50,470 nucleotides of DNA from a virus: the IMG/VR virus record IMGVR_UViG_3300043598_000003, positions 1 through 50,470 of that record; one strand, 5' to 3'. A program made the position numbers and the translations under genes. Position 1 is the stretch's first letter, and every line of letters begins with the position of its first letter. Under the pieces are notes generated by a model. The model was not told the DNA's origin. It ran no database searches and saw only the letters and a list, made by a program, of their open reading frames with translations. This document shows positions 1 to 50,470 of the stretch, one piece after another.

Positions 1-2
1 TA

Positions 3-668
3 CTCGGCATTACGTCCACCGGCTACAAGGTCTACGCGATTCTGGGGGCAGAAGACCCAGCGGGCGGGACTGGCGGCAGCGGTACCGGCACGGCCACGAA
101 GGACAAGGACGACAAGACCGGCGAACCTAAGGATGATCCTAGGGACACGCCGGACGAAACGGACCCTGAGGTTGATCGCTTGGCGCGTCGGTTGGCAGCT
201 GCCGACCGAGCGAAGGGGGATCTCCAAAGGCAACTCGATGAGATCAACAGCCGTGACAAGACCGAACTTCAAAAGGCTCAAGATGAGCTTGCGAAGGCGG
301 TCGTGGAACGGGATGCTGCGATCGAGGCCAAGAACAAGGCGCTTGTACACGTTGAGTTCTTGAAGTTCCCGGGGAACGACTGGCACGACCCAGAAACGGC
401 CCTGGCCCTTGTCGATCTGAGTGATGTGGAGTTCGACGCAGAGAAGGGCAAGGTCACCGGCGTCAAGGAAGCGGTGCAGAAGCTCGCCAAAGCCAAGCCA
501 TTCCTCTTGAAGACCACACAGGGCGATGGTAAGGGAGGCGGCAAGAAGGATGATGGGGCACCAGCGGATGGGGCTCCGCCGTCCGGGCATTCGCCCAACG
601 AAACCGGGACAAAGCCGGACGACAAACAGGGTCAGCGTGATGCGTTGATTCGGAAGTACAAATTGTAA
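3..668 (+). CDS. Head scaffolding protein (5' end outside window)
   Basis: C-terminal part (about 221 residues) of a scaffolding protein; the frame is open at the left edge, so the start is missing. Such proteins fill the prohead, guide capsid assembly and leave before DNA packaging. Visible order: a Gly/Asp/Lys-rich acidic linker (about residues 20-55), a Glu/Lys/Ala helical segment with coiled-coil character (60-105), then a compact tail with 'VDLSDVEFDAEKGKVTG' and 'KAKPFLLK', a combination typical of actinobacterial siphovirus scaffolds, and a Gly/Asp-rich end finishing in 'LIRKYKL'. Its position just before the decoration and capsid genes supports the call. Recognition rests on family resemblance and gene order, not on a search. 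Confidence 0.8.
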   Translation, partial: LGITSTGYKVYAILGAEDPAGGTGGSGTGTATKDKDDKTGEPKDDPRDTPDETDPEVDRLARRLAAADRAKGDLQRQLDEINSRDKTELQKAQDELAKAVVERDAAIEAKNKALVHVEFLKFPGNDWHDPETALALVDLSDVEFDAEKGKVTGVKEAVQKLAKAKPFLLKTTQGDGKGGGKKDDGAPADGAPPSGHSPNETGTKPDDKQGQRDALIRKYKL

Positions 669-692
669 GCCACGCACCAGAAAGGACACGAC

Positions 693-1091
693 GTGGCCAG
701 GTATGACAAGTACGAGCCGAAGGTCAGCGGTGGCCGAGCGCGGCTCGCCAATGACTGGCTCCCCCAGGATGTCGACAAGGTCGTTGGGGTAGGGCTCAAT
801 GCCTCTGGCCTCGTCGTCAAGGGCGCCGGGGTTACGGGCATCCTCGCCGTGCTGATCTGCTCGAAGATTGAGCGGGCCGGCACTGTGGTCGACCTCATGG
901 ACAAGGGCGACATCGTCGACTTCAAGTATGTCGGCCGTCCGCGCGTTCCGTTCGCCGGAGCAACTCCCGCAACCGCTTACTACGCGGCTGCAGATGGCGT
1001 TGTTTCCGCAACGGACACCGGAACCTACATCGGCACTACGCGTGATGCCGATTACCTGCCCATCAACGTCAGCCCGGCGGGAGGCGCCTGA
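693..1091 (+). CDS. Putative capsid decoration/stabilisation protein (DUF2190-like)
   Basis: 132 residues, GTG start, with AAAGGA about 8 nt upstream. The sequence is small, beta-rich and Gly/Ala/Val-rich with alternating 'GVGLNASGLVVKGAG', 'GDIVDFKYVG' and 'ATDTGTYIG' stretches, the pattern of small trimeric decoration proteins that bind the outer capsid surface. It lies between scaffold and major capsid genes, the standard position for a decoration protein, and ends 3 nt before the capsid start codon. Membership of DUF2190 is suggested by pattern only. A minor capsid or head-fibre base role would also fit. Confidence 0.6.
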   Translation: MARYDKYEPKVSGGRARLANDWLPQDVDKVVGVGLNASGLVVKGAGVTGILAVLICSKIERAGTVVDLMDKGDIVDFKYVGRPRVPFAGATPATAYYAAADGVVSATDTGTYIGTTRDADYLPINVSPAGGA

Positions 1092-1094
1092 GCC

Positions 1095-2384
1095 ATGGCT
1101 ACCGAATATGGCAAGTGGCTCCTGCACGAGCAGGCGTCTCTGGACCCGATGCAGTTCTTTGGTCCGGTAGGAAACACGGCAATGTCCGGGCGGGAAATGA
1201 TCAAGCTCGCCGAGCTTGGTTTGTACCCGGCCATTCGAGGCGCCGAGGGCGGTTATGTCACCGAGGGTGACATTGTCCAGAGCACGGCGGATGGTACTGA
1301 CCTCAATGCGATGTGGGCCGAGTTCCAGCAGGTTCTCGACATCCACAACGCACGGCGCTCCGGTTTGGTCTCGCTGTTGACCTACCCGGTGCAGCAGCTC
1401 ATCGAAGACGTGCCCCAGATGGGGGAGAGCACGTTTGAGGAAGCCTCCGAGTTCGGCGAGCCGCGCGGGCAGCGTGCGGCGTTGTCGTTCTTCCAGCTGG
1501 CATACGACTTCAAGGACTACGACCTGGCGACCAGGTTCACCTGGAAGGCGTTGCGCGACCTGGATCAGCGGCAGGTGGAGGCTCTGCATCAGCAGGCCAT
1601 TACCGGTGACAACCGTCTGGTATTCAAGAAGGTCATGGAAGCCATCTGGAACAAGGACAACCGGGCCGCAACGATCAAGGGCCAGAACTACACGGTGTTC
1701 GCGTTGTACAACGGAGATGGCGCCGTTCCCCCGGCATACAAGGATGTCGAATTCGCCGGCACTCACTCGCACTACATGACGAGTGGCGCTGCTGTCATCG
1801 ACTCCTCGGACCTGGAGGACGCATTCGAGAACATCGCCGAACACGGCTATGGATTCGAGAATGGCACCAGGTTCGTCGCAATGATGAACCGCGAGGACAT
1901 CAAGGAAGTCCGGATGTTCCGGGCCGGCGTGGAGAACAACAATGATGCCGTAGCCACCTACGACTTCATCCCCGCTCCCGCACAGCCCGCGATGATCGTG
2001 CCGAATGTCGAGGGTCTCTTGGGCTCGCGCCCGGCCGACTCCTGGCAGGGTCTGCCCGTCATCGGCTCCTACGGGAACATCCTGATCGTTGAAGAGGGCT
2101 ACATTCCGCCCGGCTACTTCTTCATGTTCGGTACCGGCGGCGAGGGCGACCTGCAGAACATTGTGGGTCTCCGCGAGCACCAGAACCCGGCATACCGTGG
2201 ACTCCGGCTGCTCCCCGGCAACCAGAGTCGGTACCCGCTGATCGACAGCTACTACTCCCGTGGCTTCGGCACCGGCATTCGGCAACGCGGTGGCGCTGTC
2301 GTGATGATGCTCGGTGGCGATGGCACTACGGCCACTTATGTGGCTCCGGAGAAGTACGCCAAGAACGGGGTGCTGGTGGCATGA
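1095..2384 (+). CDS. Major capsid protein, HK97-like fold
   Basis: 429 residues, within the usual size range of HK97-fold capsid proteins. It builds the icosahedral shell. Supporting features: location directly after scaffold and decoration genes; an N-terminal region rich in helix formers; a central part with paired acidic/aromatic stretches ('FKDYDLATRFTWKALRDL'); and a C-terminal half with 'LPVIGSYGNILIVEEGYIPPGYFFM' type strands and a final segment reading 'NGVLVA'. There is no N-terminal protease or delta domain, in keeping with the separate scaffold gene. The next gene starts inside its stop codon (ATGA overlap), indicating translational coupling. The call rests on context plus size and overall pattern. 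Confidence 0.85.
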   Translation: MATEYGKWLLHEQASLDPMQFFGPVGNTAMSGREMIKLAELGLYPAIRGAEGGYVTEGDIVQSTADGTDLNAMWAEFQQVLDIHNARRSGLVSLLTYPVQQLIEDVPQMGESTFEEASEFGEPRGQRAALSFFQLAYDFKDYDLATRFTWKALRDLDQRQVEALHQQAITGDNRLVFKKVMEAIWNKDNRAATIKGQNYTVFALYNGDGAVPPAYKDVEFAGTHSHYMTSGAAVIDSSDLEDAFENIAEHGYGFENGTRFVAMMNREDIKEVRMFRAGVENNNDAVATYDFIPAPAQPAMIVPNVEGLLGSRPADSWQGLPVIGSYGNILIVEEGYIPPGYFFMFGTGGEGDLQNIVGLREHQNPAYRGLRLLPGNQSRYPLIDSYYSRGFGTGIRQRGGAVVMMLGGDGTTATYVAPEKYAKNGVLVA

Positions 2385-2689
2385 GTCGACACATCGATCT
2401 GACGAAGCCGCTCAGCGATGCTGACAGGGCTTATCTGGAATCTCGCGGGCGGTATCGGCTGATCGATCTGCTCGACAAGGGCCAGCGCGGGGGCTCTCCT
2501 GCTCCTTCGGCCCCGACCGAGGTAGTGGCGGACAAGGAGACCGAAGCCGAGCCCTCTGTGGAGGACTGGGTGGCTGATCTCACCGTCCGGGAGTTGCGGC
2601 TTGAGCTGGAGAAGTTGGGCCAGCCCGAGCACGGCAACAAGGCAGAACTCCAGGCGCGTCTGTCTGAGGCTCTGGCCGCGCAGAGCTAA
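2381..2689 (+). CDS. Small SAP-domain head protein
   Basis: 102 residues, start overlapping the capsid stop codon (ATGA). The N-terminus reads 'LTKPLSDADRAYLESRGR', the middle is a Pro/Ala/Glu linker, and the C-terminal 35 residues ('LTVRELRLELEKLGQPEHG', then 'NKAELQARLSEAL') match the SAP helix-extended-helix pattern used for nucleic-acid binding. Similar small proteins follow capsid genes in many actinophages and are usually annotated only as head or hypothetical proteins. A DNA-facing role inside the head is possible, but this is inference. Strong translational coupling to the capsid gene argues for a structural or assembly role. Confidence 0.6.
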   Translation: MSRHIDLTKPLSDADRAYLESRGRYRLIDLLDKGQRGGSPAPSAPTEVVADKETEAEPSVEDWVADLTVRELRLELEKLGQPEHGNKAELQARLSEALAAQS

Positions 2690-2699
2690 GGACAGAACT

Positions 2700-2743
2700 G
2701 AGACGGGGCCAGTTATCTGCTGGGCGGAGGCTGGCCCCGTCTC
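2700..2743 (+). terminator. 13-bp perfect hairpin after the capsid operon
   Basis: Arms at 2700-2712 and 2731-2743 (GAGACGGGGCCAG and its exact complement) with an 18-nt loop. There is no U-tract, which is common for terminators of GC-rich bacteria. It lies between the SAP-domain gene and the first fibre-like gene. Partial termination here would favour capsid over downstream transcripts. Confidence 0.7.
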
Positions 2744-2762
2744 CCTGGCGTAAGGATTCCAA

Positions 2763-3263
2763 ATGGCTGTGATCTCGCTGGCCGGCTCATGGGGACCGGA
2801 AGGCCTGGAATACCCCGATGGGCGGCACGCCGCGAATGTGGATGTAACTGTCAACACTCCGCTTGGCCAACCAGCCACTCTATTCGTCGACAAGTACCGG
2901 TCCGCACTCGCGCCCAATCCGGTCCGCACCGATTCGCTTGGCAACCTGATGATCTTTGCTGAGCCTGGCAGCTATCTCCTCCTGATCCACAACGCCTCAA
3001 TTCCGATTGAGGTCGTCGAATCAGCGGGCGAGCGGAGCGCGCTGGAGGATGCCGCAGCGAACGCGGATGCCGGCATTCCGCTTGTGTTCTGGAAAGACCC
3101 AGCCGGACTCTACTCATTCCGACCCCAACCACAGGGCGTACCAATTTGGGGCGATACTGTGCGTTGGCGCGAAGCTCCCCCGGCCGAGGATGATGTTGCG
3201 CCGGAAGGCTCGATTCACGTAGACGGCTCAACCGGCACATACTACAGGTATCAGGAGGTTTAG
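2763..3263 (+). CDS. Virion fibre-like protein, first of four between capsid and connectors
   Basis: 166 residues. No family is recognised firmly. The first 90 residues look like a beta-sandwich domain often seen at the base of phage fibres: 'TDSLGNLMIFAEPGSYLLLIHN' reads as an 'x-D-x-x-G-N-x-x-F-x-x-P-G-x-Y' motif. The C-terminus ('IHVDGSTGTYYRYQEV') is also beta-rich. The next two genes are collagen-like, which supports a surface-exposed structural role, probably on the head because of the position directly after the capsid gene. The gene ends two bases before the next start codon (3 nt between stop and ATG first base). Confidence 0.5.
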   Translation: MAVISLAGSWGPEGLEYPDGRHAANVDVTVNTPLGQPATLFVDKYRSALAPNPVRTDSLGNLMIFAEPGSYLLLIHNASIPIEVVESAGERSALEDAAANADAGIPLVFWKDPAGLYSFRPQPQGVPIWGDTVRWREAPPAEDDVAPEGSIHVDGSTGTYYRYQEV

Positions 3264-3265
3264 GC

Positions 3266-3859
3266 ATGACGCTGCAATGGGTGGCTGCCGGATCGAACCG
3301 AGGGCCGCAGGGACCGGAAGGCCCGGCGGGTCCACAAGGTGTTCAGGGCTCAACGGGAAGTACCGGGCCACAGGGTGATACCGGACCCCAAGGCACGCAA
3401 GGCGTCCAAGGCCCACAGGGCTCGCCGGGGCAGGGCTTCGACCCCGCGCCCGCCGTGGCGACCGTGGGAGACCTGCCGGCCGGAGACCCGAACGGCACCA
3501 CGCGCGTCGTCATGGCCGACAAGCACATCTACGGCAAGGAAGCCAGCGGCTGGACCGACATGGGTTCGATCGCCGGCCCGACCGGACCGCAGGGCGCCAC
3601 GGGTTCCCAAGGCATTCAGGGTGCCACGGGTCCGCAGGGTCCGCAGGGCGACCCCGGCCCAACAGGCAACACGGGCTCACAGGGCGCGACCGGTTCCCAA
3701 GGTGCCCAGGGTGTTCAGGGCGTGGCCGGCGCGGCCGGTACGCGTGGCTCTAAGTGGTGGAGCTGGGATGGGGTTACTCCGCCTAGCCTTGCCGGCGTTC
3801 TGGCTAACGACTGGGCGCAGGGGGCTAACGGCGACCTCCTGATGGCTGTGGACGTCTGA
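3266..3859 (+). CDS. Collagen-like virion protein
   Basis: 197 residues. Two collagen-type Gly-X-Y tracts (about residues 12-56 and 105-155, rich in GPQG, GATG and GVQG) flank a globular stretch with 'VATVGDLPAGDPNGTTRVV' and 'GKEASGWTDMGS'. Collagen-like tracts in phages form trimeric rods in fibres. The short C-terminus ('WWSWDGVTPPS') could be a trimerisation or tip element. The first 16 residues closely resemble those of the following gene (M-x-LQW-x-AAG-x-NRGPQG), so the two genes share a common N-terminal attachment element. A role as head fibre or decoration is inferred from position; a tail fibre is the alternative. Confidence 0.7.
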   Translation: MTLQWVAAGSNRGPQGPEGPAGPQGVQGSTGSTGPQGDTGPQGTQGVQGPQGSPGQGFDPAPAVATVGDLPAGDPNGTTRVVMADKHIYGKEASGWTDMGSIAGPTGPQGATGSQGIQGATGPQGPQGDPGPTGNTGSQGATGSQGAQGVQGVAGAAGTRGSKWWSWDGVTPPSLAGVLANDWAQGANGDLLMAVDV

Positions 3860-3860
3860 C

Positions 3861-4715
3861 ATGGTGCTGCAGTGGCAGGCTGCCGGCAACAACCGGGGAC
3901 CCCAAGGGGTGCCCGGTTCAGCTGGCGCCACTGGGGCTACCGGGCCGCCCGGCGCAACCGGAGATACGGGGCCGCAGGGAGCCACCGGCGTTACGACCCT
4001 GGCCGGGGCGACGGACTACGACGGGACCGGGCTCGCAGACGGCAAGGCGCTAATCTGGGTCGCAGCCTCCTCCAAGTTCAAGCCGGGCGGGCCGTTCGCC
4101 CCGGTCGACAACCCCACATTCACCACGAAGATCCGCAGTCCCATCGTCCAGATGACTCGCGCTAACACAACAGACGTAGTGCAGGAGATCTGGGTCGGCG
4201 CGGATGCCGGAGACCGGTTCCAGCAGTTTGCCGACGGGTACATGAAATGGGGCGACGGCACTAACGCCACCGATCTATTCCTGTATCGTAATGCGGCCGG
4301 TGTACTGCGCACAAACGGAAAGATCATTGCGGATGGGCTATTCGATCCGGCCTCGATGCCGCGTGTAATGAACCCGATTCGATCGGGCACGGTAAGCGCG
4401 TCGCTCACTTCGGATGCATCAACAACTGCCGGCAATCTAGTCAACCTGGACATTACTGGAGCCGCAACAATTAACCCGCCGACCAACCCAACCGACTTCC
4501 AGCAGCTCAGGTATCATTGCGTGGCGGTCGGCGCGGCTCGCACAGTCACATTCGGCGCAGGCATCCTGACGACTACCGGGATAACGCTCGGCCCGTATTC
4601 GCTAACGCGCGGGCAGGTATTGGCGGCGCTCCTGGAATACGTCGGCAATAAGAACAGTGCGACCGACGTTGATGCACCGGCCTGGGCCCTCATGAGTGCG
4701 ACGATTGTCGGCTGA
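3861..4715 (+). CDS. Collagen-stalk fibre protein with globular tip
   Basis: 284 residues. The N-terminal 'MVLQWQAAGNNRGPQG' is shared with the preceding gene, then a short Gly-X-Y stalk follows (to about residue 42), then a beta-rich body. The body has 'PTFTTKIRSPIVQM' and 'LFLYRNAAGVLRTNGKIIADG', patterns seen in phage fibre shafts and head-domain proteins that display repeated structural subunits. The C-terminal 110 residues (SGTVSASLTSDASTTAGN onwards) resemble fibre tips that end in a compact beta domain. It is probably exposed on the virion and may contact the host surface. The exact attachment site (head or tail) cannot be told from sequence. Confidence 0.65.
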   Translation: MVLQWQAAGNNRGPQGVPGSAGATGATGPPGATGDTGPQGATGVTTLAGATDYDGTGLADGKALIWVAASSKFKPGGPFAPVDNPTFTTKIRSPIVQMTRANTTDVVQEIWVGADAGDRFQQFADGYMKWGDGTNATDLFLYRNAAGVLRTNGKIIADGLFDPASMPRVMNPIRSGTVSASLTSDASTTAGNLVNLDITGAATINPPTNPTDFQQLRYHCVAVGAARTVTFGAGILTTTGITLGPYSLTRGQVLAALLEYVGNKNSATDVDAPAWALMSATIVG

Positions 4716-4718
4716 GAC

Positions 4719-5522
4719 ATGGCCATTCAGTTTGTAGGAATGACGTCAACGGTCAACAATAGCTTGACCAACGGCGCTTCTGTGGCCATTCCGGCTGGTT
4801 CTGTAAATGATCTGATGCTGTGTTATGCATCTAACGCAGCAGTTGTAGCGTACAACGCATTAACAAACTGGACTCCGGTCGACACACTAGCCAGCACCAA
4901 GAATGCTAACACCGCGTTGGGAGTCTGGTACAGATATGCGACCGGCAGCGATACCGCTCCGACGCCAGCTTGGACCGGCGCGACTAACGCTTGTACCGCA
5001 ACAATTCTACGGTATTCCGGCGTGTCGCAATCCACCTTGCCCACAGCGGTAAACCGGCACGCCTTTGCGTCGTCTCCCGCTTCTACCTGGACAGAACAAT
5101 CCATCGCCGCTCCCGATCTAGCCGGCGAATTGTGGTCGGACTGGGTTGTGGATTGTTGGGCTTTGGGTCAGCGTACCCGGACCGGCGGTTCGGAGTCTGG
5201 CACTTCAATTGTGTCTGGATCTCTGGAGTTTGATGGTGGACCGGGCGGCTTCTGGACCCAGCGCGGTAACAACACAACTGGCAATGCCAGCAGCACCGGA
5301 CCCACTCGGGCCACCGGCTCCACATCCTGGAACTGTGGCGTGATTCTCGCTGATCGGTTCCTGGGTGCTGTGCCGCTAGACCTGCCTACCGTGCTTGCGC
5401 ATGATGGAACTGTATCTGGCGGTTCGGGCGGCCGAGGCTTGTGGATGACTCATTCGGTCGCGCTCGCTGCGGCGGTATTGCCGCCGGTACCTGGTGCTGG
5501 CCTGTACAGCGGACCGAACTGA
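4719..5522 (+). CDS. Putative virion fibre/appendage protein
   Basis: 267 residues, Thr/Ser/Asn/Ala-rich and almost free of charged residues, as in beta-sandwich appendage proteins. Segments such as 'GALGVWYRYATGSD'-type strands (residues about 65-80) and 'TATILRYSGVSQSTLPTA' match a recurrent phage fibre module of the form 'xxxxYRxAxxxD...xxxxYSG'. It follows two collagen-like genes with only a few bases between them, so the four genes 2763-5522 look like one cassette. No enzymatic motif is seen. It ends 9 nt before the connector gene. Confidence 0.55.
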   Translation: MAIQFVGMTSTVNNSLTNGASVAIPAGSVNDLMLCYASNAAVVAYNALTNWTPVDTLASTKNANTALGVWYRYATGSDTAPTPAWTGATNACTATILRYSGVSQSTLPTAVNRHAFASSPASTWTEQSIAAPDLAGELWSDWVVDCWALGQRTRTGGSESGTSIVSGSLEFDGGPGGFWTQRGNNTTGNASSTGPTRATGSTSWNCGVILADRFLGAVPLDLPTVLAHDGTVSGGSGGRGLWMTHSVALAAAVLPPVPGAGLYSGPN

Positions 5523-5531
5523 GGAGGAGAC

Positions 5532-5864
5532 ATGGCGAGCAGCGCGGATATCAACAAGGTCAAGGACAACATCGAGGATGATGCCGCCGAGCGGGGCTGG
5601 ACCGATCCATACATCGCCGCTCGGCTTGATGCGGGCGCGAGCGTCAACCGGGTATCCGAGACATATTGGCGCAAGCGGGCCCAGGCAACAATCGAGCTGG
5701 TGAATACCAGCGAGGCCGGCAGCTCGCGCGGGAATGACGCTGTGTACAGCCGAATGGTAGCGCAAGCCGACTATTACGCCGGGCTCGCCCTCGTTGAGGA
5801 AGCGGTCGCGCCGGAAACCGCCGCAGTCGACCGGGTTGGCGGATTCAACCTGAAGAGGGTGTAG
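5532..5864 (+). CDS. Head-tail connector protein (adaptor-like)
   Basis: 110 residues, mostly helical, with a strong AGGAGG 5 nt before the ATG. 'VKDNIEDDAAERGWTDPYIAARLDAG' followed by 'RVSETYWRKRAQATIELVNTSE' fits the all-helical gp6/gp15-type connector that docks under the portal ring. It is the first of four genes in the classical order adaptor, stopper, neck/tail-completion, tail terminator, which is the main support for the assignment. Confidence 0.6.
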   Translation: MASSADINKVKDNIEDDAAERGWTDPYIAARLDAGASVNRVSETYWRKRAQATIELVNTSEAGSSRGNDAVYSRMVAQADYYAGLALVEEAVAPETAAVDRVGGFNLKRV

Positions 5865-5868
5865 CGCA

Positions 5869-6303
5869 ATGGTAGTCGTTCCTAATCCGCCTTACTCGCC
5901 GGCTCCGCCAATCCCGGCGGTTGATCGAACCACTGAGCTGGACCTGAACCGGCGAAACACCGCGTATTTCATCGCTCAGAGCCCAGTAGCGGTCTCCCTT
6001 ACCCCTCGGACCCGAGTTCGTACCCCCTCGGGCGGTACCGACCGGCAGCTGGGCGCTGAGAGGCCCATGCAGACCTTCCGGCTCATCCAGCAGAGCCCTT
6101 CCGGCTCCAGTATCGAGCAGCGGGACGAGGAGGGCTCGACTGAGCGCCGTGTTGACTATGTGTTATTGGGCAAGTGGGACGCCGAAATTGACCTTGGCGA
6201 CTACTGGGACTCGGGTGACATGCGCTATGAGGTTATGAGCATCTTGCCGTACAACGGCTATGAGACTCGGGCCAATGTCGAGGCGACCGGGCGGCACCCA
6301 TGA
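5869..6303 (+). CDS. Head-tail stopper-like protein
   Basis: 144 residues. The first 35 residues are Pro-rich and probably flexible. The rest is beta-rich with 'RTRVRTPSGGTDRQLG', 'TERRVDYVLLGKWDAEIDLGDYWD' and 'RYEVMSIL', matching the small beta-barrel stopper (SPP1 gp16 type) in which a 'D...GD.....G..Y.V' pattern is common. In the family the ring closes the head after packaging and later accepts the tail. The next gene begins inside its stop codon (ATGA). Confidence 0.55.
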   Translation: MVVVPNPPYSPAPPIPAVDRTTELDLNRRNTAYFIAQSPVAVSLTPRTRVRTPSGGTDRQLGAERPMQTFRLIQQSPSGSSIEQRDEEGSTERRVDYVLLGKWDAEIDLGDYWDSGDMRYEVMSILPYNGYETRANVEATGRHP

Positions 6304-6656
6304 TCACCTTTGAGTGGGACAGCGGGCGCGGGCCGGAGAAGATTCGCGCCAATCTCGCCAGGCTCGACTTCAAGACCAAGACCGGTATTCAGCTGGCCTT
6401 CGAGCGGCAGGCCGCATTGTCTACCGGTTACATGAAGACCACAGCGCCGTGGACCGACCGGACCGGAGCGGCCCGCGCCGGCCTCCACACAACGACAGTC
6501 TTTGCGCCTGGGAGCTTTGAGCTAATCCTGGCGCACGCCGTCAGCTATGGCATCTGGCTTGAAGTGTGCAACTCCGGGCGGTATCAGGTGATCCTGCCTT
6601 CGCTTCGACAAGCAATGCAGGAACTCCAAGCCATGATAAGCCACATCTGGGACTGA
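6300..6656 (+). CDS. Neck / tail-completion protein (HK97 gp10-like)
   Basis: 118 residues, start overlapping the previous stop. 'IQLAFERQAALSTGYMKTTAPWTDRTGAAR' is the typical signature of HK97 gp10-like proteins (helix, then 'APWTDRTGxAR'), followed by 'ILAHAVSYGIWLE' and a terminal helix 'LPSLRQAMQELQAM'. These proteins sit at the head-tail junction and complete the tail. This is one of the better-supported assignments among the connector genes. Confidence 0.7.
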   Translation: MITFEWDSGRGPEKIRANLARLDFKTKTGIQLAFERQAALSTGYMKTTAPWTDRTGAARAGLHTTTVFAPGSFELILAHAVSYGIWLEVCNSGRYQVILPSLRQAMQELQAMISHIWD

Positions 6657-6664
6657 GGTGTAAT

Positions 6665-7087
6665 ATGGGCGCCCGATCGGCCGTTTTCAAACTATTGTCC
6701 GAAGACCTTGTGTTGAGTGGACAGTGGAACATCGACGCTGAGGCGATATTCGCCAACGCCGATCTCGATGTGGCGCCACGCAATGGTCCATTCATTGTAC
6801 TGCGGTGGGAAGAAGAGACGCCAGCCTACGGCAATATCGGCAGTGAGGTGTTGACTGTTTGGGCGCATTGTCCTCGGCAGGTCAGCACCGACTATGTACC
6901 TCTCCGCGCGATCCTGATCCGCGTGCGGGAAATCCTGCTCGGCGCGGAACATGTGGAGGGAGCCGATGGCTGGCTAAGTTGTTGTAATTACAACGGGATG
7001 AGCGCCGACTTCAATGACGAGGTGCTCAAAACAATCTCCAAGAATGCGGCGTTCGACGTGGTGGCTCGCCCCACTACGGTAGAATAG
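6665..7087 (+). CDS. Tail terminator-like protein
   Basis: 140 residues when started at ATG 6665, preceded by GAGGTG at 6655-6660; the frame is open further upstream, but that would overlap the previous gene by about 90 nt. The pattern 'NGPFIVLRWEEETPAYGNIGSEVLTVWAHCP' then 'RAILIRVREIL' fits the lambda gpU / tail-terminator fold (strand with R-W-E, then a helix with 'xxLxRVREIL'). In the family it caps the growing tail and docks it to the head. The last codons form GGTAGAATAG, discussed as a promoter-like motif but probably only coding here. Confidence 0.6.
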   Translation: MGARSAVFKLLSEDLVLSGQWNIDAEAIFANADLDVAPRNGPFIVLRWEEETPAYGNIGSEVLTVWAHCPRQVSTDYVPLRAILIRVREILLGAEHVEGADGWLSCCNYNGMSADFNDEVLKTISKNAAFDVVARPTTVE

Positions 7088-7109
7088 ATGCGACGAAAGG
7101 AGCACTATC

Positions 7110-7418
7110 ATGGCCGATGAATCGGTCGTTGTCTACAAGGGTGACGCTACTACAAGGCGTGTCACCGACAAGGCCTGGAAGTCGGTTGGCGTACAGGGGC
7201 AGAAGACCGTTGTCTGGGACGCCAAGAACAACTTCTCTGTCCCGACGAGTGACCTGACGCCGGAAGCCCTGGCATTCCTCAAGGTCGACAAGTTCTTCAC
7301 GGTGCCGAAGGATGCTGAGGTGGCCGATGTCAATGCGCCGGCCGGCGACGATTCAGACATCTCGGGCGGGACGGTTGAAGAGCCGCCGTCGCCAACGCCC
7401 AGGGCTCGCAAGAGCTGA
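7110..7418 (+). CDS. Hypothetical protein of the tail operon
   Basis: 102 residues, with AAAGGAGC upstream of the ATG. No family recognised. The N-terminal 70 residues ('VVVYKGDATTRRVTDKAWKSVGV', 'KTVVWDAKNNFSVPTSDLTPEALAFLKVD') look like a compact alpha/beta domain; the C-terminal 30 residues are acidic then Pro/Arg-rich and probably disordered. Similar small proteins lie between the tail terminator and major tail protein in several actinophages. Its stop codon overlaps the start of the next gene. Confidence 0.65.
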   Translation: MADESVVVYKGDATTRRVTDKAWKSVGVQGQKTVVWDAKNNFSVPTSDLTPEALAFLKVDKFFTVPKDAEVADVNAPAGDDSDISGGTVEEPPSPTPRARKS

Positions 7419-7603
7419 TGGAATTACGGTGTCCGTCAAGCATCTTGTTTGGCATCATAGACTCGAATCATATCGAGGTGCGGTGTCGATCAAGGCGTTG
7501 TGGATACCGGCCAGGCGTAGTAGTGCTACACAGAATGTCTCTTGAAACAGGAGAGGTCGTCATGACCCACTCCTACAGGAATCCAGGAAAGGATGGGAAA
7601 TGA
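7418..7603 (+). CDS. Small Cys-containing protein (phage 'RRCG' family)
   Basis: 61 residues, coupled on both sides by TGATG/ATGA overlaps. The core 'IEVRCRSRRCGYRPGVVVLHRM' followed by 'ETGEVVMTHSYRNP' is a recurrent small protein placed just before the major tail protein in actinophages. Two cysteines in a C-x4-C pair suggest half of a metal knuckle, so metal binding may need dimerisation or may not occur. Function is unknown; tight coupling suggests a tail-assembly role. Confidence 0.7.
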   Translation: MELRCPSSILFGIIDSNHIEVRCRSRRCGYRPGVVVLHRMSLETGEVVMTHSYRNPGKDGK

Positions 7604-8190
7604 CTGCTCCCCTGGGCACTCCGCTCCCTTATGGGCTGCGGGATGTGAAGCTGACTCCGTTCGCGGATCAGGCCGGGACTGTTCTGGCGGTCAACTCTGT
7701 CGACCTCCCCAACTCCCGAACCTTGTCGTTCTCCGAGGCCGAGGACTTCGAGGAGCTGGAGGGTGACGACAGGATCGTGACCTCGCGGGGTAAGGGCGCG
7801 ATGGTCGAGCTGGAGATCGAGTCCGGAGGCATCTCGCTGGATGCCTGGAAGGTGATCTCGGGCGGCCGGATCATTGAAGATGGTCTCACGCCAAACCGCT
7901 CGCGGGTATTCCGCAAGTGCGGGCGGGACGCGCGCCCGTGGTTCATGGCGGAAGGCCAGGCCATCTCCGACTCGGGCGGCGACATCCACGGCATCGTGTA
8001 CCGCTGCCGCATCACCGACTCGATCGAAGGCGAATTCGATCAGGGCAAGTTCTTCCTCACCAAGGCCAAGGGCAACGGTTACCCGCTCCTGTCCGATGAG
8101 GAAGGCGAGGATGTCCTGTACGACTTCGTCCACAACGAGACCCCAGTCAGCATTCCGCTGACCGGAGCCGCACTGCCAACCGCACCGTAA
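7600..8190 (+). CDS. Major tail tube protein
   Basis: 196 residues, the common size for siphovirus tail-tube subunits. It lies after the tail terminator and directly before the tail-assembly chaperones. Visible pattern: 'GLRDVKLTPFADQAG', 'LPNSRTLSFSEAEDFEELEGDD' and 'GAMVELEIESGGISLDAWKVISGG', then 'FFLTKAKGNGYPLLSDEEGED', matching the gpV-like fold in which hexameric rings stack to form the tube. The SD is AGGAAAGGATGGGAA upstream. The call is strong from order and pattern together. Confidence 0.85.
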   Translation: MTAPLGTPLPYGLRDVKLTPFADQAGTVLAVNSVDLPNSRTLSFSEAEDFEELEGDDRIVTSRGKGAMVELEIESGGISLDAWKVISGGRIIEDGLTPNRSRVFRKCGRDARPWFMAEGQAISDSGGDIHGIVYRCRITDSIEGEFDQGKFFLTKAKGNGYPLLSDEEGEDVLYDFVHNETPVSIPLTGAALPTAP

Positions 8191-8218
8191 CAACGGACCG
8201 GGCTAAGGAGCACATCGG

Positions 8219-8794
8219 ATGCCAAGCCAACCAAATAGCAAGTACGCGCCCACTACCTGGGGCACGGATCTCTACTACGATTTCGAGTGCCCGAGCGGAC
8301 AAACCGTCCAGCTCAAGAAGGTCGGTCTTGCCGAGATCATGATGAGTGGCATGATCGACGAGATGGATGTGCTCGGCGCGCTGATGGAAGACGCCGTGAT
8401 CAAGCCGGCGTCCGGTAAAGCCCCGCAGGACCGGCAGTCTAAGAAGCTGACCAAGAAGCAACAAACCGCCAAGGAAGAGGCGGCCGCCATGGACCTCATG
8501 AAAGACCCTAAACAGCTTGAGGCCATGATGCGGGCCATGGAGAAGATTGTCCCTGTCGTTGTCGTTCAGCCGGTTGTTGTTTCGCCCTGGACAAAGGACG
8601 AAGACGGAAAGCAACGCCGGCTGGCTAATGATGAACGGACCGAGGGAGTCATTTACAGTGACACCGTTGGCTTCGAGGATCAGATGGCGATATTCGGGGA
8701 GGCCATGGGCGACAAGTCTGTGGAGGAACTGGCCACGTTTCGTGACCAATCCGAATCACCTGTGGGAGATTTGGAGGATGAGCCAGTCCTATAA
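8219..8794 (+). CDS. Tail assembly chaperone, upstream frame
   Basis: 191 residues. It sits between the major tail and tape measure genes, where the paired chaperones are found. Visible segments: 'GQTVQLKKVGLAEIMMSGMIDEMDVLGAL', then a Lys/Gln-rich helix with 'LTKKQQTAKEEAAAMDLMKD', then 'RTEGVIYSDTVGFEDQMAIFGEAMG'. The family coats the tape measure protein during tail assembly. In most siphoviruses a fraction of ribosomes shift into a second frame near the end of this gene; here the following frame is +1 (equivalently -2), not the usual -1. Confidence 0.75.
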   Translation: MPSQPNSKYAPTTWGTDLYYDFECPSGQTVQLKKVGLAEIMMSGMIDEMDVLGALMEDAVIKPASGKAPQDRQSKKLTKKQQTAKEEAAAMDLMKDPKQLEAMMRAMEKIVPVVVVQPVVVSPWTKDEDGKQRRLANDERTEGVIYSDTVGFEDQMAIFGEAMGDKSVEELATFRDQSESPVGDLEDEPVL

Positions 8795-9026
8795 CTGTAG
8801 GCCCAGCGCCTTCTTTGGATCGCTTCATCCCGTAACAGAATTCTATGTGGATCGAACGGTCTGGAGATTTGGTACATCGATTGATGGCGAGATTGAGAAC
8901 GCGGCCAAATCCGCCAAGAACGATGCGATGGCCAATGCGGCAATGGGACAAGTAATAACTAGATGGCTCGGTTCGGGTGGCGGGGCCAAACAGAAGTACA
9001 GGGACCCTGCAAACCTGCGCAAATAG
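8778..9026 (+). CDS. Tail assembly chaperone, downstream (T-like) part
   Basis: 82 residues if it starts at ATG 8778, overlapping the upstream frame by 17 nt. 'SYNCRPSAFFG' followed by 'VTEFYVDRTVWRFG' and 'QKYRDPANLRK' is the signature of the downstream half of actinophage chaperone pairs. GGGAG at 8764-8768, 9 nt before the ATG, offers a plausible separate ribosome site, so reinitiation is possible. The alternative is a +1 or -2 frameshift producing a fusion with the upstream protein. No convincing slippery heptamer was found. Whether a fusion is made cannot be decided from sequence. Confidence 0.65.
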   Translation: MSQSYNCRPSAFFGSLHPVTEFYVDRTVWRFGTSIDGEIENAAKSAKNDAMANAAMGQVITRWLGSGGGAKQKYRDPANLRK

Positions 9027-9035
9027 GAGCCAAGC

Positions 9036-12000
9036 ATGGCCGACTACGATCTTGGGACCGCGCATGGCAAGATCAAGGTCGATTACGACGGCAAAGGCTT
9101 TCAAGACGCCGACAAATCGATGTCGAGCCTGCAAGACAAGGCGGCCAAGCTCGGCGCGGCAGCCTCAGCGCTTAGGCGGCGCTGGGGCGCTGACTTCAGC
9201 GGAATGGCCGATGATGTAACCCGTCTGGCTCGCACCTTCACAATTGCCTCGGGCGGGCTCGCGGTATTGCACGGCTTGTTCGGCCGAACAGGATCATCCA
9301 TAACAACGCTACGCGGTGCCATGGGCATCGTCTCCGGGCTCGGACTCGCGCTAGGCGCGGTTCCGAAAGGCGCGGAGGGCTTCCCGAAAGTCATCCTGAA
9401 CATCATCAGGATTGCGGCCGCCATTCGGCTATTCCAGAGTGGCGTTGGCATTCTGGGAACGGTAGTCAGTCGGTTCAGTTCATTCGGTGTGCTAACCGGG
9501 CTCTTGCGTGGATTCGGCGCACAGATCACCGCACTGGCCGGCCGCTCCAAGCTGCTGTCGGCCGCGCTGGGGAGTGGCACAAAGCTATTCCGGGATATGG
9601 GGGCCGGCGCCAGCTTCCTGAACTCCGGATTACAGGGCATTGCCAGGGGCGCCCTGTTTGCGGCTGCGGCATTCACATCATTCAAATTCGCCAAGAACTT
9701 CATCACAAGTATGGCGAAGCCGCTACTCCTGACCCAGGCCGGCCTAGCCGCGCTCGGTGGCAGCATCAAGCTACTCGCTGGCCTCATCGACGCGGCCAAG
9801 CAGCTCTCCGGAGTCTTCGGACTACTGCCGGGCGGAATCCTCGCAGCCGCCATAGCCTTCGGTACGCTGAAGGTCGGCATGATGGGCTTCATGGATGCCG
9901 TGAAGACCGGCAAGGGCTTGGAGAAGCTCGCGCCGGAAGCTCGCGCTGTTGCTATTGAGCTGCGGTCTCTGAAGGACCGCTGGACCGAGGTTCAGCAGGC
10001 AGTACAGAATAAGCTGTTTGAGGGAATTGCTCAGCAGATTGGTCCATTGGCCAAGACCTGGCTACCAATGCTGAAGACCGGCATGGTGGATGTGGCCGGC
10101 TCACTGCGGCAGGTCGCACAGGGCTTCCTGGACTTCGCCAAGGCACCTGAGAATGTGGCGCGAGTCGGACAGGCATTCTCCCTCACCGGGCAGATCATCC
10201 GGAATCTCGCTCCGGCCATTCAGCCGCTACTAACCGCATTCCTCCAGATCGGCAACATCGGACTCAAGGTTCTGAACGACATCACCAAGGGCGCCGGTAA
10301 CGCCGCAGCACAATTCAACGCGTGGGTCACGAGCGCGGCGGGCACCGCGAAGATTGAGGGCTGGATCCGGGGCGGCGTCAAGGCGCTACAGGATCTGTGG
10401 AAGATTGCGCAGAATGTCGGGCTCGCGCTCGACACAATCTTTAAGGGACTCTCGGGCGGAAGCGGCGCCGGCTTCCTAGCCACTATCGTCAACGCTACAA
10501 ATGCGCTGAATGCGTTCCTGCTCTCCGCGCAGGGTCAAGCGGTACTGGCGACGCTGAAGACGCTTATCGACAACGCCATGACATCGTTCGGTCGACTGGC
10601 CGATGTATTCATCAACAGCGTACTTCCCGCCATCCAGGCTTTCCTGCCGTACTGGAGCACGCTGAGCCAGGCGTTCATGTCCGGCATCGTCATTGCGCTA
10701 CAGATCCTGGCGCCGTTGTTCCAGGCGCTCGGAAATGCGTTGTCGTTCATGGCGCCGGTAATCGGCCCGATCGTTACCGCAATTGTTGCGCTTGGAGTTA
10801 CCGCGCTCGGATTGGTCATCGCCTTCAAGATTGTCGGAACGGCGATTGGCTTGTTGAAGATCGGCCTGATGGGTCTGCGGGGCGCCTGGGCCGTGGCCGG
10901 CTTCGGAGTTCGACTCCTGACCGGTTCGCTCGGCCCGGTCGAGGGCGCCATTGTCGGATTCGTCGGGCGCGCGATTGCCGCTATTGGTCGACTGGCCGGC
11001 GCGCTGATAGTAAATGCCGCGCGGATGGCAGCGGCTTGGCTTGTGGCTATCGGGCCGGTCGGCTGGATCATCCTGGCTGTGATCGCTGTTGGTGTAGCCT
11101 TTGCCGTACTCTGGGCGAAGTGCGAGGGCTTCCGCAACTTCATGATCGGGTTGTGGAATGGCATTAAGGCCGCCTGGAACGCGGCAATAGCCTGGATCCA
11201 GACCATCCCAGCCATGATCGGCTCTGCGTTCTCCTCGCTGGGTACCACGATCTCCACCGCATTCCAGGCTGTGGTTACCTGGTTCTCCACACTGCCCGCG
11301 CGGATCGGCGCATTCTTCGTTCAGCTCGGCACCACAATTGCGACCGGCGCGCGGACAGCCTGGAACTGGCTCGGCACAACGCTAAGCACGGCGCTAACGG
11401 CGGTCTGGACTTGGCTTACCCAGCTACCGATGAAGGTGGCATTCGCGCTCGGCTATTTGGCCGGGTTGGTTTACCTCGGCGCTACTGCGGCGTGGAAATG
11501 GCTGACCACCACGCTACCAATGGCTATTGCCGCCGTGGGCATCTGGCTAATCGGACTGCCGGCTAAGGTGGGGGCCTGGCTACTCGGGCTCGGCATAGCG
11601 GTTATGACGGCCGCCACTCAGGCCTGGAATTGGCTCGTAACGACGCTGACGACGGTAGCGATAGCGATTGGCGCCTGGTTTGCTTCCCTGCCCGGCTTGA
11701 TCGGAGCGTGGCTCGCGGGAGTCGGCGCGGCTATTGCGGCCGGAGCTACGGCGGCTTGGAACTGGCTAGTCTCCACATGCCAGACCGCTATCGCAGCGGT
11801 CGGTGCATTCCTGTCCGCGCTACCGGGGCAAGTTGGCGCTTGGCTAGCTTCGCTGCCGGGTATCTTGGGCAATGCGGCGAGCACGGCATGGAACGCATTT
11901 ACGGCGGCTTGTTCGGCTGGATGGGGCGCAGCTAAGGCTTTCATTGCCGCCATCCCCGGCCAGATTATGGGGTTCTTCTCTGCGGCCGGTACCTGGCTAG

Positions 12001-12680
12001 TCGAGGCCGGCAAGGCGGTCTTGCAGGGCTTGTGGAATGGCATGAAGGCCATTGCCAGCCAAGTGTTGTCGTGGATCGCAAGTATCGGCAAGCAAATTGC
12101 CGCCGGCTTCAAGGCCGCCATCTCAGTCAAGTCGCCATCCAAGATATTCGACTACTTCGGCCGGATGACCTTCACTGGTTACTGGGAAGGCTTGAAGGCA
12201 CTGGCGCCGAAGATCCTGGATTACGTCAAGAGCTTTGGCCAGCAGATTGCGGAGATGGGACAGACCCACATGACGCCGGCCGGCGTGTCCATTGGACAGA
12301 GCCTCCGCGCGGGGATCGAATCGCAGCTACCCGCGCTCGCCAAGACGCTTGGCGGCATCGACGGCATGTTCGGCAAGACCCGAAACGGAATCGAGCTATT
12401 CGACATCATGTTCGGTCTGTTCGGCCGCCGGTGGGGCGGTATGGGGAAGCCGCCCGTCACGCCCCCCGTCACGCCCCCAACGCCCACGACGCCGGCTAAC
12501 GCGATCAGCACCTACGTTCCGACGAATCCATACGCCGGGGCTTCAGGTGGCGATACAGCGCCCGTTAATAACTACACGATCGAGAGCGTTACTATTGACG
12601 GTCAGACAATCGAGACCATGAACAACGTTGCAGATTTCTTCAGCAAGGTCACGCAGACTGCTCGGGCCGGAAAGGCGTAA
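9036..12680 (+). CDS. Tape measure protein
   Basis: 1214 residues, the longest gene of the tail module. It sets tail length and is ejected ahead of the DNA. The N-terminal third is helical with Gly/Ala/Leu-rich segments. Residues about 570-690 are strongly hydrophobic and may be membrane-active. Residues about 776-990 contain five units with a 44-residue period, anchored on a Trp at residues 776, 820, 864, 908 and 952 (AWNW, AWKW, AWNW, AWNW, AWNA), each followed by 'LP' and 'GAW' positions. The C-terminus has a Pro/Thr linker ('PPVTPPVTPPTPTTP') and a final helical tail. No peptidase motif was recognised. AGGAGC lies 8 nt before the ATG. Confidence 0.92.
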   Translation: MADYDLGTAHGKIKVDYDGKGFQDADKSMSSLQDKAAKLGAAASALRRRWGADFSGMADDVTRLARTFTIASGGLAVLHGLFGRTGSSITTLRGAMGIVSGLGLALGAVPKGAEGFPKVILNIIRIAAAIRLFQSGVGILGTVVSRFSSFGVLTGLLRGFGAQITALAGRSKLLSAALGSGTKLFRDMGAGASFLNSGLQGIARGALFAAAAFTSFKFAKNFITSMAKPLLLTQAGLAALGGSIKLLAGLIDAAKQLSGVFGLLPGGILAAAIAFGTLKVGMMGFMDAVKTGKGLEKLAPEARAVAIELRSLKDRWTEVQQAVQNKLFEGIAQQIGPLAKTWLPMLKTGMVDVAGSLRQVAQGFLDFAKAPENVARVGQAFSLTGQIIRNLAPAIQPLLTAFLQIGNIGLKVLNDITKGAGNAAAQFNAWVTSAAGTAKIEGWIRGGVKALQDLWKIAQNVGLALDTIFKGLSGGSGAGFLATIVNATNALNAFLLSAQGQAVLATLKTLIDNAMTSFGRLADVFINSVLPAIQAFLPYWSTLSQAFMSGIVIALQILAPLFQALGNALSFMAPVIGPIVTAIVALGVTALGLVIAFKIVGTAIGLLKIGLMGLRGAWAVAGFGVRLLTGSLGPVEGAIVGFVGRAIAAIGRLAGALIVNAARMAAAWLVAIGPVGWIILAVIAVGVAFAVLWAKCEGFRNFMIGLWNGIKAAWNAAIAWIQTIPAMIGSAFSSLGTTISTAFQAVVTWFSTLPARIGAFFVQLGTTIATGARTAWNWLGTTLSTALTAVWTWLTQLPMKVAFALGYLAGLVYLGATAAWKWLTTTLPMAIAAVGIWLIGLPAKVGAWLLGLGIAVMTAATQAWNWLVTTLTTVAIAIGAWFASLPGLIGAWLAGVGAAIAAGATAAWNWLVSTCQTAIAAVGAFLSALPGQVGAWLASLPGILGNAASTAWNAFTAACSAGWGAAKAFIAAIPGQIMGFFSAAGTWLVEAGKAVLQGLWNGMKAIASQVLSWIASIGKQIAAGFKAAISVKSPSKIFDYFGRMTFTGYWEGLKALAPKILDYVKSFGQQIAEMGQTHMTPAGVSIGQSLRAGIESQLPALAKTLGGIDGMFGKTRNGIELFDIMFGLFGRRWGGMGKPPVTPPVTPPTPTTPANAISTYVPTNPYAGASGGDTAPVNNYTIESVTIDGQTIETMNNVADFFSKVTQTARAGKA

Positions 12681-12682
12681 CG

Positions 12683-15580
12683 ATGGGCGTCATTACCACA
12701 ATCTCCGATCCGAGTGACGGAGCGCTGGTTTCGGAGAAGGCCTGGAGTTCGGGTATGTTCCCGAGCTACCAGTACCAGTCCCGCGTCGGGTCCAGCGTTG
12801 TCGTAGACTCAACATATGGGCCAGATGGCCCGCACATGGTGGTTGGCGGTTGGCACTACGGCGCGGCTCCCCCAGGCTCTGCGGGCGGAGGTGGTCCTGG
12901 CCAGACTTCCGGTAGCGCGCGTGGTGAGGCATTCGTCGACTTCACCCCAGACAACGGATTCAACGCGCCGGTCGGCTCGATCGAGGTCGTGACTTGCTCC
13001 GCACGGGTCACTCGATACAACTATTACTACGGCACGGGGTATTTCGCCGACGACTCCATGGAGTTCTGGTCCACGACATGGAACGCACCACTCTCCACTT
13101 CCGCGTGGGGAAACTTGGAGACCATGCGGACCAACTTCGTGCCAGACGCTGAGATTTACCAGATCATGACGGACAGGTCTGGTACTGGACCGAGCAACTT
13201 GTATGAGGTGGGCGGGGAGACCCTGCTACAAAAGGTCCGCACGAATTTGGCGCAAGCCAAATCACAACAGCTAATGATGACCGCCGCGTCTTCGATGAAC
13301 GACTATCCGAAGACCGACACATGGATCATGCGGATGACCGCATCGAACCTGGCGACGGCGGATCAGAACAAACCAGCACTAACCGTTAGAACAATCAAGG
13401 CACATGCCCTGAGCATGATCGGGGCTAGCTCGATTCAGCTGACTGACGGCACACACGTATTCATGCGGTACACACGCAGCACAGGCAATATCTCTCTGTA
13501 CTATCAGAAGGTGGATAGCGCTAGCGCCACGCTGATCTACAAGATTCCGACTACTGCTCCGGAGGCTACAAATTACTACGGGCTCGAGCCCGGCTTCCAG
13601 AGCTTCGGGCTGACTCGGGACAACGCGAATAACTTGTATGTTGTCGGCGCGAATGGCATCCCGGTAGTCGGGGTGAATGGACCTCGGCTATTCATCGTGA
13701 ATGGCTTCAAGTACAACGGAAACTATTCCTGGTCATACTACACGACGACAACTTGGGGCGAGTCCTCCCTAACCGCCGTAACGTCGGGCCGGGGCGCCGC
13801 GCAGAACTTCGCATTAACCTGGCTACCGACAACCAGCAATGGTAGCTATGGAATGCTTGTTGCGGTGCATTCTCGGCGCGACCAGCAGTGGGGCAAGAAT
13901 CAGCTTGGTGTGTCGGTTATGTACGCTGGTTGGCTTGTTGGTGACCCGGCAGCTACAACAAGAAACAACCAGATCTCATTCACCGATCCGGTGTCGGTAT
14001 CCTCCAACTGGCGACCAATGAACTCGTCGGGAACCGGACTGGACGCTATTCCAGCGCCGGGCGGGGTCGCCGGTGTTCAAATTGCCGGCTTCTATCAGGC
14101 CCTGAACAACTCTTCGGTTGAGCGCGCCGGTTCGGCTAGCGTCAGCGTACCAGCCACGCAAATCCCAACCAAGCCGAGCTTCCTGTCCGCTTCGCTAGTC
14201 AACCATCCGCATGATCCGGACTCCAAGGTTCGGCAAGTCTGGATGGGCGACAACTCGCAGTACTACGCCAATATGATTGCTGGCGTTCTTACAGTTCGAG
14301 TGGCGCCCGGAACTAACGTCGCCAATCCGGATGCCCTGTACCGCTCAATCGACTTCACCACATACACCATCACAGGCTTCCCATCCAAGGCGTCACTCCA
14401 GTCTTCGCAAGGCTGGGACATTATCTGGGATAACGCGCGGGGTGGCTTCTGGATCTACTATGTGGACGCGACAGCTCCCCGAAACATCCGCAAGTTCTAT
14501 TACGACCACGTTAACAACACGATCTCTTCTTCTGTGCAGGTGAACCCGTCGGTGCTCGGAGCGTCCGGCTCGATAATCGACGCCATCCGAGTACCTCGGC
14601 AGAAGACCGACATCCGGTCGGTCCTGGTTGACGTAGCCATGCGAGACGGCGCGCTCGCTCCGGTAGATGCCCTGACAACCCTGCGGGACATTTCGAACAA
14701 TCAAGCCCCCAATCCGCCGGCTATCCGCGCGGTCAATGCCTTCAATGCCACCACAGCGTACAACTTCGACTGGGACTTCACCGACCCGAACGTTAACGAC
14801 TGGTGCTCGTTGGTGGAAGTCGAGATCAAGAGAGTCAGCACCGGACTCAACGTGTACACCTCGGGCCAAGTCGCACCGACTCTAGTCTCCACCGGGGTCT
14901 ATCGCCGCACCCTATCCGCCAACGCATTATCGAATGACACCGCGTACCAGATCCGCATGCGGTGTTACGATTCGGTCGGCGCGGTATCCGCCTGGAGCGG
15001 GTACACAAGCTTCTCCACTTCAGGAACCGGCGGCACGGTAACCATCACCTCGCCGCCCGAGGACAACCCGCCGATGAACGTCTCGTCGGTTACCGTAATA
15101 TGGAACTACACAAACACCAACCCGGCAATTGTGCAGACCGGATATCAGGCGAAGGTCTATAACGACGCCACAAACGCTCTGCTGCAGGATTCCGGTGTGG
15201 TGAACTCAACCGCGACGACTCGAACGATTACCGGGCTCGCCTCGGACGTACGGGTCCGAATCGAGATCCAGGTCAAGGACTCGAATGCGGCGATGTCGGG
15301 CTCTGGCGTCCGGATTCTCACGCCGAGCTACTCCAACCCGAGTACGCCGTCAATCACCACAATGCCGATGAAGGGCTATGTGGAGGTCCGGGTCACCAAT
15401 CCTCCGCCAACCGGAGAGAATCCAGTCACTCTCTCCAACCAGATTGCTCGCAAGATCGCCACCGATCTGGACGCGACCTATGTGATCATTGGTACCTGCC
15501 CGGTGAACGGTATCTTCCGGGATTACACAGCAGCCTCTGGTATCGACTACACGTACAAGGCGAGAGGATCGAGCACATGA
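12683..15580 (+). CDS. Large minor tail protein with fibronectin-type domains
   Basis: 965 residues, directly after the tape measure gene. The N-terminal 300 residues are beta-rich with Gly/Ser-rich loops. Residues about 300-650 contain repeated 'xxFxxxxDxxN' segments resembling a beta-propeller-like exposed domain (for example 'GLTRDNANNLYVVGANG'). Two Ig/FnIII-like domains follow (about 677-780, with 'DTAYQIRMRCYDSVGAVSAWSG', and 785-885, with 'DVRVRIEIQVKDSNAAMSGSG'). The last 70 residues start a third domain that appears to continue in the next gene: it stops at 'DYTYKARGSST', where related proteins normally run on. The tail-surface or baseplate role is inferred from position and domains. 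Confidence 0.8.
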   Translation: MGVITTISDPSDGALVSEKAWSSGMFPSYQYQSRVGSSVVVDSTYGPDGPHMVVGGWHYGAAPPGSAGGGGPGQTSGSARGEAFVDFTPDNGFNAPVGSIEVVTCSARVTRYNYYYGTGYFADDSMEFWSTTWNAPLSTSAWGNLETMRTNFVPDAEIYQIMTDRSGTGPSNLYEVGGETLLQKVRTNLAQAKSQQLMMTAASSMNDYPKTDTWIMRMTASNLATADQNKPALTVRTIKAHALSMIGASSIQLTDGTHVFMRYTRSTGNISLYYQKVDSASATLIYKIPTTAPEATNYYGLEPGFQSFGLTRDNANNLYVVGANGIPVVGVNGPRLFIVNGFKYNGNYSWSYYTTTTWGESSLTAVTSGRGAAQNFALTWLPTTSNGSYGMLVAVHSRRDQQWGKNQLGVSVMYAGWLVGDPAATTRNNQISFTDPVSVSSNWRPMNSSGTGLDAIPAPGGVAGVQIAGFYQALNNSSVERAGSASVSVPATQIPTKPSFLSASLVNHPHDPDSKVRQVWMGDNSQYYANMIAGVLTVRVAPGTNVANPDALYRSIDFTTYTITGFPSKASLQSSQGWDIIWDNARGGFWIYYVDATAPRNIRKFYYDHVNNTISSSVQVNPSVLGASGSIIDAIRVPRQKTDIRSVLVDVAMRDGALAPVDALTTLRDISNNQAPNPPAIRAVNAFNATTAYNFDWDFTDPNVNDWCSLVEVEIKRVSTGLNVYTSGQVAPTLVSTGVYRRTLSANALSNDTAYQIRMRCYDSVGAVSAWSGYTSFSTSGTGGTVTITSPPEDNPPMNVSSVTVIWNYTNTNPAIVQTGYQAKVYNDATNALLQDSGVVNSTATTRTITGLASDVRVRIEIQVKDSNAAMSGSGVRILTPSYSNPSTPSITTMPMKGYVEVRVTNPPPTGENPVTLSNQIARKIATDLDATYVIIGTCPVNGIFRDYTAASGIDYTYKARGSST

Positions 15581-16023
15581 GTTATGGTGGTTGGAGCCCG
15601 GTCAGCACAACGCAGATCAAGTTCAGTGGTAAGTGGATCAGCAAGCCAGTCGACCACGCCGGCACCGTTGTTCAGTTCCCGTATGGCGGTGTGGGCACAC
15701 AGCACGCGGTAGACCGGGCGAAAACTGCGATGCAGTATGTAGGCCGTCAATACCCCGTGTACGACGTAGGCGAGTCCCGCGCGGAGACTGTGACGGTCAC
15801 CACAACGATTGATGGCGCCGACCCAAATGCGGCCGCACAGCACAGCCTAGCCGAATCAGTTGGGCGGAATGCCGACATCGTATTGTACCGCGATGGGCGA
15901 GGCCGGAAGTTCTATGCCATGCCCTCGGACTGGAGCGAGACAGACGACTACATGGGCAGCTATAAGCTCAGCTTCACCCTGAATCGAGTGGATTATGCCG
16001 AGGGATATCTAGCGGCGACCTGA
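15577..16023 (+). CDS. Minor tail protein, C-terminal domain as a separate gene
   Basis: 148 residues, ATG overlapping the previous stop (ATGA), in the -1 frame relative to it. It begins 'MSYGGWSPVST', which reads as the natural continuation of the FnIII strand broken at the end of the previous gene (YKAR...GGWSPV). The rest ('KWISKPVDHAGTVVQF', 'GRQYPVYDVGESRAETVTV', 'NADIVLYRDGRGRKFYAMP') matches a C-terminal domain normally fused to FnIII minor tail proteins of actinophages, with the 'R-x-x-x-GRK-x-Y' pattern. Either it is a true split gene with reinitiation, or a -1 event joins the two products. Confidence 0.75.
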   Translation: MSYGGWSPVSTTQIKFSGKWISKPVDHAGTVVQFPYGGVGTQHAVDRAKTAMQYVGRQYPVYDVGESRAETVTVTTTIDGADPNAAAQHSLAESVGRNADIVLYRDGRGRKFYAMPSDWSETDDYMGSYKLSFTLNRVDYAEGYLAAT

Positions 16024-16027
16024 CCCG

Positions 16028-16056
16028 TAACCTGGGCGCTCCGCGCTCGTTATAGC
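16028..16056 (+). promoter_or_regulatory. Promoter-like element of a second class (shared with DNA polymerase gene)
   Basis: TAACCT at 16028-16033, 17-bp spacer, TATAGC at 16051-16056. The 16-mer TCCGCGCTCGTTATAG (16040-16055) is repeated exactly at 41818-41833 with the same spacing to a TAACC hexamer. It lies 15 nt before the GTG of the tail-hub-like gene, with AGGAGG between. An internal promoter for the distal tail and lysis genes is a reasonable inference. Confidence 0.55.
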
Positions 16057-16070
16057 TAGTAGGAGGTACG

Positions 16071-17198
16071 GTGCAGAGCTTAGCGGTCAACGGATACGTC
16101 TCAGGCGATGTCCTGACGGCGCTCCGTGGCGTGCAAGGGCGCCGCGAGTGGCAATTCCGCTATGAGCTTATGTCGAGCCTTAATGTGAAAGTGTCGGATC
16201 TCACAAATGTCCTCAGCGGCTCGGTCGCGCACGACTATGAGGCCGAGATCAAGCGCACAGGCAAGGTTACCGTAAAGGACACCGGCACAATCAACTTCAT
16301 GTCCCAGCGGATTAAGCCGTGGGCTCGCATCCTGATGCCTAATGGCGGCTGGGCGGAATGGCCGCTCGGTGTATTCCTTCTGACTACGCCAAGTCGGAAG
16401 ATTGACATAAGCGGCGCGAACACCCGAGACATCGACGCATATGACGCAACCATTGTGCTACAAGAGGACACCGTAACAAGCCGGTACTACGTCAGCGCGG
16501 GGTACGTAGTCACCACAGCCATCAACGAGATCTTGACCGCCACTGTCGGCATCAATGCGATCAACATTGTAACCTCGGCGCTAACCACGCCAAAAGCGAT
16601 GGACTGGGACCCTGGCACAAGCAAGTTCCAGATTGTGAATGCGCTGCTGGATCTGATCAACTACAATTCGATCTGGTTTGACGGTAATGGCACAGCACAG
16701 GTCACGCCGTATGTCGACCCGGACTCCACTAGCTCGATGTTCGATTACCTAGACAACGACGTTTCGCTGATTCTGCCGGATGCCTCGGAGACGCTCGATC
16801 TCTACAAGGTGCCTAACAGGTTTGTGGGAATCGTGTCGAACCCGGATGTGGGCCAGCCCGTTCTAACATCAACCTACACCAACACTTCGGTCACATCGCC
16901 GATCTCCACGGTAAACCGAGGGCGGACGATTACTGACGTCAAGAATGACGAAGTGGCGGTGAACCAATACGTGCTGGATGCGAAGACTCAGGCCCGCGCG
17001 GTAGCTGCTGCCTCGATCTATGACGTTGTGGAGTGGCAGAGCGGACTAATGCCGTTTCATGAGAATGGCGATGTGTACAACTTCACATATACCAAGGCGG
17101 CTTTGTCCGGCAAGTACAAAGAAGTGTCCTGGGGCTTCGACCTTGTGCAAGGCGCCAGTATGACCCACAAGTGCCGGAAGACGGTGACGCTGTCATGA
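16071..17198 (+). CDS. Tail hub / baseplate-like minor tail protein
   Basis: 375 residues, GTG start with AGGAGGT 5 nt upstream. The pattern 'EWQFRYELMSSLNVKVSDLTNVLSGSVAHDYEAEIKRTGKVTV' followed by 'RIKPWARILMPNGGWAEWPLGVFLLTTPSR' is typical of actinophage tail-hub (Tal/gp27-like) proteins: R-x-K-P-W...WPLGVFLL is a well-recurring stretch. The C-terminus ('ENGDVYNFTYTKAALSGKYKEVSWGF') also fits. It would form the hub through which the tape measure protein and DNA leave. A promoter-like element lies in the unusual 47-nt gap upstream. The next gene starts within its stop codon. Confidence 0.75.
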   Translation: MQSLAVNGYVSGDVLTALRGVQGRREWQFRYELMSSLNVKVSDLTNVLSGSVAHDYEAEIKRTGKVTVKDTGTINFMSQRIKPWARILMPNGGWAEWPLGVFLLTTPSRKIDISGANTRDIDAYDATIVLQEDTVTSRYYVSAGYVVTTAINEILTATVGINAINIVTSALTTPKAMDWDPGTSKFQIVNALLDLINYNSIWFDGNGTAQVTPYVDPDSTSSMFDYLDNDVSLILPDASETLDLYKVPNRFVGIVSNPDVGQPVLTSTYTNTSVTSPISTVNRGRTITDVKNDEVAVNQYVLDAKTQARAVAAASIYDVVEWQSGLMPFHENGDVYNFTYTKAALSGKYKEVSWGFDLVQGASMTHKCRKTVTLS

Positions 17199-18094
17199 CC
17201 GCCGGTGACCCGTTTGACCCGCTTACATTCTTCCAGGCCGTAGACGAGTTCCAGAACTCATCCGGCTCTAGCTCGGCGAGCGACGCGCCGTTACGCCTGG
17301 CGACCGTTGACCCGGCCTATCTCGGGGCCGGCGCGGCCAAGGTCACATTTGATGGCGAGTCCGCTCTCACAGTCAAGCAATACCAGTACATTACTCGGGC
17401 TCCAGCGGCCAGCGACCGAGTGGTATTGGCGCCGTATCAGGACACCTATGTCATCCTGGGCGTGTTGAACTATGTGCCGCCGGTAGTGACGCAAGACTTC
17501 GGCTACCTGTCGACAGCGCGACCGATAAGCCCATACCGGGGCATGTTCATTTACGAGACCGATACAACCTATGTGCGAATGTGGAATGGCACAGCCTGGA
17601 AGTTCGTCTCGGCCCCGGAGCAGTCCTGGAGGCATTACCGACTGGGCGGGAGCGGCGGCTGGAATGCGACTTCAGGCACAGGCAACAGCGTCAGCTACTC
17701 GGCGGCCGATCAGATTATCGGATTCGACGAGCGCACCGTTGTTGGAGATCACATTACGAATCCCAACGCCACCACAATTGTCTGTGCCAAGCCTGGCCTG
17801 TACCATGTCTGGGGCCAGTTCAAGTTCGCCTCAACTGGTGGCTCACCGCCAGTCACCGGCCAGTACGCCGTTTCTGTGCGGCGATACACCTCGGGTGGAA
17901 CGAACGTTGACACGGCTCAGAGCTTCCATGTGTCTGTTGGGACGACGCCGGTCATGAGCACATCAAAGATCATGCAGCTTAATGCCGGCGACTCAGTTGC
18001 GCTTTATGCGTACGACAATCCGGGCGCTCCCGGAGTGCAGGACGAGCCACGAGTGTGTGCTTTCGCCGGAACTTTCATCAGGCCGCTGGTTTAG
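17195..18094 (+). CDS. Putative receptor-binding minor tail protein (C1q-like tip)
   Basis: 299 residues from the ATG that overlaps the previous stop (ATGA); a GTG 24 nt upstream is a weaker alternative. The N-terminal 125 residues are beta-rich and connect to the tail hub. 'YRGMFIYETDTTYVRMWNG' is a common linker motif of phage fibres ('G-x-x-x-Y-x-T-D-x-x-x-x-x-x-W-N-G'). The C-terminal 150 residues ('GLYHVWGQFKFASTG', 'VSVRRYTSGGTNV', 'LNAGDSVALYAY', 'CAFAGTFIRPLV') match the C1q/TNF-like jelly roll that ends many receptor-binding proteins. A role in host recognition is inferred. Confidence 0.7.
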   Translation: MTAGDPFDPLTFFQAVDEFQNSSGSSSASDAPLRLATVDPAYLGAGAAKVTFDGESALTVKQYQYITRAPAASDRVVLAPYQDTYVILGVLNYVPPVVTQDFGYLSTARPISPYRGMFIYETDTTYVRMWNGTAWKFVSAPEQSWRHYRLGGSGGWNATSGTGNSVSYSAADQIIGFDERTVVGDHITNPNATTIVCAKPGLYHVWGQFKFASTGGSPPVTGQYAVSVRRYTSGGTNVDTAQSFHVSVGTTPVMSTSKIMQLNAGDSVALYAYDNPGAPGVQDEPRVCAFAGTFIRPLV

Positions 18095-18103
18095 GAGGAT
18101 GCC

Positions 18104-18598
18104 ATGGACCCGGCGCTATTGACGAACGGCAATTTCACCGGGCCGGTCGGCACAATTCTGCTTGTTGTCATGTACCTTATCAAGCAGTACATGGACAGCA
18201 AAGACGACAACCGCAAGGCCGATGTCGCCGAGCGCGAGTCAGAGACCGGCGTGGTAGAGACTTCACGCGCAACACTGCAGACCGTTCGAGAACAAATGGA
18301 AGCAATGCGGCAAGACGCCAGAGTTCTCCGCGCGGAGACGGATGAACGCGACAAAGAGCAAGTGCAGGCCATCAGAACTCTTCGGCAACAGGTAGAGAGG
18401 CTGTTAGATGACAATCGACGACTCCGAATCCAGCTCGGCCTCCCGCCATTCGATCCGGACATCGAATCCGAGCGAATCTTTGGAAGACACGCAGGAATGG
18501 GACGACCCGGATCTGCGACCGGACCCAATGAAGGTGGTCGACGACGCCGAGGAGAGGCTGAGGGAGGCGGCCGAGGAATTCCTGGTTACAAGAGCTAG
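18104..18598 (+). CDS. Membrane protein with coiled coil (lysis-region)
   Basis: 164 residues, with AGGAGG 6 nt before the ATG. A single N-terminal hydrophobic segment ('VGTILLVVMYLIKQYM', residues about 14-29) is followed by a long charged helix (about 30-110: 'RATLQTVREQMEAMRQDARVLRAETDERDKEQ') with coiled-coil character. The last 40 residues are Gly/Arg-rich and coincide with an overlapping second gene, so their composition may be shaped by that frame. Short N-terminal TM proteins between tail fibres and endolysin are often holin-class or accessory lysis proteins; function here is not proven. Confidence 0.7.
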   Translation: MDPALLTNGNFTGPVGTILLVVMYLIKQYMDSKDDNRKADVAERESETGVVETSRATLQTVREQMEAMRQDARVLRAETDERDKEQVQAIRTLRQQVERLLDDNRRLRIQLGLPPFDPDIESERIFGRHAGMGRPGSATGPNEGGRRRRGEAEGGGRGIPGYKS

Positions 18599-19112
18599 GT
18601 ACGATTACGACCGGAAGCGCGACCGCCGCGCGGGACGCGTACTGCTGGCGATAATCGTGTTGTTGATTGCCGTTGGGTATCTATGGATCAACGCGGTGGA
18701 TCGAGACAATGCGCTACAGGAAACTCGTCTCTCCCTATTCGATGCATCCGTGGCGCAGATCCAATTGCAGAATGTGGAGCGCGAGAAACAGAATTTACCG
18801 CCTGTTCCGCTGCCGGAAGGCAGTAAGGACTCAGACGGTAACCTGAACCAGGGCCAGGTTATCGACGCGGTTACTCGGGCTGTACTGGCCAGGGTGACCA
18901 CAGATCCGACATTCCGGGGCGAGATAGGCCGGCAGGGATCCAAGGGCGACAAAGGCGACAAGGGGGACAAGGGGGACAAAGGCGACGCCGGACTCCAGGG
19001 GCCAAAGGGCGACGCGGGCGCCCAGGGTCCACAAGGGCCGCAGGGGGCTCAAGGTGACCAGGGGATCCAGGGCCAAACCGGGCCACAAGGACCGGGCGTA
19101 ATCGGGAACTGA
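18408..19112 (+). CDS. Membrane-anchored collagen-like protein
   Basis: 234 residues, start supported by GAGAGG 7 nt upstream. It overlaps the preceding gene by 191 nt in another frame. Layout: an acidic N-terminal domain (1-68), basic residues 'RKRDRRAGR', one transmembrane helix (about 77-95, 'VLLAIIVLLIAVGYLW'), a coiled stretch, then a collagen-like Gly-X-Y tail (174-230) beginning with GDKGDKGDKGDK. The positive-inside rule puts the N-terminus in the cytoplasm and the collagen tail outside. The combination is uncommon; it could be a lysis factor, a membrane-anchored exclusion protein, or a virion component. ATG 18528 is a later alternative start. Confidence 0.7.
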   Translation: MTIDDSESSSASRHSIRTSNPSESLEDTQEWDDPDLRPDPMKVVDDAEERLREAAEEFLVTRARYDYDRKRDRRAGRVLLAIIVLLIAVGYLWINAVDRDNALQETRLSLFDASVAQIQLQNVEREKQNLPPVPLPEGSKDSDGNLNQGQVIDAVTRAVLARVTTDPTFRGEIGRQGSKGDKGDKGDKGDKGDAGLQGPKGDAGAQGPQGPQGAQGDQGIQGQTGPQGPGVIGN

Positions 19113-19115
19113 CGC

Positions 19116-19125
19116 GGTAGAATAG
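19116..19125 (+). promoter_or_regulatory. GGTAGAATAG motif, possible -10 region
   Basis: GGTAGAATAG followed by TAGGCGCGGAGGTAA, directly upstream of the gene at 19145. A close relative (GGTAGGATAG then GAGGCGCGG) lies at 20697-20706 after the holin candidate, and GATAGAATAG at 48787-48796. TAGAAT resembles an actinobacterial -10 box, but no good -35 is present at the usual distance. Confidence 0.3.
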
Positions 19126-19144
19126 TAGGCGCGGAGGTAACCAA

Positions 19145-19540
19145 ATGGCCCGCAGTTGGGATTGGGTGTTGAGGGAATGGCTCCTCGAACCCTTGATTGA
19201 GAGAATGGATGAAATGGCCAAGGACAAGGACGCTGTCGCCGCTCTGAAGGCGCTGCTCAAGTCGCAGAACGACACGATCAAGGCTCTCAAGGCCGACATC
19301 GAGTCGGACGAGGAAACCGACTACGCCGCCATTCAGGATGTCGTGGTTCAGGCGCAGGAGAACCAGGCGCTGCTGAACTCGATGGCCGGCGTGTCGCAGA
19401 CCGTCAACCCGTCAACCCCGACCGACGCAAACACGGGCGCCACCGTCAACCCGAACCCGACCCCGGTGGACGAGTTCGGCGACCCGGTGGAAGAGGACAC
19501 CTCGGACGACGACTCTGAGGAAGACCCCAACAAGGTCTAA
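19145..19540 (+). CDS. Hypothetical acidic protein upstream of endolysin
   Basis: 131 residues, with GGAGG about 7 nt before the ATG. Residues 1-80 are helical ('WDWVLREWLLEPLIERMDEMAKD', 'AVAALKALLKSQNDTIKALK'), possibly oligomeric. Residues 80-131 are Thr/Pro/Asp/Glu-rich and disordered ('EEDTSDDDSEEDPNKV'). No TM helix and no enzymatic motif. It ends just before a strong terminator, so it is the last gene of the tail-distal transcript, separated from the endolysin. Function is not recognised. Confidence 0.6.
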   Translation: MARSWDWVLREWLLEPLIERMDEMAKDKDAVAALKALLKSQNDTIKALKADIESDEETDYAAIQDVVVQAQENQALLNSMAGVSQTVNPSTPTDANTGATVNPNPTPVDEFGDPVEEDTSDDDSEEDPNKV

Positions 19541-19554
19541 TCAACAACAGCAAC

Positions 19555-19586
19555 GGGGGCTCGTTACCAGCGGGCCCCCTTTGTTG
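19555..19586 (+). terminator. Rho-independent terminator before endolysin
   Basis: Stem GGGGGCTC (19555-19562) with GGGCCCCC (19572-19579), one G-U pair, 9-nt loop, followed by TTTGTTGT. This is the most classical intrinsic terminator in the window, between the acidic protein and the endolysin. Confidence 0.8.
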
Positions 19587-19600
19587 TATCCGGAGGAAAA

Positions 19601-20371
19601 ATGGCTGACCTGGCACAGATCCTGAGCAACAATGGAATTCTACGTCCGAGCGAGGTAATCGAGATAGCGAACGCGGAAGGGCTAGAACTCGCTGCGGCCT
19701 GTACAATGCTGATCAAGGAATCTGGTGGCGGGCGGAACGTCTGGGGCAGTGATGCCGTAGAGACCGCCGGCACTTACACCAAGGGTGGCACAGTAACCAA
19801 GGAGAACTACACCGCGTATCACGCTGCGGTGCTCGCCAAGCGCGCGGGTCGACAAGGGTGTGGACCAACCCAATTGACCTACTACGCGTTCCAGGATCAA
19901 GCTGACGGAATGGGCGGCTGCTGGGACTGGAGGTGCAATGTTAGGGTTGGCTTTCGGTCTCTTGCGAAGAACATTAAGAGCGGCGGACTTCGCAATGGAT
20001 TCCGCGCGTACAATGGGTCAGGCGATGCGGCCGAGAAATACGCCGACGCGTCTATGGCACTCTATGCGCAATGGAAAGCAAGGTTGGGAGTGGCGGACCC
20101 CGTTTCGCCGGTTGGAGACGGGTCCGAATTTCCCACGATGCGCGAGGGTGATACTGGGGCTGCCGTGGCGGCTCTTCAGAGCTTCCTCAACAGAGCTTTC
20201 CCAGGCTATTCAGGAATCGACACAGGCCCTCAGCGGTACGGACCGCAAACGGTCGCAGTCGTCAAAGAGTTCCAACGCAGAGTTGGAATCACCGGACCTG
20301 ATGCAGACGGCAGAACTGTGGGTCCGAGAACAAATATCGCCTTGGCGCGATACGGATACAAAGGAGTCTGA
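19601..20371 (+). CDS. Endolysin: lysozyme-like domain plus peptidoglycan-binding domain
   Basis: 256 residues, GGAGG 6 nt before the ATG. N-terminal catalytic domain (about 1-165): 'LAAACTMLIKESGGGRNVWG' carries a Glu at residue 40 in the position of the catalytic acid of lysozyme/transglycosylase-like folds, then 'GCGPTQLTYYAFQDQAD' (G-x-x-Q-L) and 'RVGFRSLAKNIKSGG'. C-terminal peptidoglycan-binding domain 1 type module (about 180-252): 'LREGDTG'-like 'MREGDTGAAVAALQSFLN', 'YGPQTVAVVKEFQRRVGI', 'DGRTVGPRT'. It cleaves the cell wall at the end of infection, reached through a holin. The next gene, a holin candidate, starts 2 nt after its stop. Confidence 0.88.
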   Translation: MADLAQILSNNGILRPSEVIEIANAEGLELAAACTMLIKESGGGRNVWGSDAVETAGTYTKGGTVTKENYTAYHAAVLAKRAGRQGCGPTQLTYYAFQDQADGMGGCWDWRCNVRVGFRSLAKNIKSGGLRNGFRAYNGSGDAAEKYADASMALYAQWKARLGVADPVSPVGDGSEFPTMREGDTGAAVAALQSFLNRAFPGYSGIDTGPQRYGPQTVAVVKEFQRRVGITGPDADGRTVGPRTNIALARYGYKGV

Positions 20372-20372
20372 C

Positions 20373-20678
20373 ATGAATGACAGTGTTCCTTCGGATGCTG
20401 TGATTGAGCCGGTCGACACCAGTGTGACCGAGCCGAAGGTCAAGTGGGCCGCTATTGCGAGCGCTGTTGTAGCGTTGGTGCTCGCCGGCCTGCCTTCGAT
20501 TCTTCAAGATCAGGATCTTGTGGCCGGGCTCCCCGACTGGGTCTCAGTCCTGATCGCGATCTTGGTAGCGGGCGGAAGTACGTTCGCTGCCGGTCGCAAG
20601 GCTCCGCATCAGTACCGCATCCCCGAGGCCCCGAAAGCCGCACGTAGCGACGTGCATGGTTCATTCGACATGGAGTAG
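20373..20678 (+). CDS. Holin candidate
   Basis: 101 residues, AAGGAG 7 nt before the ATG. Two hydrophobic segments ('WAAIASAVVALVLAGLPSIL', residues about 24-43, and 'WVSVLIAILVAGGSTFAAG', about 57-75) with a short acidic turn, then a basic tail ('RKAPHQYRIPEAPKAARS'). This size, two-TM layout and basic C-terminus directly after the endolysin fit a class II holin. No longer holin is seen nearby; the TM protein at 18104 is the competing candidate. Confidence 0.7.
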   Translation: MNDSVPSDAVIEPVDTSVTEPKVKWAAIASAVVALVLAGLPSILQDQDLVAGLPDWVSVLIAILVAGGSTFAAGRKAPHQYRIPEAPKAARSDVHGSFDME

Positions 20679-20836
20679 CCGTAACGGGATTCCCGAGGTA
20701 GGATAGGAGGCGCGGTTAGTTGCAGGGCGAGAGGATCACACCGGTGTTCCAAACGTCAGGATCTTGAGCTTGGCCCGCGTGGTTCTTCCGGCCATTAGCG
20801 GTGAGCCTCTCAGGTGAGCAACTAGTCGAGCCGGGT

Positions 20837-20875
20837 GGCTCCCGGACCTGCATCTTCCTCCGAGGTCCGGGAGCC
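20837..20875 (+). terminator. 13-bp perfect hairpin after the lysis genes
   Basis: Arms GGCTCCCGGACCT (20837-20849) and AGGTCCGGGAGCC (20863-20875), 13-nt loop. It is followed 15 nt later by a second stem (20891-20922). No U-tract. It is well placed to end the late transcript. Confidence 0.75.
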
Positions 20876-20890
20876 CACTTCGGTATTATG

Positions 20891-20922
20891 GCCAGCCTGC
20901 CGAACTTGTAGTTCAGGCTGGC
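20891..20922 (+). terminator. Second hairpin of a tandem terminator
   Basis: GCCAGCCTG (20891-20899) pairs with CAGGCTGGC (20914-20922). An inner GAAC/GTTC pairing (20902-20905 with 20911-20914) is an alternative to the innermost pair. It probably backs up the hairpin at 20837-20875, or is part of a structured RNA. Confidence 0.5.
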
Positions 20923-21176
20923 CGAGCGCGCGTCGCGCCGCGAGCGCACAGGGATATTCTTTGACCCACCCAGTATCCCTCCCAGGGATCTGGTGGTGCG
21001 CGCGTGTAGGGATAAGCCACTTCGTGGCTGACGCGAGCGAGCGCGTCCGTACGGCCGCGTTTCAATTGCGCGCATGCGCGCGGAGAATAACCACGCGGGG
21101 TATCGCGCGAGATATCGCGCGACGCGACCGGCGCACGTGTGCGCTCGGGGAACTACCGCGATCGCGCGTCGCGTCT

Positions 21177-21212
21177 CCCTCCCCCATCCCCTAAGCCCCC
21201 TTCCCCCTCCCC
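21177..21212 (-). other. Potential G-quadruplex (minus strand) / i-motif (plus strand)
   Basis: The plus strand has six runs of 3-5 C separated by 1-4 nt (CCC, CCCCC, CCCC, CCCCC, CCCCC, CCCC). Read on the minus strand this gives at least four G4-G5 tracts with short loops, satisfying the usual G-quadruplex rule. It sits inside the non-coding region. Confidence 0.6.
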
Positions 21213-21632
21213 AACTTCGCTACGCGCGATTGGAACCGCGTGCGCGATAGAGGCTCGCGTGTGCGCGCCCGAGAACAGGCGAACCGCGCTCGGCCGCGCG
21301 ACCCCAGGGCGCCCGCCCGCGAGGTATATGCGCCCGCGCGCGATCGGGGGCACACCCGCGCCAGCGCCTCACGCGCGACCGCGCTCGGCAGCCATTACGC
21401 GCCCGATCGGGCACGCGACGCCAGCGGGCGCTGGCGGGCGCATAATGCGCGCAGGTGCGCTCCGGGGCGCACGACGGGCGTGTGCGGCCGCGCGGTACCT
21501 ACTCCGCGACGCGTACGCCTCGCGGCGAAGCCAGGCGAGGAACCGCGCCCGCACACACGCGACACGAGGAACCGCGCGCGCATGGACGTGCGGGGAACAG
21601 AGGCGCATGTGTAGCCCGAATGGGGGACCTTG

Positions 21633-21661
21633 TAGACGCGAATCGCGGCGTAGGCTAGCGT
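21633..21661 (+). promoter_or_regulatory. Early promoter 1, degenerate palindrome
   Basis: TAGACG (21633-21638), 17-bp spacer, TAGCGT (21656-21661), then TGTACTCG. The element GACGC-GAATC-GCGGC (21635-21649) is a one-mismatch copy of the palindrome found at the other early promoters. A leader hairpin with a GGAA loop follows at 21680-21695 (CCGGGG/CCCCGG). It reads toward the gene at 21892. Confidence 0.6.
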
Positions 21662-21784
21662 TGTACTCGTTCGGATCGGCCGGGGGGAACCCCGGAAGCC
21701 CGGACGATCGGGAGCCCGGACGGAAGGCGTTAGGCGCGTCGGACGGGTCGCCGAGAATCTCGAAAGCACCACCCGAACGGAGTA

Positions 21785-21813
21785 TCGACCAGCCGCTAAA
21801 AGCGGCGTAAGGT
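21785..21813 (+). promoter_or_regulatory. Early promoter 2 with palindrome in spacer
   Basis: TCGACC (21785-21790), 17-bp spacer, TAAGGT (21808-21813), then TGTACC. The palindrome GCCGC-TAAAA-GCGGC fills 21792-21806, almost the entire spacer. CACCCGAACGGAG lies just upstream (21770-21782), and the same 13-mer precedes promoter 4 (24502-24514). Leader hairpins follow at 21831-21847 and 21855-21873, then GGAGG and the ATG at 21892. Confidence 0.65.
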
Positions 21814-21891
21814 TGTACCTAGAACGGACCGGCTCCGAAGGGGAGTCGGGAGGACGGGAGTCGGAAGCTCCCGGTGTAATCGGAGGAAGCT

Positions 21892-22227
21892 ATGCGCTAC
21901 GGCGTGCCATCGAACTCAGCCCGGACGATCCGGGTCACCCGCGACAAGGTCGGCTCGTTCCGGCGCGGTAACCGGAACTCCGATGGCCTGCTCGGCAGGA
22001 CCACTCTCGAACACGACGACTCGATTTTCGACAAGGGGCACTACGTGCCCGAAACGGGCCGATTCGGCACCGGCTTCCTCAACGACCCGATTCCGGTCGT
22101 CACGGCGAGCCAGCCCTACGCCGACACACCGTTCGAGGCTCGGAAGCGGGCGCCGCGAAAGGTCTACGTCTGCCCCGGATGCGGCATCGTGCCGCCCCGG
22201 TCGGGCAAGTGCGACCAGTGCTGGTGA
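21892..22227 (+). CDS. Zinc-ribbon protein, first early gene
   Basis: 111 residues, first gene behind two tandem promoter-like sites; GGAGG 6 nt before the ATG. The N-terminal 80 residues are Arg/Gly-rich ('RTIRVTRDKVGSFRRGNRNSDGLLG') and likely disordered or nucleic-acid contacting. The C-terminus 'VYVCPGCGIVPPRSGKCDQCW' has two CxxC pairs, a classic zinc ribbon. It could modify host transcription or replication, but no specific family is recognised. A UUCG-loop terminator follows immediately, so it is a monocistronic unit. Confidence 0.75.
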   Translation: MRYGVPSNSARTIRVTRDKVGSFRRGNRNSDGLLGRTTLEHDDSIFDKGHYVPETGRFGTGFLNDPIPVVTASQPYADTPFEARKRAPRKVYVCPGCGIVPPRSGKCDQCW

Positions 22228-22233
22228 GGTGAG

Positions 22234-22251
22234 GCGCCCCTTCGGGGGCGC
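22234..22251 (+). terminator. Terminator with TTCG tetraloop
   Basis: GCGCCCC (22234-22240), loop TTCG, GGGGCGC (22245-22251), 7 nt after the stop of the first early gene. Very stable C(UUCG)G hairpin; no U-tract. Confidence 0.75.
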
Positions 22252-22329
22252 ACCATCCCGGGGCCAGGGCGTTAGCTGCCCGGCTTAAACGACCCGCGCG
22301 GAAATAGGGCGCCCGCATCTTTTTAAGGA

Positions 22330-22365
22330 CTCCCCGAAGGGGAGGGCCATCTCCCTACGGGAGAT
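22330..22365 (+). promoter_or_regulatory. Two tandem leader hairpins
   Basis: CTCCCC-GAA-GGGGAG (22330-22344) and ATCTCCC-TAC-GGGAGAT (22349-22365), 29 nt before the GTG at 22394. The first resembles the leader hairpins behind other early promoters (CTCC-GAAG-GGAG type). No clear promoter of the shared family was found just upstream, so they may be processing or termination signals. Confidence 0.45.
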
Positions 22366-22393
22366 AATACGAACGAGCGCGAAGGAGAGAACT

Positions 22394-22573
22394 GTGAGTG
22401 ACCGGATGGCTAAGGCTGGCTGGGTAACCGCTAGTGTGCTCGCTGTGGGCCCCGTGCCCACTGTGGTGGGGCTCGGTGCGATTGCCGGGTACCGCGCGAT
22501 TAAGCGCCACCAGGCGCGGAAGCTGGACAGGGAGATCGCAGAGCTGCTGGAAGTGTTGGCGAGGCTCTCGTGA
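22394..22573 (+). CDS. Small membrane protein
   Basis: 59 residues, GTG start, GAAGGAGAG 4 nt upstream. One or two hydrophobic stretches ('WVTASVLAVGPVPTVVGLGAIAGY', roughly residues 10-33) are followed by a basic/amphipathic helix ('RAIKRHQARKLDREIAELLEVLARL'). This is an N-out single-pass or hairpin layout. Codon use and the GTGA overlap with the next tiny gene support translation. Role unknown; early small membrane proteins can act in superinfection exclusion. Confidence 0.6.
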   Translation: MSDRMAKAGWVTASVLAVGPVPTVVGLGAIAGYRAIKRHQARKLDREIAELLEVLARLS

Positions 22574-22653
22574 TCGCTCCGTTGGTGATCGTGGCCGTGC
22601 TCGTTGGCCTCTACCTGGTTGTTGGCCGAATTCGTTTCGGCTCCTGGAAATAG
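22570..22653 (+). CDS. Tiny single-pass membrane protein (27 aa)
   Basis: 27 residues, GTG overlapping the previous stop (GTGA). Almost wholly one hydrophobic helix ('PLVIVAVLVGLYLVV', residues 4-18) with a basic end ('GRIRFGSWK'). Coupling to the preceding membrane protein gene is the main evidence that it is real. It may form a complex with that protein. Function unknown. Confidence 0.5.
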   Translation: MIAPLVIVAVLVGLYLVVGRIRFGSWK

Positions 22654-22656
22654 GAC

Positions 22657-22685
22657 TAGACGCGCCGCGTATCGCGGCGTATAGT
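22657..22685 (+). promoter_or_regulatory. Early promoter 3 with palindrome in spacer
   Basis: TAGACG (22657-22662), 17-bp spacer, TATAGT (22680-22685), then TGAACTAC. GCCGC-GTATC-GCGGC occupies 22664-22678, leaving one base on each side. A 7-bp leader hairpin with a GGAA-type loop follows (22693-22699 / 22707-22713), then GGAGGAGG and ATG 22736. Confidence 0.7.
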
Positions 22686-22735
22686 TGAACTACGGCCCCC
22701 GGAAGAGGGGCCGGAAAACCCTGGAGGAGGGTACG

Positions 22736-22879
22736 ATGTACCGACGTGAAATCCCGGCTCGTGTTCGTAGGGCTCAGGAACTGCGCAGCAGCGGGGTGAC
22801 CGAACCGCAGCCGCTTCCCAAGCACAAGGGCTCGCGGAAGACGCGCAACGCGATGGCTATCCGGGAGCAGGTGGCCTGA
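22736..22879 (+). CDS. Small basic protein
   Basis: 47 residues from ATG 22736, chosen because GGAGGAGGG lies 5 nt upstream; an earlier in-frame ATG would lie inside the leader hairpin. Arg/Lys-rich throughout ('YRREIPARVRRAQELRSSG', 'KHKGSRKTRNAMAIREQ'), net strongly basic, which suggests nucleic-acid or ribosome contact. No family recognised. First gene of a run of seven tightly packed small genes. Confidence 0.6.
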   Translation: MYRREIPARVRRAQELRSSGVTEPQPLPKHKGSRKTRNAMAIREQVA

Positions 22880-22880
22880 G

Positions 22881-23018
22881 ATGTCCTTTCCCGATGTTGA
22901 CCCCGATGCGGAAGCGTTCGAGGCCGCAGCAGAGGCTGAGCGCCGTTACGAGCGGCACCTGGAAACCGATCTCGACTACCGGGATGAGGTCTTCCGTGAC
23001 CTTGGGGAGGAGTGGTGA
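22881..23018 (+). CDS. Small acidic protein
   Basis: 45 residues, one base after the previous stop; the stop overlaps the next start (TGATG). Composition is Glu/Asp/Ala-rich ('DPDAEAFEAAAEAERRYERHLETDLDY'), helical. No motif. It forms part of the compact early operon; a role as DNA mimic or protein-binding helix is conceivable, but there is no direct evidence. Confidence 0.55.
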   Translation: MSFPDVDPDAEAFEAAAEAERRYERHLETDLDYRDEVFRDLGEEW

Positions 23019-23248
23019 TGTCTGGCGAGGATGCCCATCTGGAAGCGGACTATGAGGACCGCTACGTAGTGGAGGACTTCCAGGAGGAGTGGTCCCCCAT
23101 GGATGACGAGGATGAGGATTATGAGTGCGCGGGCTGCGGCGAGCGCGCCAGTGGCGAGATGGGTGAGTTCTTCAACCCCGATAACGGCGATGAGGAGTTT
23201 GGCGTGTACCACGTATCGTGCCGGCCAGAGGGATGGGAAGTGTCGTGA
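23018..23248 (+). CDS. Acidic CxxC protein
   Basis: 76 residues from ATG 23018 (overlaps previous stop; a GTG 6 nt earlier is less likely). The first 40 residues are very acidic ('DYEDRYVVEDFQEEW', 'DDEDEDYE'). Then 'CAGCGERASGEMGEFF' and a later 'YHVSC' give a CxxC plus one Cys/His arrangement resembling a one-sided zinc finger of the kind found in HNH or Cys-rich phage proteins. Function unknown. Confidence 0.65.
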   Translation: MSGEDAHLEADYEDRYVVEDFQEEWSPMDDEDEDYECAGCGERASGEMGEFFNPDNGDEEFGVYHVSCRPEGWEVS

Positions 23249-23361
23249 GACTGCCGGAATGGGCCAAGGCGCCCGGCATGGAATGGACTCCGGGCGAACT
23301 GGAGGAGTGGTTCGGCGACGACCAGGACGACTTCGAGGATGAGGGGGATTACGATGAATGA
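23245..23361 (+). CDS. Very small acidic protein
   Basis: 38 residues, GTG start overlapping the previous stop. 'LPEWAKAPGMEWTPGELEEWFGDD' then 'DDFEDEGDYDE'; the tail is nearly all acidic. The next gene begins inside its end. It is accepted because stop/start coupling is seen on both sides. Confidence 0.5.
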   Translation: MRLPEWAKAPGMEWTPGELEEWFGDDQDDFEDEGDYDE

Positions 23362-23611
23362 AGAGGACCTGTGTGTTGAGCGCGACCTAGGCAACACGCC
23401 GTGTAGCGGCGACGTGCTGTCCTATCTGTCGAAGTCTGGCCTAACGGTTACCCTGCGGTGCGAACTCCATCAGGATGAACACCGCGAGCGAATGGAGGAA
23501 CTGGAGGGAAGGCTCCAGCGGGATTACCCCGGATACGACAACCCCCATAGCTCGCCACCGGCCTGGTTCGATCCGACGTACGCTGGCGAGAGGTGGGATG
23601 ATGACTACTGA
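23354..23611 (+). CDS. Conserved actinophage Cys/His small protein
   Basis: 85 residues from ATG 23354. The arrangement 'LCVERDLGNTPCSGDVLSYLSKSG', 'LRCELHQDEH' and then 'RLQRDYPGYDNP' with the C-terminal 'WFDPTYAGERWDDD' matches a frequently seen small actinophage protein. C-x9-C...C-x2-H suggests a zinc site. The closing 'FDP-x-x-AGERWD-x-D' is characteristic. Its biochemical role is not known to me. Confidence 0.75.
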   Translation: MNEEDLCVERDLGNTPCSGDVLSYLSKSGLTVTLRCELHQDEHRERMEELEGRLQRDYPGYDNPHSSPPAWFDPTYAGERWDDDY

Positions 23612-23918
23612 GTTGGCGCCTTCCCTTTGGGACCGTTGGTGCCGGTGGGATGCTCGACAAAGTGAAGGCGGCAATCCGGGCGACGAGGTGCGCATTGCGC
23701 TCCGCGCGGATGGCTCGCTGATGATCCTGGACGAGTGGGGCTGGTTCCTGATCGTCAAGACCGGGCCTGGCGTCGTCGGTGGCGAAGAAGTTGCGGAATT
23801 GTTAAAGCTGGAAGACTCGAATGCGCGGCGAGAAGAAGTGTACATGGAGCCTGCTTGGCTATGGGGCTATTTCGATATGTTCCAGGAATTGCTGAGCCCG
23901 ACTACTAACCCGGAGTAA
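23598..23918 (+). CDS. Hypothetical protein
   Basis: 106 residues from ATG 23598 (an ATG at 23601 is equally possible); GAGAGG lies about 5 nt upstream, and the start overlaps the previous gene's end. Trp-rich and mixed alpha/beta: 'LWDRWCRWDARQSEGGNPGD', 'DEWGWFLIVKTGPGVVGGEE', 'PAWLWGYFDMFQELL'. No motif recognised. It is last in this operon and is followed by the lipoprotein gene with a 44-nt gap. Confidence 0.6.
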   Translation: MMTTELAPSLWDRWCRWDARQSEGGNPGDEVRIALRADGSLMILDEWGWFLIVKTGPGVVGGEEVAELLKLEDSNARREEVYMEPAWLWGYFDMFQELLSPTTNPE

Positions 23919-23962
23919 TTCGCTTCGGTCCACGTTAGACCAAAGACCTTGGAGGTCACCAT

Positions 23963-24496
23963 ATGAAGAAGACTGTTGTTGCTCTGCCCGTTGCTGCCTT
24001 CGCCTTCCTGGCGCTCGGCGCGTGCGGAACCCCGGCCCCGACCACCGTGGCCACCACGAGTGGCTTCCAGCCGGCCGACCCCCCGGCCACCGTCTCGGCG
24101 CCCTACATCCCGGTGGTTGAACTCCCCCTGGCCCCGGCAGCTCCGGTTACGGAGCGCGAGTGGGCCCTGATCGCCAAGAACGCCGATGGCCACGTTGGCC
24201 AGCGAGTTGTCGTGTATGGCCAGATCACACAGTGGGACGGCGCTACCGGGGCGAGCACTTTCCGGGCCAACGTCGGGGCTGTCAAGCACGGCGCGCAGTA
24301 CGGCTGGGTGTCGGAGTACAAGACGAACACGATCCTGACCGGTGACCCTACCGTGCTCGGCGACGCCGTGGAGGGTGACCTGATCAAGGTAGAGGCCACC
24401 GTGAACGGATCGCTCAGCTACGACACGGCCATCGGCGGAAGCTCCAACGCGCCGCAGCTCACGGTGACGAAGCTGATTGTTGTAGGGCACGTCTGA
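23963..24496 (+). CDS. Phage-encoded lipoprotein
   Basis: 177 residues, GGAGG 6 nt before the ATG. Type II signal peptide: 'MKK' n-region, hydrophobic core, lipobox LGAC with Cys21. A Thr/Pro/Ala-rich linker (about 22-65) follows, then a beta-rich domain with 'HVGQRVVVYGQITQWDG' and 'EGDLIKVEATVNGSLSYDT', reminiscent of an OB-fold exposed on the outer face of the membrane. Lipoproteins of temperate and virulent phages can block superinfecting phages, so exclusion is one option. Protein-level proof is absent. Confidence 0.75.
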   Translation: MKKTVVALPVAAFAFLALGACGTPAPTTVATTSGFQPADPPATVSAPYIPVVELPLAPAAPVTEREWALIAKNADGHVGQRVVVYGQITQWDGATGASTFRANVGAVKHGAQYGWVSEYKTNTILTGDPTVLGDAVEGDLIKVEATVNGSLSYDTAIGGSSNAPQLTVTKLIVVGHV

Positions 24497-24516
24497 GACG
24501 TCACCCGAACGGAGGA

Positions 24517-24545
24517 TAGCCGCGATAAGCGGCGCAGAGTAACAT
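24517..24545 (+). promoter_or_regulatory. Early promoter 4 with palindrome over -35
   Basis: TAGCCG (24517-24522), 17-bp spacer, TAACAT (24540-24545), then TGTACTTG. GCCGC-GATAA-GCGGC is at 24519-24533, so it overlaps the -35 half. CACCCGAACGGAG lies just upstream (24502-24514). A short GGGAGG/CCTCCC hairpin follows (24557-24570). The transcript leads to the gene at 24648. Confidence 0.65.
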
Positions 24546-24647
24546 TGTACTTGTTCGGGAGGGGCCTCCCTCCCCCGGCCGGTAACGCGGGACGGGACTT
24601 GAGGCCTGGCCCCTTCCGAACACCCCGCCTAACTCTGAAGGAGAGTT

Positions 24648-24815
24648 ATGAACGAGTACAAGCTGCAGGTAACGGTCAAGAACTATGACCGGAGCTGGAC
24701 CGGCCCGATGGAGCACACGCTCCGCGCGGAAGACCTAGCGGCCGCCAAGCAGAAGCTGTTCGCGGAGATGCAGGCCAAGTACGGCAACGGCAACTGGAAG
24801 AGGTACGGCTGGTGA
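24648..24815 (+). CDS. Small conserved-type early protein
   Basis: 55 residues, AAGGAGAG 4 nt before the ATG. 'YKLQVTVKNYDRSWTGPMEH' is an edge-strand pattern followed by a helix ('EDLAAAKQKLFAEMQAKYG') and 'WKRYGW', a small beta-beta-alpha layout. The next gene starts at its stop codon (GTGA). Unknown function. Confidence 0.6.
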   Translation: MNEYKLQVTVKNYDRSWTGPMEHTLRAEDLAAAKQKLFAEMQAKYGNGNWKRYGW

Positions 24816-24970
24816 AGAAGGCAGACGCGAACACGCTGTGGAAGCTGACCTGGGTCAAGGATGGCAAGGAGGAGACCGCGCGGGTACGCGGCGGTGCGCC
24901 GGCCGGTCATGCCGAAGTGATCCGGCGCTCGGGCGGCGAAGTCACGAAGATCCTGCGAGTGGAGGACTGA
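24812..24970 (+). CDS. Small early protein
   Basis: 52 residues, GTG start overlapping the previous stop. 'LWKLTWVKDGKEETARVRGG' and 'AEVIRRSGGEVTKILRV' suggest a small beta-rich fold. No motif. Coupled on both sides, so it is likely translated as part of the operon. Confidence 0.55.
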   Translation: MKKADANTLWKLTWVKDGKEETARVRGGAPAGHAEVIRRSGGEVTKILRVED

Positions 24971-25200
24971 TGAAGACGCGCCAAGCGATGATGATCCTGA
25001 TCGGAGAGGCCACTGCGGGCGGAGTGAATCCGGACAAGGTGAAGGAGGCTGTTGCCCACATCGAGAATGTGTTGGTGTATGCCGGAACGTCGGAGTACTT
25101 CCCGGATGGAGAGGATGGCCCGGCCACTGACCAATCGGTAATCGCGCTGCCGGAACTACTCGACATGATCATGGCCGGAACGGCCGGACTGGAGAACTGA
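24970..25200 (+). CDS. Hypothetical early protein
   Basis: 76 residues; ATG 24970 overlaps the previous stop (TGATG). Helical N-terminus ('QAMMILIGEATAGGVNPDKVKEAVAHIENVL') with an 'N-P-x-x-V' turn, then 'GEDGPATDQSVIALPELLDMIMAG'. The stop again overlaps the next start. No family recognised. Confidence 0.6.
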   Translation: MKTRQAMMILIGEATAGGVNPDKVKEAVAHIENVLVYAGTSEYFPDGEDGPATDQSVIALPELLDMIMAGTAGLEN

Positions 25201-25319
25201 TGGGTAAGTGCAGCGAGTGCGGCGAGCCCGCATGGGACAACAAGCACACTGACGGTGAGCCGCTGTGCCCGGTAATGGGCCCAGACGGATACGAACCAGG
25301 AGAGGAAGTGGAAGACTGA
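25200..25319 (+). CDS. Tiny CxxC protein
   Basis: 39 residues. 'GKCSECGEPAWDNKHTDGEP' then 'LCPVMGPDGYEP': a CxxC pair and a third Cys fit a small zinc knuckle. Start and stop both overlap neighbours (TGATG). Actinophages often carry such Cys-rich mini-proteins; function unknown. Confidence 0.55.
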   Translation: MGKCSECGEPAWDNKHTDGEPLCPVMGPDGYEPGEEVED

Positions 25320-25510
25320 TGGCGACCAACGTTATCTGGACCGGCGCGGGAGACCGCTACCACGCAACGCGGGAGTGCCCCAAGCTGCACACCGGGGTGC
25401 GCTCGGCCGAGGTACACGGGCGGAAGGTCCACCCGCAGAACACCACCTCGGTGGAGACGGCACTCCAAGCCGGTCGCACGAAGTGCCCGCACTGCGTGAC
25501 GGGGGAGTGA
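25319..25510 (+). CDS. Small CxxC/His protein
   Basis: 63 residues from ATG 25319. 'VIWTGAGDRYHATRECPKLH' followed by a C-terminal 'GRTKCPHCVTG' CxxC pair; Cys/His spacing allows one zinc site. 'YH-x-x-x-x-CP-x-LH' resembles short nuclease-associated sequences (as in Ada-like or competence-type C-x-x-x-H endings) but is too short to assign. Coupled to both neighbours. Confidence 0.6.
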   Translation: MATNVIWTGAGDRYHATRECPKLHTGVRSAEVHGRKVHPQNTTSVETALQAGRTKCPHCVTGE

Positions 25511-25839
25511 TGGGCGACATCCTGATCACTGGCGAGGTGGCGATGCAGCACGCCGAGGTGGCACGACTAGTCGGTGCGCTTTCGGCGGAATGCCGGGGCA
25601 TGAAGGTGAGCCGCCGGTCTGAGATCCAGCAAGCGGCGAAGTGGAGCGGCTCGGGCAAGCGAACCGCCAAGGGCGCCCTGGAAGACCTCCTGGTGTGGTA
25701 CTACGGCCAGGGTGGCACGATCAACGCGCTGTGGGGCAGCGTGGCGCGCGGACTCGGCGACGAGCGGGTGAGCAAGCTCAAGCGGAAGTGCCTGAAGGCG
25801 TCGCCGATCGCACAGGCAAGGATGGAGGCAGCGAAGTGA
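25510..25839 (+). CDS. Hypothetical helical protein
   Basis: 109 residues from ATG 25510 (overlap with previous stop). Basic and helical: 'MKVSRRSEIQQAAKWSGSGKRTAKGALEDLLVWYYG', then 'WGSVARGLGDERVSKLKRKCLKA'. A helix-turn-helix is not evident. It is the longest of the small genes in this run, suggesting a folded domain, possibly nucleic-acid binding from composition only. Confidence 0.55.
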   Translation: MGDILITGEVAMQHAEVARLVGALSAECRGMKVSRRSEIQQAAKWSGSGKRTAKGALEDLLVWYYGQGGTINALWGSVARGLGDERVSKLKRKCLKASPIAQARMEAAK

Positions 25840-25958
25840 CATGGACGTGCGAGTGTCGAGGAGATGGGTACTGCGCGCGATGTGCGGAGCATGGGCGCTC
25901 GGAGGATGCGCCAAATCCCCACTCGGGTCAGCTGGAGCTGGACTTGGAGGAGGGCTAG
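25836..25958 (+). CDS. Tiny zinc-knuckle protein
   Basis: 40 residues, GTG overlapping the previous stop. 'WTCECRGDGYCARCAEHGRS' contains C-x-C and C-x2-C, enough for one zinc site, followed by an acidic tail ('QLELDLEEG'). The stop overlaps the GTG of the nuclease-like gene. Probably real because both ends are coupled. Confidence 0.5.
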   Translation: MTWTCECRGDGYCARCAEHGRSEDAPNPHSGQLELDLEEG

Positions 25959-26335
25959 TGGCGCAAATCCGGGAATACCCGGCTTGGGTGGAAAAGGTCT
26001 ACGATGGTGACACCCTGACGGTGTTCGTGGACCTCGGATTCGATACCTGGCGGCACACCGATGTGCGACTTGTCGTTACCGGCAAGCTCGGCATCAACGC
26101 CATCGAGCTGAAAGACCCTGGCGGTAAGGAGGCCCGCGCGGAATTGCTGAGGCTCGCGCCATTAGGGTCAAGCGTTCAGGTCACCAGCTACGGCTGGGAC
26201 AAGTACGGCGGCAGAATCGACGCCGCAATCATTCTCGCGGATGGGCGAAACCTCGGCGAGGAATTGGTGCGGGCCGGATGGGCCGCGCAGTGGGATGGTA
26301 AGGGCGCCCGCCCATTGCCGAATTGGCCAAGATAG
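25958..26335 (+). CDS. Staphylococcal-nuclease-like (thermonuclease-fold) protein
   Basis: 125 residues from GTG 25958, chosen because it overlaps the previous stop and starts the domain. 'VEKVYDGDTLTVFVDLG' matches the SNase strand with Asp at residue 16, 'VRLVVTGKLGINAIEL' carries Arg37 and Glu50 near the positions of the catalytic Arg and Glu, and 'DKYGGRIDAAIILADGRNLGEELVRAGWAA' carries Arg86 and the conserved 'LV-x-x-G-x-A' end. The position of one Ca2+-binding Asp is Asn here (N47), seen in many relatives. Likely a nuclease or nucleic-acid-binding protein acting on host DNA. No signal peptide, so it is cytoplasmic. Confidence 0.8.
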   Translation: MAQIREYPAWVEKVYDGDTLTVFVDLGFDTWRHTDVRLVVTGKLGINAIELKDPGGKEARAELLRLAPLGSSVQVTSYGWDKYGGRIDAAIILADGRNLGEELVRAGWAAQWDGKGARPLPNWPR

Positions 26336-26343
26336 GAGTAGCT

Positions 26344-26424
26344 GTGCGGTTGTGGCTCGGAATTAACATCCCGATTTTCCCCTTTGTGTCGGTTGGTATC
26401 GGCAAGAGCTGGAGGCTATGGTGA
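26344..26424 (+). CDS. Possible 26-aa peptide
   Basis: 26 residues, GTG start with AGGAG 5 nt upstream. Hydrophobic with aromatic residues ('LWLGINIPIFPFVSVGIG'). Its end overlaps the next gene. It might be a membrane peptide or only a leader that couples translation. Low confidence that the product matters. Confidence 0.35.
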   Translation: MRLWLGINIPIFPFVSVGIGKSWRLW

Positions 26425-26561
26425 CAAGCGAGGAAATGCAGGCGGCCATCAAGGAGCAGACTCAGAAACTGTCTCCCAGGCTGATGCCTGAGCAGAGGGG
26501 CGAGATGGCCGCGGAATTGTACGATAGCCTGCGTGAGGCAGATGAGGATGGTGAGATCTGA
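26418..26561 (+). CDS. Small helical protein
   Basis: 47 residues from ATG 26418 with GGAGG 3 nt upstream, or GTG 26421. Entirely helix-prone and acidic ('EEMQAAIKEQTQKLSPRLMP', 'EMAAELYDSLREADED'). The stop overlaps the next start (TGATG). Unknown function. Confidence 0.5.
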   Translation: MVTSEEMQAAIKEQTQKLSPRLMPEQRGEMAAELYDSLREADEDGEI

Positions 26562-26728
26562 TGAAGGTCAAGAAGGTTTACGGCACGGAGACCATCGACG
26601 TGGTGCGGGTGCACAAGCCGCGCAACGGCGGCTCGCGGCTGCTCGGGGAGTTCCTGGACCGTGACGGCAAGGGTGACGAGCGCGCAGACGACTACATCGC
26701 CAAGAAGGGTCATGACCTGGTCGATTAG
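26561..26728 (+). CDS. Small basic/acidic protein
   Basis: 55 residues, ATG within the previous stop. 'KVYGTETIDVVRVHKPRNGGSRLLGEFLDRDGKG' suggests two strands and a loop; the C-terminus 'DDYIAKKGHDLVD' is helical. It is the last gene before a shared early promoter. No family recognised. Confidence 0.55.
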   Translation: MKVKKVYGTETIDVVRVHKPRNGGSRLLGEFLDRDGKGDERADDYIAKKGHDLVD

Positions 26729-26731
26729 GGC

Positions 26732-26760
26732 TAGACGTAGCCGCGAATAGCGGCTAGACT
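26732..26760 (+). promoter_or_regulatory. Early promoter 5 with palindrome in spacer
   Basis: TAGACG (26732-26737), 17-bp spacer, TAGACT (26755-26760). The palindrome TAGCCGC-GAATA-GCGGCTA spans 26738-26756 when extended, with core 26740-26754. It is the most symmetric copy (7-bp arms). The transcript leads to ATG 26799 with GGAGGG upstream. Confidence 0.7.
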
Positions 26761-26798
26761 CAGGGGCGAAGCGAACGAAGTCCTGAAGGAGGGCGAAG

Positions 26799-27401
26799 AT
26801 GAAGTGTGGGAAGTGCAAGCGAAGTGATCCGGGCGTGACGGTTGACCACTGCCGGACCTGCGACGGAAGGCAGCAGATCCCAGCCAGCACGTTCAGGGAG
26901 CCGCAGAACGTCAAGGCGTACAACCAGGCCGCGCACGCCGCGCGGAAGATTGGTGCCCGAACGTTCAACGACCAGTGGGAAGATATGGAGCGCGAAGAGC
27001 GCGAGGCTTCCGCCACCAAGGTCAAGCGCGACAGCCCCAGCGACCACCGCCGGAACGACATCTACGCGGAGCTGAATACCGCGCGGGACCAGATCCCAGA
27101 GGGTTCCTATGCCTTGAAGGCGAATGGTGACTGGAAGTTCTACCGGATCGACAAGCCGCAGAAGGGGCAGTGGGCCGGATACACCTTCCTCAAGGAACAG
27201 GCCGGCTCGGAATACTGGCCGGTGAAGCCGCTGCGGCGCGAGCTGGAGATCCTGCTCCGCATCGCCACCAATCCGGCGGAAGCATCGGCGAACTACGGTC
27301 ACAAGATCGGCGCGTGCGGTATCTGCCACCACCCCTTGACCAAGCCGGAGTCGATTGCGCGCGGGATCGGGCCGAAGTGCGCCGGGCGGATGGGCTGGTG
27401 A
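26799..27401 (+). CDS. Zinc-binding protein with DUF6011-like C-terminus
   Basis: 200 residues. N-terminal zinc ribbon: 'MKCGKCKRSDPGVTVDHCRTC' (CxxC...CxxC). The middle is helical ('NQAAHAARKIGARTFNDQW', 'DMEREEREAS'). The C-terminal motif 'YGHKIGACGICHHPLTKPES' then 'ARGIGPKCAGRMGW' is the widespread 'CGxCxxxLTxPxSxxxGxGPxC' signature used for zinc binding in phage proteins. It probably binds nucleic acid or a host protein; no enzymatic site. Single gene behind its own promoter. Confidence 0.75.
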   Translation: MKCGKCKRSDPGVTVDHCRTCDGRQQIPASTFREPQNVKAYNQAAHAARKIGARTFNDQWEDMEREEREASATKVKRDSPSDHRRNDIYAELNTARDQIPEGSYALKANGDWKFYRIDKPQKGQWAGYTFLKEQAGSEYWPVKPLRRELEILLRIATNPAEASANYGHKIGACGICHHPLTKPESIARGIGPKCAGRMGW

Positions 27402-27410
27402 ACAAAGTTG

Positions 27411-27439
27411 TAGACTTGTGGCGTCGGATACGCTACAGT
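27411..27439 (+). promoter_or_regulatory. Early promoter 6 (no palindrome)
   Basis: TAGACT (27411-27416), 17-bp spacer, TACAGT (27434-27439), then TGTACTAG. It lacks GCCGC-N5-GCGGC. Two leader hairpins follow: GCTCC-GAAGG-GGAGC (27447-27461) and CCGGT/ACCGG (27464-27480). GGAGG and ATG 27502 come next. Confidence 0.65.
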
Positions 27440-27501
27440 TGTACTAGCTCCGAAGGGGAGCGGCCGGTTCGGGAGACCGGTAAGGGTAACGGAGGAACCC
27501 G

Positions 27502-28461
27502 ATGAGCGACAAGATGATGGATACGATCCAGAAGCTCCTGAACCAGGCTGCCGGTGCGGCCACCGACGCTGAGCGCGACGCGTTCCAGACTCGGGCCGAC
27601 CAGCTGATGTTCAAGTACAAGATCGACCAGGCGATGTTGCGGATTCGCAACTCCGAGAACACGCCGGCCCCGCGCACCGAGGTGACCGACGAGGTCATCG
27701 AGTGGGTGGACCGGACCGACGAGTTCCGCGACATCCACACGGCGGTTGTGGTCAACCTGTCCCGCCTGACGGGCGTGCGGTTGGTGCTGAAGGGCTGGAG
27801 CCAGCTCCACGTCATCGGCTACCCGCAAGACATCCAGTACTTCCGGATGCTGTGGGTGGGCACGCACCTGACCTTCTCCGGGAAGCTGTTTCCGAAGTGG
27901 GAGACCGGGCGCACGGATGGCGAGAACATCCGGGCCATGGCGGAGTCCGGCATCAAGTGGCTGGCCATCTGGCAGGCCGCGCGGAACGCCGGTCAGCCGA
28001 TGCTCCGCAAGGAGCGCGGTACGGGCGAGATGGTGCCGGTTCCGGCCCCGCCGAACGATGGCGGCTGGATGAAGCGCAAGATGGCGGACGCATACAAGGC
28101 GACCGGCGAGGTCAAGCCGAAGCTGACGCACGGCGTGCGGAACTACCGCGACTCGTTCGCGGTGGGCTTCTCGGCCGCTTTCGAGCAGCGGGTGTGGGGT
28201 CTGATCGCCTCTCGCCGCCAGCGGGAGAACGAGGCTGGCTCGGGTGTCGGCGTGGTGCTCCGCACCGACGCTACGGCGGTGGACGACTACTTCAACCGTC
28301 TCTACCCGCCGTCCTCCCTGAGCGCAGCTGGGCCCGGCCGTAAGCTCGCGGCCGGTTACGGTGCGGCTGCGGAGCGCGGGGCGGCAGCTGGGCGCTCGGT
28401 GGACCTCGCGGGGTCTTCTGGTCGGATGAACGCCGGCTCCCCGCGCGGGCAGCTCGGCTAG
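27502..28461 (+). CDS. DUF2786-domain protein
   Basis: 319 residues. Residues 5-46 ('MDTIQKLLNQAAGAATDAER', then 'ADQLMFKYKIDQAML') are the DUF2786 signature (KLL-x-x-A...E-x-x-x-F...A-x-x-LM-x-KY-x-I). The rest is helical with 'RDSFAVGFSAAFEQRVWGLIASRR', and the C-terminus is Gly/Ala/Arg-rich and disordered. DUF2786 proteins are common in actinophages and mycobacteria with no settled biochemistry; DNA association has been suggested. It has its own promoter and is followed by a TM gene. Confidence 0.8.
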   Translation: MSDKMMDTIQKLLNQAAGAATDAERDAFQTRADQLMFKYKIDQAMLRIRNSENTPAPRTEVTDEVIEWVDRTDEFRDIHTAVVVNLSRLTGVRLVLKGWSQLHVIGYPQDIQYFRMLWVGTHLTFSGKLFPKWETGRTDGENIRAMAESGIKWLAIWQAARNAGQPMLRKERGTGEMVPVPAPPNDGGWMKRKMADAYKATGEVKPKLTHGVRNYRDSFAVGFSAAFEQRVWGLIASRRQRENEAGSGVGVVLRTDATAVDDYFNRLYPPSSLSAAGPGRKLAAGYGAAAERGAAAGRSVDLAGSSGRMNAGSPRGQLG

Positions 28462-28465
28462 TTCG

Positions 28466-28645
28466 ATGACTCCCGTAGTGCTCTTGGTGGGGCTGGTCGT
28501 GGGCGCGGTGCTCGCGGCCGGCTTCATCAAGGCCCACCGTAAGTATCTGTACTACCGCCGGAACTTCCGGCTCACCGCGAAATTCTGGGGCTGGCTCATC
28601 GTGATCGCGCTCGTTGGTGGAGTGATGCTCGGTGGGCGCCTGTGA
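28466..28645 (+). CDS. Two-TM membrane protein
   Basis: 59 residues from ATG 28466. Two hydrophobic segments ('VVLLVGLVVGAVLAAGFI', residues 4-21; 'WGWLIVIALVGGVML', 41-55) flank a strongly basic, Tyr-rich loop ('KAHRKYLYYRRNFRLTAK'). Positive-inside topology puts the loop in the cytoplasm. Similar tiny early membrane proteins can alter host envelope or block other phages. Function unknown. Confidence 0.6.
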   Translation: MTPVVLLVGLVVGAVLAAGFIKAHRKYLYYRRNFRLTAKFWGWLIVIALVGGVMLGGRL

Positions 28646-28649
28646 AATA

Positions 28650-28683
28650 GCCGCTTTACGCGGCGGGGCCGATACGCTAGACT
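28650..28683 (+). promoter_or_regulatory. Early promoter 7 with palindrome
   Basis: GCCGC-TTTAC-GCGGC (28650-28664) contains TTTACG (28655-28660) as a -35-like hexamer; 17-bp spacer; TAGACT (28678-28683), then TGTGCTAC. A CGGG-ACGGAAG-CCCG leader hairpin follows (28693-28707), then GGAGG and ATG 28721. Confidence 0.6.
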
Positions 28684-28720
28684 TGTGCTACACGGGACGG
28701 AAGCCCGGAACGGAGGAGAG

Positions 28721-28999
28721 ATGAGCACTTACGGTGGCGTGATCCGGTACGGTCTGCCGATCGAGATCACGCTGACGACCAAGGAAGCTACGCTAGCGGT
28801 GATGTTGCTGCTGAGCCCGGCTCGGACCGATGTCCCGGAAGGCTCCAGCTTCGCGTTCGTGTCCGGAATTCGCGCGCCCGGAACGCGCGGTCTGTTGCTG
28901 AGCAAGGCGTCGGCGCGTTGCCTGGTAAATGTGGCTGGCGTCAAACCGGAACTCCGCGCGGCGCTGGAGGTCCAACTACGGAAGCTGGAGGCGAAATGA
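28721..28999 (+). CDS. Hypothetical early protein
   Basis: 92 residues from ATG 28721 with CGGAGGAGAG directly upstream. 'YGLPIEITLTTKEATLAVMLLLSPART' is a strand/helix pattern; then 'FAFVSGIRAPGTRGLLLSKAS' and a charged C-terminal helix ('PELRAALEVQLRKLEA'). No motif recognised. The next start overlaps its stop (ATGA). Confidence 0.6.
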   Translation: MSTYGGVIRYGLPIEITLTTKEATLAVMLLLSPARTDVPEGSSFAFVSGIRAPGTRGLLLSKASARCLVNVAGVKPELRAALEVQLRKLEAK

Positions 29000-29394
29000 A
29001 CCTGAGCGAGATCGAAGCTCTGTTGAGCGAGCACATCCAGCACCAGGCCGAAGTCGGGCCTGGCTGGATGCTGTTCGGAGTCGACGACAATGGTGTGTAC
29101 CATCCGCAGGTATTCGAGACGGGCGCGAAAACTCCCGCGCCAGAGTGGGCCAAGCGGGTAGTCGACCTGCTGGAGTCTGACCTGTACGTCGGGTCCGGAA
29201 TCTGCCTGTGGAACTCCCGCGCGGTGATCGCGGATTTCCGGAAGGAAGGCAACAGGGTTACGCAGATCGTGCGGATATTCGACGCATTCGACATCTACCC
29301 TTACCTGCCGGGCGGTAGTCGTCACGGCTCGACCATACCGCGCGTCATCCGGAAGTACTCGCGCGGCGGAGTGAAATGGAGCGATGGGCGATGA
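28996..29394 (+). CDS. Hypothetical early protein
   Basis: 132 residues from ATG 28996 (overlap). Helix, then strands: 'SEIEALLSEHIQHQAEVGPGW', 'MLFGVDDNGVYHPQVF', 'SRAVIADFRKEGNRVTQIVRIFDAFDIY', and a basic end. It looks like a single compact alpha/beta domain of unknown function. Coupled to the next gene by an ATGA overlap. Confidence 0.6.
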   Translation: MNLSEIEALLSEHIQHQAEVGPGWMLFGVDDNGVYHPQVFETGAKTPAPEWAKRVVDLLESDLYVGSGICLWNSRAVIADFRKEGNRVTQIVRIFDAFDIYPYLPGGSRHGSTIPRVIRKYSRGGVKWSDGR

Positions 29395-29714
29395 AGCTGG
29401 AGAACAGTCACGGCGGCTTAGCCGGACGCAGTATCCTTGAGATGCTGATGGAACAGCTCGACATGAAGTGGGCCGAGTTCATGGAGGATGACGCGTCGGA
29501 CGAGTGGGAGACCTACAAGACCGATCTGGACCTGGAGGATGAAGACCTGGAGTTCCTGGAGCGGGTGGAGGAGTACTTCACCCTGAAGGGTAAGCTGGCC
29601 GGCATCGGCTATGCGATCGCAAAGATACGGAATCCGTACAAGCCAGACATTGCGGCTGTCTCGGCGGAAGCACAGGAGCGCTGGGAGGCAGCGGATGGAG
29701 ATCAGTCTGGCTGA
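29391..29714 (+). CDS. Hypothetical acidic helical protein
   Basis: 107 residues from ATG 29391, which overlaps the previous stop; ATG 29376 is an alternative inside the previous gene. Acidic ('EDDASDEWETYKTDLDLEDEDLEFLERVEEYF') and helical, with a C-terminus 'AVSAEAQERWEAADG'. No TM and no motif. Coupled downstream to the next gene (overlap of 20 nt). Confidence 0.6.
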   Translation: MKLENSHGGLAGRSILEMLMEQLDMKWAEFMEDDASDEWETYKTDLDLEDEDLEFLERVEEYFTLKGKLAGIGYAIAKIRNPYKPDIAAVSAEAQERWEAADGDQSG

Positions 29715-29895
29715 ACTTGTAGAGTTTATTGAGCGCTCGATGCACTTCCGGTTTACCGCGCGGCAGTGCCGGTGTCCTGAGGGGCATGCCGTGCCGCGCA
29801 TTGGCCAATCGCAGTGGCGAATGATGGCCATTGTTGGGCAGGAATACCTGTTGGCCTGCGCAATTCGCAACGCATCTATGCGAGGAGAGGAGTGA
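29695..29895 (+). CDS. Small Cys-containing protein
   Basis: 66 residues from ATG 29695. 'ELVEFIERSMHFRFTARQCRCPEGHAVP' has C-x-C plus His; the rest is hydrophobic/helical ('WRMMAIVGQEYLLACAIRNAS'). It overlaps the previous gene by 20 nt in another frame. Function unknown. Confidence 0.55.
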   Translation: MEISLAELVEFIERSMHFRFTARQCRCPEGHAVPRIGQSQWRMMAIVGQEYLLACAIRNASMRGEE

Positions 29896-29898
29896 GCA

Positions 29899-30732
29899 AT
29901 GCTATTCGTGCTATTCTATACGGAATCGGTATATGTTCACAGCCTCGACTGCCCTCTGGACGAGGCGTTCGTTACAGGGGCGGTGCGTTGTGATATACTC
30001 ATGGCGAATACGGCTGGCGATTTGGTACTGGAAGTCGCAGAACGTACGGCGCGGAGCGTGCCGGATGCGTTTTCCAATACTTTGTTCCACTCGTGCGCGA
30101 CGTTCCCTGGACGGGTGGTACTGGAACCACAGACACCGAGCCTCTCTCGTGGTGCTTCTCTTGACGACAAGGTCCGAGCGCTGGTCGATTGCGCAGGAGC
30201 TAACGGCTGGGACATAGCCGACCACGGGCAGTCGCTGGAGTTCTCTCGCGGCGCCGAGTTCATCTCTGCAGTGTTCGAGGGGAATGCCTGGGACGCGATG
30301 ACGTCCGTCTGGGTCAACCTCGGGCGGACTCTCCGGCTCCCGAACCTCAACGCGGCCCTCTCACGGCTCACGGGACGGCCTGAAGACGTACCTCCGCCCG
30401 GAAGGCCCGGCCGAAGGGCAGGAGCCGTCAAGCGGGCGACAGAGCCCTACATGCCCTTCGACCTGACCGATGATGATGAGGTGATCATGTTGAGCTGTAT
30501 TGGTCGGGAGCTAGTCTGGCTCAACTCATTCAGCGGCGAGGAGGAGAGAGCCTATATCGCACCAACAGAATATCGTGAAGCGGTAGTCAAGGGGCGAAAG
30601 GTCCAACAGAAAGTGACAAACAGGCACACGCGAGTGCACAAGAATGGTGCCGGCCGGCGAATGATCACCTTTGTGGAGCATGGCGGAGGATTCCGCACTG
30701 TCGCGCTCGATTCGCTAGTGGCGGTGCGCTGA
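29899..30732 (+). CDS. Hypothetical protein preceding the helicase
   Basis: 277 residues. No family recognised. The first 80 residues are Cys/Ser/Ala-mixed and the DNA there is less GC-rich than its surroundings. Residues about 85-150 look like a compact domain ('DKVRALVDCAGANGWDIADHGQ', 'EFISAVFEGNAWDAMTSVWVNLG'). A Pro/Gly/Arg linker follows, then a beta-rich C-terminus ('EVIMLSCIGRELVWLNSF', 'RRMITFVEHGGGFRTVALDSL'). The stop overlaps the helicase start, so it is probably functionally linked to it. Confidence 0.6.
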   Translation: MLFVLFYTESVYVHSLDCPLDEAFVTGAVRCDILMANTAGDLVLEVAERTARSVPDAFSNTLFHSCATFPGRVVLEPQTPSLSRGASLDDKVRALVDCAGANGWDIADHGQSLEFSRGAEFISAVFEGNAWDAMTSVWVNLGRTLRLPNLNAALSRLTGRPEDVPPPGRPGRRAGAVKRATEPYMPFDLTDDDEVIMLSCIGRELVWLNSFSGEEERAYIAPTEYREAVVKGRKVQQKVTNRHTRVHKNGAGRRMITFVEHGGGFRTVALDSLVAVR

Positions 30733-32894
30733 TGGATATCCACCTGGAGCGGTTCGCACATCGCATCTGGATGTGTAATGTCTATCGGCAGGATATCAAG
30801 GAGCGCGCCGCTGTCTTTCCCGGAGCGAACTGGGCCACAGCGCAACCGCAGATAAGCTGGGCGCGCGGTAAAGTCGGCCCGCGCGGTTATGGCGCGTGGA
30901 CTTTCCCGCTCACCTATCGCGGGTGTATGGACCTGCGGAAGGAGTTCAACGATGCGAAGATTCATATTGGCGAGCGACTCTGGCGCTGGGCATCGGCGGA
31001 ACGGCAGCGGCGGAGGGAACTCGCGCAGATCCTCGCCATGGACGAAATGCCAACCCCCAGACTTGAGGCGACCTATCCCGACCTCGCGGCCGCCGTGCAC
31101 AGTCGCAAGTTTCAGTCTGTTGGTATCGGTTATCTATGTCGTGCTCGTCAAGCCATTATTGGCGATGATCCGGGCCTGGGCAAGACTCTACAAACTGCGG
31201 GTGCGGCGGTGGAGCTTGGGCTTGCGGGTCCGCATCTCGTCCTGGGCCCAAGCTCGGCGATTGAGATAACCTGGCCCGACGAATTCGGCGAGTGGTTGCC
31301 GGATGAGCCATTCTGGGTGATTGAAGGCGACAAGAACAAGCGGGCTAATCTGCTACAGGACTTCTGGGATTGGTCCCGAGATCACCCGGATTCGCGGGCC
31401 TGGGCATTCTGTAACAAAGAGATGCTGCAGAATGAGCGCCCGCCGGTGCGCCGCAAGTTCAAGAAGCTGGAGATGCCAGAAGGCTTCAACAAAAAGATCT
31501 GGGAGAAGCGGGAAGCCGAACGATTCCTGGTATTCCAGGATGAGGAATCGGCGCGGATGGAGGCATTTGATCCGGAGTCGCGCCGGTTCGAGGCGCTGTT
31601 TGACATTACCTGGTCTGCCGCTTTCGTCGACGAGTCACACAGGCTACTGCCGACTAAGACCAGCGAGGTCAAGAAGCAACCGCAGACCCGCTCGGGTGTG
31701 CAGAGGCTCGCGGTTAGGACCCGCGGGCTCAAGATAGCCATGAGTGGAACGCCGTGGCGCGGCAACCCGGTCAACAATTGGGGGACGCTGAACTGGCTCT
31801 GGCCGGATCAGTACCCCGGTTACTGGAGCTATGTGGACCGCTGGTTCGATGTACAAGATGGCGACTTCAAGGTAATCGGCGATGTCAGGGCCGACACAGA
31901 GAAGGAGTTTGGGGTTGAGCTGGACGCGGTGATGATTCGCCGGCGCAAGTCTGAGGTGGCCAAGGATCTTCCGCCCAAGGAGTACGGCGGTACGCGGCTA
32001 TACCGGGGCGATTCGGAGTCTCCTGTTGGCATCTGGCTACCCATGCGGGGCAAGCAAAGCGTTGCCTATGAGTCCATGGTTGCGGACGCGCTCGCGCATC
32101 TCGATTCCGGAACGCTAGTCGCGGGCGGGGTACTCGCCGAGCTAACCCGCTGCAAGCAGTTCGCCTGTAGCTATGGCGATATCCGGGAGGTCCGGCGGAA
32201 GATTCCGCGCCTGCGGGTGGATAGGCTCTTGGCCTCGAAGCGCGAGAGGATTGCGGAGGAACTCGGGTTGCCACTGGATAGCCCGAGGGTTCGGCGGGTT
32301 GATCTGACCGATGAGGAACTGTACGAGTGGATGGAGGAGTTCTACCCGACACTGCCAAGCAACAAGCTTGACTGGATTCGAGACTTCCTGGCCGAGCGCG
32401 GCATCACGAAGGATGCCGAATCATGGGGCGAGGATAAGGTGGTGATTGCTTCGCAGTACACGACGATCATCAATATGTTCGTAGACCAACTGACCAAGGA
32501 GGGAATCGCCTGCCATAAGTTGACCGGTCAACAGAATAGCGCCGAGCGCCGGAAGGCTAAATCCGAGTTCCAGTCTGAGGGTGGACCGCGTGTGTTCTTC
32601 TTGAACATTGACGCGGGCGGGACGAGCCTTACGCTGGATGCGGCTGATGATCTGGTGTTCATCGACGAGAAGTGGATCCCAGACGATCAGACTCAGGTTG
32701 AGGACCGGATTCACCGGCTGTCTCGAATGCACCAGGTGCGTATTTGGTACCTCCGCTCGCGCGGTACTATTGACGAGCGGATCGCAGTCCAGACCGCACA
32801 CCGGGACAACGTCCAGCTACGCCTCCTTGACGGCAGGCGCGGAGTCGACTATGCGAAGCGGCTGTTGGTTCCTGAGTCAGCCATGGCAGCGTAG
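30732..32894 (+). CDS. SNF2/SWI2-family DNA helicase/translocase
   Basis: 720 residues, superfamily 2. Motif I 'GDDPGLGKT' (144-152), motif II 'DESH' (300-303), motif III 'SGTPW' (338-342), and a late motif VI 'EDRIHRLSR' with 'IDAGGTSLTLDAAD' (motif V) upstream of it. It uses ATP to move on double-stranded DNA, in phages associated with replication, recombination or displacement of bound proteins. The N-terminal 130 residues are phage-specific. It overlaps the upstream gene by one codon position (TGATG). Confidence 0.9.
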   Translation: MDIHLERFAHRIWMCNVYRQDIKERAAVFPGANWATAQPQISWARGKVGPRGYGAWTFPLTYRGCMDLRKEFNDAKIHIGERLWRWASAERQRRRELAQILAMDEMPTPRLEATYPDLAAAVHSRKFQSVGIGYLCRARQAIIGDDPGLGKTLQTAGAAVELGLAGPHLVLGPSSAIEITWPDEFGEWLPDEPFWVIEGDKNKRANLLQDFWDWSRDHPDSRAWAFCNKEMLQNERPPVRRKFKKLEMPEGFNKKIWEKREAERFLVFQDEESARMEAFDPESRRFEALFDITWSAAFVDESHRLLPTKTSEVKKQPQTRSGVQRLAVRTRGLKIAMSGTPWRGNPVNNWGTLNWLWPDQYPGYWSYVDRWFDVQDGDFKVIGDVRADTEKEFGVELDAVMIRRRKSEVAKDLPPKEYGGTRLYRGDSESPVGIWLPMRGKQSVAYESMVADALAHLDSGTLVAGGVLAELTRCKQFACSYGDIREVRRKIPRLRVDRLLASKRERIAEELGLPLDSPRVRRVDLTDEELYEWMEEFYPTLPSNKLDWIRDFLAERGITKDAESWGEDKVVIASQYTTIINMFVDQLTKEGIACHKLTGQQNSAERRKAKSEFQSEGGPRVFFLNIDAGGTSLTLDAADDLVFIDEKWIPDDQTQVEDRIHRLSRMHQVRIWYLRSRGTIDERIAVQTAHRDNVQLRLLDGRRGVDYAKRLLVPESAMAA

Positions 32895-32903
32895 GGACGG
32901 GAC

Positions 32904-33146
32904 ATGTACTGGACGGTTTTTCTCACGTCACTTGCTAGCTTCACTTGTGGCGCTGGCGTAGGATATGTTATACGGGCACGACAAGAAGCCTCGCGGCGGG
33001 CGGTCGAAGCTCTGCGACGAAGGAACGCTCTGCGAGATCGTGGCAGGACGCACCCGCGTCGGGCCGAGCATGAGGGGGAGCCCCCATCGCGGTCAAGCAA
33101 GATGCGGTACAGGAGCGAAAGGCCTGGTAAGCGGCCCGGCTCCTGA
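32904..33146 (+). CDS. Possible membrane-anchored basic protein
   Basis: 80 residues, with a weak SD (GGGACGGG) before the ATG. N-terminal TM segment ('WTVFLTSLASFTCGAGVGYVI', residues 3-23) then an Arg-rich cytoplasmic part ('RARQEASRRAVEALRRRNAL', 'HEGEPPSRSSKM'). A second frame in the same region (starting at 32965) is also open. The TM-plus-basic pattern and position after the helicase favour this frame, but the call is moderate. Confidence 0.5.
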   Translation: MYWTVFLTSLASFTCGAGVGYVIRARQEASRRAVEALRRRNALRDRGRTHPRRAEHEGEPPSRSSKMRYRSERPGKRPGS

Positions 33147-33168
33147 GAAGTTCAAAGAAAGTTGAAGA

Positions 33169-33202
33169 AAAGTCTAGACTTTCTCCGAGGATCGGCTAGA
33201 CT
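33169..33202 (+). promoter_or_regulatory. Early promoter 8 with a 14-bp palindrome
   Basis: AAAGTCTAGACTTT (33169-33182) is a perfect palindrome containing TAGACT (33175-33180); 16 bp later a second TAGACT (33197-33202), then TGAGATAA. It resembles the shared early promoters but carries a different palindrome. The ATG is at 33247 with AGGAGG upstream. Confidence 0.55.
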
Positions 33203-33246
33203 TGAGATAAGCCGGAAGAGCCCAAGAAACTACACAGGAGGACAAG

Positions 33247-33825
33247 ATGCCGGAGCGCAAGTACGAGATCAGTGACCAGGACGAGCTGGACTACGCGGAG
33301 GTCTTCGCCTCCAAGATGGAGGGGACGGAGGACGGCTTCACCGCCTTGCAGGATTTCTTCGCGGAGTGGGTGAGCGACAAGACCGACGCGACCAGCTACT
33401 ACAAGACCGCCAAGGAGTCGCAGGCGTTCGCCGATGGAGCCCGCGCGGCTCTGTGGCTGCGGATGTACCAGCAGAGGTCCATCGAGAACCACAACTTCAA
33501 GGCCGAGCAGGCGAACGGTCGAGTGGAGGCCGACGAGGCTGCGGCCGAACTACGGGAACAGCGCAAGGCGGAGCGCGAGGAGAAGCGCGCAGCGGCCGAA
33601 GCGGCCAAGGCCGAGAAGCCGGCCCGTGCGCCCAAGGCGACCGCGACCAAGGCTGCGCCGGCCAAGGCGACCACCACCCGGAAGACCGCCACGCGGGCCA
33701 CCGCTACCAAGGCGCCGGCAGCCCCGGCGAAGGCGGGTCGGGTTGCCTCGCGGCGCCCGGCGGCCAGCTCCACCAGCAAGGCGCGGGCCACCAAGGCCGC
33801 GAAGGGCGCAGAGCCCGAGTTCTGA
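33247..33825 (+). CDS. Protein with histone-H1-like Ala/Lys tail
   Basis: 192 residues, GGAGG 6 nt before the ATG. Residues 1-90 form a compact acidic/helical domain ('DQDELDYAEVFASKMEGTED', 'FFAEWVSDKTDATSYYKTAK', 'GARAALWLRMYQQRS'). Residues about 90-190 are Ala/Lys/Pro/Thr-rich ('APKATATKAAPAKATTT' type repeats), like bacterial H1/HU-tail DNA-binding segments, ending in 'AEPEF'. It may coat phage or host DNA. No specific family recognised for the N-terminus. Confidence 0.65.
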   Translation: MPERKYEISDQDELDYAEVFASKMEGTEDGFTALQDFFAEWVSDKTDATSYYKTAKESQAFADGARAALWLRMYQQRSIENHNFKAEQANGRVEADEAAAELREQRKAEREEKRAAAEAAKAEKPARAPKATATKAAPAKATTTRKTATRATATKAPAAPAKAGRVASRRPAASSTSKARATKAAKGAEPEF

Positions 33826-33836
33826 TAGACTGCAAC

Positions 33837-33852
33837 CCCGGCTTCGGCCGGG
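33837..33852 (+). terminator. Terminator with TTCG tetraloop
   Basis: CCCGGC (33837-33842), TTCG, GCCGGG (33847-33852), 11 nt after the H1-like gene. Very stable small hairpin; no U-tract. Confidence 0.65.
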
Positions 33853-33855
33853 CGT

Positions 33856-33933
33856 TGTGGTGGAGGCTGGAACGCGAGTCGACAGAGTGGCCCGACCACC
33901 TAAGTTCGGCTCTAACTTCCAGCCTCCTCCACA
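33856..33933 (+). ncRNA. Long hairpin, candidate structured RNA
   Basis: The arms at 33856-33872 and 33917-33933 pair over 17 positions with a single mismatch; the 44-nt loop contains further weak pairing. It is placed 4 nt after the terminator and 40 nt before the next gene, i.e. in the gap only. The outer part GGAGGCT...AGCCTCC-T-CCA looks tRNA-acceptor-like, but the element is too short for a tRNA and lacks a normal T arm. Confidence 0.4.
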
Positions 33934-33973
33934 GCGAAGCGATACGCGTCGGAAGCGCGGGACAGGAGGAAGC

Positions 33974-34384
33974 ATGAAGCTATTTGTTGTGTGGTTGGAT
34001 GGCAAGACGCAAGAGTTCGGCAACGCGCACTGGTCTATAGAGGATGACAAGCACGGCAGGCCATGCATAATTAGCGTTGTAGGACGAGGCTTAGACTCCG
34101 CAGAAGCGATTCACATCCCCCTGGATAAGGTTCGGCTGTGGGGTGTAGATGACTTGGCCGGATTCGCGCAAGCTGTGATCCATGAGCTGGCTGTCAAAGA
34201 CACCCAGACAGAGGTTGCGTCTTGGCCCACTCCGACTCAGTCCGATCGGCTTCAATTACGAGATGCACTTGCGCGCATTCGCAGGCTGGAAGGCAAGATG
34301 AGCCGGATTGCGCCGGGCGCATTTCTGCCGGACTACCAGAATTCGGACGACACGACGGGACATTCTGATGATGCCAGCGGTTAG
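33974..34384 (+). CDS. Hypothetical protein
   Basis: 136 residues from ATG 33974, chosen because of GGAGGA 4-9 nt upstream. The frame is open upstream, but an extended N-terminus would overlap the structured hairpin. The N-terminus is 'MKLFVVWLDGKTQEFGNAHWS' with 'CIISVVGRGLDSAEAIHIPLDKV', a small beta-rich domain. The middle is helical ('DRLQLRDALARIRRLEGKMS'), and the C-terminus is Asp/Ser/Thr-rich. No family recognised. Confidence 0.65.
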   Translation: MKLFVVWLDGKTQEFGNAHWSIEDDKHGRPCIISVVGRGLDSAEAIHIPLDKVRLWGVDDLAGFAQAVIHELAVKDTQTEVASWPTPTQSDRLQLRDALARIRRLEGKMSRIAPGAFLPDYQNSDDTTGHSDDASG

Positions 34385-34517
34385 GCATGAGGTTACCGGC
34401 GATATGGCTGAGCGCGCGATAACGGCGCTGGAGCGGATCGCGGATGCGCTGGAGGACGCCAACAAGGATAGGCGCGAGCGTCATAGCCTGGAGGATTGGA
34501 AGGAGACGCAGAAATGA
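34368..34517 (+). CDS. Small helical protein
   Basis: 49 residues from ATG 34368; ATG 34404 (37 aa) is an equally good start. The helix 'MAERAITALERIADALEDAN' is a recurrent actinophage stretch ('ITALERIADALE'). The start overlaps the previous gene by 17 nt. Acidic/basic and probably a coiled-coil oligomer. Function unknown. Confidence 0.5.
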   Translation: MMPAVRHEVTGDMAERAITALERIADALEDANKDRRERHSLEDWKETQK

Positions 34518-34666
34518 GCAAACGGGAGTACGCCATTGATCCGCCACCAGATGTCAAGGTCAAGCTTTCTGACGGGTGTGCGCTAGACGGCAAGACGGAT
34601 GAGCACACTCACCAGCAGGACGAGTGGCAGGATCACATCGACAGACAGGATTACCGCCATGGTTAA
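34514..34666 (+). CDS. Small hypothetical protein
   Basis: 50 residues, ATG overlapping the previous stop. Mixed: 'EYAIDPPPDVKVKLSDGCALDGKTDEH', then His/Gln/Asp-rich 'THQQDEWQDHIDRQDYRHG'. The His-rich end could bind metal. The next start overlaps its stop by 8 nt. Real by coupling, function unknown. Confidence 0.5.
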   Translation: MSKREYAIDPPPDVKVKLSDGCALDGKTDEHTHQQDEWQDHIDRQDYRHG

Positions 34667-34970
34667 GAAGGCCAAGAAGAAGCTGAAGACCGGGCGCAAC
34701 AAGGCGGACACGGGAGACCGCATCGACCTGGACGGCGCGGGCGCGATCATCACGCTCGACAACGGCGACGTTCTGGTGACGCTGAAGGCTAAGCGAATTG
34801 TCGGAACTCGCATCGACAACAACCCGGCTGAGGGAACCGACGTTGGCTCGACCACGATCCGGCTGACGCTGGATAACGCTCTTGTGGTGAATCCGAATGT
34901 GCCTGTCGACAACACGCCACCGCCCAGCGCGGGGCCGGCTTCGGCGGATGAGCTTGATGCCGACGCGTAG
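34659..34970 (+). CDS. Hypothetical protein with basic N-terminus
   Basis: 103 residues from ATG 34659. The N-terminus is very basic ('MVKKAKKKLKTGRNKADTG'), then strand-rich 'IDLDGAGAIITLDNGDVLVTLKAKRIVG' and 'STTIRLTLDNALVVNPNV', ending in a Pro/Ala tail. A DNA-contacting small beta protein is possible. It ends inside the following nuclease gene (overlap 23 nt). Confidence 0.55.
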   Translation: MVKKAKKKLKTGRNKADTGDRIDLDGAGAIITLDNGDVLVTLKAKRIVGTRIDNNPAEGTDVGSTTIRLTLDNALVVNPNVPVDNTPPPSAGPASADELDADA

Positions 34971-36000
34971 AGCCCTCGAACGGCACCGCTCAGCGCCCAG
35001 GAGAGACGCGCTCGCGGGCGTGCCGCTACTCCGGACCTCAACGCGCCGTACGTTCCGGCAGTGCCGGCAGAGATGGTGGTGGGGCGTTGTCGAGGGCTAC
35101 GAGCCCAGCTTCCACAACTTCAACGCTCTGTGGTTCGGCACCGGGGTGCACCTGGCCCTAGCTGAATGGTACAAGCCGGGCAAGAAGCGCGGCGTACACC
35201 CGGTGAAGACCTGGAAGAAGTACGCCGATGATGAGTTCTCCTGGGCTCGCACCGGCGAGTACGGCACGCCAGAGGAGGAAATGGTAAAGGTTGGCGACCT
35301 CGGCGAGGCGATGCTGACCGGATACGTCGACAAATACGGCAAGGATCCTGAGTGGGATGTGATCGCGCCTGAGCGCGTCGGGCGCGTGCTCATTCCGCAT
35401 CCAGATAAGCCTGGCGAATTCATCGTGCAGTATGTGTTCACATTCGACCTGGTGTATCGAGACTTACACGACGGAATCATCAAGCTCGGAGAGCACAAGA
35501 CCGCCGCACAGGTTCGCCTTGGTCACCTGAGTCTGGATGATCAGGCCGGCTCATATCTGCCGATGGCAACCACCATTCTGCGGGATGAAGGTCTGCTGAA
35601 GCCCACCGATCGAATTGAGGTCATCACATACAACATCCTTCGCAAGGCGATTCCGAATCCGGACCCCCGTCCGAGGAATGCGGAGGGCAAGTTCTTGAAC
35701 CTGGATGGCACTGTGTCCAAGAGACAGAATGCACAGGCGCCATTCTTTGTCAGGGAGGATGTGGAGCGAGGTCGAGATGAACGCATTACCCAGGTGAAGC
35801 GCATTCAGGCTGAAGCCAGGGAAATACAGGAATGTCTGGACGACGAAAGCCGCGTCTACAAGAACCCAACCATGGATTGTAGCTACTGCCCATTCCTGCA
35901 GGTTTGCGAGCTACACGAGTCGGGCGGAGACTATGAGACTCTGCTGGCGTCAACATTCAAGAAACGCGATCCGAACGAACCATACCGGAAGTGGGCGTGA
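34948..36000 (+). CDS. PD-(D/E)XK exonuclease with Cas4/AddB-like Fe-S cysteines
   Basis: 350 residues from ATG 34948 (ATG 34957 is also possible). RecB-type nuclease core: 'FGTGVHLALAEWY' with His68, 'YVFTFDLVYRD' with Asp167, 'LGEHKTAAQ' with Glu182-His-Lys184. Cys39 in 'RQCRQRWWW' and C-terminal Cys311-x2-Cys314-x5-Cys320 ('DCSYCPFLQVC') give the one-plus-three cysteine pattern that binds a 4Fe-4S cluster in Cas4 and AddB. Probably processes DNA ends for recombination or replication. It sits upstream of a Sak4-like ATPase and SSB-like protein, a recombination set. Confidence 0.85.
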   Translation: MSLMPTRRALERHRSAPRRDALAGVPLLRTSTRRTFRQCRQRWWWGVVEGYEPSFHNFNALWFGTGVHLALAEWYKPGKKRGVHPVKTWKKYADDEFSWARTGEYGTPEEEMVKVGDLGEAMLTGYVDKYGKDPEWDVIAPERVGRVLIPHPDKPGEFIVQYVFTFDLVYRDLHDGIIKLGEHKTAAQVRLGHLSLDDQAGSYLPMATTILRDEGLLKPTDRIEVITYNILRKAIPNPDPRPRNAEGKFLNLDGTVSKRQNAQAPFFVREDVERGRDERITQVKRIQAEAREIQECLDDESRVYKNPTMDCSYCPFLQVCELHESGGDYETLLASTFKKRDPNEPYRKWA

Positions 36001-36001
36001 C

Positions 36002-36250
36002 ATGGAGGACATGGCACAGGAAGTCGAAACGCTGCCCCGAGAGCAGGCCGGGGAACTTGTGGAGGAATGCCAAGCTCGATTGATGAAGTTCCGGTCGCAT
36101 TGCCAAAATCAAATCGAGATGGCGGAAGAGAAGCGAGCATTCTGGTCGCGCGAGCACGATATCGTGACAACCTTCCTCGCGTCGGACATGTTCGCTCCGC
36201 AGCCCGAAAGAATGCCGAGCGCCAAGCGCAAAGAGCCAATGGCGTTCTGA
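36002..36250 (+). CDS. Small coiled-coil protein
   Basis: 82 residues, ATG one base after the nuclease stop (a second ATG at 36011). Helical and Glu/Gln-rich: 'EVETLPREQAGELVEECQARLMKFRSHCQNQIEMAEEK', suggesting a coiled-coil dimer. The C-terminus is Met/Pro/Lys-rich. Function unknown; position suggests a partner of the nuclease/recombination genes. Confidence 0.55.
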   Translation: MEDMAQEVETLPREQAGELVEECQARLMKFRSHCQNQIEMAEEKRAFWSREHDIVTTFLASDMFAPQPERMPSAKRKEPMAF

Positions 36251-36273
36251 ACACCAACTGAAAGGAAGTTGCT

Positions 36274-36621
36274 ATGCCGCTCCAGCCAGGGCAGGCTCCG
36301 CCCAGGAGCAATCTGCCGCCGAAGGGTGCGAGTAAGTCGCGCCGGTACGCGGTGGCTTGGGTCCCGCGAAAGCAGGACTCAAAGGATGAGACCGGGTGGT
36401 ACTGGGAGGAGGTCAAGTCGACCAATTGCCAGAGCGCCACGAACGCGCTACTGAAGAAGCTGCGGGAGAAGTACGACAAGCCGGAGATGAAGAAGACTGG
36501 TCTGGTCGTGCTCGCCATGGAGCTGATTCCCGCGCGGCAGACTCTGGAGGAATACCTCGGTCTGGTGGAGGATGACGCCGAGGATGAAGAGGCCGAGGAG
36601 GAGGATGACGACACCGAGTGA
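36274..36621 (+). CDS. Hypothetical protein with acidic tail
   Basis: 115 residues, GGAAGTTG before the ATG. Basic N-terminus ('PPKGASKSRRYAVAWVPRKQD'), a compact middle ('WYWEEVKSTNCQSATNALLKKLREK') and a highly acidic end ('EDDAEDEEAEEEDDDTE'). The acidic tail overlaps the next gene's start. Function not recognised. Confidence 0.55.
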   Translation: MPLQPGQAPPRSNLPPKGASKSRRYAVAWVPRKQDSKDETGWYWEEVKSTNCQSATNALLKKLREKYDKPEMKKTGLVVLAMELIPARQTLEEYLGLVEDDAEDEEAEEEDDDTE

Positions 36622-36853
36622 CAAAGAGGTCGAAGAGCTGCGGCGACAGGTTGAGAGCTTGCGCCCCAAACCGGAGGAGGAGCCAGTGAGCGGACGGTAT
36701 CGTGTCGAGCCGACAAACAAGCCGACCGGAAAGCATGAGTGGAAGGTAACCGACGACAAAACCGGCAACACGGTTTATCCGGGAAGCAGCCTGGGAAAGG
36801 CGCACACCATGGCCGACCGACTGAACAAGGAGAGGCCGAGCAAAGATGAGTAA
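36605..36853 (+). CDS. Small hypothetical protein
   Basis: 82 residues from ATG 36605 (overlap with the preceding acidic tail; SD GAGGAGG). A shorter form from GTG 36686 has a better ribosome site (GGAGGAGGAG) and gives 'MSGRYRVEPTNKPTGKHEWKVTD' onward. The C-terminal 55 residues ('KTGNTVYPGSSLGKAHTMADRLNKE') look like a small DUF2188-type fold, with 'K-T-G-x-x-x-x-x-S-L-x-x-A'. Which start is used is open. Confidence 0.5.
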   Translation: MTTPSDKEVEELRRQVESLRPKPEEEPVSGRYRVEPTNKPTGKHEWKVTDDKTGNTVYPGSSLGKAHTMADRLNKERPSKDE

Positions 36854-36974
36854 GAAGCTGCCTGGTGATGTGGAGCCGGCGGATGTGATCGCCGCCAACA
36901 TCTTCGCCGGAAACTGGGATGACCCGTTGCGGTATCCGATTGATGGTGACGAGGCCGAGGAGGATGAGGGGTAA
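36846..36974 (+). CDS. Tiny acidic protein
   Basis: 42 residues, ATG overlapping the previous stop region. 'LPGDVEPADVIAANIFAGNW' then 'DDPLRYPIDGDEAEEDEG'. Acidic. The stop overlaps the next start (TAATG). Real by coupling; function unknown. Confidence 0.45.
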   Translation: MSKKLPGDVEPADVIAANIFAGNWDDPLRYPIDGDEAEEDEG

Positions 36975-37159
36975 TGGCACGCCCGTTGAAGGCCAATGGA
37001 CTCCAGGAAGCGGGCGCCCTCAAGACCCGCATCCGGCGCCAAAGGGCTCTCGGGCGGATCGGTCAGGATGACCACGATTACCTCATCGAACATCTTGAGA
37101 AGATTGAAGCGAGGATTGTTGAAATGGACGAGGAGACAGAGGAGGAGTCGTGGTTGTAG
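36974..37159 (+). CDS. Small helical protein
   Basis: 61 residues; ATG overlaps the previous stop (TAATG). 'QEAGALKTRIRRQRALGRIGQDDHDYLIEHLEKIEARIVEMD' is helical; a pair of helices with 'IG-x-x-D-x-x-x-L' is a recurrent small-protein pattern in actinophages. It ends by overlapping the ATPase gene. Function unknown. Confidence 0.55.
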   Translation: MARPLKANGLQEAGALKTRIRRQRALGRIGQDDHDYLIEHLEKIEARIVEMDEETEEESWL

Positions 37160-37995
37160 CAAAGCGCAAGGCCCCGCCGATCATCTCCTTGACCGAGTAT
37201 GACGAGTCGATCAACTTCATGGTCTATTCCGACTCGGGTATCGGCAAGACAACCCTCATGGGAACGGCCCCGCAAAGCCTATTCCTTGGTGTGGAAGCGG
37301 GCATCATATCCGCCAAGCGCGCGGGCAGCACGGCGGACTTGTGGCCAATCAATACCTGGGCCGATCTGGAGGAGGCACAGCGTTACCTGAGAGACGGAGG
37401 TTGGAAGAAGTATCGCTGGGTGCTGCTCGACTCGCTCACCGATATGCAGGAGCTGTTGTGGCGGCACATTCTCGACAAAGTGGTCAAGGACAACCGGTCG
37501 CGTGACCCCGATCTCCCAGCCATTCAGGATCACCTCAAGATGCAGTTGATGTTCCGTAGGTTCGTCAAGTTGTTCTGCGATCTGCCCTGCAACGTCGCGT
37601 TCTCCGCGCTGCCAATGAACATCGAGACGGCGGAAGGCGAGGAACGCGTCATGCCACTGATTACCGGACTGAAAGGAGCGCTCTCCCATTACACCGTAGG
37701 CAAGATGTCGTGCGCTGCGCATATGAAGATTGTCCGCACCAAGAGTGGGGCGACGAGACGGAGGCTCGTCTGGGAGCAGGATGGCGCTTACATTGGCAAG
37801 GACCGGTATGGCTGTCTCGCACCGTACACCGATGACCTGACTATCCCGCAAATTGAGGAACGCATCGAATCCTCGGGGACAACGAGTCGCGCGGAGGCTC
37901 GGGCGGGCCGGGACAGCGTAACGCCGATTGCCGCAGCAAGGCGCCGGCGCAGAGTACCAAGCACCACAACAAATAGGAGGAAAGCAAATGGGTAA
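37150..37995 (+). CDS. Sak4-like RecA-fold ATPase (single-strand annealing / recombination)
   Basis: 281 residues from GTG 37150. Walker A 'YSDSGIGKTTLMGT' (GKT 32-34) and Walker B-like 'YRWVLLDSLTDM' (Asp94), then a RecA-fold core. The pattern 'FLGVEAGIISAKRAGS' and 'LWPINTWADLEEAQRYL' is typical for Sak4 and related phage RecA-like ATPases. In the family it promotes annealing or strand exchange with a partner SSB. Its end overlaps the start of the SSB-like gene by 8 nt, and the nuclease is nearby, so the three likely act together. Confidence 0.8.
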   Translation: MVVAKRKAPPIISLTEYDESINFMVYSDSGIGKTTLMGTAPQSLFLGVEAGIISAKRAGSTADLWPINTWADLEEAQRYLRDGGWKKYRWVLLDSLTDMQELLWRHILDKVVKDNRSRDPDLPAIQDHLKMQLMFRRFVKLFCDLPCNVAFSALPMNIETAEGEERVMPLITGLKGALSHYTVGKMSCAAHMKIVRTKSGATRRRLVWEQDGAYIGKDRYGCLAPYTDDLTIPQIEERIESSGTTSRAEARAGRDSVTPIAAARRRRRVPSTTTNRRKANG

Positions 37996-39154
37996 GTGGA
38001 AGGCGAGTGGTGGCCAAAGCGCTGCCACGATCGAGGCTGAGGTCGCATTCGACCAGTACGATGAGGCCACATACGGCGTGCCGAAGAAGGGGCCATACCG
38101 GGTCCGACTGCGGCGCCTGGAGGGCTCGGAGACCGGAGAGAACTCCAAGGAGCCCGGCACGCCAATGCTCAAGGGCATGCTGATCATCTCGGAGCCGAAG
38201 GGCACCAAGAAGGCCGTCTACAACGGCTACATCATGAACCTGAACCGCGTGGCGAACGAGGAGCAGGCTGGTCGGATGAACCAGTTCCTGACCGCGCTCG
38301 CGGGCGGGCCGGGCGCGAAGGCCAAGGCGCTCATCAAGGCGTTCTGGACCACGGGATGCGTTACCGACTCGAATGGCATGATCACGAAGATCGGCACTAT
38401 GGTGATCAAGCCGGATGGCGATGGCATCCTGCTCGGTGTCAACACGCGGAACGACAACTACAACGACGAGAAGCGCATCGCGCCAACTTCCTTTATGGCG
38501 GAGTCCGCAATGCCGAAGCCGGCGGCTGCGGATGAGGAGGATGACGACGAAGAGGATGACGGTGTCGAGGTTGTTGATGACGACGAGGATGAGGAAGTTG
38601 TCGACGACGAGGACGAGGAGACCGATGAGCTGAGCGAGGAGGAGGCCGAGCTGATGGAGGAGTTGGACGGGCTCACGCTCGCCAAGCTCAAGGCTCGCGC
38701 CAAGGCCAACGGCTCCAAGCTCGCGGAGTACAAGGCGCTCGACAAGGATGGCCTGATTGAGCTCATCATGGGCCAGGAGATCGAGGTTGAGGACGACACC
38801 GACGAAGAGGACGAGGAGGATGAAGACGAGCCAGAGGAGGACGACGAGCAGGCCGAGCGCCGCGAGGAACTGGAAGCGCTGACTGCCGCCAAGCTCCGCG
38901 CGGTGGCGAAGTCGCTCGGGCTTAAGCTGGCCGAGTACAAGGGCAAGGATGTTGACGAGTTGGTCGAACTCATCCTGGCCAACGAGTTTGCCGAAGACGA
39001 GGACGAGGACGAGGACGACACAGAGGACGACACCGAGGATGATGAGGAGGACGAGCCCGAACCGCCGAAGCGCACCCGCACGGCAGCGCGGGGGAAGCCG
39101 GCCGCCGCGACGAAGGCGCGTGCCGGGCGGAAGGGGAAGGAACCGCCCTTCTGA
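37988..39154 (+). CDS. SSB-like protein with two SAP/HeH-like repeats in acidic linkers
   Basis: 388 residues, AGGAGG 7 nt before the ATG. Residues 1-170 form a compact domain ('AFDQYDEATYGVPKKGPYRVRLRRLEG', 'KAVYNGYIMNLNRV', 'TKIGTMVIKPDGDGILLGVN') that fits an OB-type single-strand-binding core paired with Sak4 ATPases. Then come Asp/Glu-rich linkers (180-225, 263-295, 333-358), each separated by a 35-residue repeat (about 226-261 and 296-332; 'LTLAKLKARAKANGSKLAEYK' type, with LAEYK in both). The C-terminus is basic then 'GKEPPF', recalling the -PPF/-IPF tip by which SSBs recruit partners. Domain calls are by pattern. Confidence 0.75.
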   Translation: MGKWKASGGQSAATIEAEVAFDQYDEATYGVPKKGPYRVRLRRLEGSETGENSKEPGTPMLKGMLIISEPKGTKKAVYNGYIMNLNRVANEEQAGRMNQFLTALAGGPGAKAKALIKAFWTTGCVTDSNGMITKIGTMVIKPDGDGILLGVNTRNDNYNDEKRIAPTSFMAESAMPKPAAADEEDDDEEDDGVEVVDDDEDEEVVDDEDEETDELSEEEAELMEELDGLTLAKLKARAKANGSKLAEYKALDKDGLIELIMGQEIEVEDDTDEEDEEDEDEPEEDDEQAERREELEALTAAKLRAVAKSLGLKLAEYKGKDVDELVELILANEFAEDEDEDEDDTEDDTEDDEEDEPEPPKRTRTAARGKPAAATKARAGRKGKEPPF

Positions 39155-39215
39155 TGAGGTGAGCCCGAGTAACCGCTGACCGGCGCGTATGAGGCGCTAA
39201 GCGGTAGGGTCCGAG

Positions 39216-39244
39216 TAGCCGCGCTAAGCGGCTTCCGCTACGAT
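39216..39244 (+). promoter_or_regulatory. Early promoter 9 with palindrome over -35
   Basis: TAGCCG (39216-39221), 17-bp spacer, TACGAT (39239-39244). GCCGC-GCTAA-GCGGC is at 39218-39232, overlapping the -35 as in promoter 4. A 13-bp leader hairpin (39247-39295) begins almost at the expected transcription start. The next gene starts at 39333 with GGAGGAGG upstream. Confidence 0.65.
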
Positions 39245-39246
39245 AG

Positions 39247-39295
39247 GCGCCCGGTCGGGGCTCCGAGGGTCGGAAGCTCTCGCCCGACCGGGCGC
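39247..39295 (+). terminator. 13-bp leader hairpin or attenuator
   Basis: GCGCCCGGTCGGG (39247-39259) pairs exactly with CCCGACCGGGCGC (39283-39295), 23-nt loop, then TTGTC. It lies downstream of promoter 9 and before ATG 39333, so it is within the 5' leader of that transcript, where it could be a terminator/attenuator or a stability hairpin. Confidence 0.6.
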
Positions 39296-39332
39296 TTGTC
39301 GCCTTAACGAGTCATGCGGAGGAGGAACCGCG

Positions 39333-39944
39333 ATGCAGACCTACACGATGTACAAGTCGCATATCAAAAGTGTGCGCGATCTCGACAATGCCAGGCTCGA
39401 CAAGCAGCGCCTTGAGTGCTTGCAGATTCTGCAGACTTTGCGCGAAGAATCCGACAAATACCAGAACCATCTCGCTATGCGGATGTGGGATGGTTTCGAG
39501 CCGGCGTTGGTTTTGTACGGCCTGATTGTGTGTCACGAATGGCGCATTGTTCGTGGCATGAGCGACAAAGTGTGGATGGACCTGGCGGAGTACGCGGAAG
39601 AGTACGGCATCACTGGCTCCATTACGGAATACACGCCGGGCGGAAGTACGAAGTGCACGGCTACTGGCGAAGCCCCCGAAGCTCCGCCTTGGCTGACTGA
39701 TGTTGAAGTATTGCGCTCCCATCGGAGCAATCTGAAACGGAAGCTCCCCGCGCGGTATGGGGACATGTACCCGGAGACTCCAGACGACATGCCATTCCTC
39801 TGGCCACAAATAGTGCATACTGACCCGCGCGGGTATCGACTGCGCCTTTCCACGGCGGACCAAGACCGTCTCGATTCGGGGGAGCGCATCCTGCCGGATT
39901 GGTTGGTCTGGGACCCCAACAAGATGGAAGTGCTCCACAGCTAG
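39333..39944 (+). CDS. MSMEG_6728-like protein (pyrimidine-dimer-glycosylase family)
   Basis: 203 residues, strong GGAGGAGG upstream. 'LDNARLDKQRLECLQILQTL' then 'MRMWDGFEPALVLYGLIVCHEW' and 'SHRSNLKRKLPARYGDMYP' followed by 'PDDMPFLWP' is the signature of a conserved actinobacterial/phage family usually named MSMEG_6728, distantly placed with pyrimidine dimer glycosylases (Pyr_excise). If active it would remove damaged or modified bases. No catalytic proof. Own promoter. Confidence 0.75.
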   Translation: MQTYTMYKSHIKSVRDLDNARLDKQRLECLQILQTLREESDKYQNHLAMRMWDGFEPALVLYGLIVCHEWRIVRGMSDKVWMDLAEYAEEYGITGSITEYTPGGSTKCTATGEAPEAPPWLTDVEVLRSHRSNLKRKLPARYGDMYPETPDDMPFLWPQIVHTDPRGYRLRLSTADQDRLDSGERILPDWLVWDPNKMEVLHS

Positions 39945-39969
39945 TCAAACCGCGAACCGGAAGCGCGAT

Positions 39970-40182
39970 GTGAGCAAGGCAATGCAGTGGCGGGTGTGCC
40001 CTGTCTGCAAGACGGCCTACCTGCCAAATGGATGTATTGATTCTATTGGCGGCACGGTAAAATATTACTACCACACTAGGCTTCGAGCCTGTGCAGTGAG
40101 GAGAGAAGATGCGAGTGGCAATATTCGGGTGCGGGCCGAGCGGCCTAGTCGCGGCGCATGCGGTCGTGTCGATGGGCCATGA
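39970..40182 (+). CDS. Possible Cys-rich small protein
   Basis: 70 residues from GTG 39970. 'RVCPVCKTAYLPNGC' gives a CxxC and a later Cys; the middle ('IGGTVKYYYHTRLRAC') is also Cys-containing. It overlaps the next gene by 74 nt in another frame, so either it ends early in function or the overlap is real. Weakly supported. Confidence 0.4.
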   Translation: MSKAMQWRVCPVCKTAYLPNGCIDSIGGTVKYYYHTRLRACAVRREDASGNIRVRAERPSRGACGRVDGP

Positions 40183-40903
40183 GGCGGTGGTCCTGAGCAA
40201 GCATAGGAAGAGCCAGATCTATGGCGCGCAGTACCTGCACCAGCCAATTCCGGGCGTCGATGGGGGACGTCCGATGGCAGTGCGCTATGTGATCAAGGGC
40301 TCGCCAGAGGAGTACCTGAAGAAGGTGTACGGCGCGAAGTGGAATGGCTCTATCTCGGATGAGCTGCGAGGCGAGGAACACCTGGCCTGGGACATGCGGC
40401 ATGCCTACAACACACTGTGGATGAACTACTCCGATCTGATCCAGAATCACGTGTTCTCTACCGAATACATGATCCGAGACTACGAGCAGATCAATGAGGC
40501 CGCAGACCTGGTAATCAATACAATGCCCCGAAACTTCCTGTGCGTCCGCAAGCACGAGTTCCGCTCGACCAATATCTGGGCGGCCGGCGACGCGCCGGAA
40601 GATGGCACATTCGTTCCGCATGAATGCGCGCTCGGCGACATCATCTACAACGGCGAGGCCGAGCCGGCTTGGTACCGACTGAGCAACATCTTCGGCCACA
40701 AGACGGTGGAATGGCCCGGCGATGTCGACCGGCCGCCGCTGGAGACGGTATCCCTCGTGGGCAAGCCGATAAACCACAACTGCGACTGCTGGCCGGCCTG
40801 GAAGCACGTCGGGCGGTTCGGCCGCTGGAACAAGGACAAGCACGTGCACGGCGTATTCGCAGACGTAAGGGAAATGGTCATGCTGGAGGAGATGAAGCGA
40901 TGA
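40109..40903 (+). CDS. FAD/NAD-binding Rossmann flavoprotein (mini oxidoreductase)
   Basis: 264 residues. 'MRVAIFGCGPSGLVAAHAVVSMG' has the G-x-G-x-x-G dinucleotide motif; later 'DLVINTMPRNF' and 'STNIWAAGDAPEDG' match the second Rossmann segments and the 'GD' motif of FAD enzymes. The end 'CDCWPAWKHVGRFGRWNKDKHVH' has a 'GR-x-G-x-W' close to flavoprotein C-termini. The usual 350-450 residue size is reduced, so it is a compact version. The adjacent methyltransferase suggests joint action on a base, nucleotide or sugar. Substrate not identifiable. Confidence 0.7.
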   Translation: MRVAIFGCGPSGLVAAHAVVSMGHEAVVLSKHRKSQIYGAQYLHQPIPGVDGGRPMAVRYVIKGSPEEYLKKVYGAKWNGSISDELRGEEHLAWDMRHAYNTLWMNYSDLIQNHVFSTEYMIRDYEQINEAADLVINTMPRNFLCVRKHEFRSTNIWAAGDAPEDGTFVPHECALGDIIYNGEAEPAWYRLSNIFGHKTVEWPGDVDRPPLETVSLVGKPINHNCDCWPAWKHVGRFGRWNKDKHVHGVFADVREMVMLEEMKR

Positions 40904-41490
40904 TCATCGTGAAGAACAACCAGACCAAGATCAACCAGGAATTCATGAGCCCGCTCGACTTCTGGGATCATGTGGATATCGCGCTCGTTCGCAATCGGGC
41001 GCAGTGGACAAACGGATTCGCACAAGATGGCGTTCGCATCAACCTCGGCGCGGGAAGGAAGGTCATTGATGGATGGCACAATGTCGACTACCCAGACTGG
41101 GACGCGGAGGCTACCGACAACGATCACTGGCGGCTTGGCTTCTCTGACGAAACTGTGGCGGAGATTGCCTGCTACTTCACTCTCGATCACATCGAGCCCT
41201 GGGCAGTTATCCGTGCACTCCAGGAATTTCAAAGGGTCCTTGTCCGCAACGGGGTTGCGACTATCGTGGTCCCCCACTACTCCAGCCAGCTCGCCAACGA
41301 GTGCATCATGCACAAGTCGCGGTACGGCATCGACACGTGGCGCAACATCTTCTCGGAGCGCCAATACGACCATCAAGCGGACAACGGCGGGGAGGCGTTC
41401 GAGTGGCGTCTAGACGTTGGCGCCAACTACCTCTTTGGCCTGACAGAGAGGAACCTGTGCCAGGTGACCCAACTTGTGAAGAAGCTATGA
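40900..41490 (+). CDS. SAM-dependent methyltransferase (class I)
   Basis: 196 residues from ATG 40900 (ATGA overlap with the flavoprotein stop). Motif I 'INLGAGRKVIDGWHNVDYPDWD' is shortened here as 'LGAGRKVIDGWHNVD'; then 'DHIEPWAVIRALQEFQRVL' and 'NGVATIVVPHY' (motifs III/IV region) fit Rossmann-type small-molecule or nucleic-acid methyltransferases. No target-recognition domain is seen, so it is not a restriction-type enzyme. The next gene overlaps its stop. Confidence 0.75.
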   Translation: MIIVKNNQTKINQEFMSPLDFWDHVDIALVRNRAQWTNGFAQDGVRINLGAGRKVIDGWHNVDYPDWDAEATDNDHWRLGFSDETVAEIACYFTLDHIEPWAVIRALQEFQRVLVRNGVATIVVPHYSSQLANECIMHKSRYGIDTWRNIFSERQYDHQADNGGEAFEWRLDVGANYLFGLTERNLCQVTQLVKKL

Positions 41491-41816
41491 AGGTCGAGTT
41501 CGAGATCATCACGCCAGATAATCCAAGCGAGTCGTCTAAGTACATCATTGGCGAAATCCTGCCAGACTGGGTGAACCATTTCCTGTCGAAAAATGTTGAC
41601 TATGGCGACCAACACAGGGAGATCGGTCTTGGCGAGATCGGCGAGTTTGTAGGGATCTGGAGGAAGCTCTACAAGCTCAAGCGCGCCATTGTCGACAAGC
41701 AGCCAATGCAGAATGAGAATGTCGATGAGATGTTGTATGACTTGATCGGGCAGTGTTTCCTGCTACTCGATATCCGGCGGGGAAACTTCCCTCGATCGGG
41801 TGACGTAACCCGCTAG
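41487..41816 (+). CDS. MazG/DUF1599-like helical protein
   Basis: 109 residues from ATG 41487 (overlap). 'PDWVNHFLSKNVDYGDQHRE' with 'EIGEFVGIWRKLYKLKRAIVD' and 'ENVDEMLYDLIGQCFLLLD' resembles the all-helical pattern of phage nucleotide pyrophosphohydrolase-like proteins (D-Y-G ... RK-x-x-RL ... E-x-x-x-D-x-x-x-DL). Such proteins can remove unwanted nucleotides or support base modification. Pattern-based only. It ends just before the DNA polymerase promoter. Confidence 0.5.
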   Translation: MKVEFEIITPDNPSESSKYIIGEILPDWVNHFLSKNVDYGDQHREIGLGEIGEFVGIWRKLYKLKRAIVDKQPMQNENVDEMLYDLIGQCFLLLDIRRGNFPRSGDVTR

Positions 41817-41834
41817 GTCCGCGCTCGTTATAGA
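41806..41834 (+). promoter_or_regulatory. Second-class promoter of the DNA polymerase gene
   Basis: TAACCC (41806-41811), 17-bp spacer, TATAGA (41829-41834). The 16-mer TCCGCGCTCGTTATAG (41818-41833) is exactly repeated at 16040-16055 with the same spacing to TAACC. It is followed by GGAGGT and ATG 41849. It overlaps the end of the upstream gene. Confidence 0.55.
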
Positions 41835-41848
41835 TAGGGAGGTATCCG

Positions 41849-44800
41849 ATGATTAGTTCTCGCAGGACGGAGCGGTTTGTATCACTCCACAGCCACAGCA
41901 CGTATTCGTACGGCGACGGCTTTGGTCCGGTGCAGATGCACGTTCAACGGGTAGCCGATCTGGGTGGCTCCGCTCTCGCGCTCACGGAGCACGGGAATGT
42001 GTCCTCTTGGGTTCAGCTGGAGAAGGAAGCATCCACGGCCAACATAAAGCCTCTATTTGGTTTAGAGGCTTACTGCGCCCCGGCGCAGACTAGGCAAAAA
42101 TTCCACCAGACTCTGATCGCTGCAACCCCAGAGGGTCTCCGCAATCTCAACAGAATAGTCGGACGTTCCTATGCCGAAGGCTTCTACCAGTGGCCAACGG
42201 TTCACGGGAACATGCTAGTCGAGCACGCCGAGGGGCTGATCGCTACCTCAGGGTGCGCAGATTCCCACCTCAGCTGCTCGCTGCTGGGCGGAAAGTCGCT
42301 CGGCGATAAGAGAGACCGGGCGAGCGCGGAGGATATGCGAGCTGCGGAGCGGGTGGTGCGCAAGTACAAAGACCTCTTTGGTGACGGATACTACCTGGAG
42401 GTCCAGCGGTTCCCCGGACTCGCTCGCGCCCGGACCCTCAACCCCGCGTTCGCCGAGATAAGCCGGCGTACTGGCGTCCCCCTTGTCGCCACCGCCGATG
42501 TGCACTATCCGTTCCCCTCACAGAATGAGATGCAGAAGATCCTACACGCCGCGCACCGTGGCGGCACTGTGAATCAGGTTGAGGCCGGCTGGGAGTATGA
42601 CATACTCCTGACTTACCCGACATCTGATCAACAGATTCTAGAACAATTGATGGCGACCGGGCTAACCAAGAGGGAAGCCTGGAGTGCCATTTGTAACACT
42701 AGTGAAATTGCTTCCCGTTGTGATGTCAAGCTCCCCCGAAACGAACGACTGCGCTTCCCTGTACCGGTCGGACAGACTGCTGAAGAACTCGTCTGGGAAT
42801 GGCTTCGAGAAGGTTGGCGATTCAGGTACGACAAGAACGCCAGCTTGCGAGCACGGCCCGAGGAGTACCACGAGCGACTGCGGTACGAAATGGAACTGGT
42901 TGTCGGAAAGGATTTCTGTGACTACTTCCTCATGCTCAGTGACGCGGTCCGGTATGCGAAAGACCGTGGCATCGTGGTTGGACCTGCTCGTGGATCTGCT
43001 GCTGCAAGTCTGGTGTGCTATCTTCTCCGCATCACTGAGGTCGACCCGCTACAATTCCCCACAATGGTTTTCGAGCGATTCCTTGACCCGGCTCGCACCG
43101 ACCTACCCGACGTTGATCTTGACTTCGCAGACGACAGAAGGGACGAAGTTCGTGAGTATCTGGTCGGACGGTACGGTGCAGATCGAGTCGCCAACATTGG
43201 AAACGTTGTACAGTACAAAGGAAAGATTGCCCTCAACGACGTCGCGCGGGTCCATCGTATCCCGCACGGCCCAACGACAATCATCAAGGATCTAATCCTG
43301 GAGCGGTCGGGCGGCGACTCCCGCGCGGGCTCGTCCCTAGCGGACACAATTGACGTGTTCCCTGCAGCCAAGGCGGCCTACGATTCGCACCCGGCATTCA
43401 AGTACGCGCTGGAGCTTGAGGGGAACGTTCGGGGCATGTCGGTCCACGCGGCTGGCATCGTCCTGAGCAATGACCCGATCTCCGACACCTGCGCTATGTA
43501 CACCCGCGTGGTAAAAGGCGTCAGCAAGACCGTACTGGCCTACAACAAGTATGACGCGGAATACCTCGGCATGCTGAAGGCAGACTTCCTTGGGTTGTCG
43601 ACGGCCGGCATGATTGGCCGCATCCTCGACATGATCGGCATGACGCTGGAGGAACTGTACGATGTGCCGCTGGATGACGAGCCAACGCTACAGGCATTCC
43701 GCGATGGCGATGTAACCGGCATCTTCCAATTCGAGGGCCGAGCGACGCGACTCGTGAACAACGGCGTCATCCCGGATCACTTCATGCACCTCGCGGATAT
43801 CAACGCGCTAAGCCGGCCGGGTCCGCTGTTCTCCGGAATGACTTCGCAGTACATGGAGATCAAGCACGGGCGGGCCAAGGCCGATCACCTACACCCAATG
43901 GTCTGGAAACATACCAAGCACACATACGGCCAGATCATCTATCAGGAGCAGGTCCTGAACATTGTCCGCGAGGTCGGTGGCTTCCCGGTGCAGAAGATCG
44001 GCGACATTCGGCGGATCATCTCGCAGAAGCTCGGCGAGGCATCCATGCAGACCATGTTCGAGGAGTTCGTTGCTGGAGCCGCAAGGCTTCACAATATCGA
44101 GCGCGACTTGGCCACGCGGATCTGGAAGTTCATGGTTACCAGCGCGACCTACAGCTTCAATGTCGCCCATTGCATAAGTTATTCAATGTTGGGCTACTGG
44201 GCGCAGTACCTCAAGCAGAACTACCCGGTGGAGTTCTTCGCCGCCGCTCTGGCTAAGGTAGGCGACACAAAGAAGGCGCGCGAGGAGAAGCGGCTCAAGC
44301 TCCTGAACGACGCAACCAAATACGGCCGGAACATCAAGATCCTGCCGCCCGACATCACGCGCTCGGCGGTCAGCTGGAGACCGGAGGGCCAGAGCATCCG
44401 CGCCGGCTTCGCGCAAATCCCCGGCGTCGGACCGAATATGGCGCCGGCCATAGTCGCCGAGCGGGACGAACATCCGGATGTGTACCAGGTCTGGCCAGAT
44501 CTTAAGCTGATCCGGGGCATAGGCGACAAGAAGTGCGCGCAAATGCAGGCGTTTGCTGAGAAGTCGGACCCGTTCGATATCAACCTGACCGCTCTGGTGC
44601 TCGACGAGATCCGCAATGGGTTGCGGCGCCGGCACGCGGATTACCGGGGGCTCCCAATACCAACACACCGAAGCGATACCATTCCGCATGACAGGGAATG
44701 TCGGGTTATCTGGATGGGAGTGGTACGCAAGATTGAGTACAAAGACCTGATTGAAGATGAGCGCGCTCGGTCGGGTGACTCGGTTGAGGAGATCCTGGCG

Positions 44801-45055
44801 CGGACTAAGCGGCCAGACCTGGCCAAATGGTGCACGCTTATGTCCTATGATGACGGCGACGATGACGTGTACCTGCGGACTACTCGGTTCAACTACCCGA
44901 AGTTCAAAGACGCCATCGACAGTGTTGTGCCCGGCCAGGATGTGGTAATCGCGGTTGGCACAAAGCGCAAGGGTTGGTCGGTATCCCTACACCTAGACGC
45001 ATTGTATGTAATTGACCCGTATGACGACGAAGAGGAAGAGGTCATTGATGACTAA
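41849..45055 (+). CDS. DNA polymerase III alpha-type (C-family) polymerase
   Basis: 1068 residues, GGAGG 5 nt before the ATG. N-terminal PHP domain: 'SLHSHSTYSYGDGFG' with His14 and His16; then 'ALTEHGNVSSW'. Palm active site: 'PDVDLDFADDRRDEV' with Asp421/Asp423/Asp425 and a third Asp579 in 'LKADFLGLSTAG'. The middle has 'GPARGSAAASLVCYLLRI', a C-family hallmark. The C-terminus includes helix-hairpin-helix-like 'IRAGFAQIPGVGPNMAPAI' and an OB-like tail. It is close to full bacterial DnaE length (about 1150). Replicative polymerase of the phage; processivity and clamp factors are not in the window. Confidence 0.93.
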   Translation: MISSRRTERFVSLHSHSTYSYGDGFGPVQMHVQRVADLGGSALALTEHGNVSSWVQLEKEASTANIKPLFGLEAYCAPAQTRQKFHQTLIAATPEGLRNLNRIVGRSYAEGFYQWPTVHGNMLVEHAEGLIATSGCADSHLSCSLLGGKSLGDKRDRASAEDMRAAERVVRKYKDLFGDGYYLEVQRFPGLARARTLNPAFAEISRRTGVPLVATADVHYPFPSQNEMQKILHAAHRGGTVNQVEAGWEYDILLTYPTSDQQILEQLMATGLTKREAWSAICNTSEIASRCDVKLPRNERLRFPVPVGQTAEELVWEWLREGWRFRYDKNASLRARPEEYHERLRYEMELVVGKDFCDYFLMLSDAVRYAKDRGIVVGPARGSAAASLVCYLLRITEVDPLQFPTMVFERFLDPARTDLPDVDLDFADDRRDEVREYLVGRYGADRVANIGNVVQYKGKIALNDVARVHRIPHGPTTIIKDLILERSGGDSRAGSSLADTIDVFPAAKAAYDSHPAFKYALELEGNVRGMSVHAAGIVLSNDPISDTCAMYTRVVKGVSKTVLAYNKYDAEYLGMLKADFLGLSTAGMIGRILDMIGMTLEELYDVPLDDEPTLQAFRDGDVTGIFQFEGRATRLVNNGVIPDHFMHLADINALSRPGPLFSGMTSQYMEIKHGRAKADHLHPMVWKHTKHTYGQIIYQEQVLNIVREVGGFPVQKIGDIRRIISQKLGEASMQTMFEEFVAGAARLHNIERDLATRIWKFMVTSATYSFNVAHCISYSMLGYWAQYLKQNYPVEFFAAALAKVGDTKKAREEKRLKLLNDATKYGRNIKILPPDITRSAVSWRPEGQSIRAGFAQIPGVGPNMAPAIVAERDEHPDVYQVWPDLKLIRGIGDKKCAQMQAFAEKSDPFDINLTALVLDEIRNGLRRRHADYRGLPIPTHRSDTIPHDRECRVIWMGVVRKIEYKDLIEDERARSGDSVEEILARTKRPDLAKWCTLMSYDDGDDDVYLRTTRFNYPKFKDAIDSVVPGQDVVIAVGTKRKGWSVSLHLDALYVIDPYDDEEEEVIDD

Positions 45056-46037
45056 GGAAGTACAGAAGTGGGCCGACGTAGCGATGTGGTCCGCACCAAA
45101 GCATGAAGACCCGCAGCGGCCGAAGGTCACCCTGTCAGTGTGTACGCCTGATCCGCTCGGCGTGATGGCGATGATCAACGGGCAGTACACCGGCAAGGTC
45201 TACAAGAGCCCGGCCGAGGTATCGGACGAAGAGCGCAAGGAAGCCTGGAATGCGGCTACCGTGAGCCGGCTGAGCGAGACGCCTCTGGAGTGGATCCAGC
45301 TGAGCTTCCTGTTCGAGAATGTGACTCGGGCATTCACGCATCAGCTTGTCCGGACTCGCATGGCGACCTATGCGCAGGAGTCGCTTCGCTTCGCGGTGAA
45401 GGAAGACCTCGGGGATGCGGTCAAGCTGCCGCCGAGTCTCGCGGGCTCGATGTCACTTCCGGAGTACCGGGCTATGCTGGAATCTGAGCAGCCGCTTGTA
45501 TATGAAGACATCACTGATGCGCAGAAGTGGCGGCTTACTTGGGACAAGGCAATTGAGCAGCTGTCCGACGCATACACCGATCTGGTCAATTCCGGCATGC
45601 CGGCCGAGGACGCGCGGGGCCTCTTGCCCACAAACATCCTGACGCGGATTCATGTGCGGATCGACATGAAGAGCCTGCTAGGGCTGGCTGGTATGCGGCT
45701 CTGCACTCAGGCCCAGTTCGAGTGGCGCGAGGTATTCGCCCGAGTGTCGGAAGCGCTCCGCGAGTATGTCGGGCCGGATCACCCGGACCGCTGGCAGTAT
45801 GAAATGATGGCGAGCCGATTCCGCCCGGTTTGCTTTGCGGCTAACCGTTGCACCATGAAGGCCAAGTCAGACCGGCACTGCTCGATCCGGGAACAGGTCG
45901 ACGCGTATGAGTATTCCGGTGTGCCCTCGGAGTTCTGGGAGGATGACCCCAGCGTGTGGGACTTTCCGGATACCCTCAAGCCGATTCGCCCGGAGCAGTG
46001 GCTGGCGGACCCGACTGCCGCGCGGGTGTCACAATGA
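45048..46037 (+). CDS. thyX: Flavin-dependent thymidylate synthase
   Basis: 329 residues from ATG 45048 (overlaps the polymerase end), longer than most ThyX (about 220-250), as seen in phage versions with added loops. The catalytic signature is at 102-115: RTRMATYAQESLRF, a variant of the usual R-H-R-x-x-S-x-N-E-x-S-x-R-Y motif (His to Thr, Ser to Thr, Asn to Ala, Glu to Gln, Tyr to Phe) with both outer Arg and the inner Ser kept. It makes dTMP from dUMP with FAD and NADPH for phage DNA synthesis. Location beside the polymerase supports it. Activity with this variant is likely but unproven. Confidence 0.85.
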   Translation: MTKEVQKWADVAMWSAPKHEDPQRPKVTLSVCTPDPLGVMAMINGQYTGKVYKSPAEVSDEERKEAWNAATVSRLSETPLEWIQLSFLFENVTRAFTHQLVRTRMATYAQESLRFAVKEDLGDAVKLPPSLAGSMSLPEYRAMLESEQPLVYEDITDAQKWRLTWDKAIEQLSDAYTDLVNSGMPAEDARGLLPTNILTRIHVRIDMKSLLGLAGMRLCTQAQFEWREVFARVSEALREYVGPDHPDRWQYEMMASRFRPVCFAANRCTMKAKSDRHCSIREQVDAYEYSGVPSEFWEDDPSVWDFPDTLKPIRPEQWLADPTAARVSQ

Positions 46038-46255
46038 GAGTCACGGTGTTCATCTACATCGCGGGCGGAGAGCGGCCATACATGGTCGAGCATGAAGATG
46101 AGACCGAGGCCATGGCGACCATTACCGCGATTGAGGCGTCTGGCTCTTGGTTCGAGGTCATGCGAGGCGTGCGGCCGAACTCGGATAATTCCTATCACGT
46201 CAAGGTGAATACAGATCACATAACACAGTATGTAGTGGAGGAGAGGCCGGAATGA
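46034..46255 (+). CDS. Small hypothetical protein
   Basis: 73 residues, ATG overlapping the ThyX stop. Beta-rich start ('MRVTVFIYIAGGERPYMVEHEDE'), then a helix ('AMATITAIEASGSWFEVMRG') and 'HVKVNTDHITQYVVEE'; a small alpha/beta fold. Coupled downstream as well. Function unknown. Confidence 0.55.
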   Translation: MRVTVFIYIAGGERPYMVEHEDETEAMATITAIEASGSWFEVMRGVRPNSDNSYHVKVNTDHITQYVVEERPE

Positions 46256-46371
46256 ATCGTGCGGGTATCTGGATCCTGATGTTCATTGCCATTCTCGCTA
46301 TTTTTGGCGTCGGCTTCGTCGGATTCCAGTATGTGTATGAAGGCTACCAGTGCCTACAGGGAACGCGATGA
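46252..46371 (+). CDS. Small single-pass membrane protein
   Basis: 39 residues, ATG overlapping the previous stop. 'WILMFIAILAIFGVGFVGFQY' (residues 7-27) is one TM helix; the N-terminus is short and the C-terminus contains a Cys. Unknown function; membrane mini-proteins are common in this phage. Confidence 0.55.
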   Translation: MNRAGIWILMFIAILAIFGVGFVGFQYVYEGYQCLQGTR

Positions 46372-46580
46372 AGCACAAGTGCCACGCAATGCGCTGCAAG
46401 GTAGTGGTTCCGCCGAAGATGTTCATGTGCAAGCGACACTGGTACATGGTGCCGAAGGCGATGCGCGAGCGCATCTGGGATCTGTATGTACCCGGCCAGG
46501 AGCTACGCAAAGACCCGACTCTGGATTACCTGGCGGTCACCAACAAGGCTATTGAGCTCGTCGCGGCGAAGGAGGCGTGA
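46368..46580 (+). CDS. Conserved actinophage zinc-finger small protein
   Basis: 70 residues from ATG 46368 (overlap). 'HKCHAMRCKVVVPPKMFMCKRHWYMVP' with 'RERIWDLYVPGQELRKDPTLDYL' matches a frequent actinophage family, with C-x4-C...C-x2-H zinc geometry followed by the 'IW-x-x-Y-x-PGQE' helix. The biochemical role is not known to me. The next start overlaps its stop. Confidence 0.8.
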   Translation: MKHKCHAMRCKVVVPPKMFMCKRHWYMVPKAMRERIWDLYVPGQELRKDPTLDYLAVTNKAIELVAAKEA

Positions 46581-46789
46581 TGGCGTTAAGTGATTGGCTC
46601 CCTGGCATCGAGCCAGACAACGGCCTGACAGCCAAAGAAGAGCGCGAATATGACCAGTGGTACGACAAGCGCGTCAAAGACCTGAAGAGCGGCCCCGGCG
46701 GAAAGCCGGCCGCAAACAAGTTCATCAATGACGAACACAAGAAGTATCAGAAGTGGCGCAAAGATGCCATCAAGAGGAGAGACGGATGA
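46580..46789 (+). CDS. Hypothetical protein
   Basis: 69 residues from ATG 46580 (TGATG overlap; GTG 46577 is an alternative). 'WLPGIEPDNGLTAKEEREYDQWYDKRVKDLKSG' and 'KFINDEHKKYQKWRKDAIKRR' are charged helices with many aromatics, probably a small helical bundle. Function unknown. Coupled to the next gene. Confidence 0.55.
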   Translation: MALSDWLPGIEPDNGLTAKEEREYDQWYDKRVKDLKSGPGGKPAANKFINDEHKKYQKWRKDAIKRRDG

Positions 46790-46968
46790 GGATGTCGTTC
46801 GAGGCTCGGGACAAGAAGGCCGGCCTGACGCTCGGAGAGCTGATCCAGATTGTCACCAAGCTAGCAGAGGTCGGCTTCAAGCCGGACTCGGTGTTGTCTG
46901 CCGAGAACAGCATAAAGGGCCGGCTCAAGAAGATCACTGCGTATGACGCAACAGAGGAATCGCAATAG
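46786..46968 (+). CDS. Small hypothetical protein
   Basis: 60 residues from ATG 46786 (ATGA overlap). 'EARDKKAGLTLGELIQIVTKLAEVGF' and 'LSAENSIKGRLKKITAYDA' form a helix-loop-strand layout. No motif. The operon continues after a short gap. Confidence 0.55.
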   Translation: MRMSFEARDKKAGLTLGELIQIVTKLAEVGFKPDSVLSAENSIKGRLKKITAYDATEESQ

Positions 46969-46981
46969 TCGGGACGGATAA

Positions 46982-47185
46982 ATGCTTGTCATCTTCGGCT
47001 GGACGCTAGAGGACGAGAACGATTTCCAGTGGTTGGCGATTGGGGCTATGGGTACAGTTATGATCCTGATCCTGGTCATCTTTGCAATCGTGTTCATCAC
47101 GAAGTGGCGCGACCGGCGCAAGCAGATGCGGCAGCTTGAGAAGCGCGAGAAGTGGAATCGGAAGTGGAGGAAAGAAGGCCGATGA
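46982..47185 (+). CDS. Membrane protein with basic cytoplasmic tail
   Basis: 67 residues, weak SD (GGGACGG). A TM segment ('WLAIGAMGTVMILILVIFAIVFI', residues about 17-39) precedes a strongly basic helix ('KWRDRRKQMRQLEKREKWNRKWRKEG'). Positive-inside puts the basic tail in the cytoplasm, where it could contact nucleic acid or the divisome. Function unknown. Confidence 0.6.
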   Translation: MLVIFGWTLEDENDFQWLAIGAMGTVMILILVIFAIVFITKWRDRRKQMRQLEKREKWNRKWRKEGR

Positions 47186-47472
47186 GTGTAATGCGACTGT
47201 GGTTCTCCGCACGGACAGAGGCTTTGTACCTGGACTTCATGGATGACGAAGACCGGCAACGCGCGGCCGATGACCTTATGACTTCGGAGGGCTGGCAAGA
47301 GGTCTTTGCGGTTGCTGAGACTTGCCTAGTCCGGGCCGACAGGCTTGTTTCGATTGACCTACTCGATGAGGACCATCCGCTGGTCGGATCAACAAAGGAG
47401 GATGAGAGCGATGTACCCGATTCGGAATCCGTACGAAGGGGCATCCGAGGAGTTGTAGTGCCAAGCGCTTGA
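47182..47472 (+). CDS. Hypothetical protein
   Basis: 96 residues from ATG 47182 (overlap). 'VMRLWFSARTEALYLDFMDDEDRQRAADDLM' then 'VAETCLVRADRLVSIDLLDED' shows alternating strands and helices, with an acidic Ser/Asp tail. No family recognised. It lies before a 36-nt gap with AGGAGG ahead of the next gene. Confidence 0.55.
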   Translation: MSVMRLWFSARTEALYLDFMDDEDRQRAADDLMTSEGWQEVFAVAETCLVRADRLVSIDLLDEDHPLVGSTKEDESDVPDSESVRRGIRGVVVPSA

Positions 47473-47508
47473 TGCCCAACATACAGCTAACATCAGGAGG
47501 AAAATCCG

Positions 47509-48195
47509 ATGACCGCCGATATTCTGGCGCCTGCCAAGCCCGTTGTGAAACCCACCGAGGCGACTACCTTGCGGGAGAAGGTTGAGAGCCTTGGGGAGAA
47601 GATGGCGCGAGCCCGCATTGAGCGCGACCTCCGAGTGCGTGTCTACACGCGTAGGGTAGAGCACTCGGTTGAATACCAGGTCGACATGCTTGATCCAGAC
47701 GGCCAGGTCTTGGCAACACAGCCGACCTCGGAATGGGCCTATCGGATCCAGGAAGTCCTGTTCGAACACATCTCCGAACTGACCGCGCAGTACATCAGCA
47801 TCTCCAACCAACTCGTCTCGGCCGAGCAGACCTACCAGCTAGCCATGCAGGAATCCGCCAAGGCCAGCAGGGAAGAAGCCACGCAGATGTGGATGCGCGC
47901 CGCACACGCGCTCCGGGCGGAAGCGCGGGCCGAGGTATTCAAGGAGATCGAGATCCACTGGCGCGAACTGCTGGAGTCTCTTGGTTTCCGCGCAGACCGC
48001 AAGGTCTCCGGATTGGCCAAGGCTGCCTCGGTGCGAGATGAAGAGCACAAGGCTTTCAAGAGTCTCCTCAAGGTCTACGCGACCGCGCTCGGTCAGATCC
48101 GGGATATCGGCCGGAACCGTACCGCGAGCGACGCCGGCTCGTTAAGCGAGGGAAAGGGGGCGCATATGCCGATTTCGGCACGGCTTGAGACGTAA
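47509..48195 (+). CDS. Helical protein
   Basis: 228 residues, AGGAGG 7 nt before the ATG. Long helical blocks ('LREKVESLGEKMARARIERD', 'QTYQLAMQESAKASREEATQ', 'MWMRAAHALRAEARAEVFKEIEIHWRELL') suggest an elongated coiled-coil or helical-bundle protein. The C-terminus is basic and disordered. No enzymatic motif. It precedes the resolvase, but its role is not identifiable. Confidence 0.6.
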   Translation: MTADILAPAKPVVKPTEATTLREKVESLGEKMARARIERDLRVRVYTRRVEHSVEYQVDMLDPDGQVLATQPTSEWAYRIQEVLFEHISELTAQYISISNQLVSAEQTYQLAMQESAKASREEATQMWMRAAHALRAEARAEVFKEIEIHWRELLESLGFRADRKVSGLAKAASVRDEEHKAFKSLLKVYATALGQIRDIGRNRTASDAGSLSEGKGAHMPISARLET

Positions 48196-48216
48196 GAGGA
48201 AAAGGAGATGTTGTGT

Positions 48217-48774
48217 ATGAGTGGTGATCTGATTACCGAACCAGTGGTGATATCGGTGGACCCCGGCGGCACAACCGGATGGAGCATTATGTGTGTCCAT
48301 CCGGAAGCGCTCAGTGTGAAAGATGTGCCGATCCTGTCGAATATTCGTCATTGGGCGCACGGCCAAATCAGCACAGAGAATTCTCTACAGGGTGAGCGCA
48401 AATGCGTGCACACCTTGCTACAGATTATCGAAGTGTGGCCAGGTGCGCTTGTGGTGATCGAAGACTTCATTCTGATGAAGAAGTCCATGGGTAGAGAGCT
48501 GTTGTCCCCGGTGCGGATCACCGCCGCACTCGAATACGCACTACAGGAGATCGGTTGGAAGAACTTCACCCGACAAGGTCGGGAGGCGCTTACAGAGGCC
48601 AATGATGATCGAATGAAGCGCTGGGGCCTGTACAAACGCGCAGGCGGTCAAGAGCACGCGAGAGATGCCGACCGCCACTCAATTGTGAAACTCCGCAAGT
48701 TATCCACAAGGCCCGGCGAGCGCGCTGAATTCTTCCCGCAGCTCTACAACCAAAGGGGAATATACAAGGGTTGA
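48217..48774 (+). CDS. RuvC-like Holliday-junction resolvase
   Basis: 185 residues from ATG 48217, chosen for AAGGAG 9 nt upstream; ATG 48208 adds three residues. RNase-H-fold motifs: 'VVISVDPGGTTGWSIM' (Asp15), 'ALVVIEDFILMKK' (acidic strand 2), and 'ARDADRHSIVKL' near the C-terminus supplying a late Asp. This D...E...D layout is that of RuvC-type phage resolvases, which cut branched DNA during packaging or recombination. No additional DNA-binding domain. Confidence 0.8.
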   Translation: MSGDLITEPVVISVDPGGTTGWSIMCVHPEALSVKDVPILSNIRHWAHGQISTENSLQGERKCVHTLLQIIEVWPGALVVIEDFILMKKSMGRELLSPVRITAALEYALQEIGWKNFTRQGREALTEANDDRMKRWGLYKRAGGQEHARDADRHSIVKLRKLSTRPGERAEFFPQLYNQRGIYKG

Positions 48775-48786
48775 ATTACCCCGCGC

Positions 48787-48796
48787 GATAGAATAG
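48787..48796 (+). promoter_or_regulatory. GATAGAATAG motif, possible -10 region
   Basis: TAGAAT within GATAGAATAG, followed by GAGGTC, in the gap before the primase gene. It resembles 19116-19125 and 20697-20706. A TTGAAT hexamer lies only 12 bp upstream, which is short for a -35. Confidence 0.3.
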
Positions 48797-48801
48797 GAGG
48801 T

Positions 48802-48842
48802 CAACTCGGAGAGCCCCGAACTCGCCGAGTTGGCTTCCTACA
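48802..48842 (+). promoter_or_regulatory. 8-bp hairpin before primase
   Basis: CAACTCGG (48802-48809) with CCGAGTTG (48835-48842), 25-nt loop. Located in the 186-nt gap before the primase gene; a weak terminator or leader structure. Confidence 0.4.
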
Positions 48843-48927
48843 ACAACCATTAAATGCCGAGCGCCGGACTCGATTGGAAGGGGATCCACGAGCCCGGCGC
48901 GGCGGTACCCGGCTGGAGGGGTACGAC

Positions 48928-48960
48928 ATGAGTATAACGTATGCGGAGGGCGCGGGGTAA
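48928..48960 (+). CDS. Ten-codon leader peptide candidate
   Basis: ATG at 48928 with GGAGGGG 7 nt upstream, encoding MSITYAEGAG, then TAA at 48958-48960, immediately adjacent to the primase ATG (48961). Leader-to-gene abutment suggests translational coupling. It may be just a ribosome-loading site. No sign of an amino-acid or antibiotic code in the peptide. Confidence 0.35.
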   Translation: MSITYAEGAG

Positions 48961-50470
48961 ATGCCTGCCATGAATGCAGCTAAGCCAGTCGACTTGCGCG
49001 AGCGGGAGCCGTTCCCTCGAAACGCCAACTATGCGCATAAAGCCGGCTTCCTGCCGTTTCCATTGCCCGCGCGGTCAAAGGCTGACCCGCCCACAGGTTG
49101 CACTGGCTACAAGAACTCAGTAACACATGCCAAATGGAGGAAGAAGCTCGACACCTGGCTCAAGCCCGGCAAGTTTCCCAAGGACAGCTCGATCGGTGTG
49201 CGGCTGCCGGAAGGCATCATCTGTCTCGATGTCGACGCATACAAAGAAGGCGGCGCCGAGACAATCGCGCGGATCGAAGAGGAGACCGGTGTAGCTCTGC
49301 CGGATACCTGGCGTCAGTCCGCTCGGCGTGATGGCATCTCTGGCCACTACCTGTACCGCGTGCCGAAAGGTCTCAAGTGGCCGGGCAAAGCGGGTCCTGG
49401 CGTAGAGACCGTGCACTATGGCCATCGCTACCTCGTCTCGTCGCCAAGCATCCATGAGGACCAAGGCAAAGACCCCAACGTCGGCACATATTGGTGGTAC
49501 ACGCCCGGCCAAGAGATGGATGGCGAAGGCTCGCTGACCTATCCGAAGATTGCCGACCTCCCGGAATTGCCCGAGGAGTGGATCGACTATCTGACGAGTG
49601 GTCAGCATGAGAAGCTCCTGCCCGAGAAAGAGTTCGGCTCCATTGGTGAGCGCAACAAAGCGATCGCTGAGTGGATCAATTCCAAAGGCTCGGAGATGTG
49701 TAATGAAATGGCCCGGCTTGTAGTTGAATTTGAAAGTGAAGTTGGTGTCGGCGCACACGACTCAGCGACTTCCTTGACCTGGAGGCTCGTCGCGCTCGCG
49801 GCCGAGGGTCATCAGGGCCTCGGTCTAGCCCTTGAGAGCGTCCGTGCCGCGTTCGTCGGAGAGGTAGCGCGCGATGACCGCGCGGGCGGCACGAAGCGCT
49901 CTCTTGGGCAGCTACGGGACGAATGGGGCCGGGCGGCAGATGGTGCCGTCAAGAAGGTCATGCTCCTCGAAGAGAATGCGATGTTCGAGGGCTACCCAGA
50001 TGAGTGCCATTGTGGCGACCTCATGGAAGATGGGACGCCCAAGCGTATTGTCGATGTCAACACCTATGATCTGATCCGGGAGATCCCACTCGCATATCAG
50101 GCTCTGGCGCCGAATGGTGATGGCTACGGCACATATCTCATGAATGGCGAGCTAACGCAACTTGAGCCGGATCGCACCACACGAGTCAACGTGCATTATC
50201 TTCGATCACTTGTGTGCAAGACGGTAGCCTGGCAGAAGACCGCGTCAATTGGCGAGAATAAGATTCCGGTATCTGCCCAACCTCCGCGCGAGTTCTTGGA
50301 TACGCTACTCGCCGAGAATGATCGCTACAGGTATCTTCCTGTGCTCCGTGGTCGGACCATGACGCCATTCTATGCAAACAGCGACAAAGGCCCAGAGTTG
50401 GTGGCCAAGAATGGATTCCATGCCAAATCGGGTATGTTCTTGGAGATGACTCCGCAGATGTCGGAGACGC
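48961..50470 (+). CDS. Primase-polymerase (bifunctional prim/pol N-terminal domain), 3' end outside window
   Basis: At least 503 residues; the frame is open at the right edge. Prim-pol catalytic motifs: 'IICLDVDAYKEGGAETIARI' (Asp90-x-Asp92), 'SARRDGISGHYLYRVPKG' (Ser/Gly-His129), and 'HRYLVSSPSIHEDQG', then 'YWWYTPG'. This order is that of the bifunctional DNA primase/polymerase family. Residues from about 380 ('RIVDVNTYDLIREIPLAYQAL') appear to lead into a D5-like helicase part that is cut off. It would start DNA synthesis for the phage replisome. ATG 48970 is an internal alternative. Confidence 0.9.
   Translation, partial: MPAMNAAKPVDLREREPFPRNANYAHKAGFLPFPLPARSKADPPTGCTGYKNSVTHAKWRKKLDTWLKPGKFPKDSSIGVRLPEGIICLDVDAYKEGGAETIARIEEETGVALPDTWRQSARRDGISGHYLYRVPKGLKWPGKAGPGVETVHYGHRYLVSSPSIHEDQGKDPNVGTYWWYTPGQEMDGEGSLTYPKIADLPELPEEWIDYLTSGQHEKLLPEKEFGSIGERNKAIAEWINSKGSEMCNEMARLVVEFESEVGVGAHDSATSLTWRLVALAAEGHQGLGLALESVRAAFVGEVARDDRAGGTKRSLGQLRDEWGRAADGAVKKVMLLEENAMFEGYPDECHCGDLMEDGTPKRIVDVNTYDLIREIPLAYQALAPNGDGYGTYLMNGELTQLEPDRTTRVNVHYLRSLVCKTVAWQKTASIGENKIPVSAQPPREFLDTLLAENDRYRYLPVLRGRTMTPFYANSDKGPELVAKNGFHAKSGMFLEMTPQMSET

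Follow-up and report, generated by a model that had tools for sequence, protein, structure and literature searches.

Short operators dispersed over a phage genome are known from several systems. The temperate Streptomyces phage phiC31 carries inverted repeats over its early region, near the early promoters, which are bound by the phage repressor; the repressor gene is known. In the Bacillus subtilis prophage SPbeta, a 15-bp element (SPBRE) is located at about ten scattered gene promoters and is bound by the master repressor MrpR, which was identified decades after the repeat itself (PMC10516654). Cluster O mycobacteriophages harbor 34 copies of the 17-bp repeat TGTTCGG-N3-CCGAACA, four near predicted promoters and many in genes; dimeric regulators were suggested by its authors, the protein is not known (PMC4351075). 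In the temperate cluster A phages (L5/Bxb1), operators and stoperators are 13 bp long and asymmetric; a monomer binds them, and most are located off promoters (PMC6550527, PMC9283540).

We analyzed a stretch of 50,470 bp, IMG/VR record IMGVR_UViG_3300043598_000003 (labeled G000), hereafter called the window. The gene order starts close to the major capsid protein, passes the tail genes and enters a rightward early region, followed by genes for a helicase, an exonuclease, a Sak4-like protein, a DnaE polymerase, thymidylate synthase, a RuvC-like protein and then a primase. The DnaE polymerase is nearest to that of Nocardia phage P3.1 (58%), and next to those of cluster D mycobacteriophages and Gordonia phages. 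The window is a piece of an actinophage whose relatives include Nocardia phage P3.1 and the cluster D mycobacteriophages. A sister phage was found by searching for exact DnaE peptides, G001 (IMGVR_UViG_3300028379_000001, 68,185 bp; coordinates are given on the reverse complement of the record), with a DnaE 68% identical and a colinear gene order. Compared with G001, the window is a fragment about 17 kb short, terminase and portal being among the missing parts. Megablast of the window early region against GenBank phages and an MCP query in IMG/VR gave no match, and a genome-contig search returned distant SNF2 helicases only.

The preliminary description of this DNA had proposed nine early promoters, and all nine pairs of -35 and -10 elements were found:

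21633-21661, + strand: P1, TAGACG-17-TAGCGT, TGTAC; putative hybrid operator 21635-21649 over -35 and spacer
21785-21813, + strand: P2, TCGACC-17-TAAGGT, TGTAC; GCCGC-TAAAA-GCGGC 21792-21806 in spacer; gene 21892-22227 downstream
22657-22685, + strand: P3, TAGACG-17-TATAGT, TGAAC; GCCGC-GTATC-GCGGC 22664-22678 in spacer; gene 22736 downstream
24517-24545, + strand: P4, TAGCCG-17-TAACAT, TGTAC; GCCGC-GATAA-GCGGC 24519-24533 over -35; gene 24648 downstream
26732-26760, + strand: P5, TAGACG-17-TAGACT; GCCGC-GAATA-GCGGC 26740-26754 in spacer; DUF6011 gene 26799 downstream
27411-27439, + strand: P6, TAGACT-17-TACAGT, TGTAC; no operator; DUF2786 gene 27502 downstream
28650-28683, + strand: P7, TTTACG-17-TAGACT, TGTGC; GCCGC-TTTAC-GCGGC 28650-28664 over -35; gene 28721 downstream
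33175-33202, + strand: P8, TAGACT-16-TAGACT, TGAGA; no operator; Lys/Ala-rich gene 33247 downstream
39216-39244, + strand: P9, TAGCCG-17-TACGAT; GCCGC-GCTAA-GCGGC 39218-39232 over -35; Pyr_excise gene 39333 downstream

The -35 elements have the forms TAGAC(G/T), TAGCCG, TCGACC and TTTACG, the -10 element is TANNNT, and the latter is followed by TGTAC at four of the nine promoters, by TGTGC at one and by TGA at two. The arrangement TAGAC-N17..19-TANNNT occurred five times on the + strand of the window, always intergenic, as compared to 0.42 expected occurrences. A generic sigma-70 scan detected P3 alone because the -35 element here is TAGAC. At the level of sequence, the lock to TANNNT and the -35 match place the palindromes described below over or next to promoter elements.

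Six exact copies of GCCGC-N5-GCGGC were confirmed at the positions listed, together with a seventh, one-mismatch copy at 21635; shuffled sequences contained 0.38 copies on average, and no shuffle reached six. Among all palindromes with 5-bp arms and gaps of 0-12, this family ranked first in the window with P 9e-7, a value that was not attained in 60 replicates of a Markov null. All six exact copies are intergenic, with 10.7% of the window being noncoding (binomial P 1.5e-6). Equal frequency inside genes had been named as an observation that would speak against a regulatory role; the counts were zero of six in the window and one of nine in G001. The centre, described before as variable, does differ between sites, but it is constrained to (G/T)-N-(A/T)-(A/T)-(A/C) over the seven sites, with A/T at 26 of 35 bases. 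The copy at 21635 is a hybrid, GACGC-GAATC-GCGGC, with one arm of the window type and one of the G001 type; its left arm is at the same time part of the TAGACG -35 element, which may explain the A retained there.

Every palindrome in the window (7/7) overlaps the -35 element or the -35/-10 spacer, and all palindrome-bearing promoters have a spacer of 17 bp. The palindrome had been said to fill the spacer exactly at three promoters. This has to be corrected: 15 bp lie within 17 bp, leaving 1 bp on each side at 21792 and 22664, and 2 and 0 bp at 26740. The distance from the palindrome start to TANNNT is 21 bp at three of the seven sites.

A scan of relatives for the palindrome and its distance to TANNNT had been suggested. 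In G001, palindromes of identical geometry occupy the corresponding place on the promoters, with symmetrically altered arms. Its top palindrome family is GACGC-N5-GCGTC, with nine copies as compared to 0.26 expected, beyond 60 null replicates; eight of the nine exact copies are intergenic. At six of eight sites (P 1.6e-12) the offset between the palindrome start and TANNNT is exactly 21 bp, and at this offset the left arm forms the end of a TAGACG -35 element. Imperfect copies are located at 35473 and 35588, and a tandem pair at 38536 and 38567, 31 bp apart. Thus, the 5+5+5 geometry is kept between both phages, as are the number of sites and the promoter position, and each arm differs by one base, symmetrically, at all intergenic exact sites. 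The Pyr_excise (pyrimidine-dimer glycosylase) gene has an operator in both phages (window 39216; G001 52144, TAGACGC-CGTGA-GCGTC), and so has the DUF6011 gene (window 26732; G001 40648). The DUF2786 gene has one in G001 only (promoter 41243; window promoter 27411 without), and neither phage has one at the promoter of the Lys/Ala-rich gene.

Among the relatives compared, the system is shared by the window and G001 only. The palindrome was found neither in P3.1, Troll4, Hawkeye, Sadboi and LittleFella nor in G002-G004, and G001 has no copy of the GCCGC-N5-GCGGC form. Relatives G002-G004 contain a few TAGAC/TANNNT pairs, slightly above chance, and the forward strand of P3.1 contains none. Scans for GTAGAC...TGTAC and for promoters of the TAG(A/C)CGC type gave mostly unrelated single matches, and several matches in G001 only. 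Since the TAGAC -35 element occurs without a palindrome at 27411, at 33175 and in other relatives, promoter and palindrome are separate elements. Hence, the operator looks added, or kept, in the branch of the window and G001 only.

Taken at sequence level, the sites form a real and new family of operators locked to promoters, and symmetric recognition is backed by the comparison. The palindromes probably are operators for a symmetric dimeric protein, most likely a phage product, which occludes the early promoters and whose specificity has changed along with the operators in G001. In the window phage the dimer would recognise (A/C)GCGGC half-sites, 5 bp apart. Bound to the -35 element and the -35/-10 spacer, it would exclude host RNA polymerase from the rightward early promoters, and the early operons would be shut down or timed. 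In G001 the same system would act on (A/G)GCGTC half-sites, operator and regulator specificity having been altered together since the two phages split. We infer that a protein binds, that it represses and is of phage origin, and that the timing is early. The dimeric DNA-binding regulator proposed in the preliminary description is still the best reading, and the symmetric arm change in G001 adds comparative support.

As in the preliminary description, such a regulator was recognised neither in the window nor in the 68-kb record of G001. Both were devoid of matches to HTH_3 (PF01381), RHH_1 (ribbon-helix-helix), HTH_17 and the integrase families PF00589 (up to E 0.1) and PF00239. A classical lysogeny repressor is therefore not indicated, though the window is about 17 kb shorter than G001. 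Classical immunity operators of temperate phages go with an integrase and a CI/Cro-like repressor in the genome, and neither was found in the two records available (PF00589, PF00239 and PF01381). When 58 small G001 proteins were compared with Pfam, a single helix-turn-helix domain emerged, a weak HTH_23 match (E 4e-4), which we assign by position to a terminase-small-like protein directly upstream of the terminase-like gene. One orphan gene can be named as a weak candidate:

25510-25839, + strand: 109-aa orphan protein, weak candidate regulator; sole relative found at G001 38068-38406

The G001 relative is the first gene behind a G001 operator-promoter. Both proteins are orphans with respect to PHROGs, Pfam, NCBIfam and GenBank phages. 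AlphaFold predicted helical models with low to middling confidence, for which Foldseek found no significant match; the candidate thus stays weak. Restriction to the window and G001 applies to this pair, but to other genes as well. It is conceivable, if rather unlikely, that in this virulent-looking lineage the early promoters are governed, through a promoter-locked operator, by a DNA-binding family that has not been described before and to which the 25510 and G001-38068 pair might belong, with the operator co-evolving with its regulator. GACGC, GCCGC and the hybrid site would then be a snapshot of changing specificity.

The lack of a recognised DNA-binding repressor in both records is also compatible with a host regulator, for example a ClgR-like XRE protein, which the phage would use to defer or to sense the state of the host. 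CtrA-controlled alphaproteobacterial phages provide a precedent (PMC9437464). The actinobacterial ClgR consensus WNNWMGCYNNNRGCGWWS shares a CGC-N5-GCG type core and resembles the G001 sites TAGACGCYNNNRGCGTC, save for the penultimate and the variable last position (PMC2905415). However, ClgR needs A/T outside this core, and on inspection the corresponding W positions are C and G in the exact window sites, which therefore do not match the consensus; the fit appears moderate for G001 and poor for the window. Furthermore, ClgR is an activator, whereas the window sites cover the promoter core, and a conserved host regulator usually retains its specificity, whereas the arms are not the same in these two closely related phages. 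Control by the host seems unlikely. Alternatively, the palindrome may be a promoter part needed by an activator or a phage-modified polymerase for early transcription. The nearly fixed position in G001 (six of eight at offset 21) and a -35 hexamer of TAGAC rather than TTGAC would suit such a role. Offsets to the -10 element in the window, however, take four values (15, 16, 21, 28), which activation rarely tolerates and which suit steric repression better. P6 and P8 manage without a palindrome, spacers are of optimal length (16-17 bp), and three operator-free relatives retain some TAGAC-TANNNT pairs. We regard a promoter part as quite improbable.

A reading as RNA hairpins, or as terminators closing the upstream operons at their 3' ends, was considered because several copies, at 24519, 26740 and 28650 in the window and 37922, 40650 and 41245 in G001, lie 5-23 bp after a stop codon and could form 5-bp GC stems. 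Other copies, among them the tandem ones that precede the first early gene, are 48-1114 bp from any stop, no T-run follows the palindromes, and a terminator scan listed none of them. In addition, all exact sites of a genome share one arm sequence while their centres vary, so the sequence itself is conserved; a hairpin would need pairing only, whereas a dimeric protein needs a common arm sequence, and hairpins would leave the lock to TANNNT unexplained. On the terminator scan and the positions relative to stops this reading was rejected as very unlikely. The genome is CGCG-rich, and its GC-rich leader (20.9-21.5 kb) contains CGC-N5-GCG frequently, but an origin by chance or composition has a negligible probability in view of the shuffle, Markov, intergenic and offset tests and because this geometry recurs independently in G001. 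Thus, operators for a dimeric protein are the preferred explanation.

Uncultured phages rarely reveal their regulatory sites. The operator sets of the window and G001 form a matched pair in which every half-site differs by one symmetric base, a specificity switch made by nature. Family libraries lack the regulator, so the sites could serve directly as bait for a new actinobacterial transcription factor of phage (or host) origin.

The sites are of a kind already known, the dispersed phage operators represented by SPBRE/MrpR, stoperators and cluster O repeats. Two general features of this kind are found in the window, namely a near-identical intergenic site repeated above chance and, at sequence level, its overlap with promoter elements. 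Repeats of phiC31 are longer than the window palindrome. Cluster A phages likewise have many sites per actinophage genome, with motifs that diverge among relatives along with repressor specificity, but L5-type stoperators differ from the window sites, which are symmetric and all at promoters. Cluster O repeats share invariant arms, a variable A/T-rich centre and restriction to a lineage; the window differs in having six or seven copies, an N5 centre, other arms and all copies on promoters. With SPBRE the sites have in common one short 15-bp repeat in promoter regions of scattered phage genes; MrpR, however, is tyrosine-recombinase-like and belongs to a temperate phage, whereas the window and G001 contain no PF00589 match, and the sequences are unrelated. 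On the features tested, the family described here is a member of none of these systems; its closest counterpart is SPBRE by architecture and the cluster O repeat by appearance.

Ahead of one promoter in G001, the sister phage of the window (IMGVR_UViG_3300028379_000001; coordinates on the reverse complement), two putative operators belonging to its GACGC-N5-GCGTC set stand in tandem (38536-38581) with a spacing of 31 bp, approximately three helical turns. Neither in the window nor in G001 does the Lys/Ala-rich gene carry the operator at its promoter; a different motif, common to both phages, was observed across the -35 of this promoter:

Window, 33160-33180: AAGTCT(A/C)GACTT
G001, about 46405-46420: AAGTCT(A/C)GACTT

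Upstream of the first early promoter, the window contains a GC-rich and CGCG-rich stretch of about 700 bp (20900-21620), which is apparently noncoding and possibly represents a leader or an origin. Gaps of comparable length were found in G001 (34697-36032) and in Nocardia phage P3.1 (2231-3320).

Repeated intergenic elements of another type, type-II hammerhead ribozymes, were observed in a related phage contig, L179 (IMGVR_UViG_3300046536_000116). Two exceed the Rfam threshold, about six further sites look similar, and small genes are located downstream:

L179, 1231-1297, 2140-2208 and further sites: TGTTG-N5-CAACA

Palindromes were also seen in two other phage sequences:

Gordonia phage LittleFella (L011), 3149, 16405, 21810 and 25769: TAC-TANNNT-AGTA, four copies, -10-like hexamer at the centre
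L154, 525, 4176, 6750, 14713 and 17393: TTGACGTCAA, five copies

The LittleFella palindrome, clearly intergenic in two of four cases and located at an annotated gene start in one, is possibly another promoter operator specific to one lineage. Some L154 copies apparently overlap a TTGACG -35; L154 is identical to Gordonia phage Buggaboo across the helicase.
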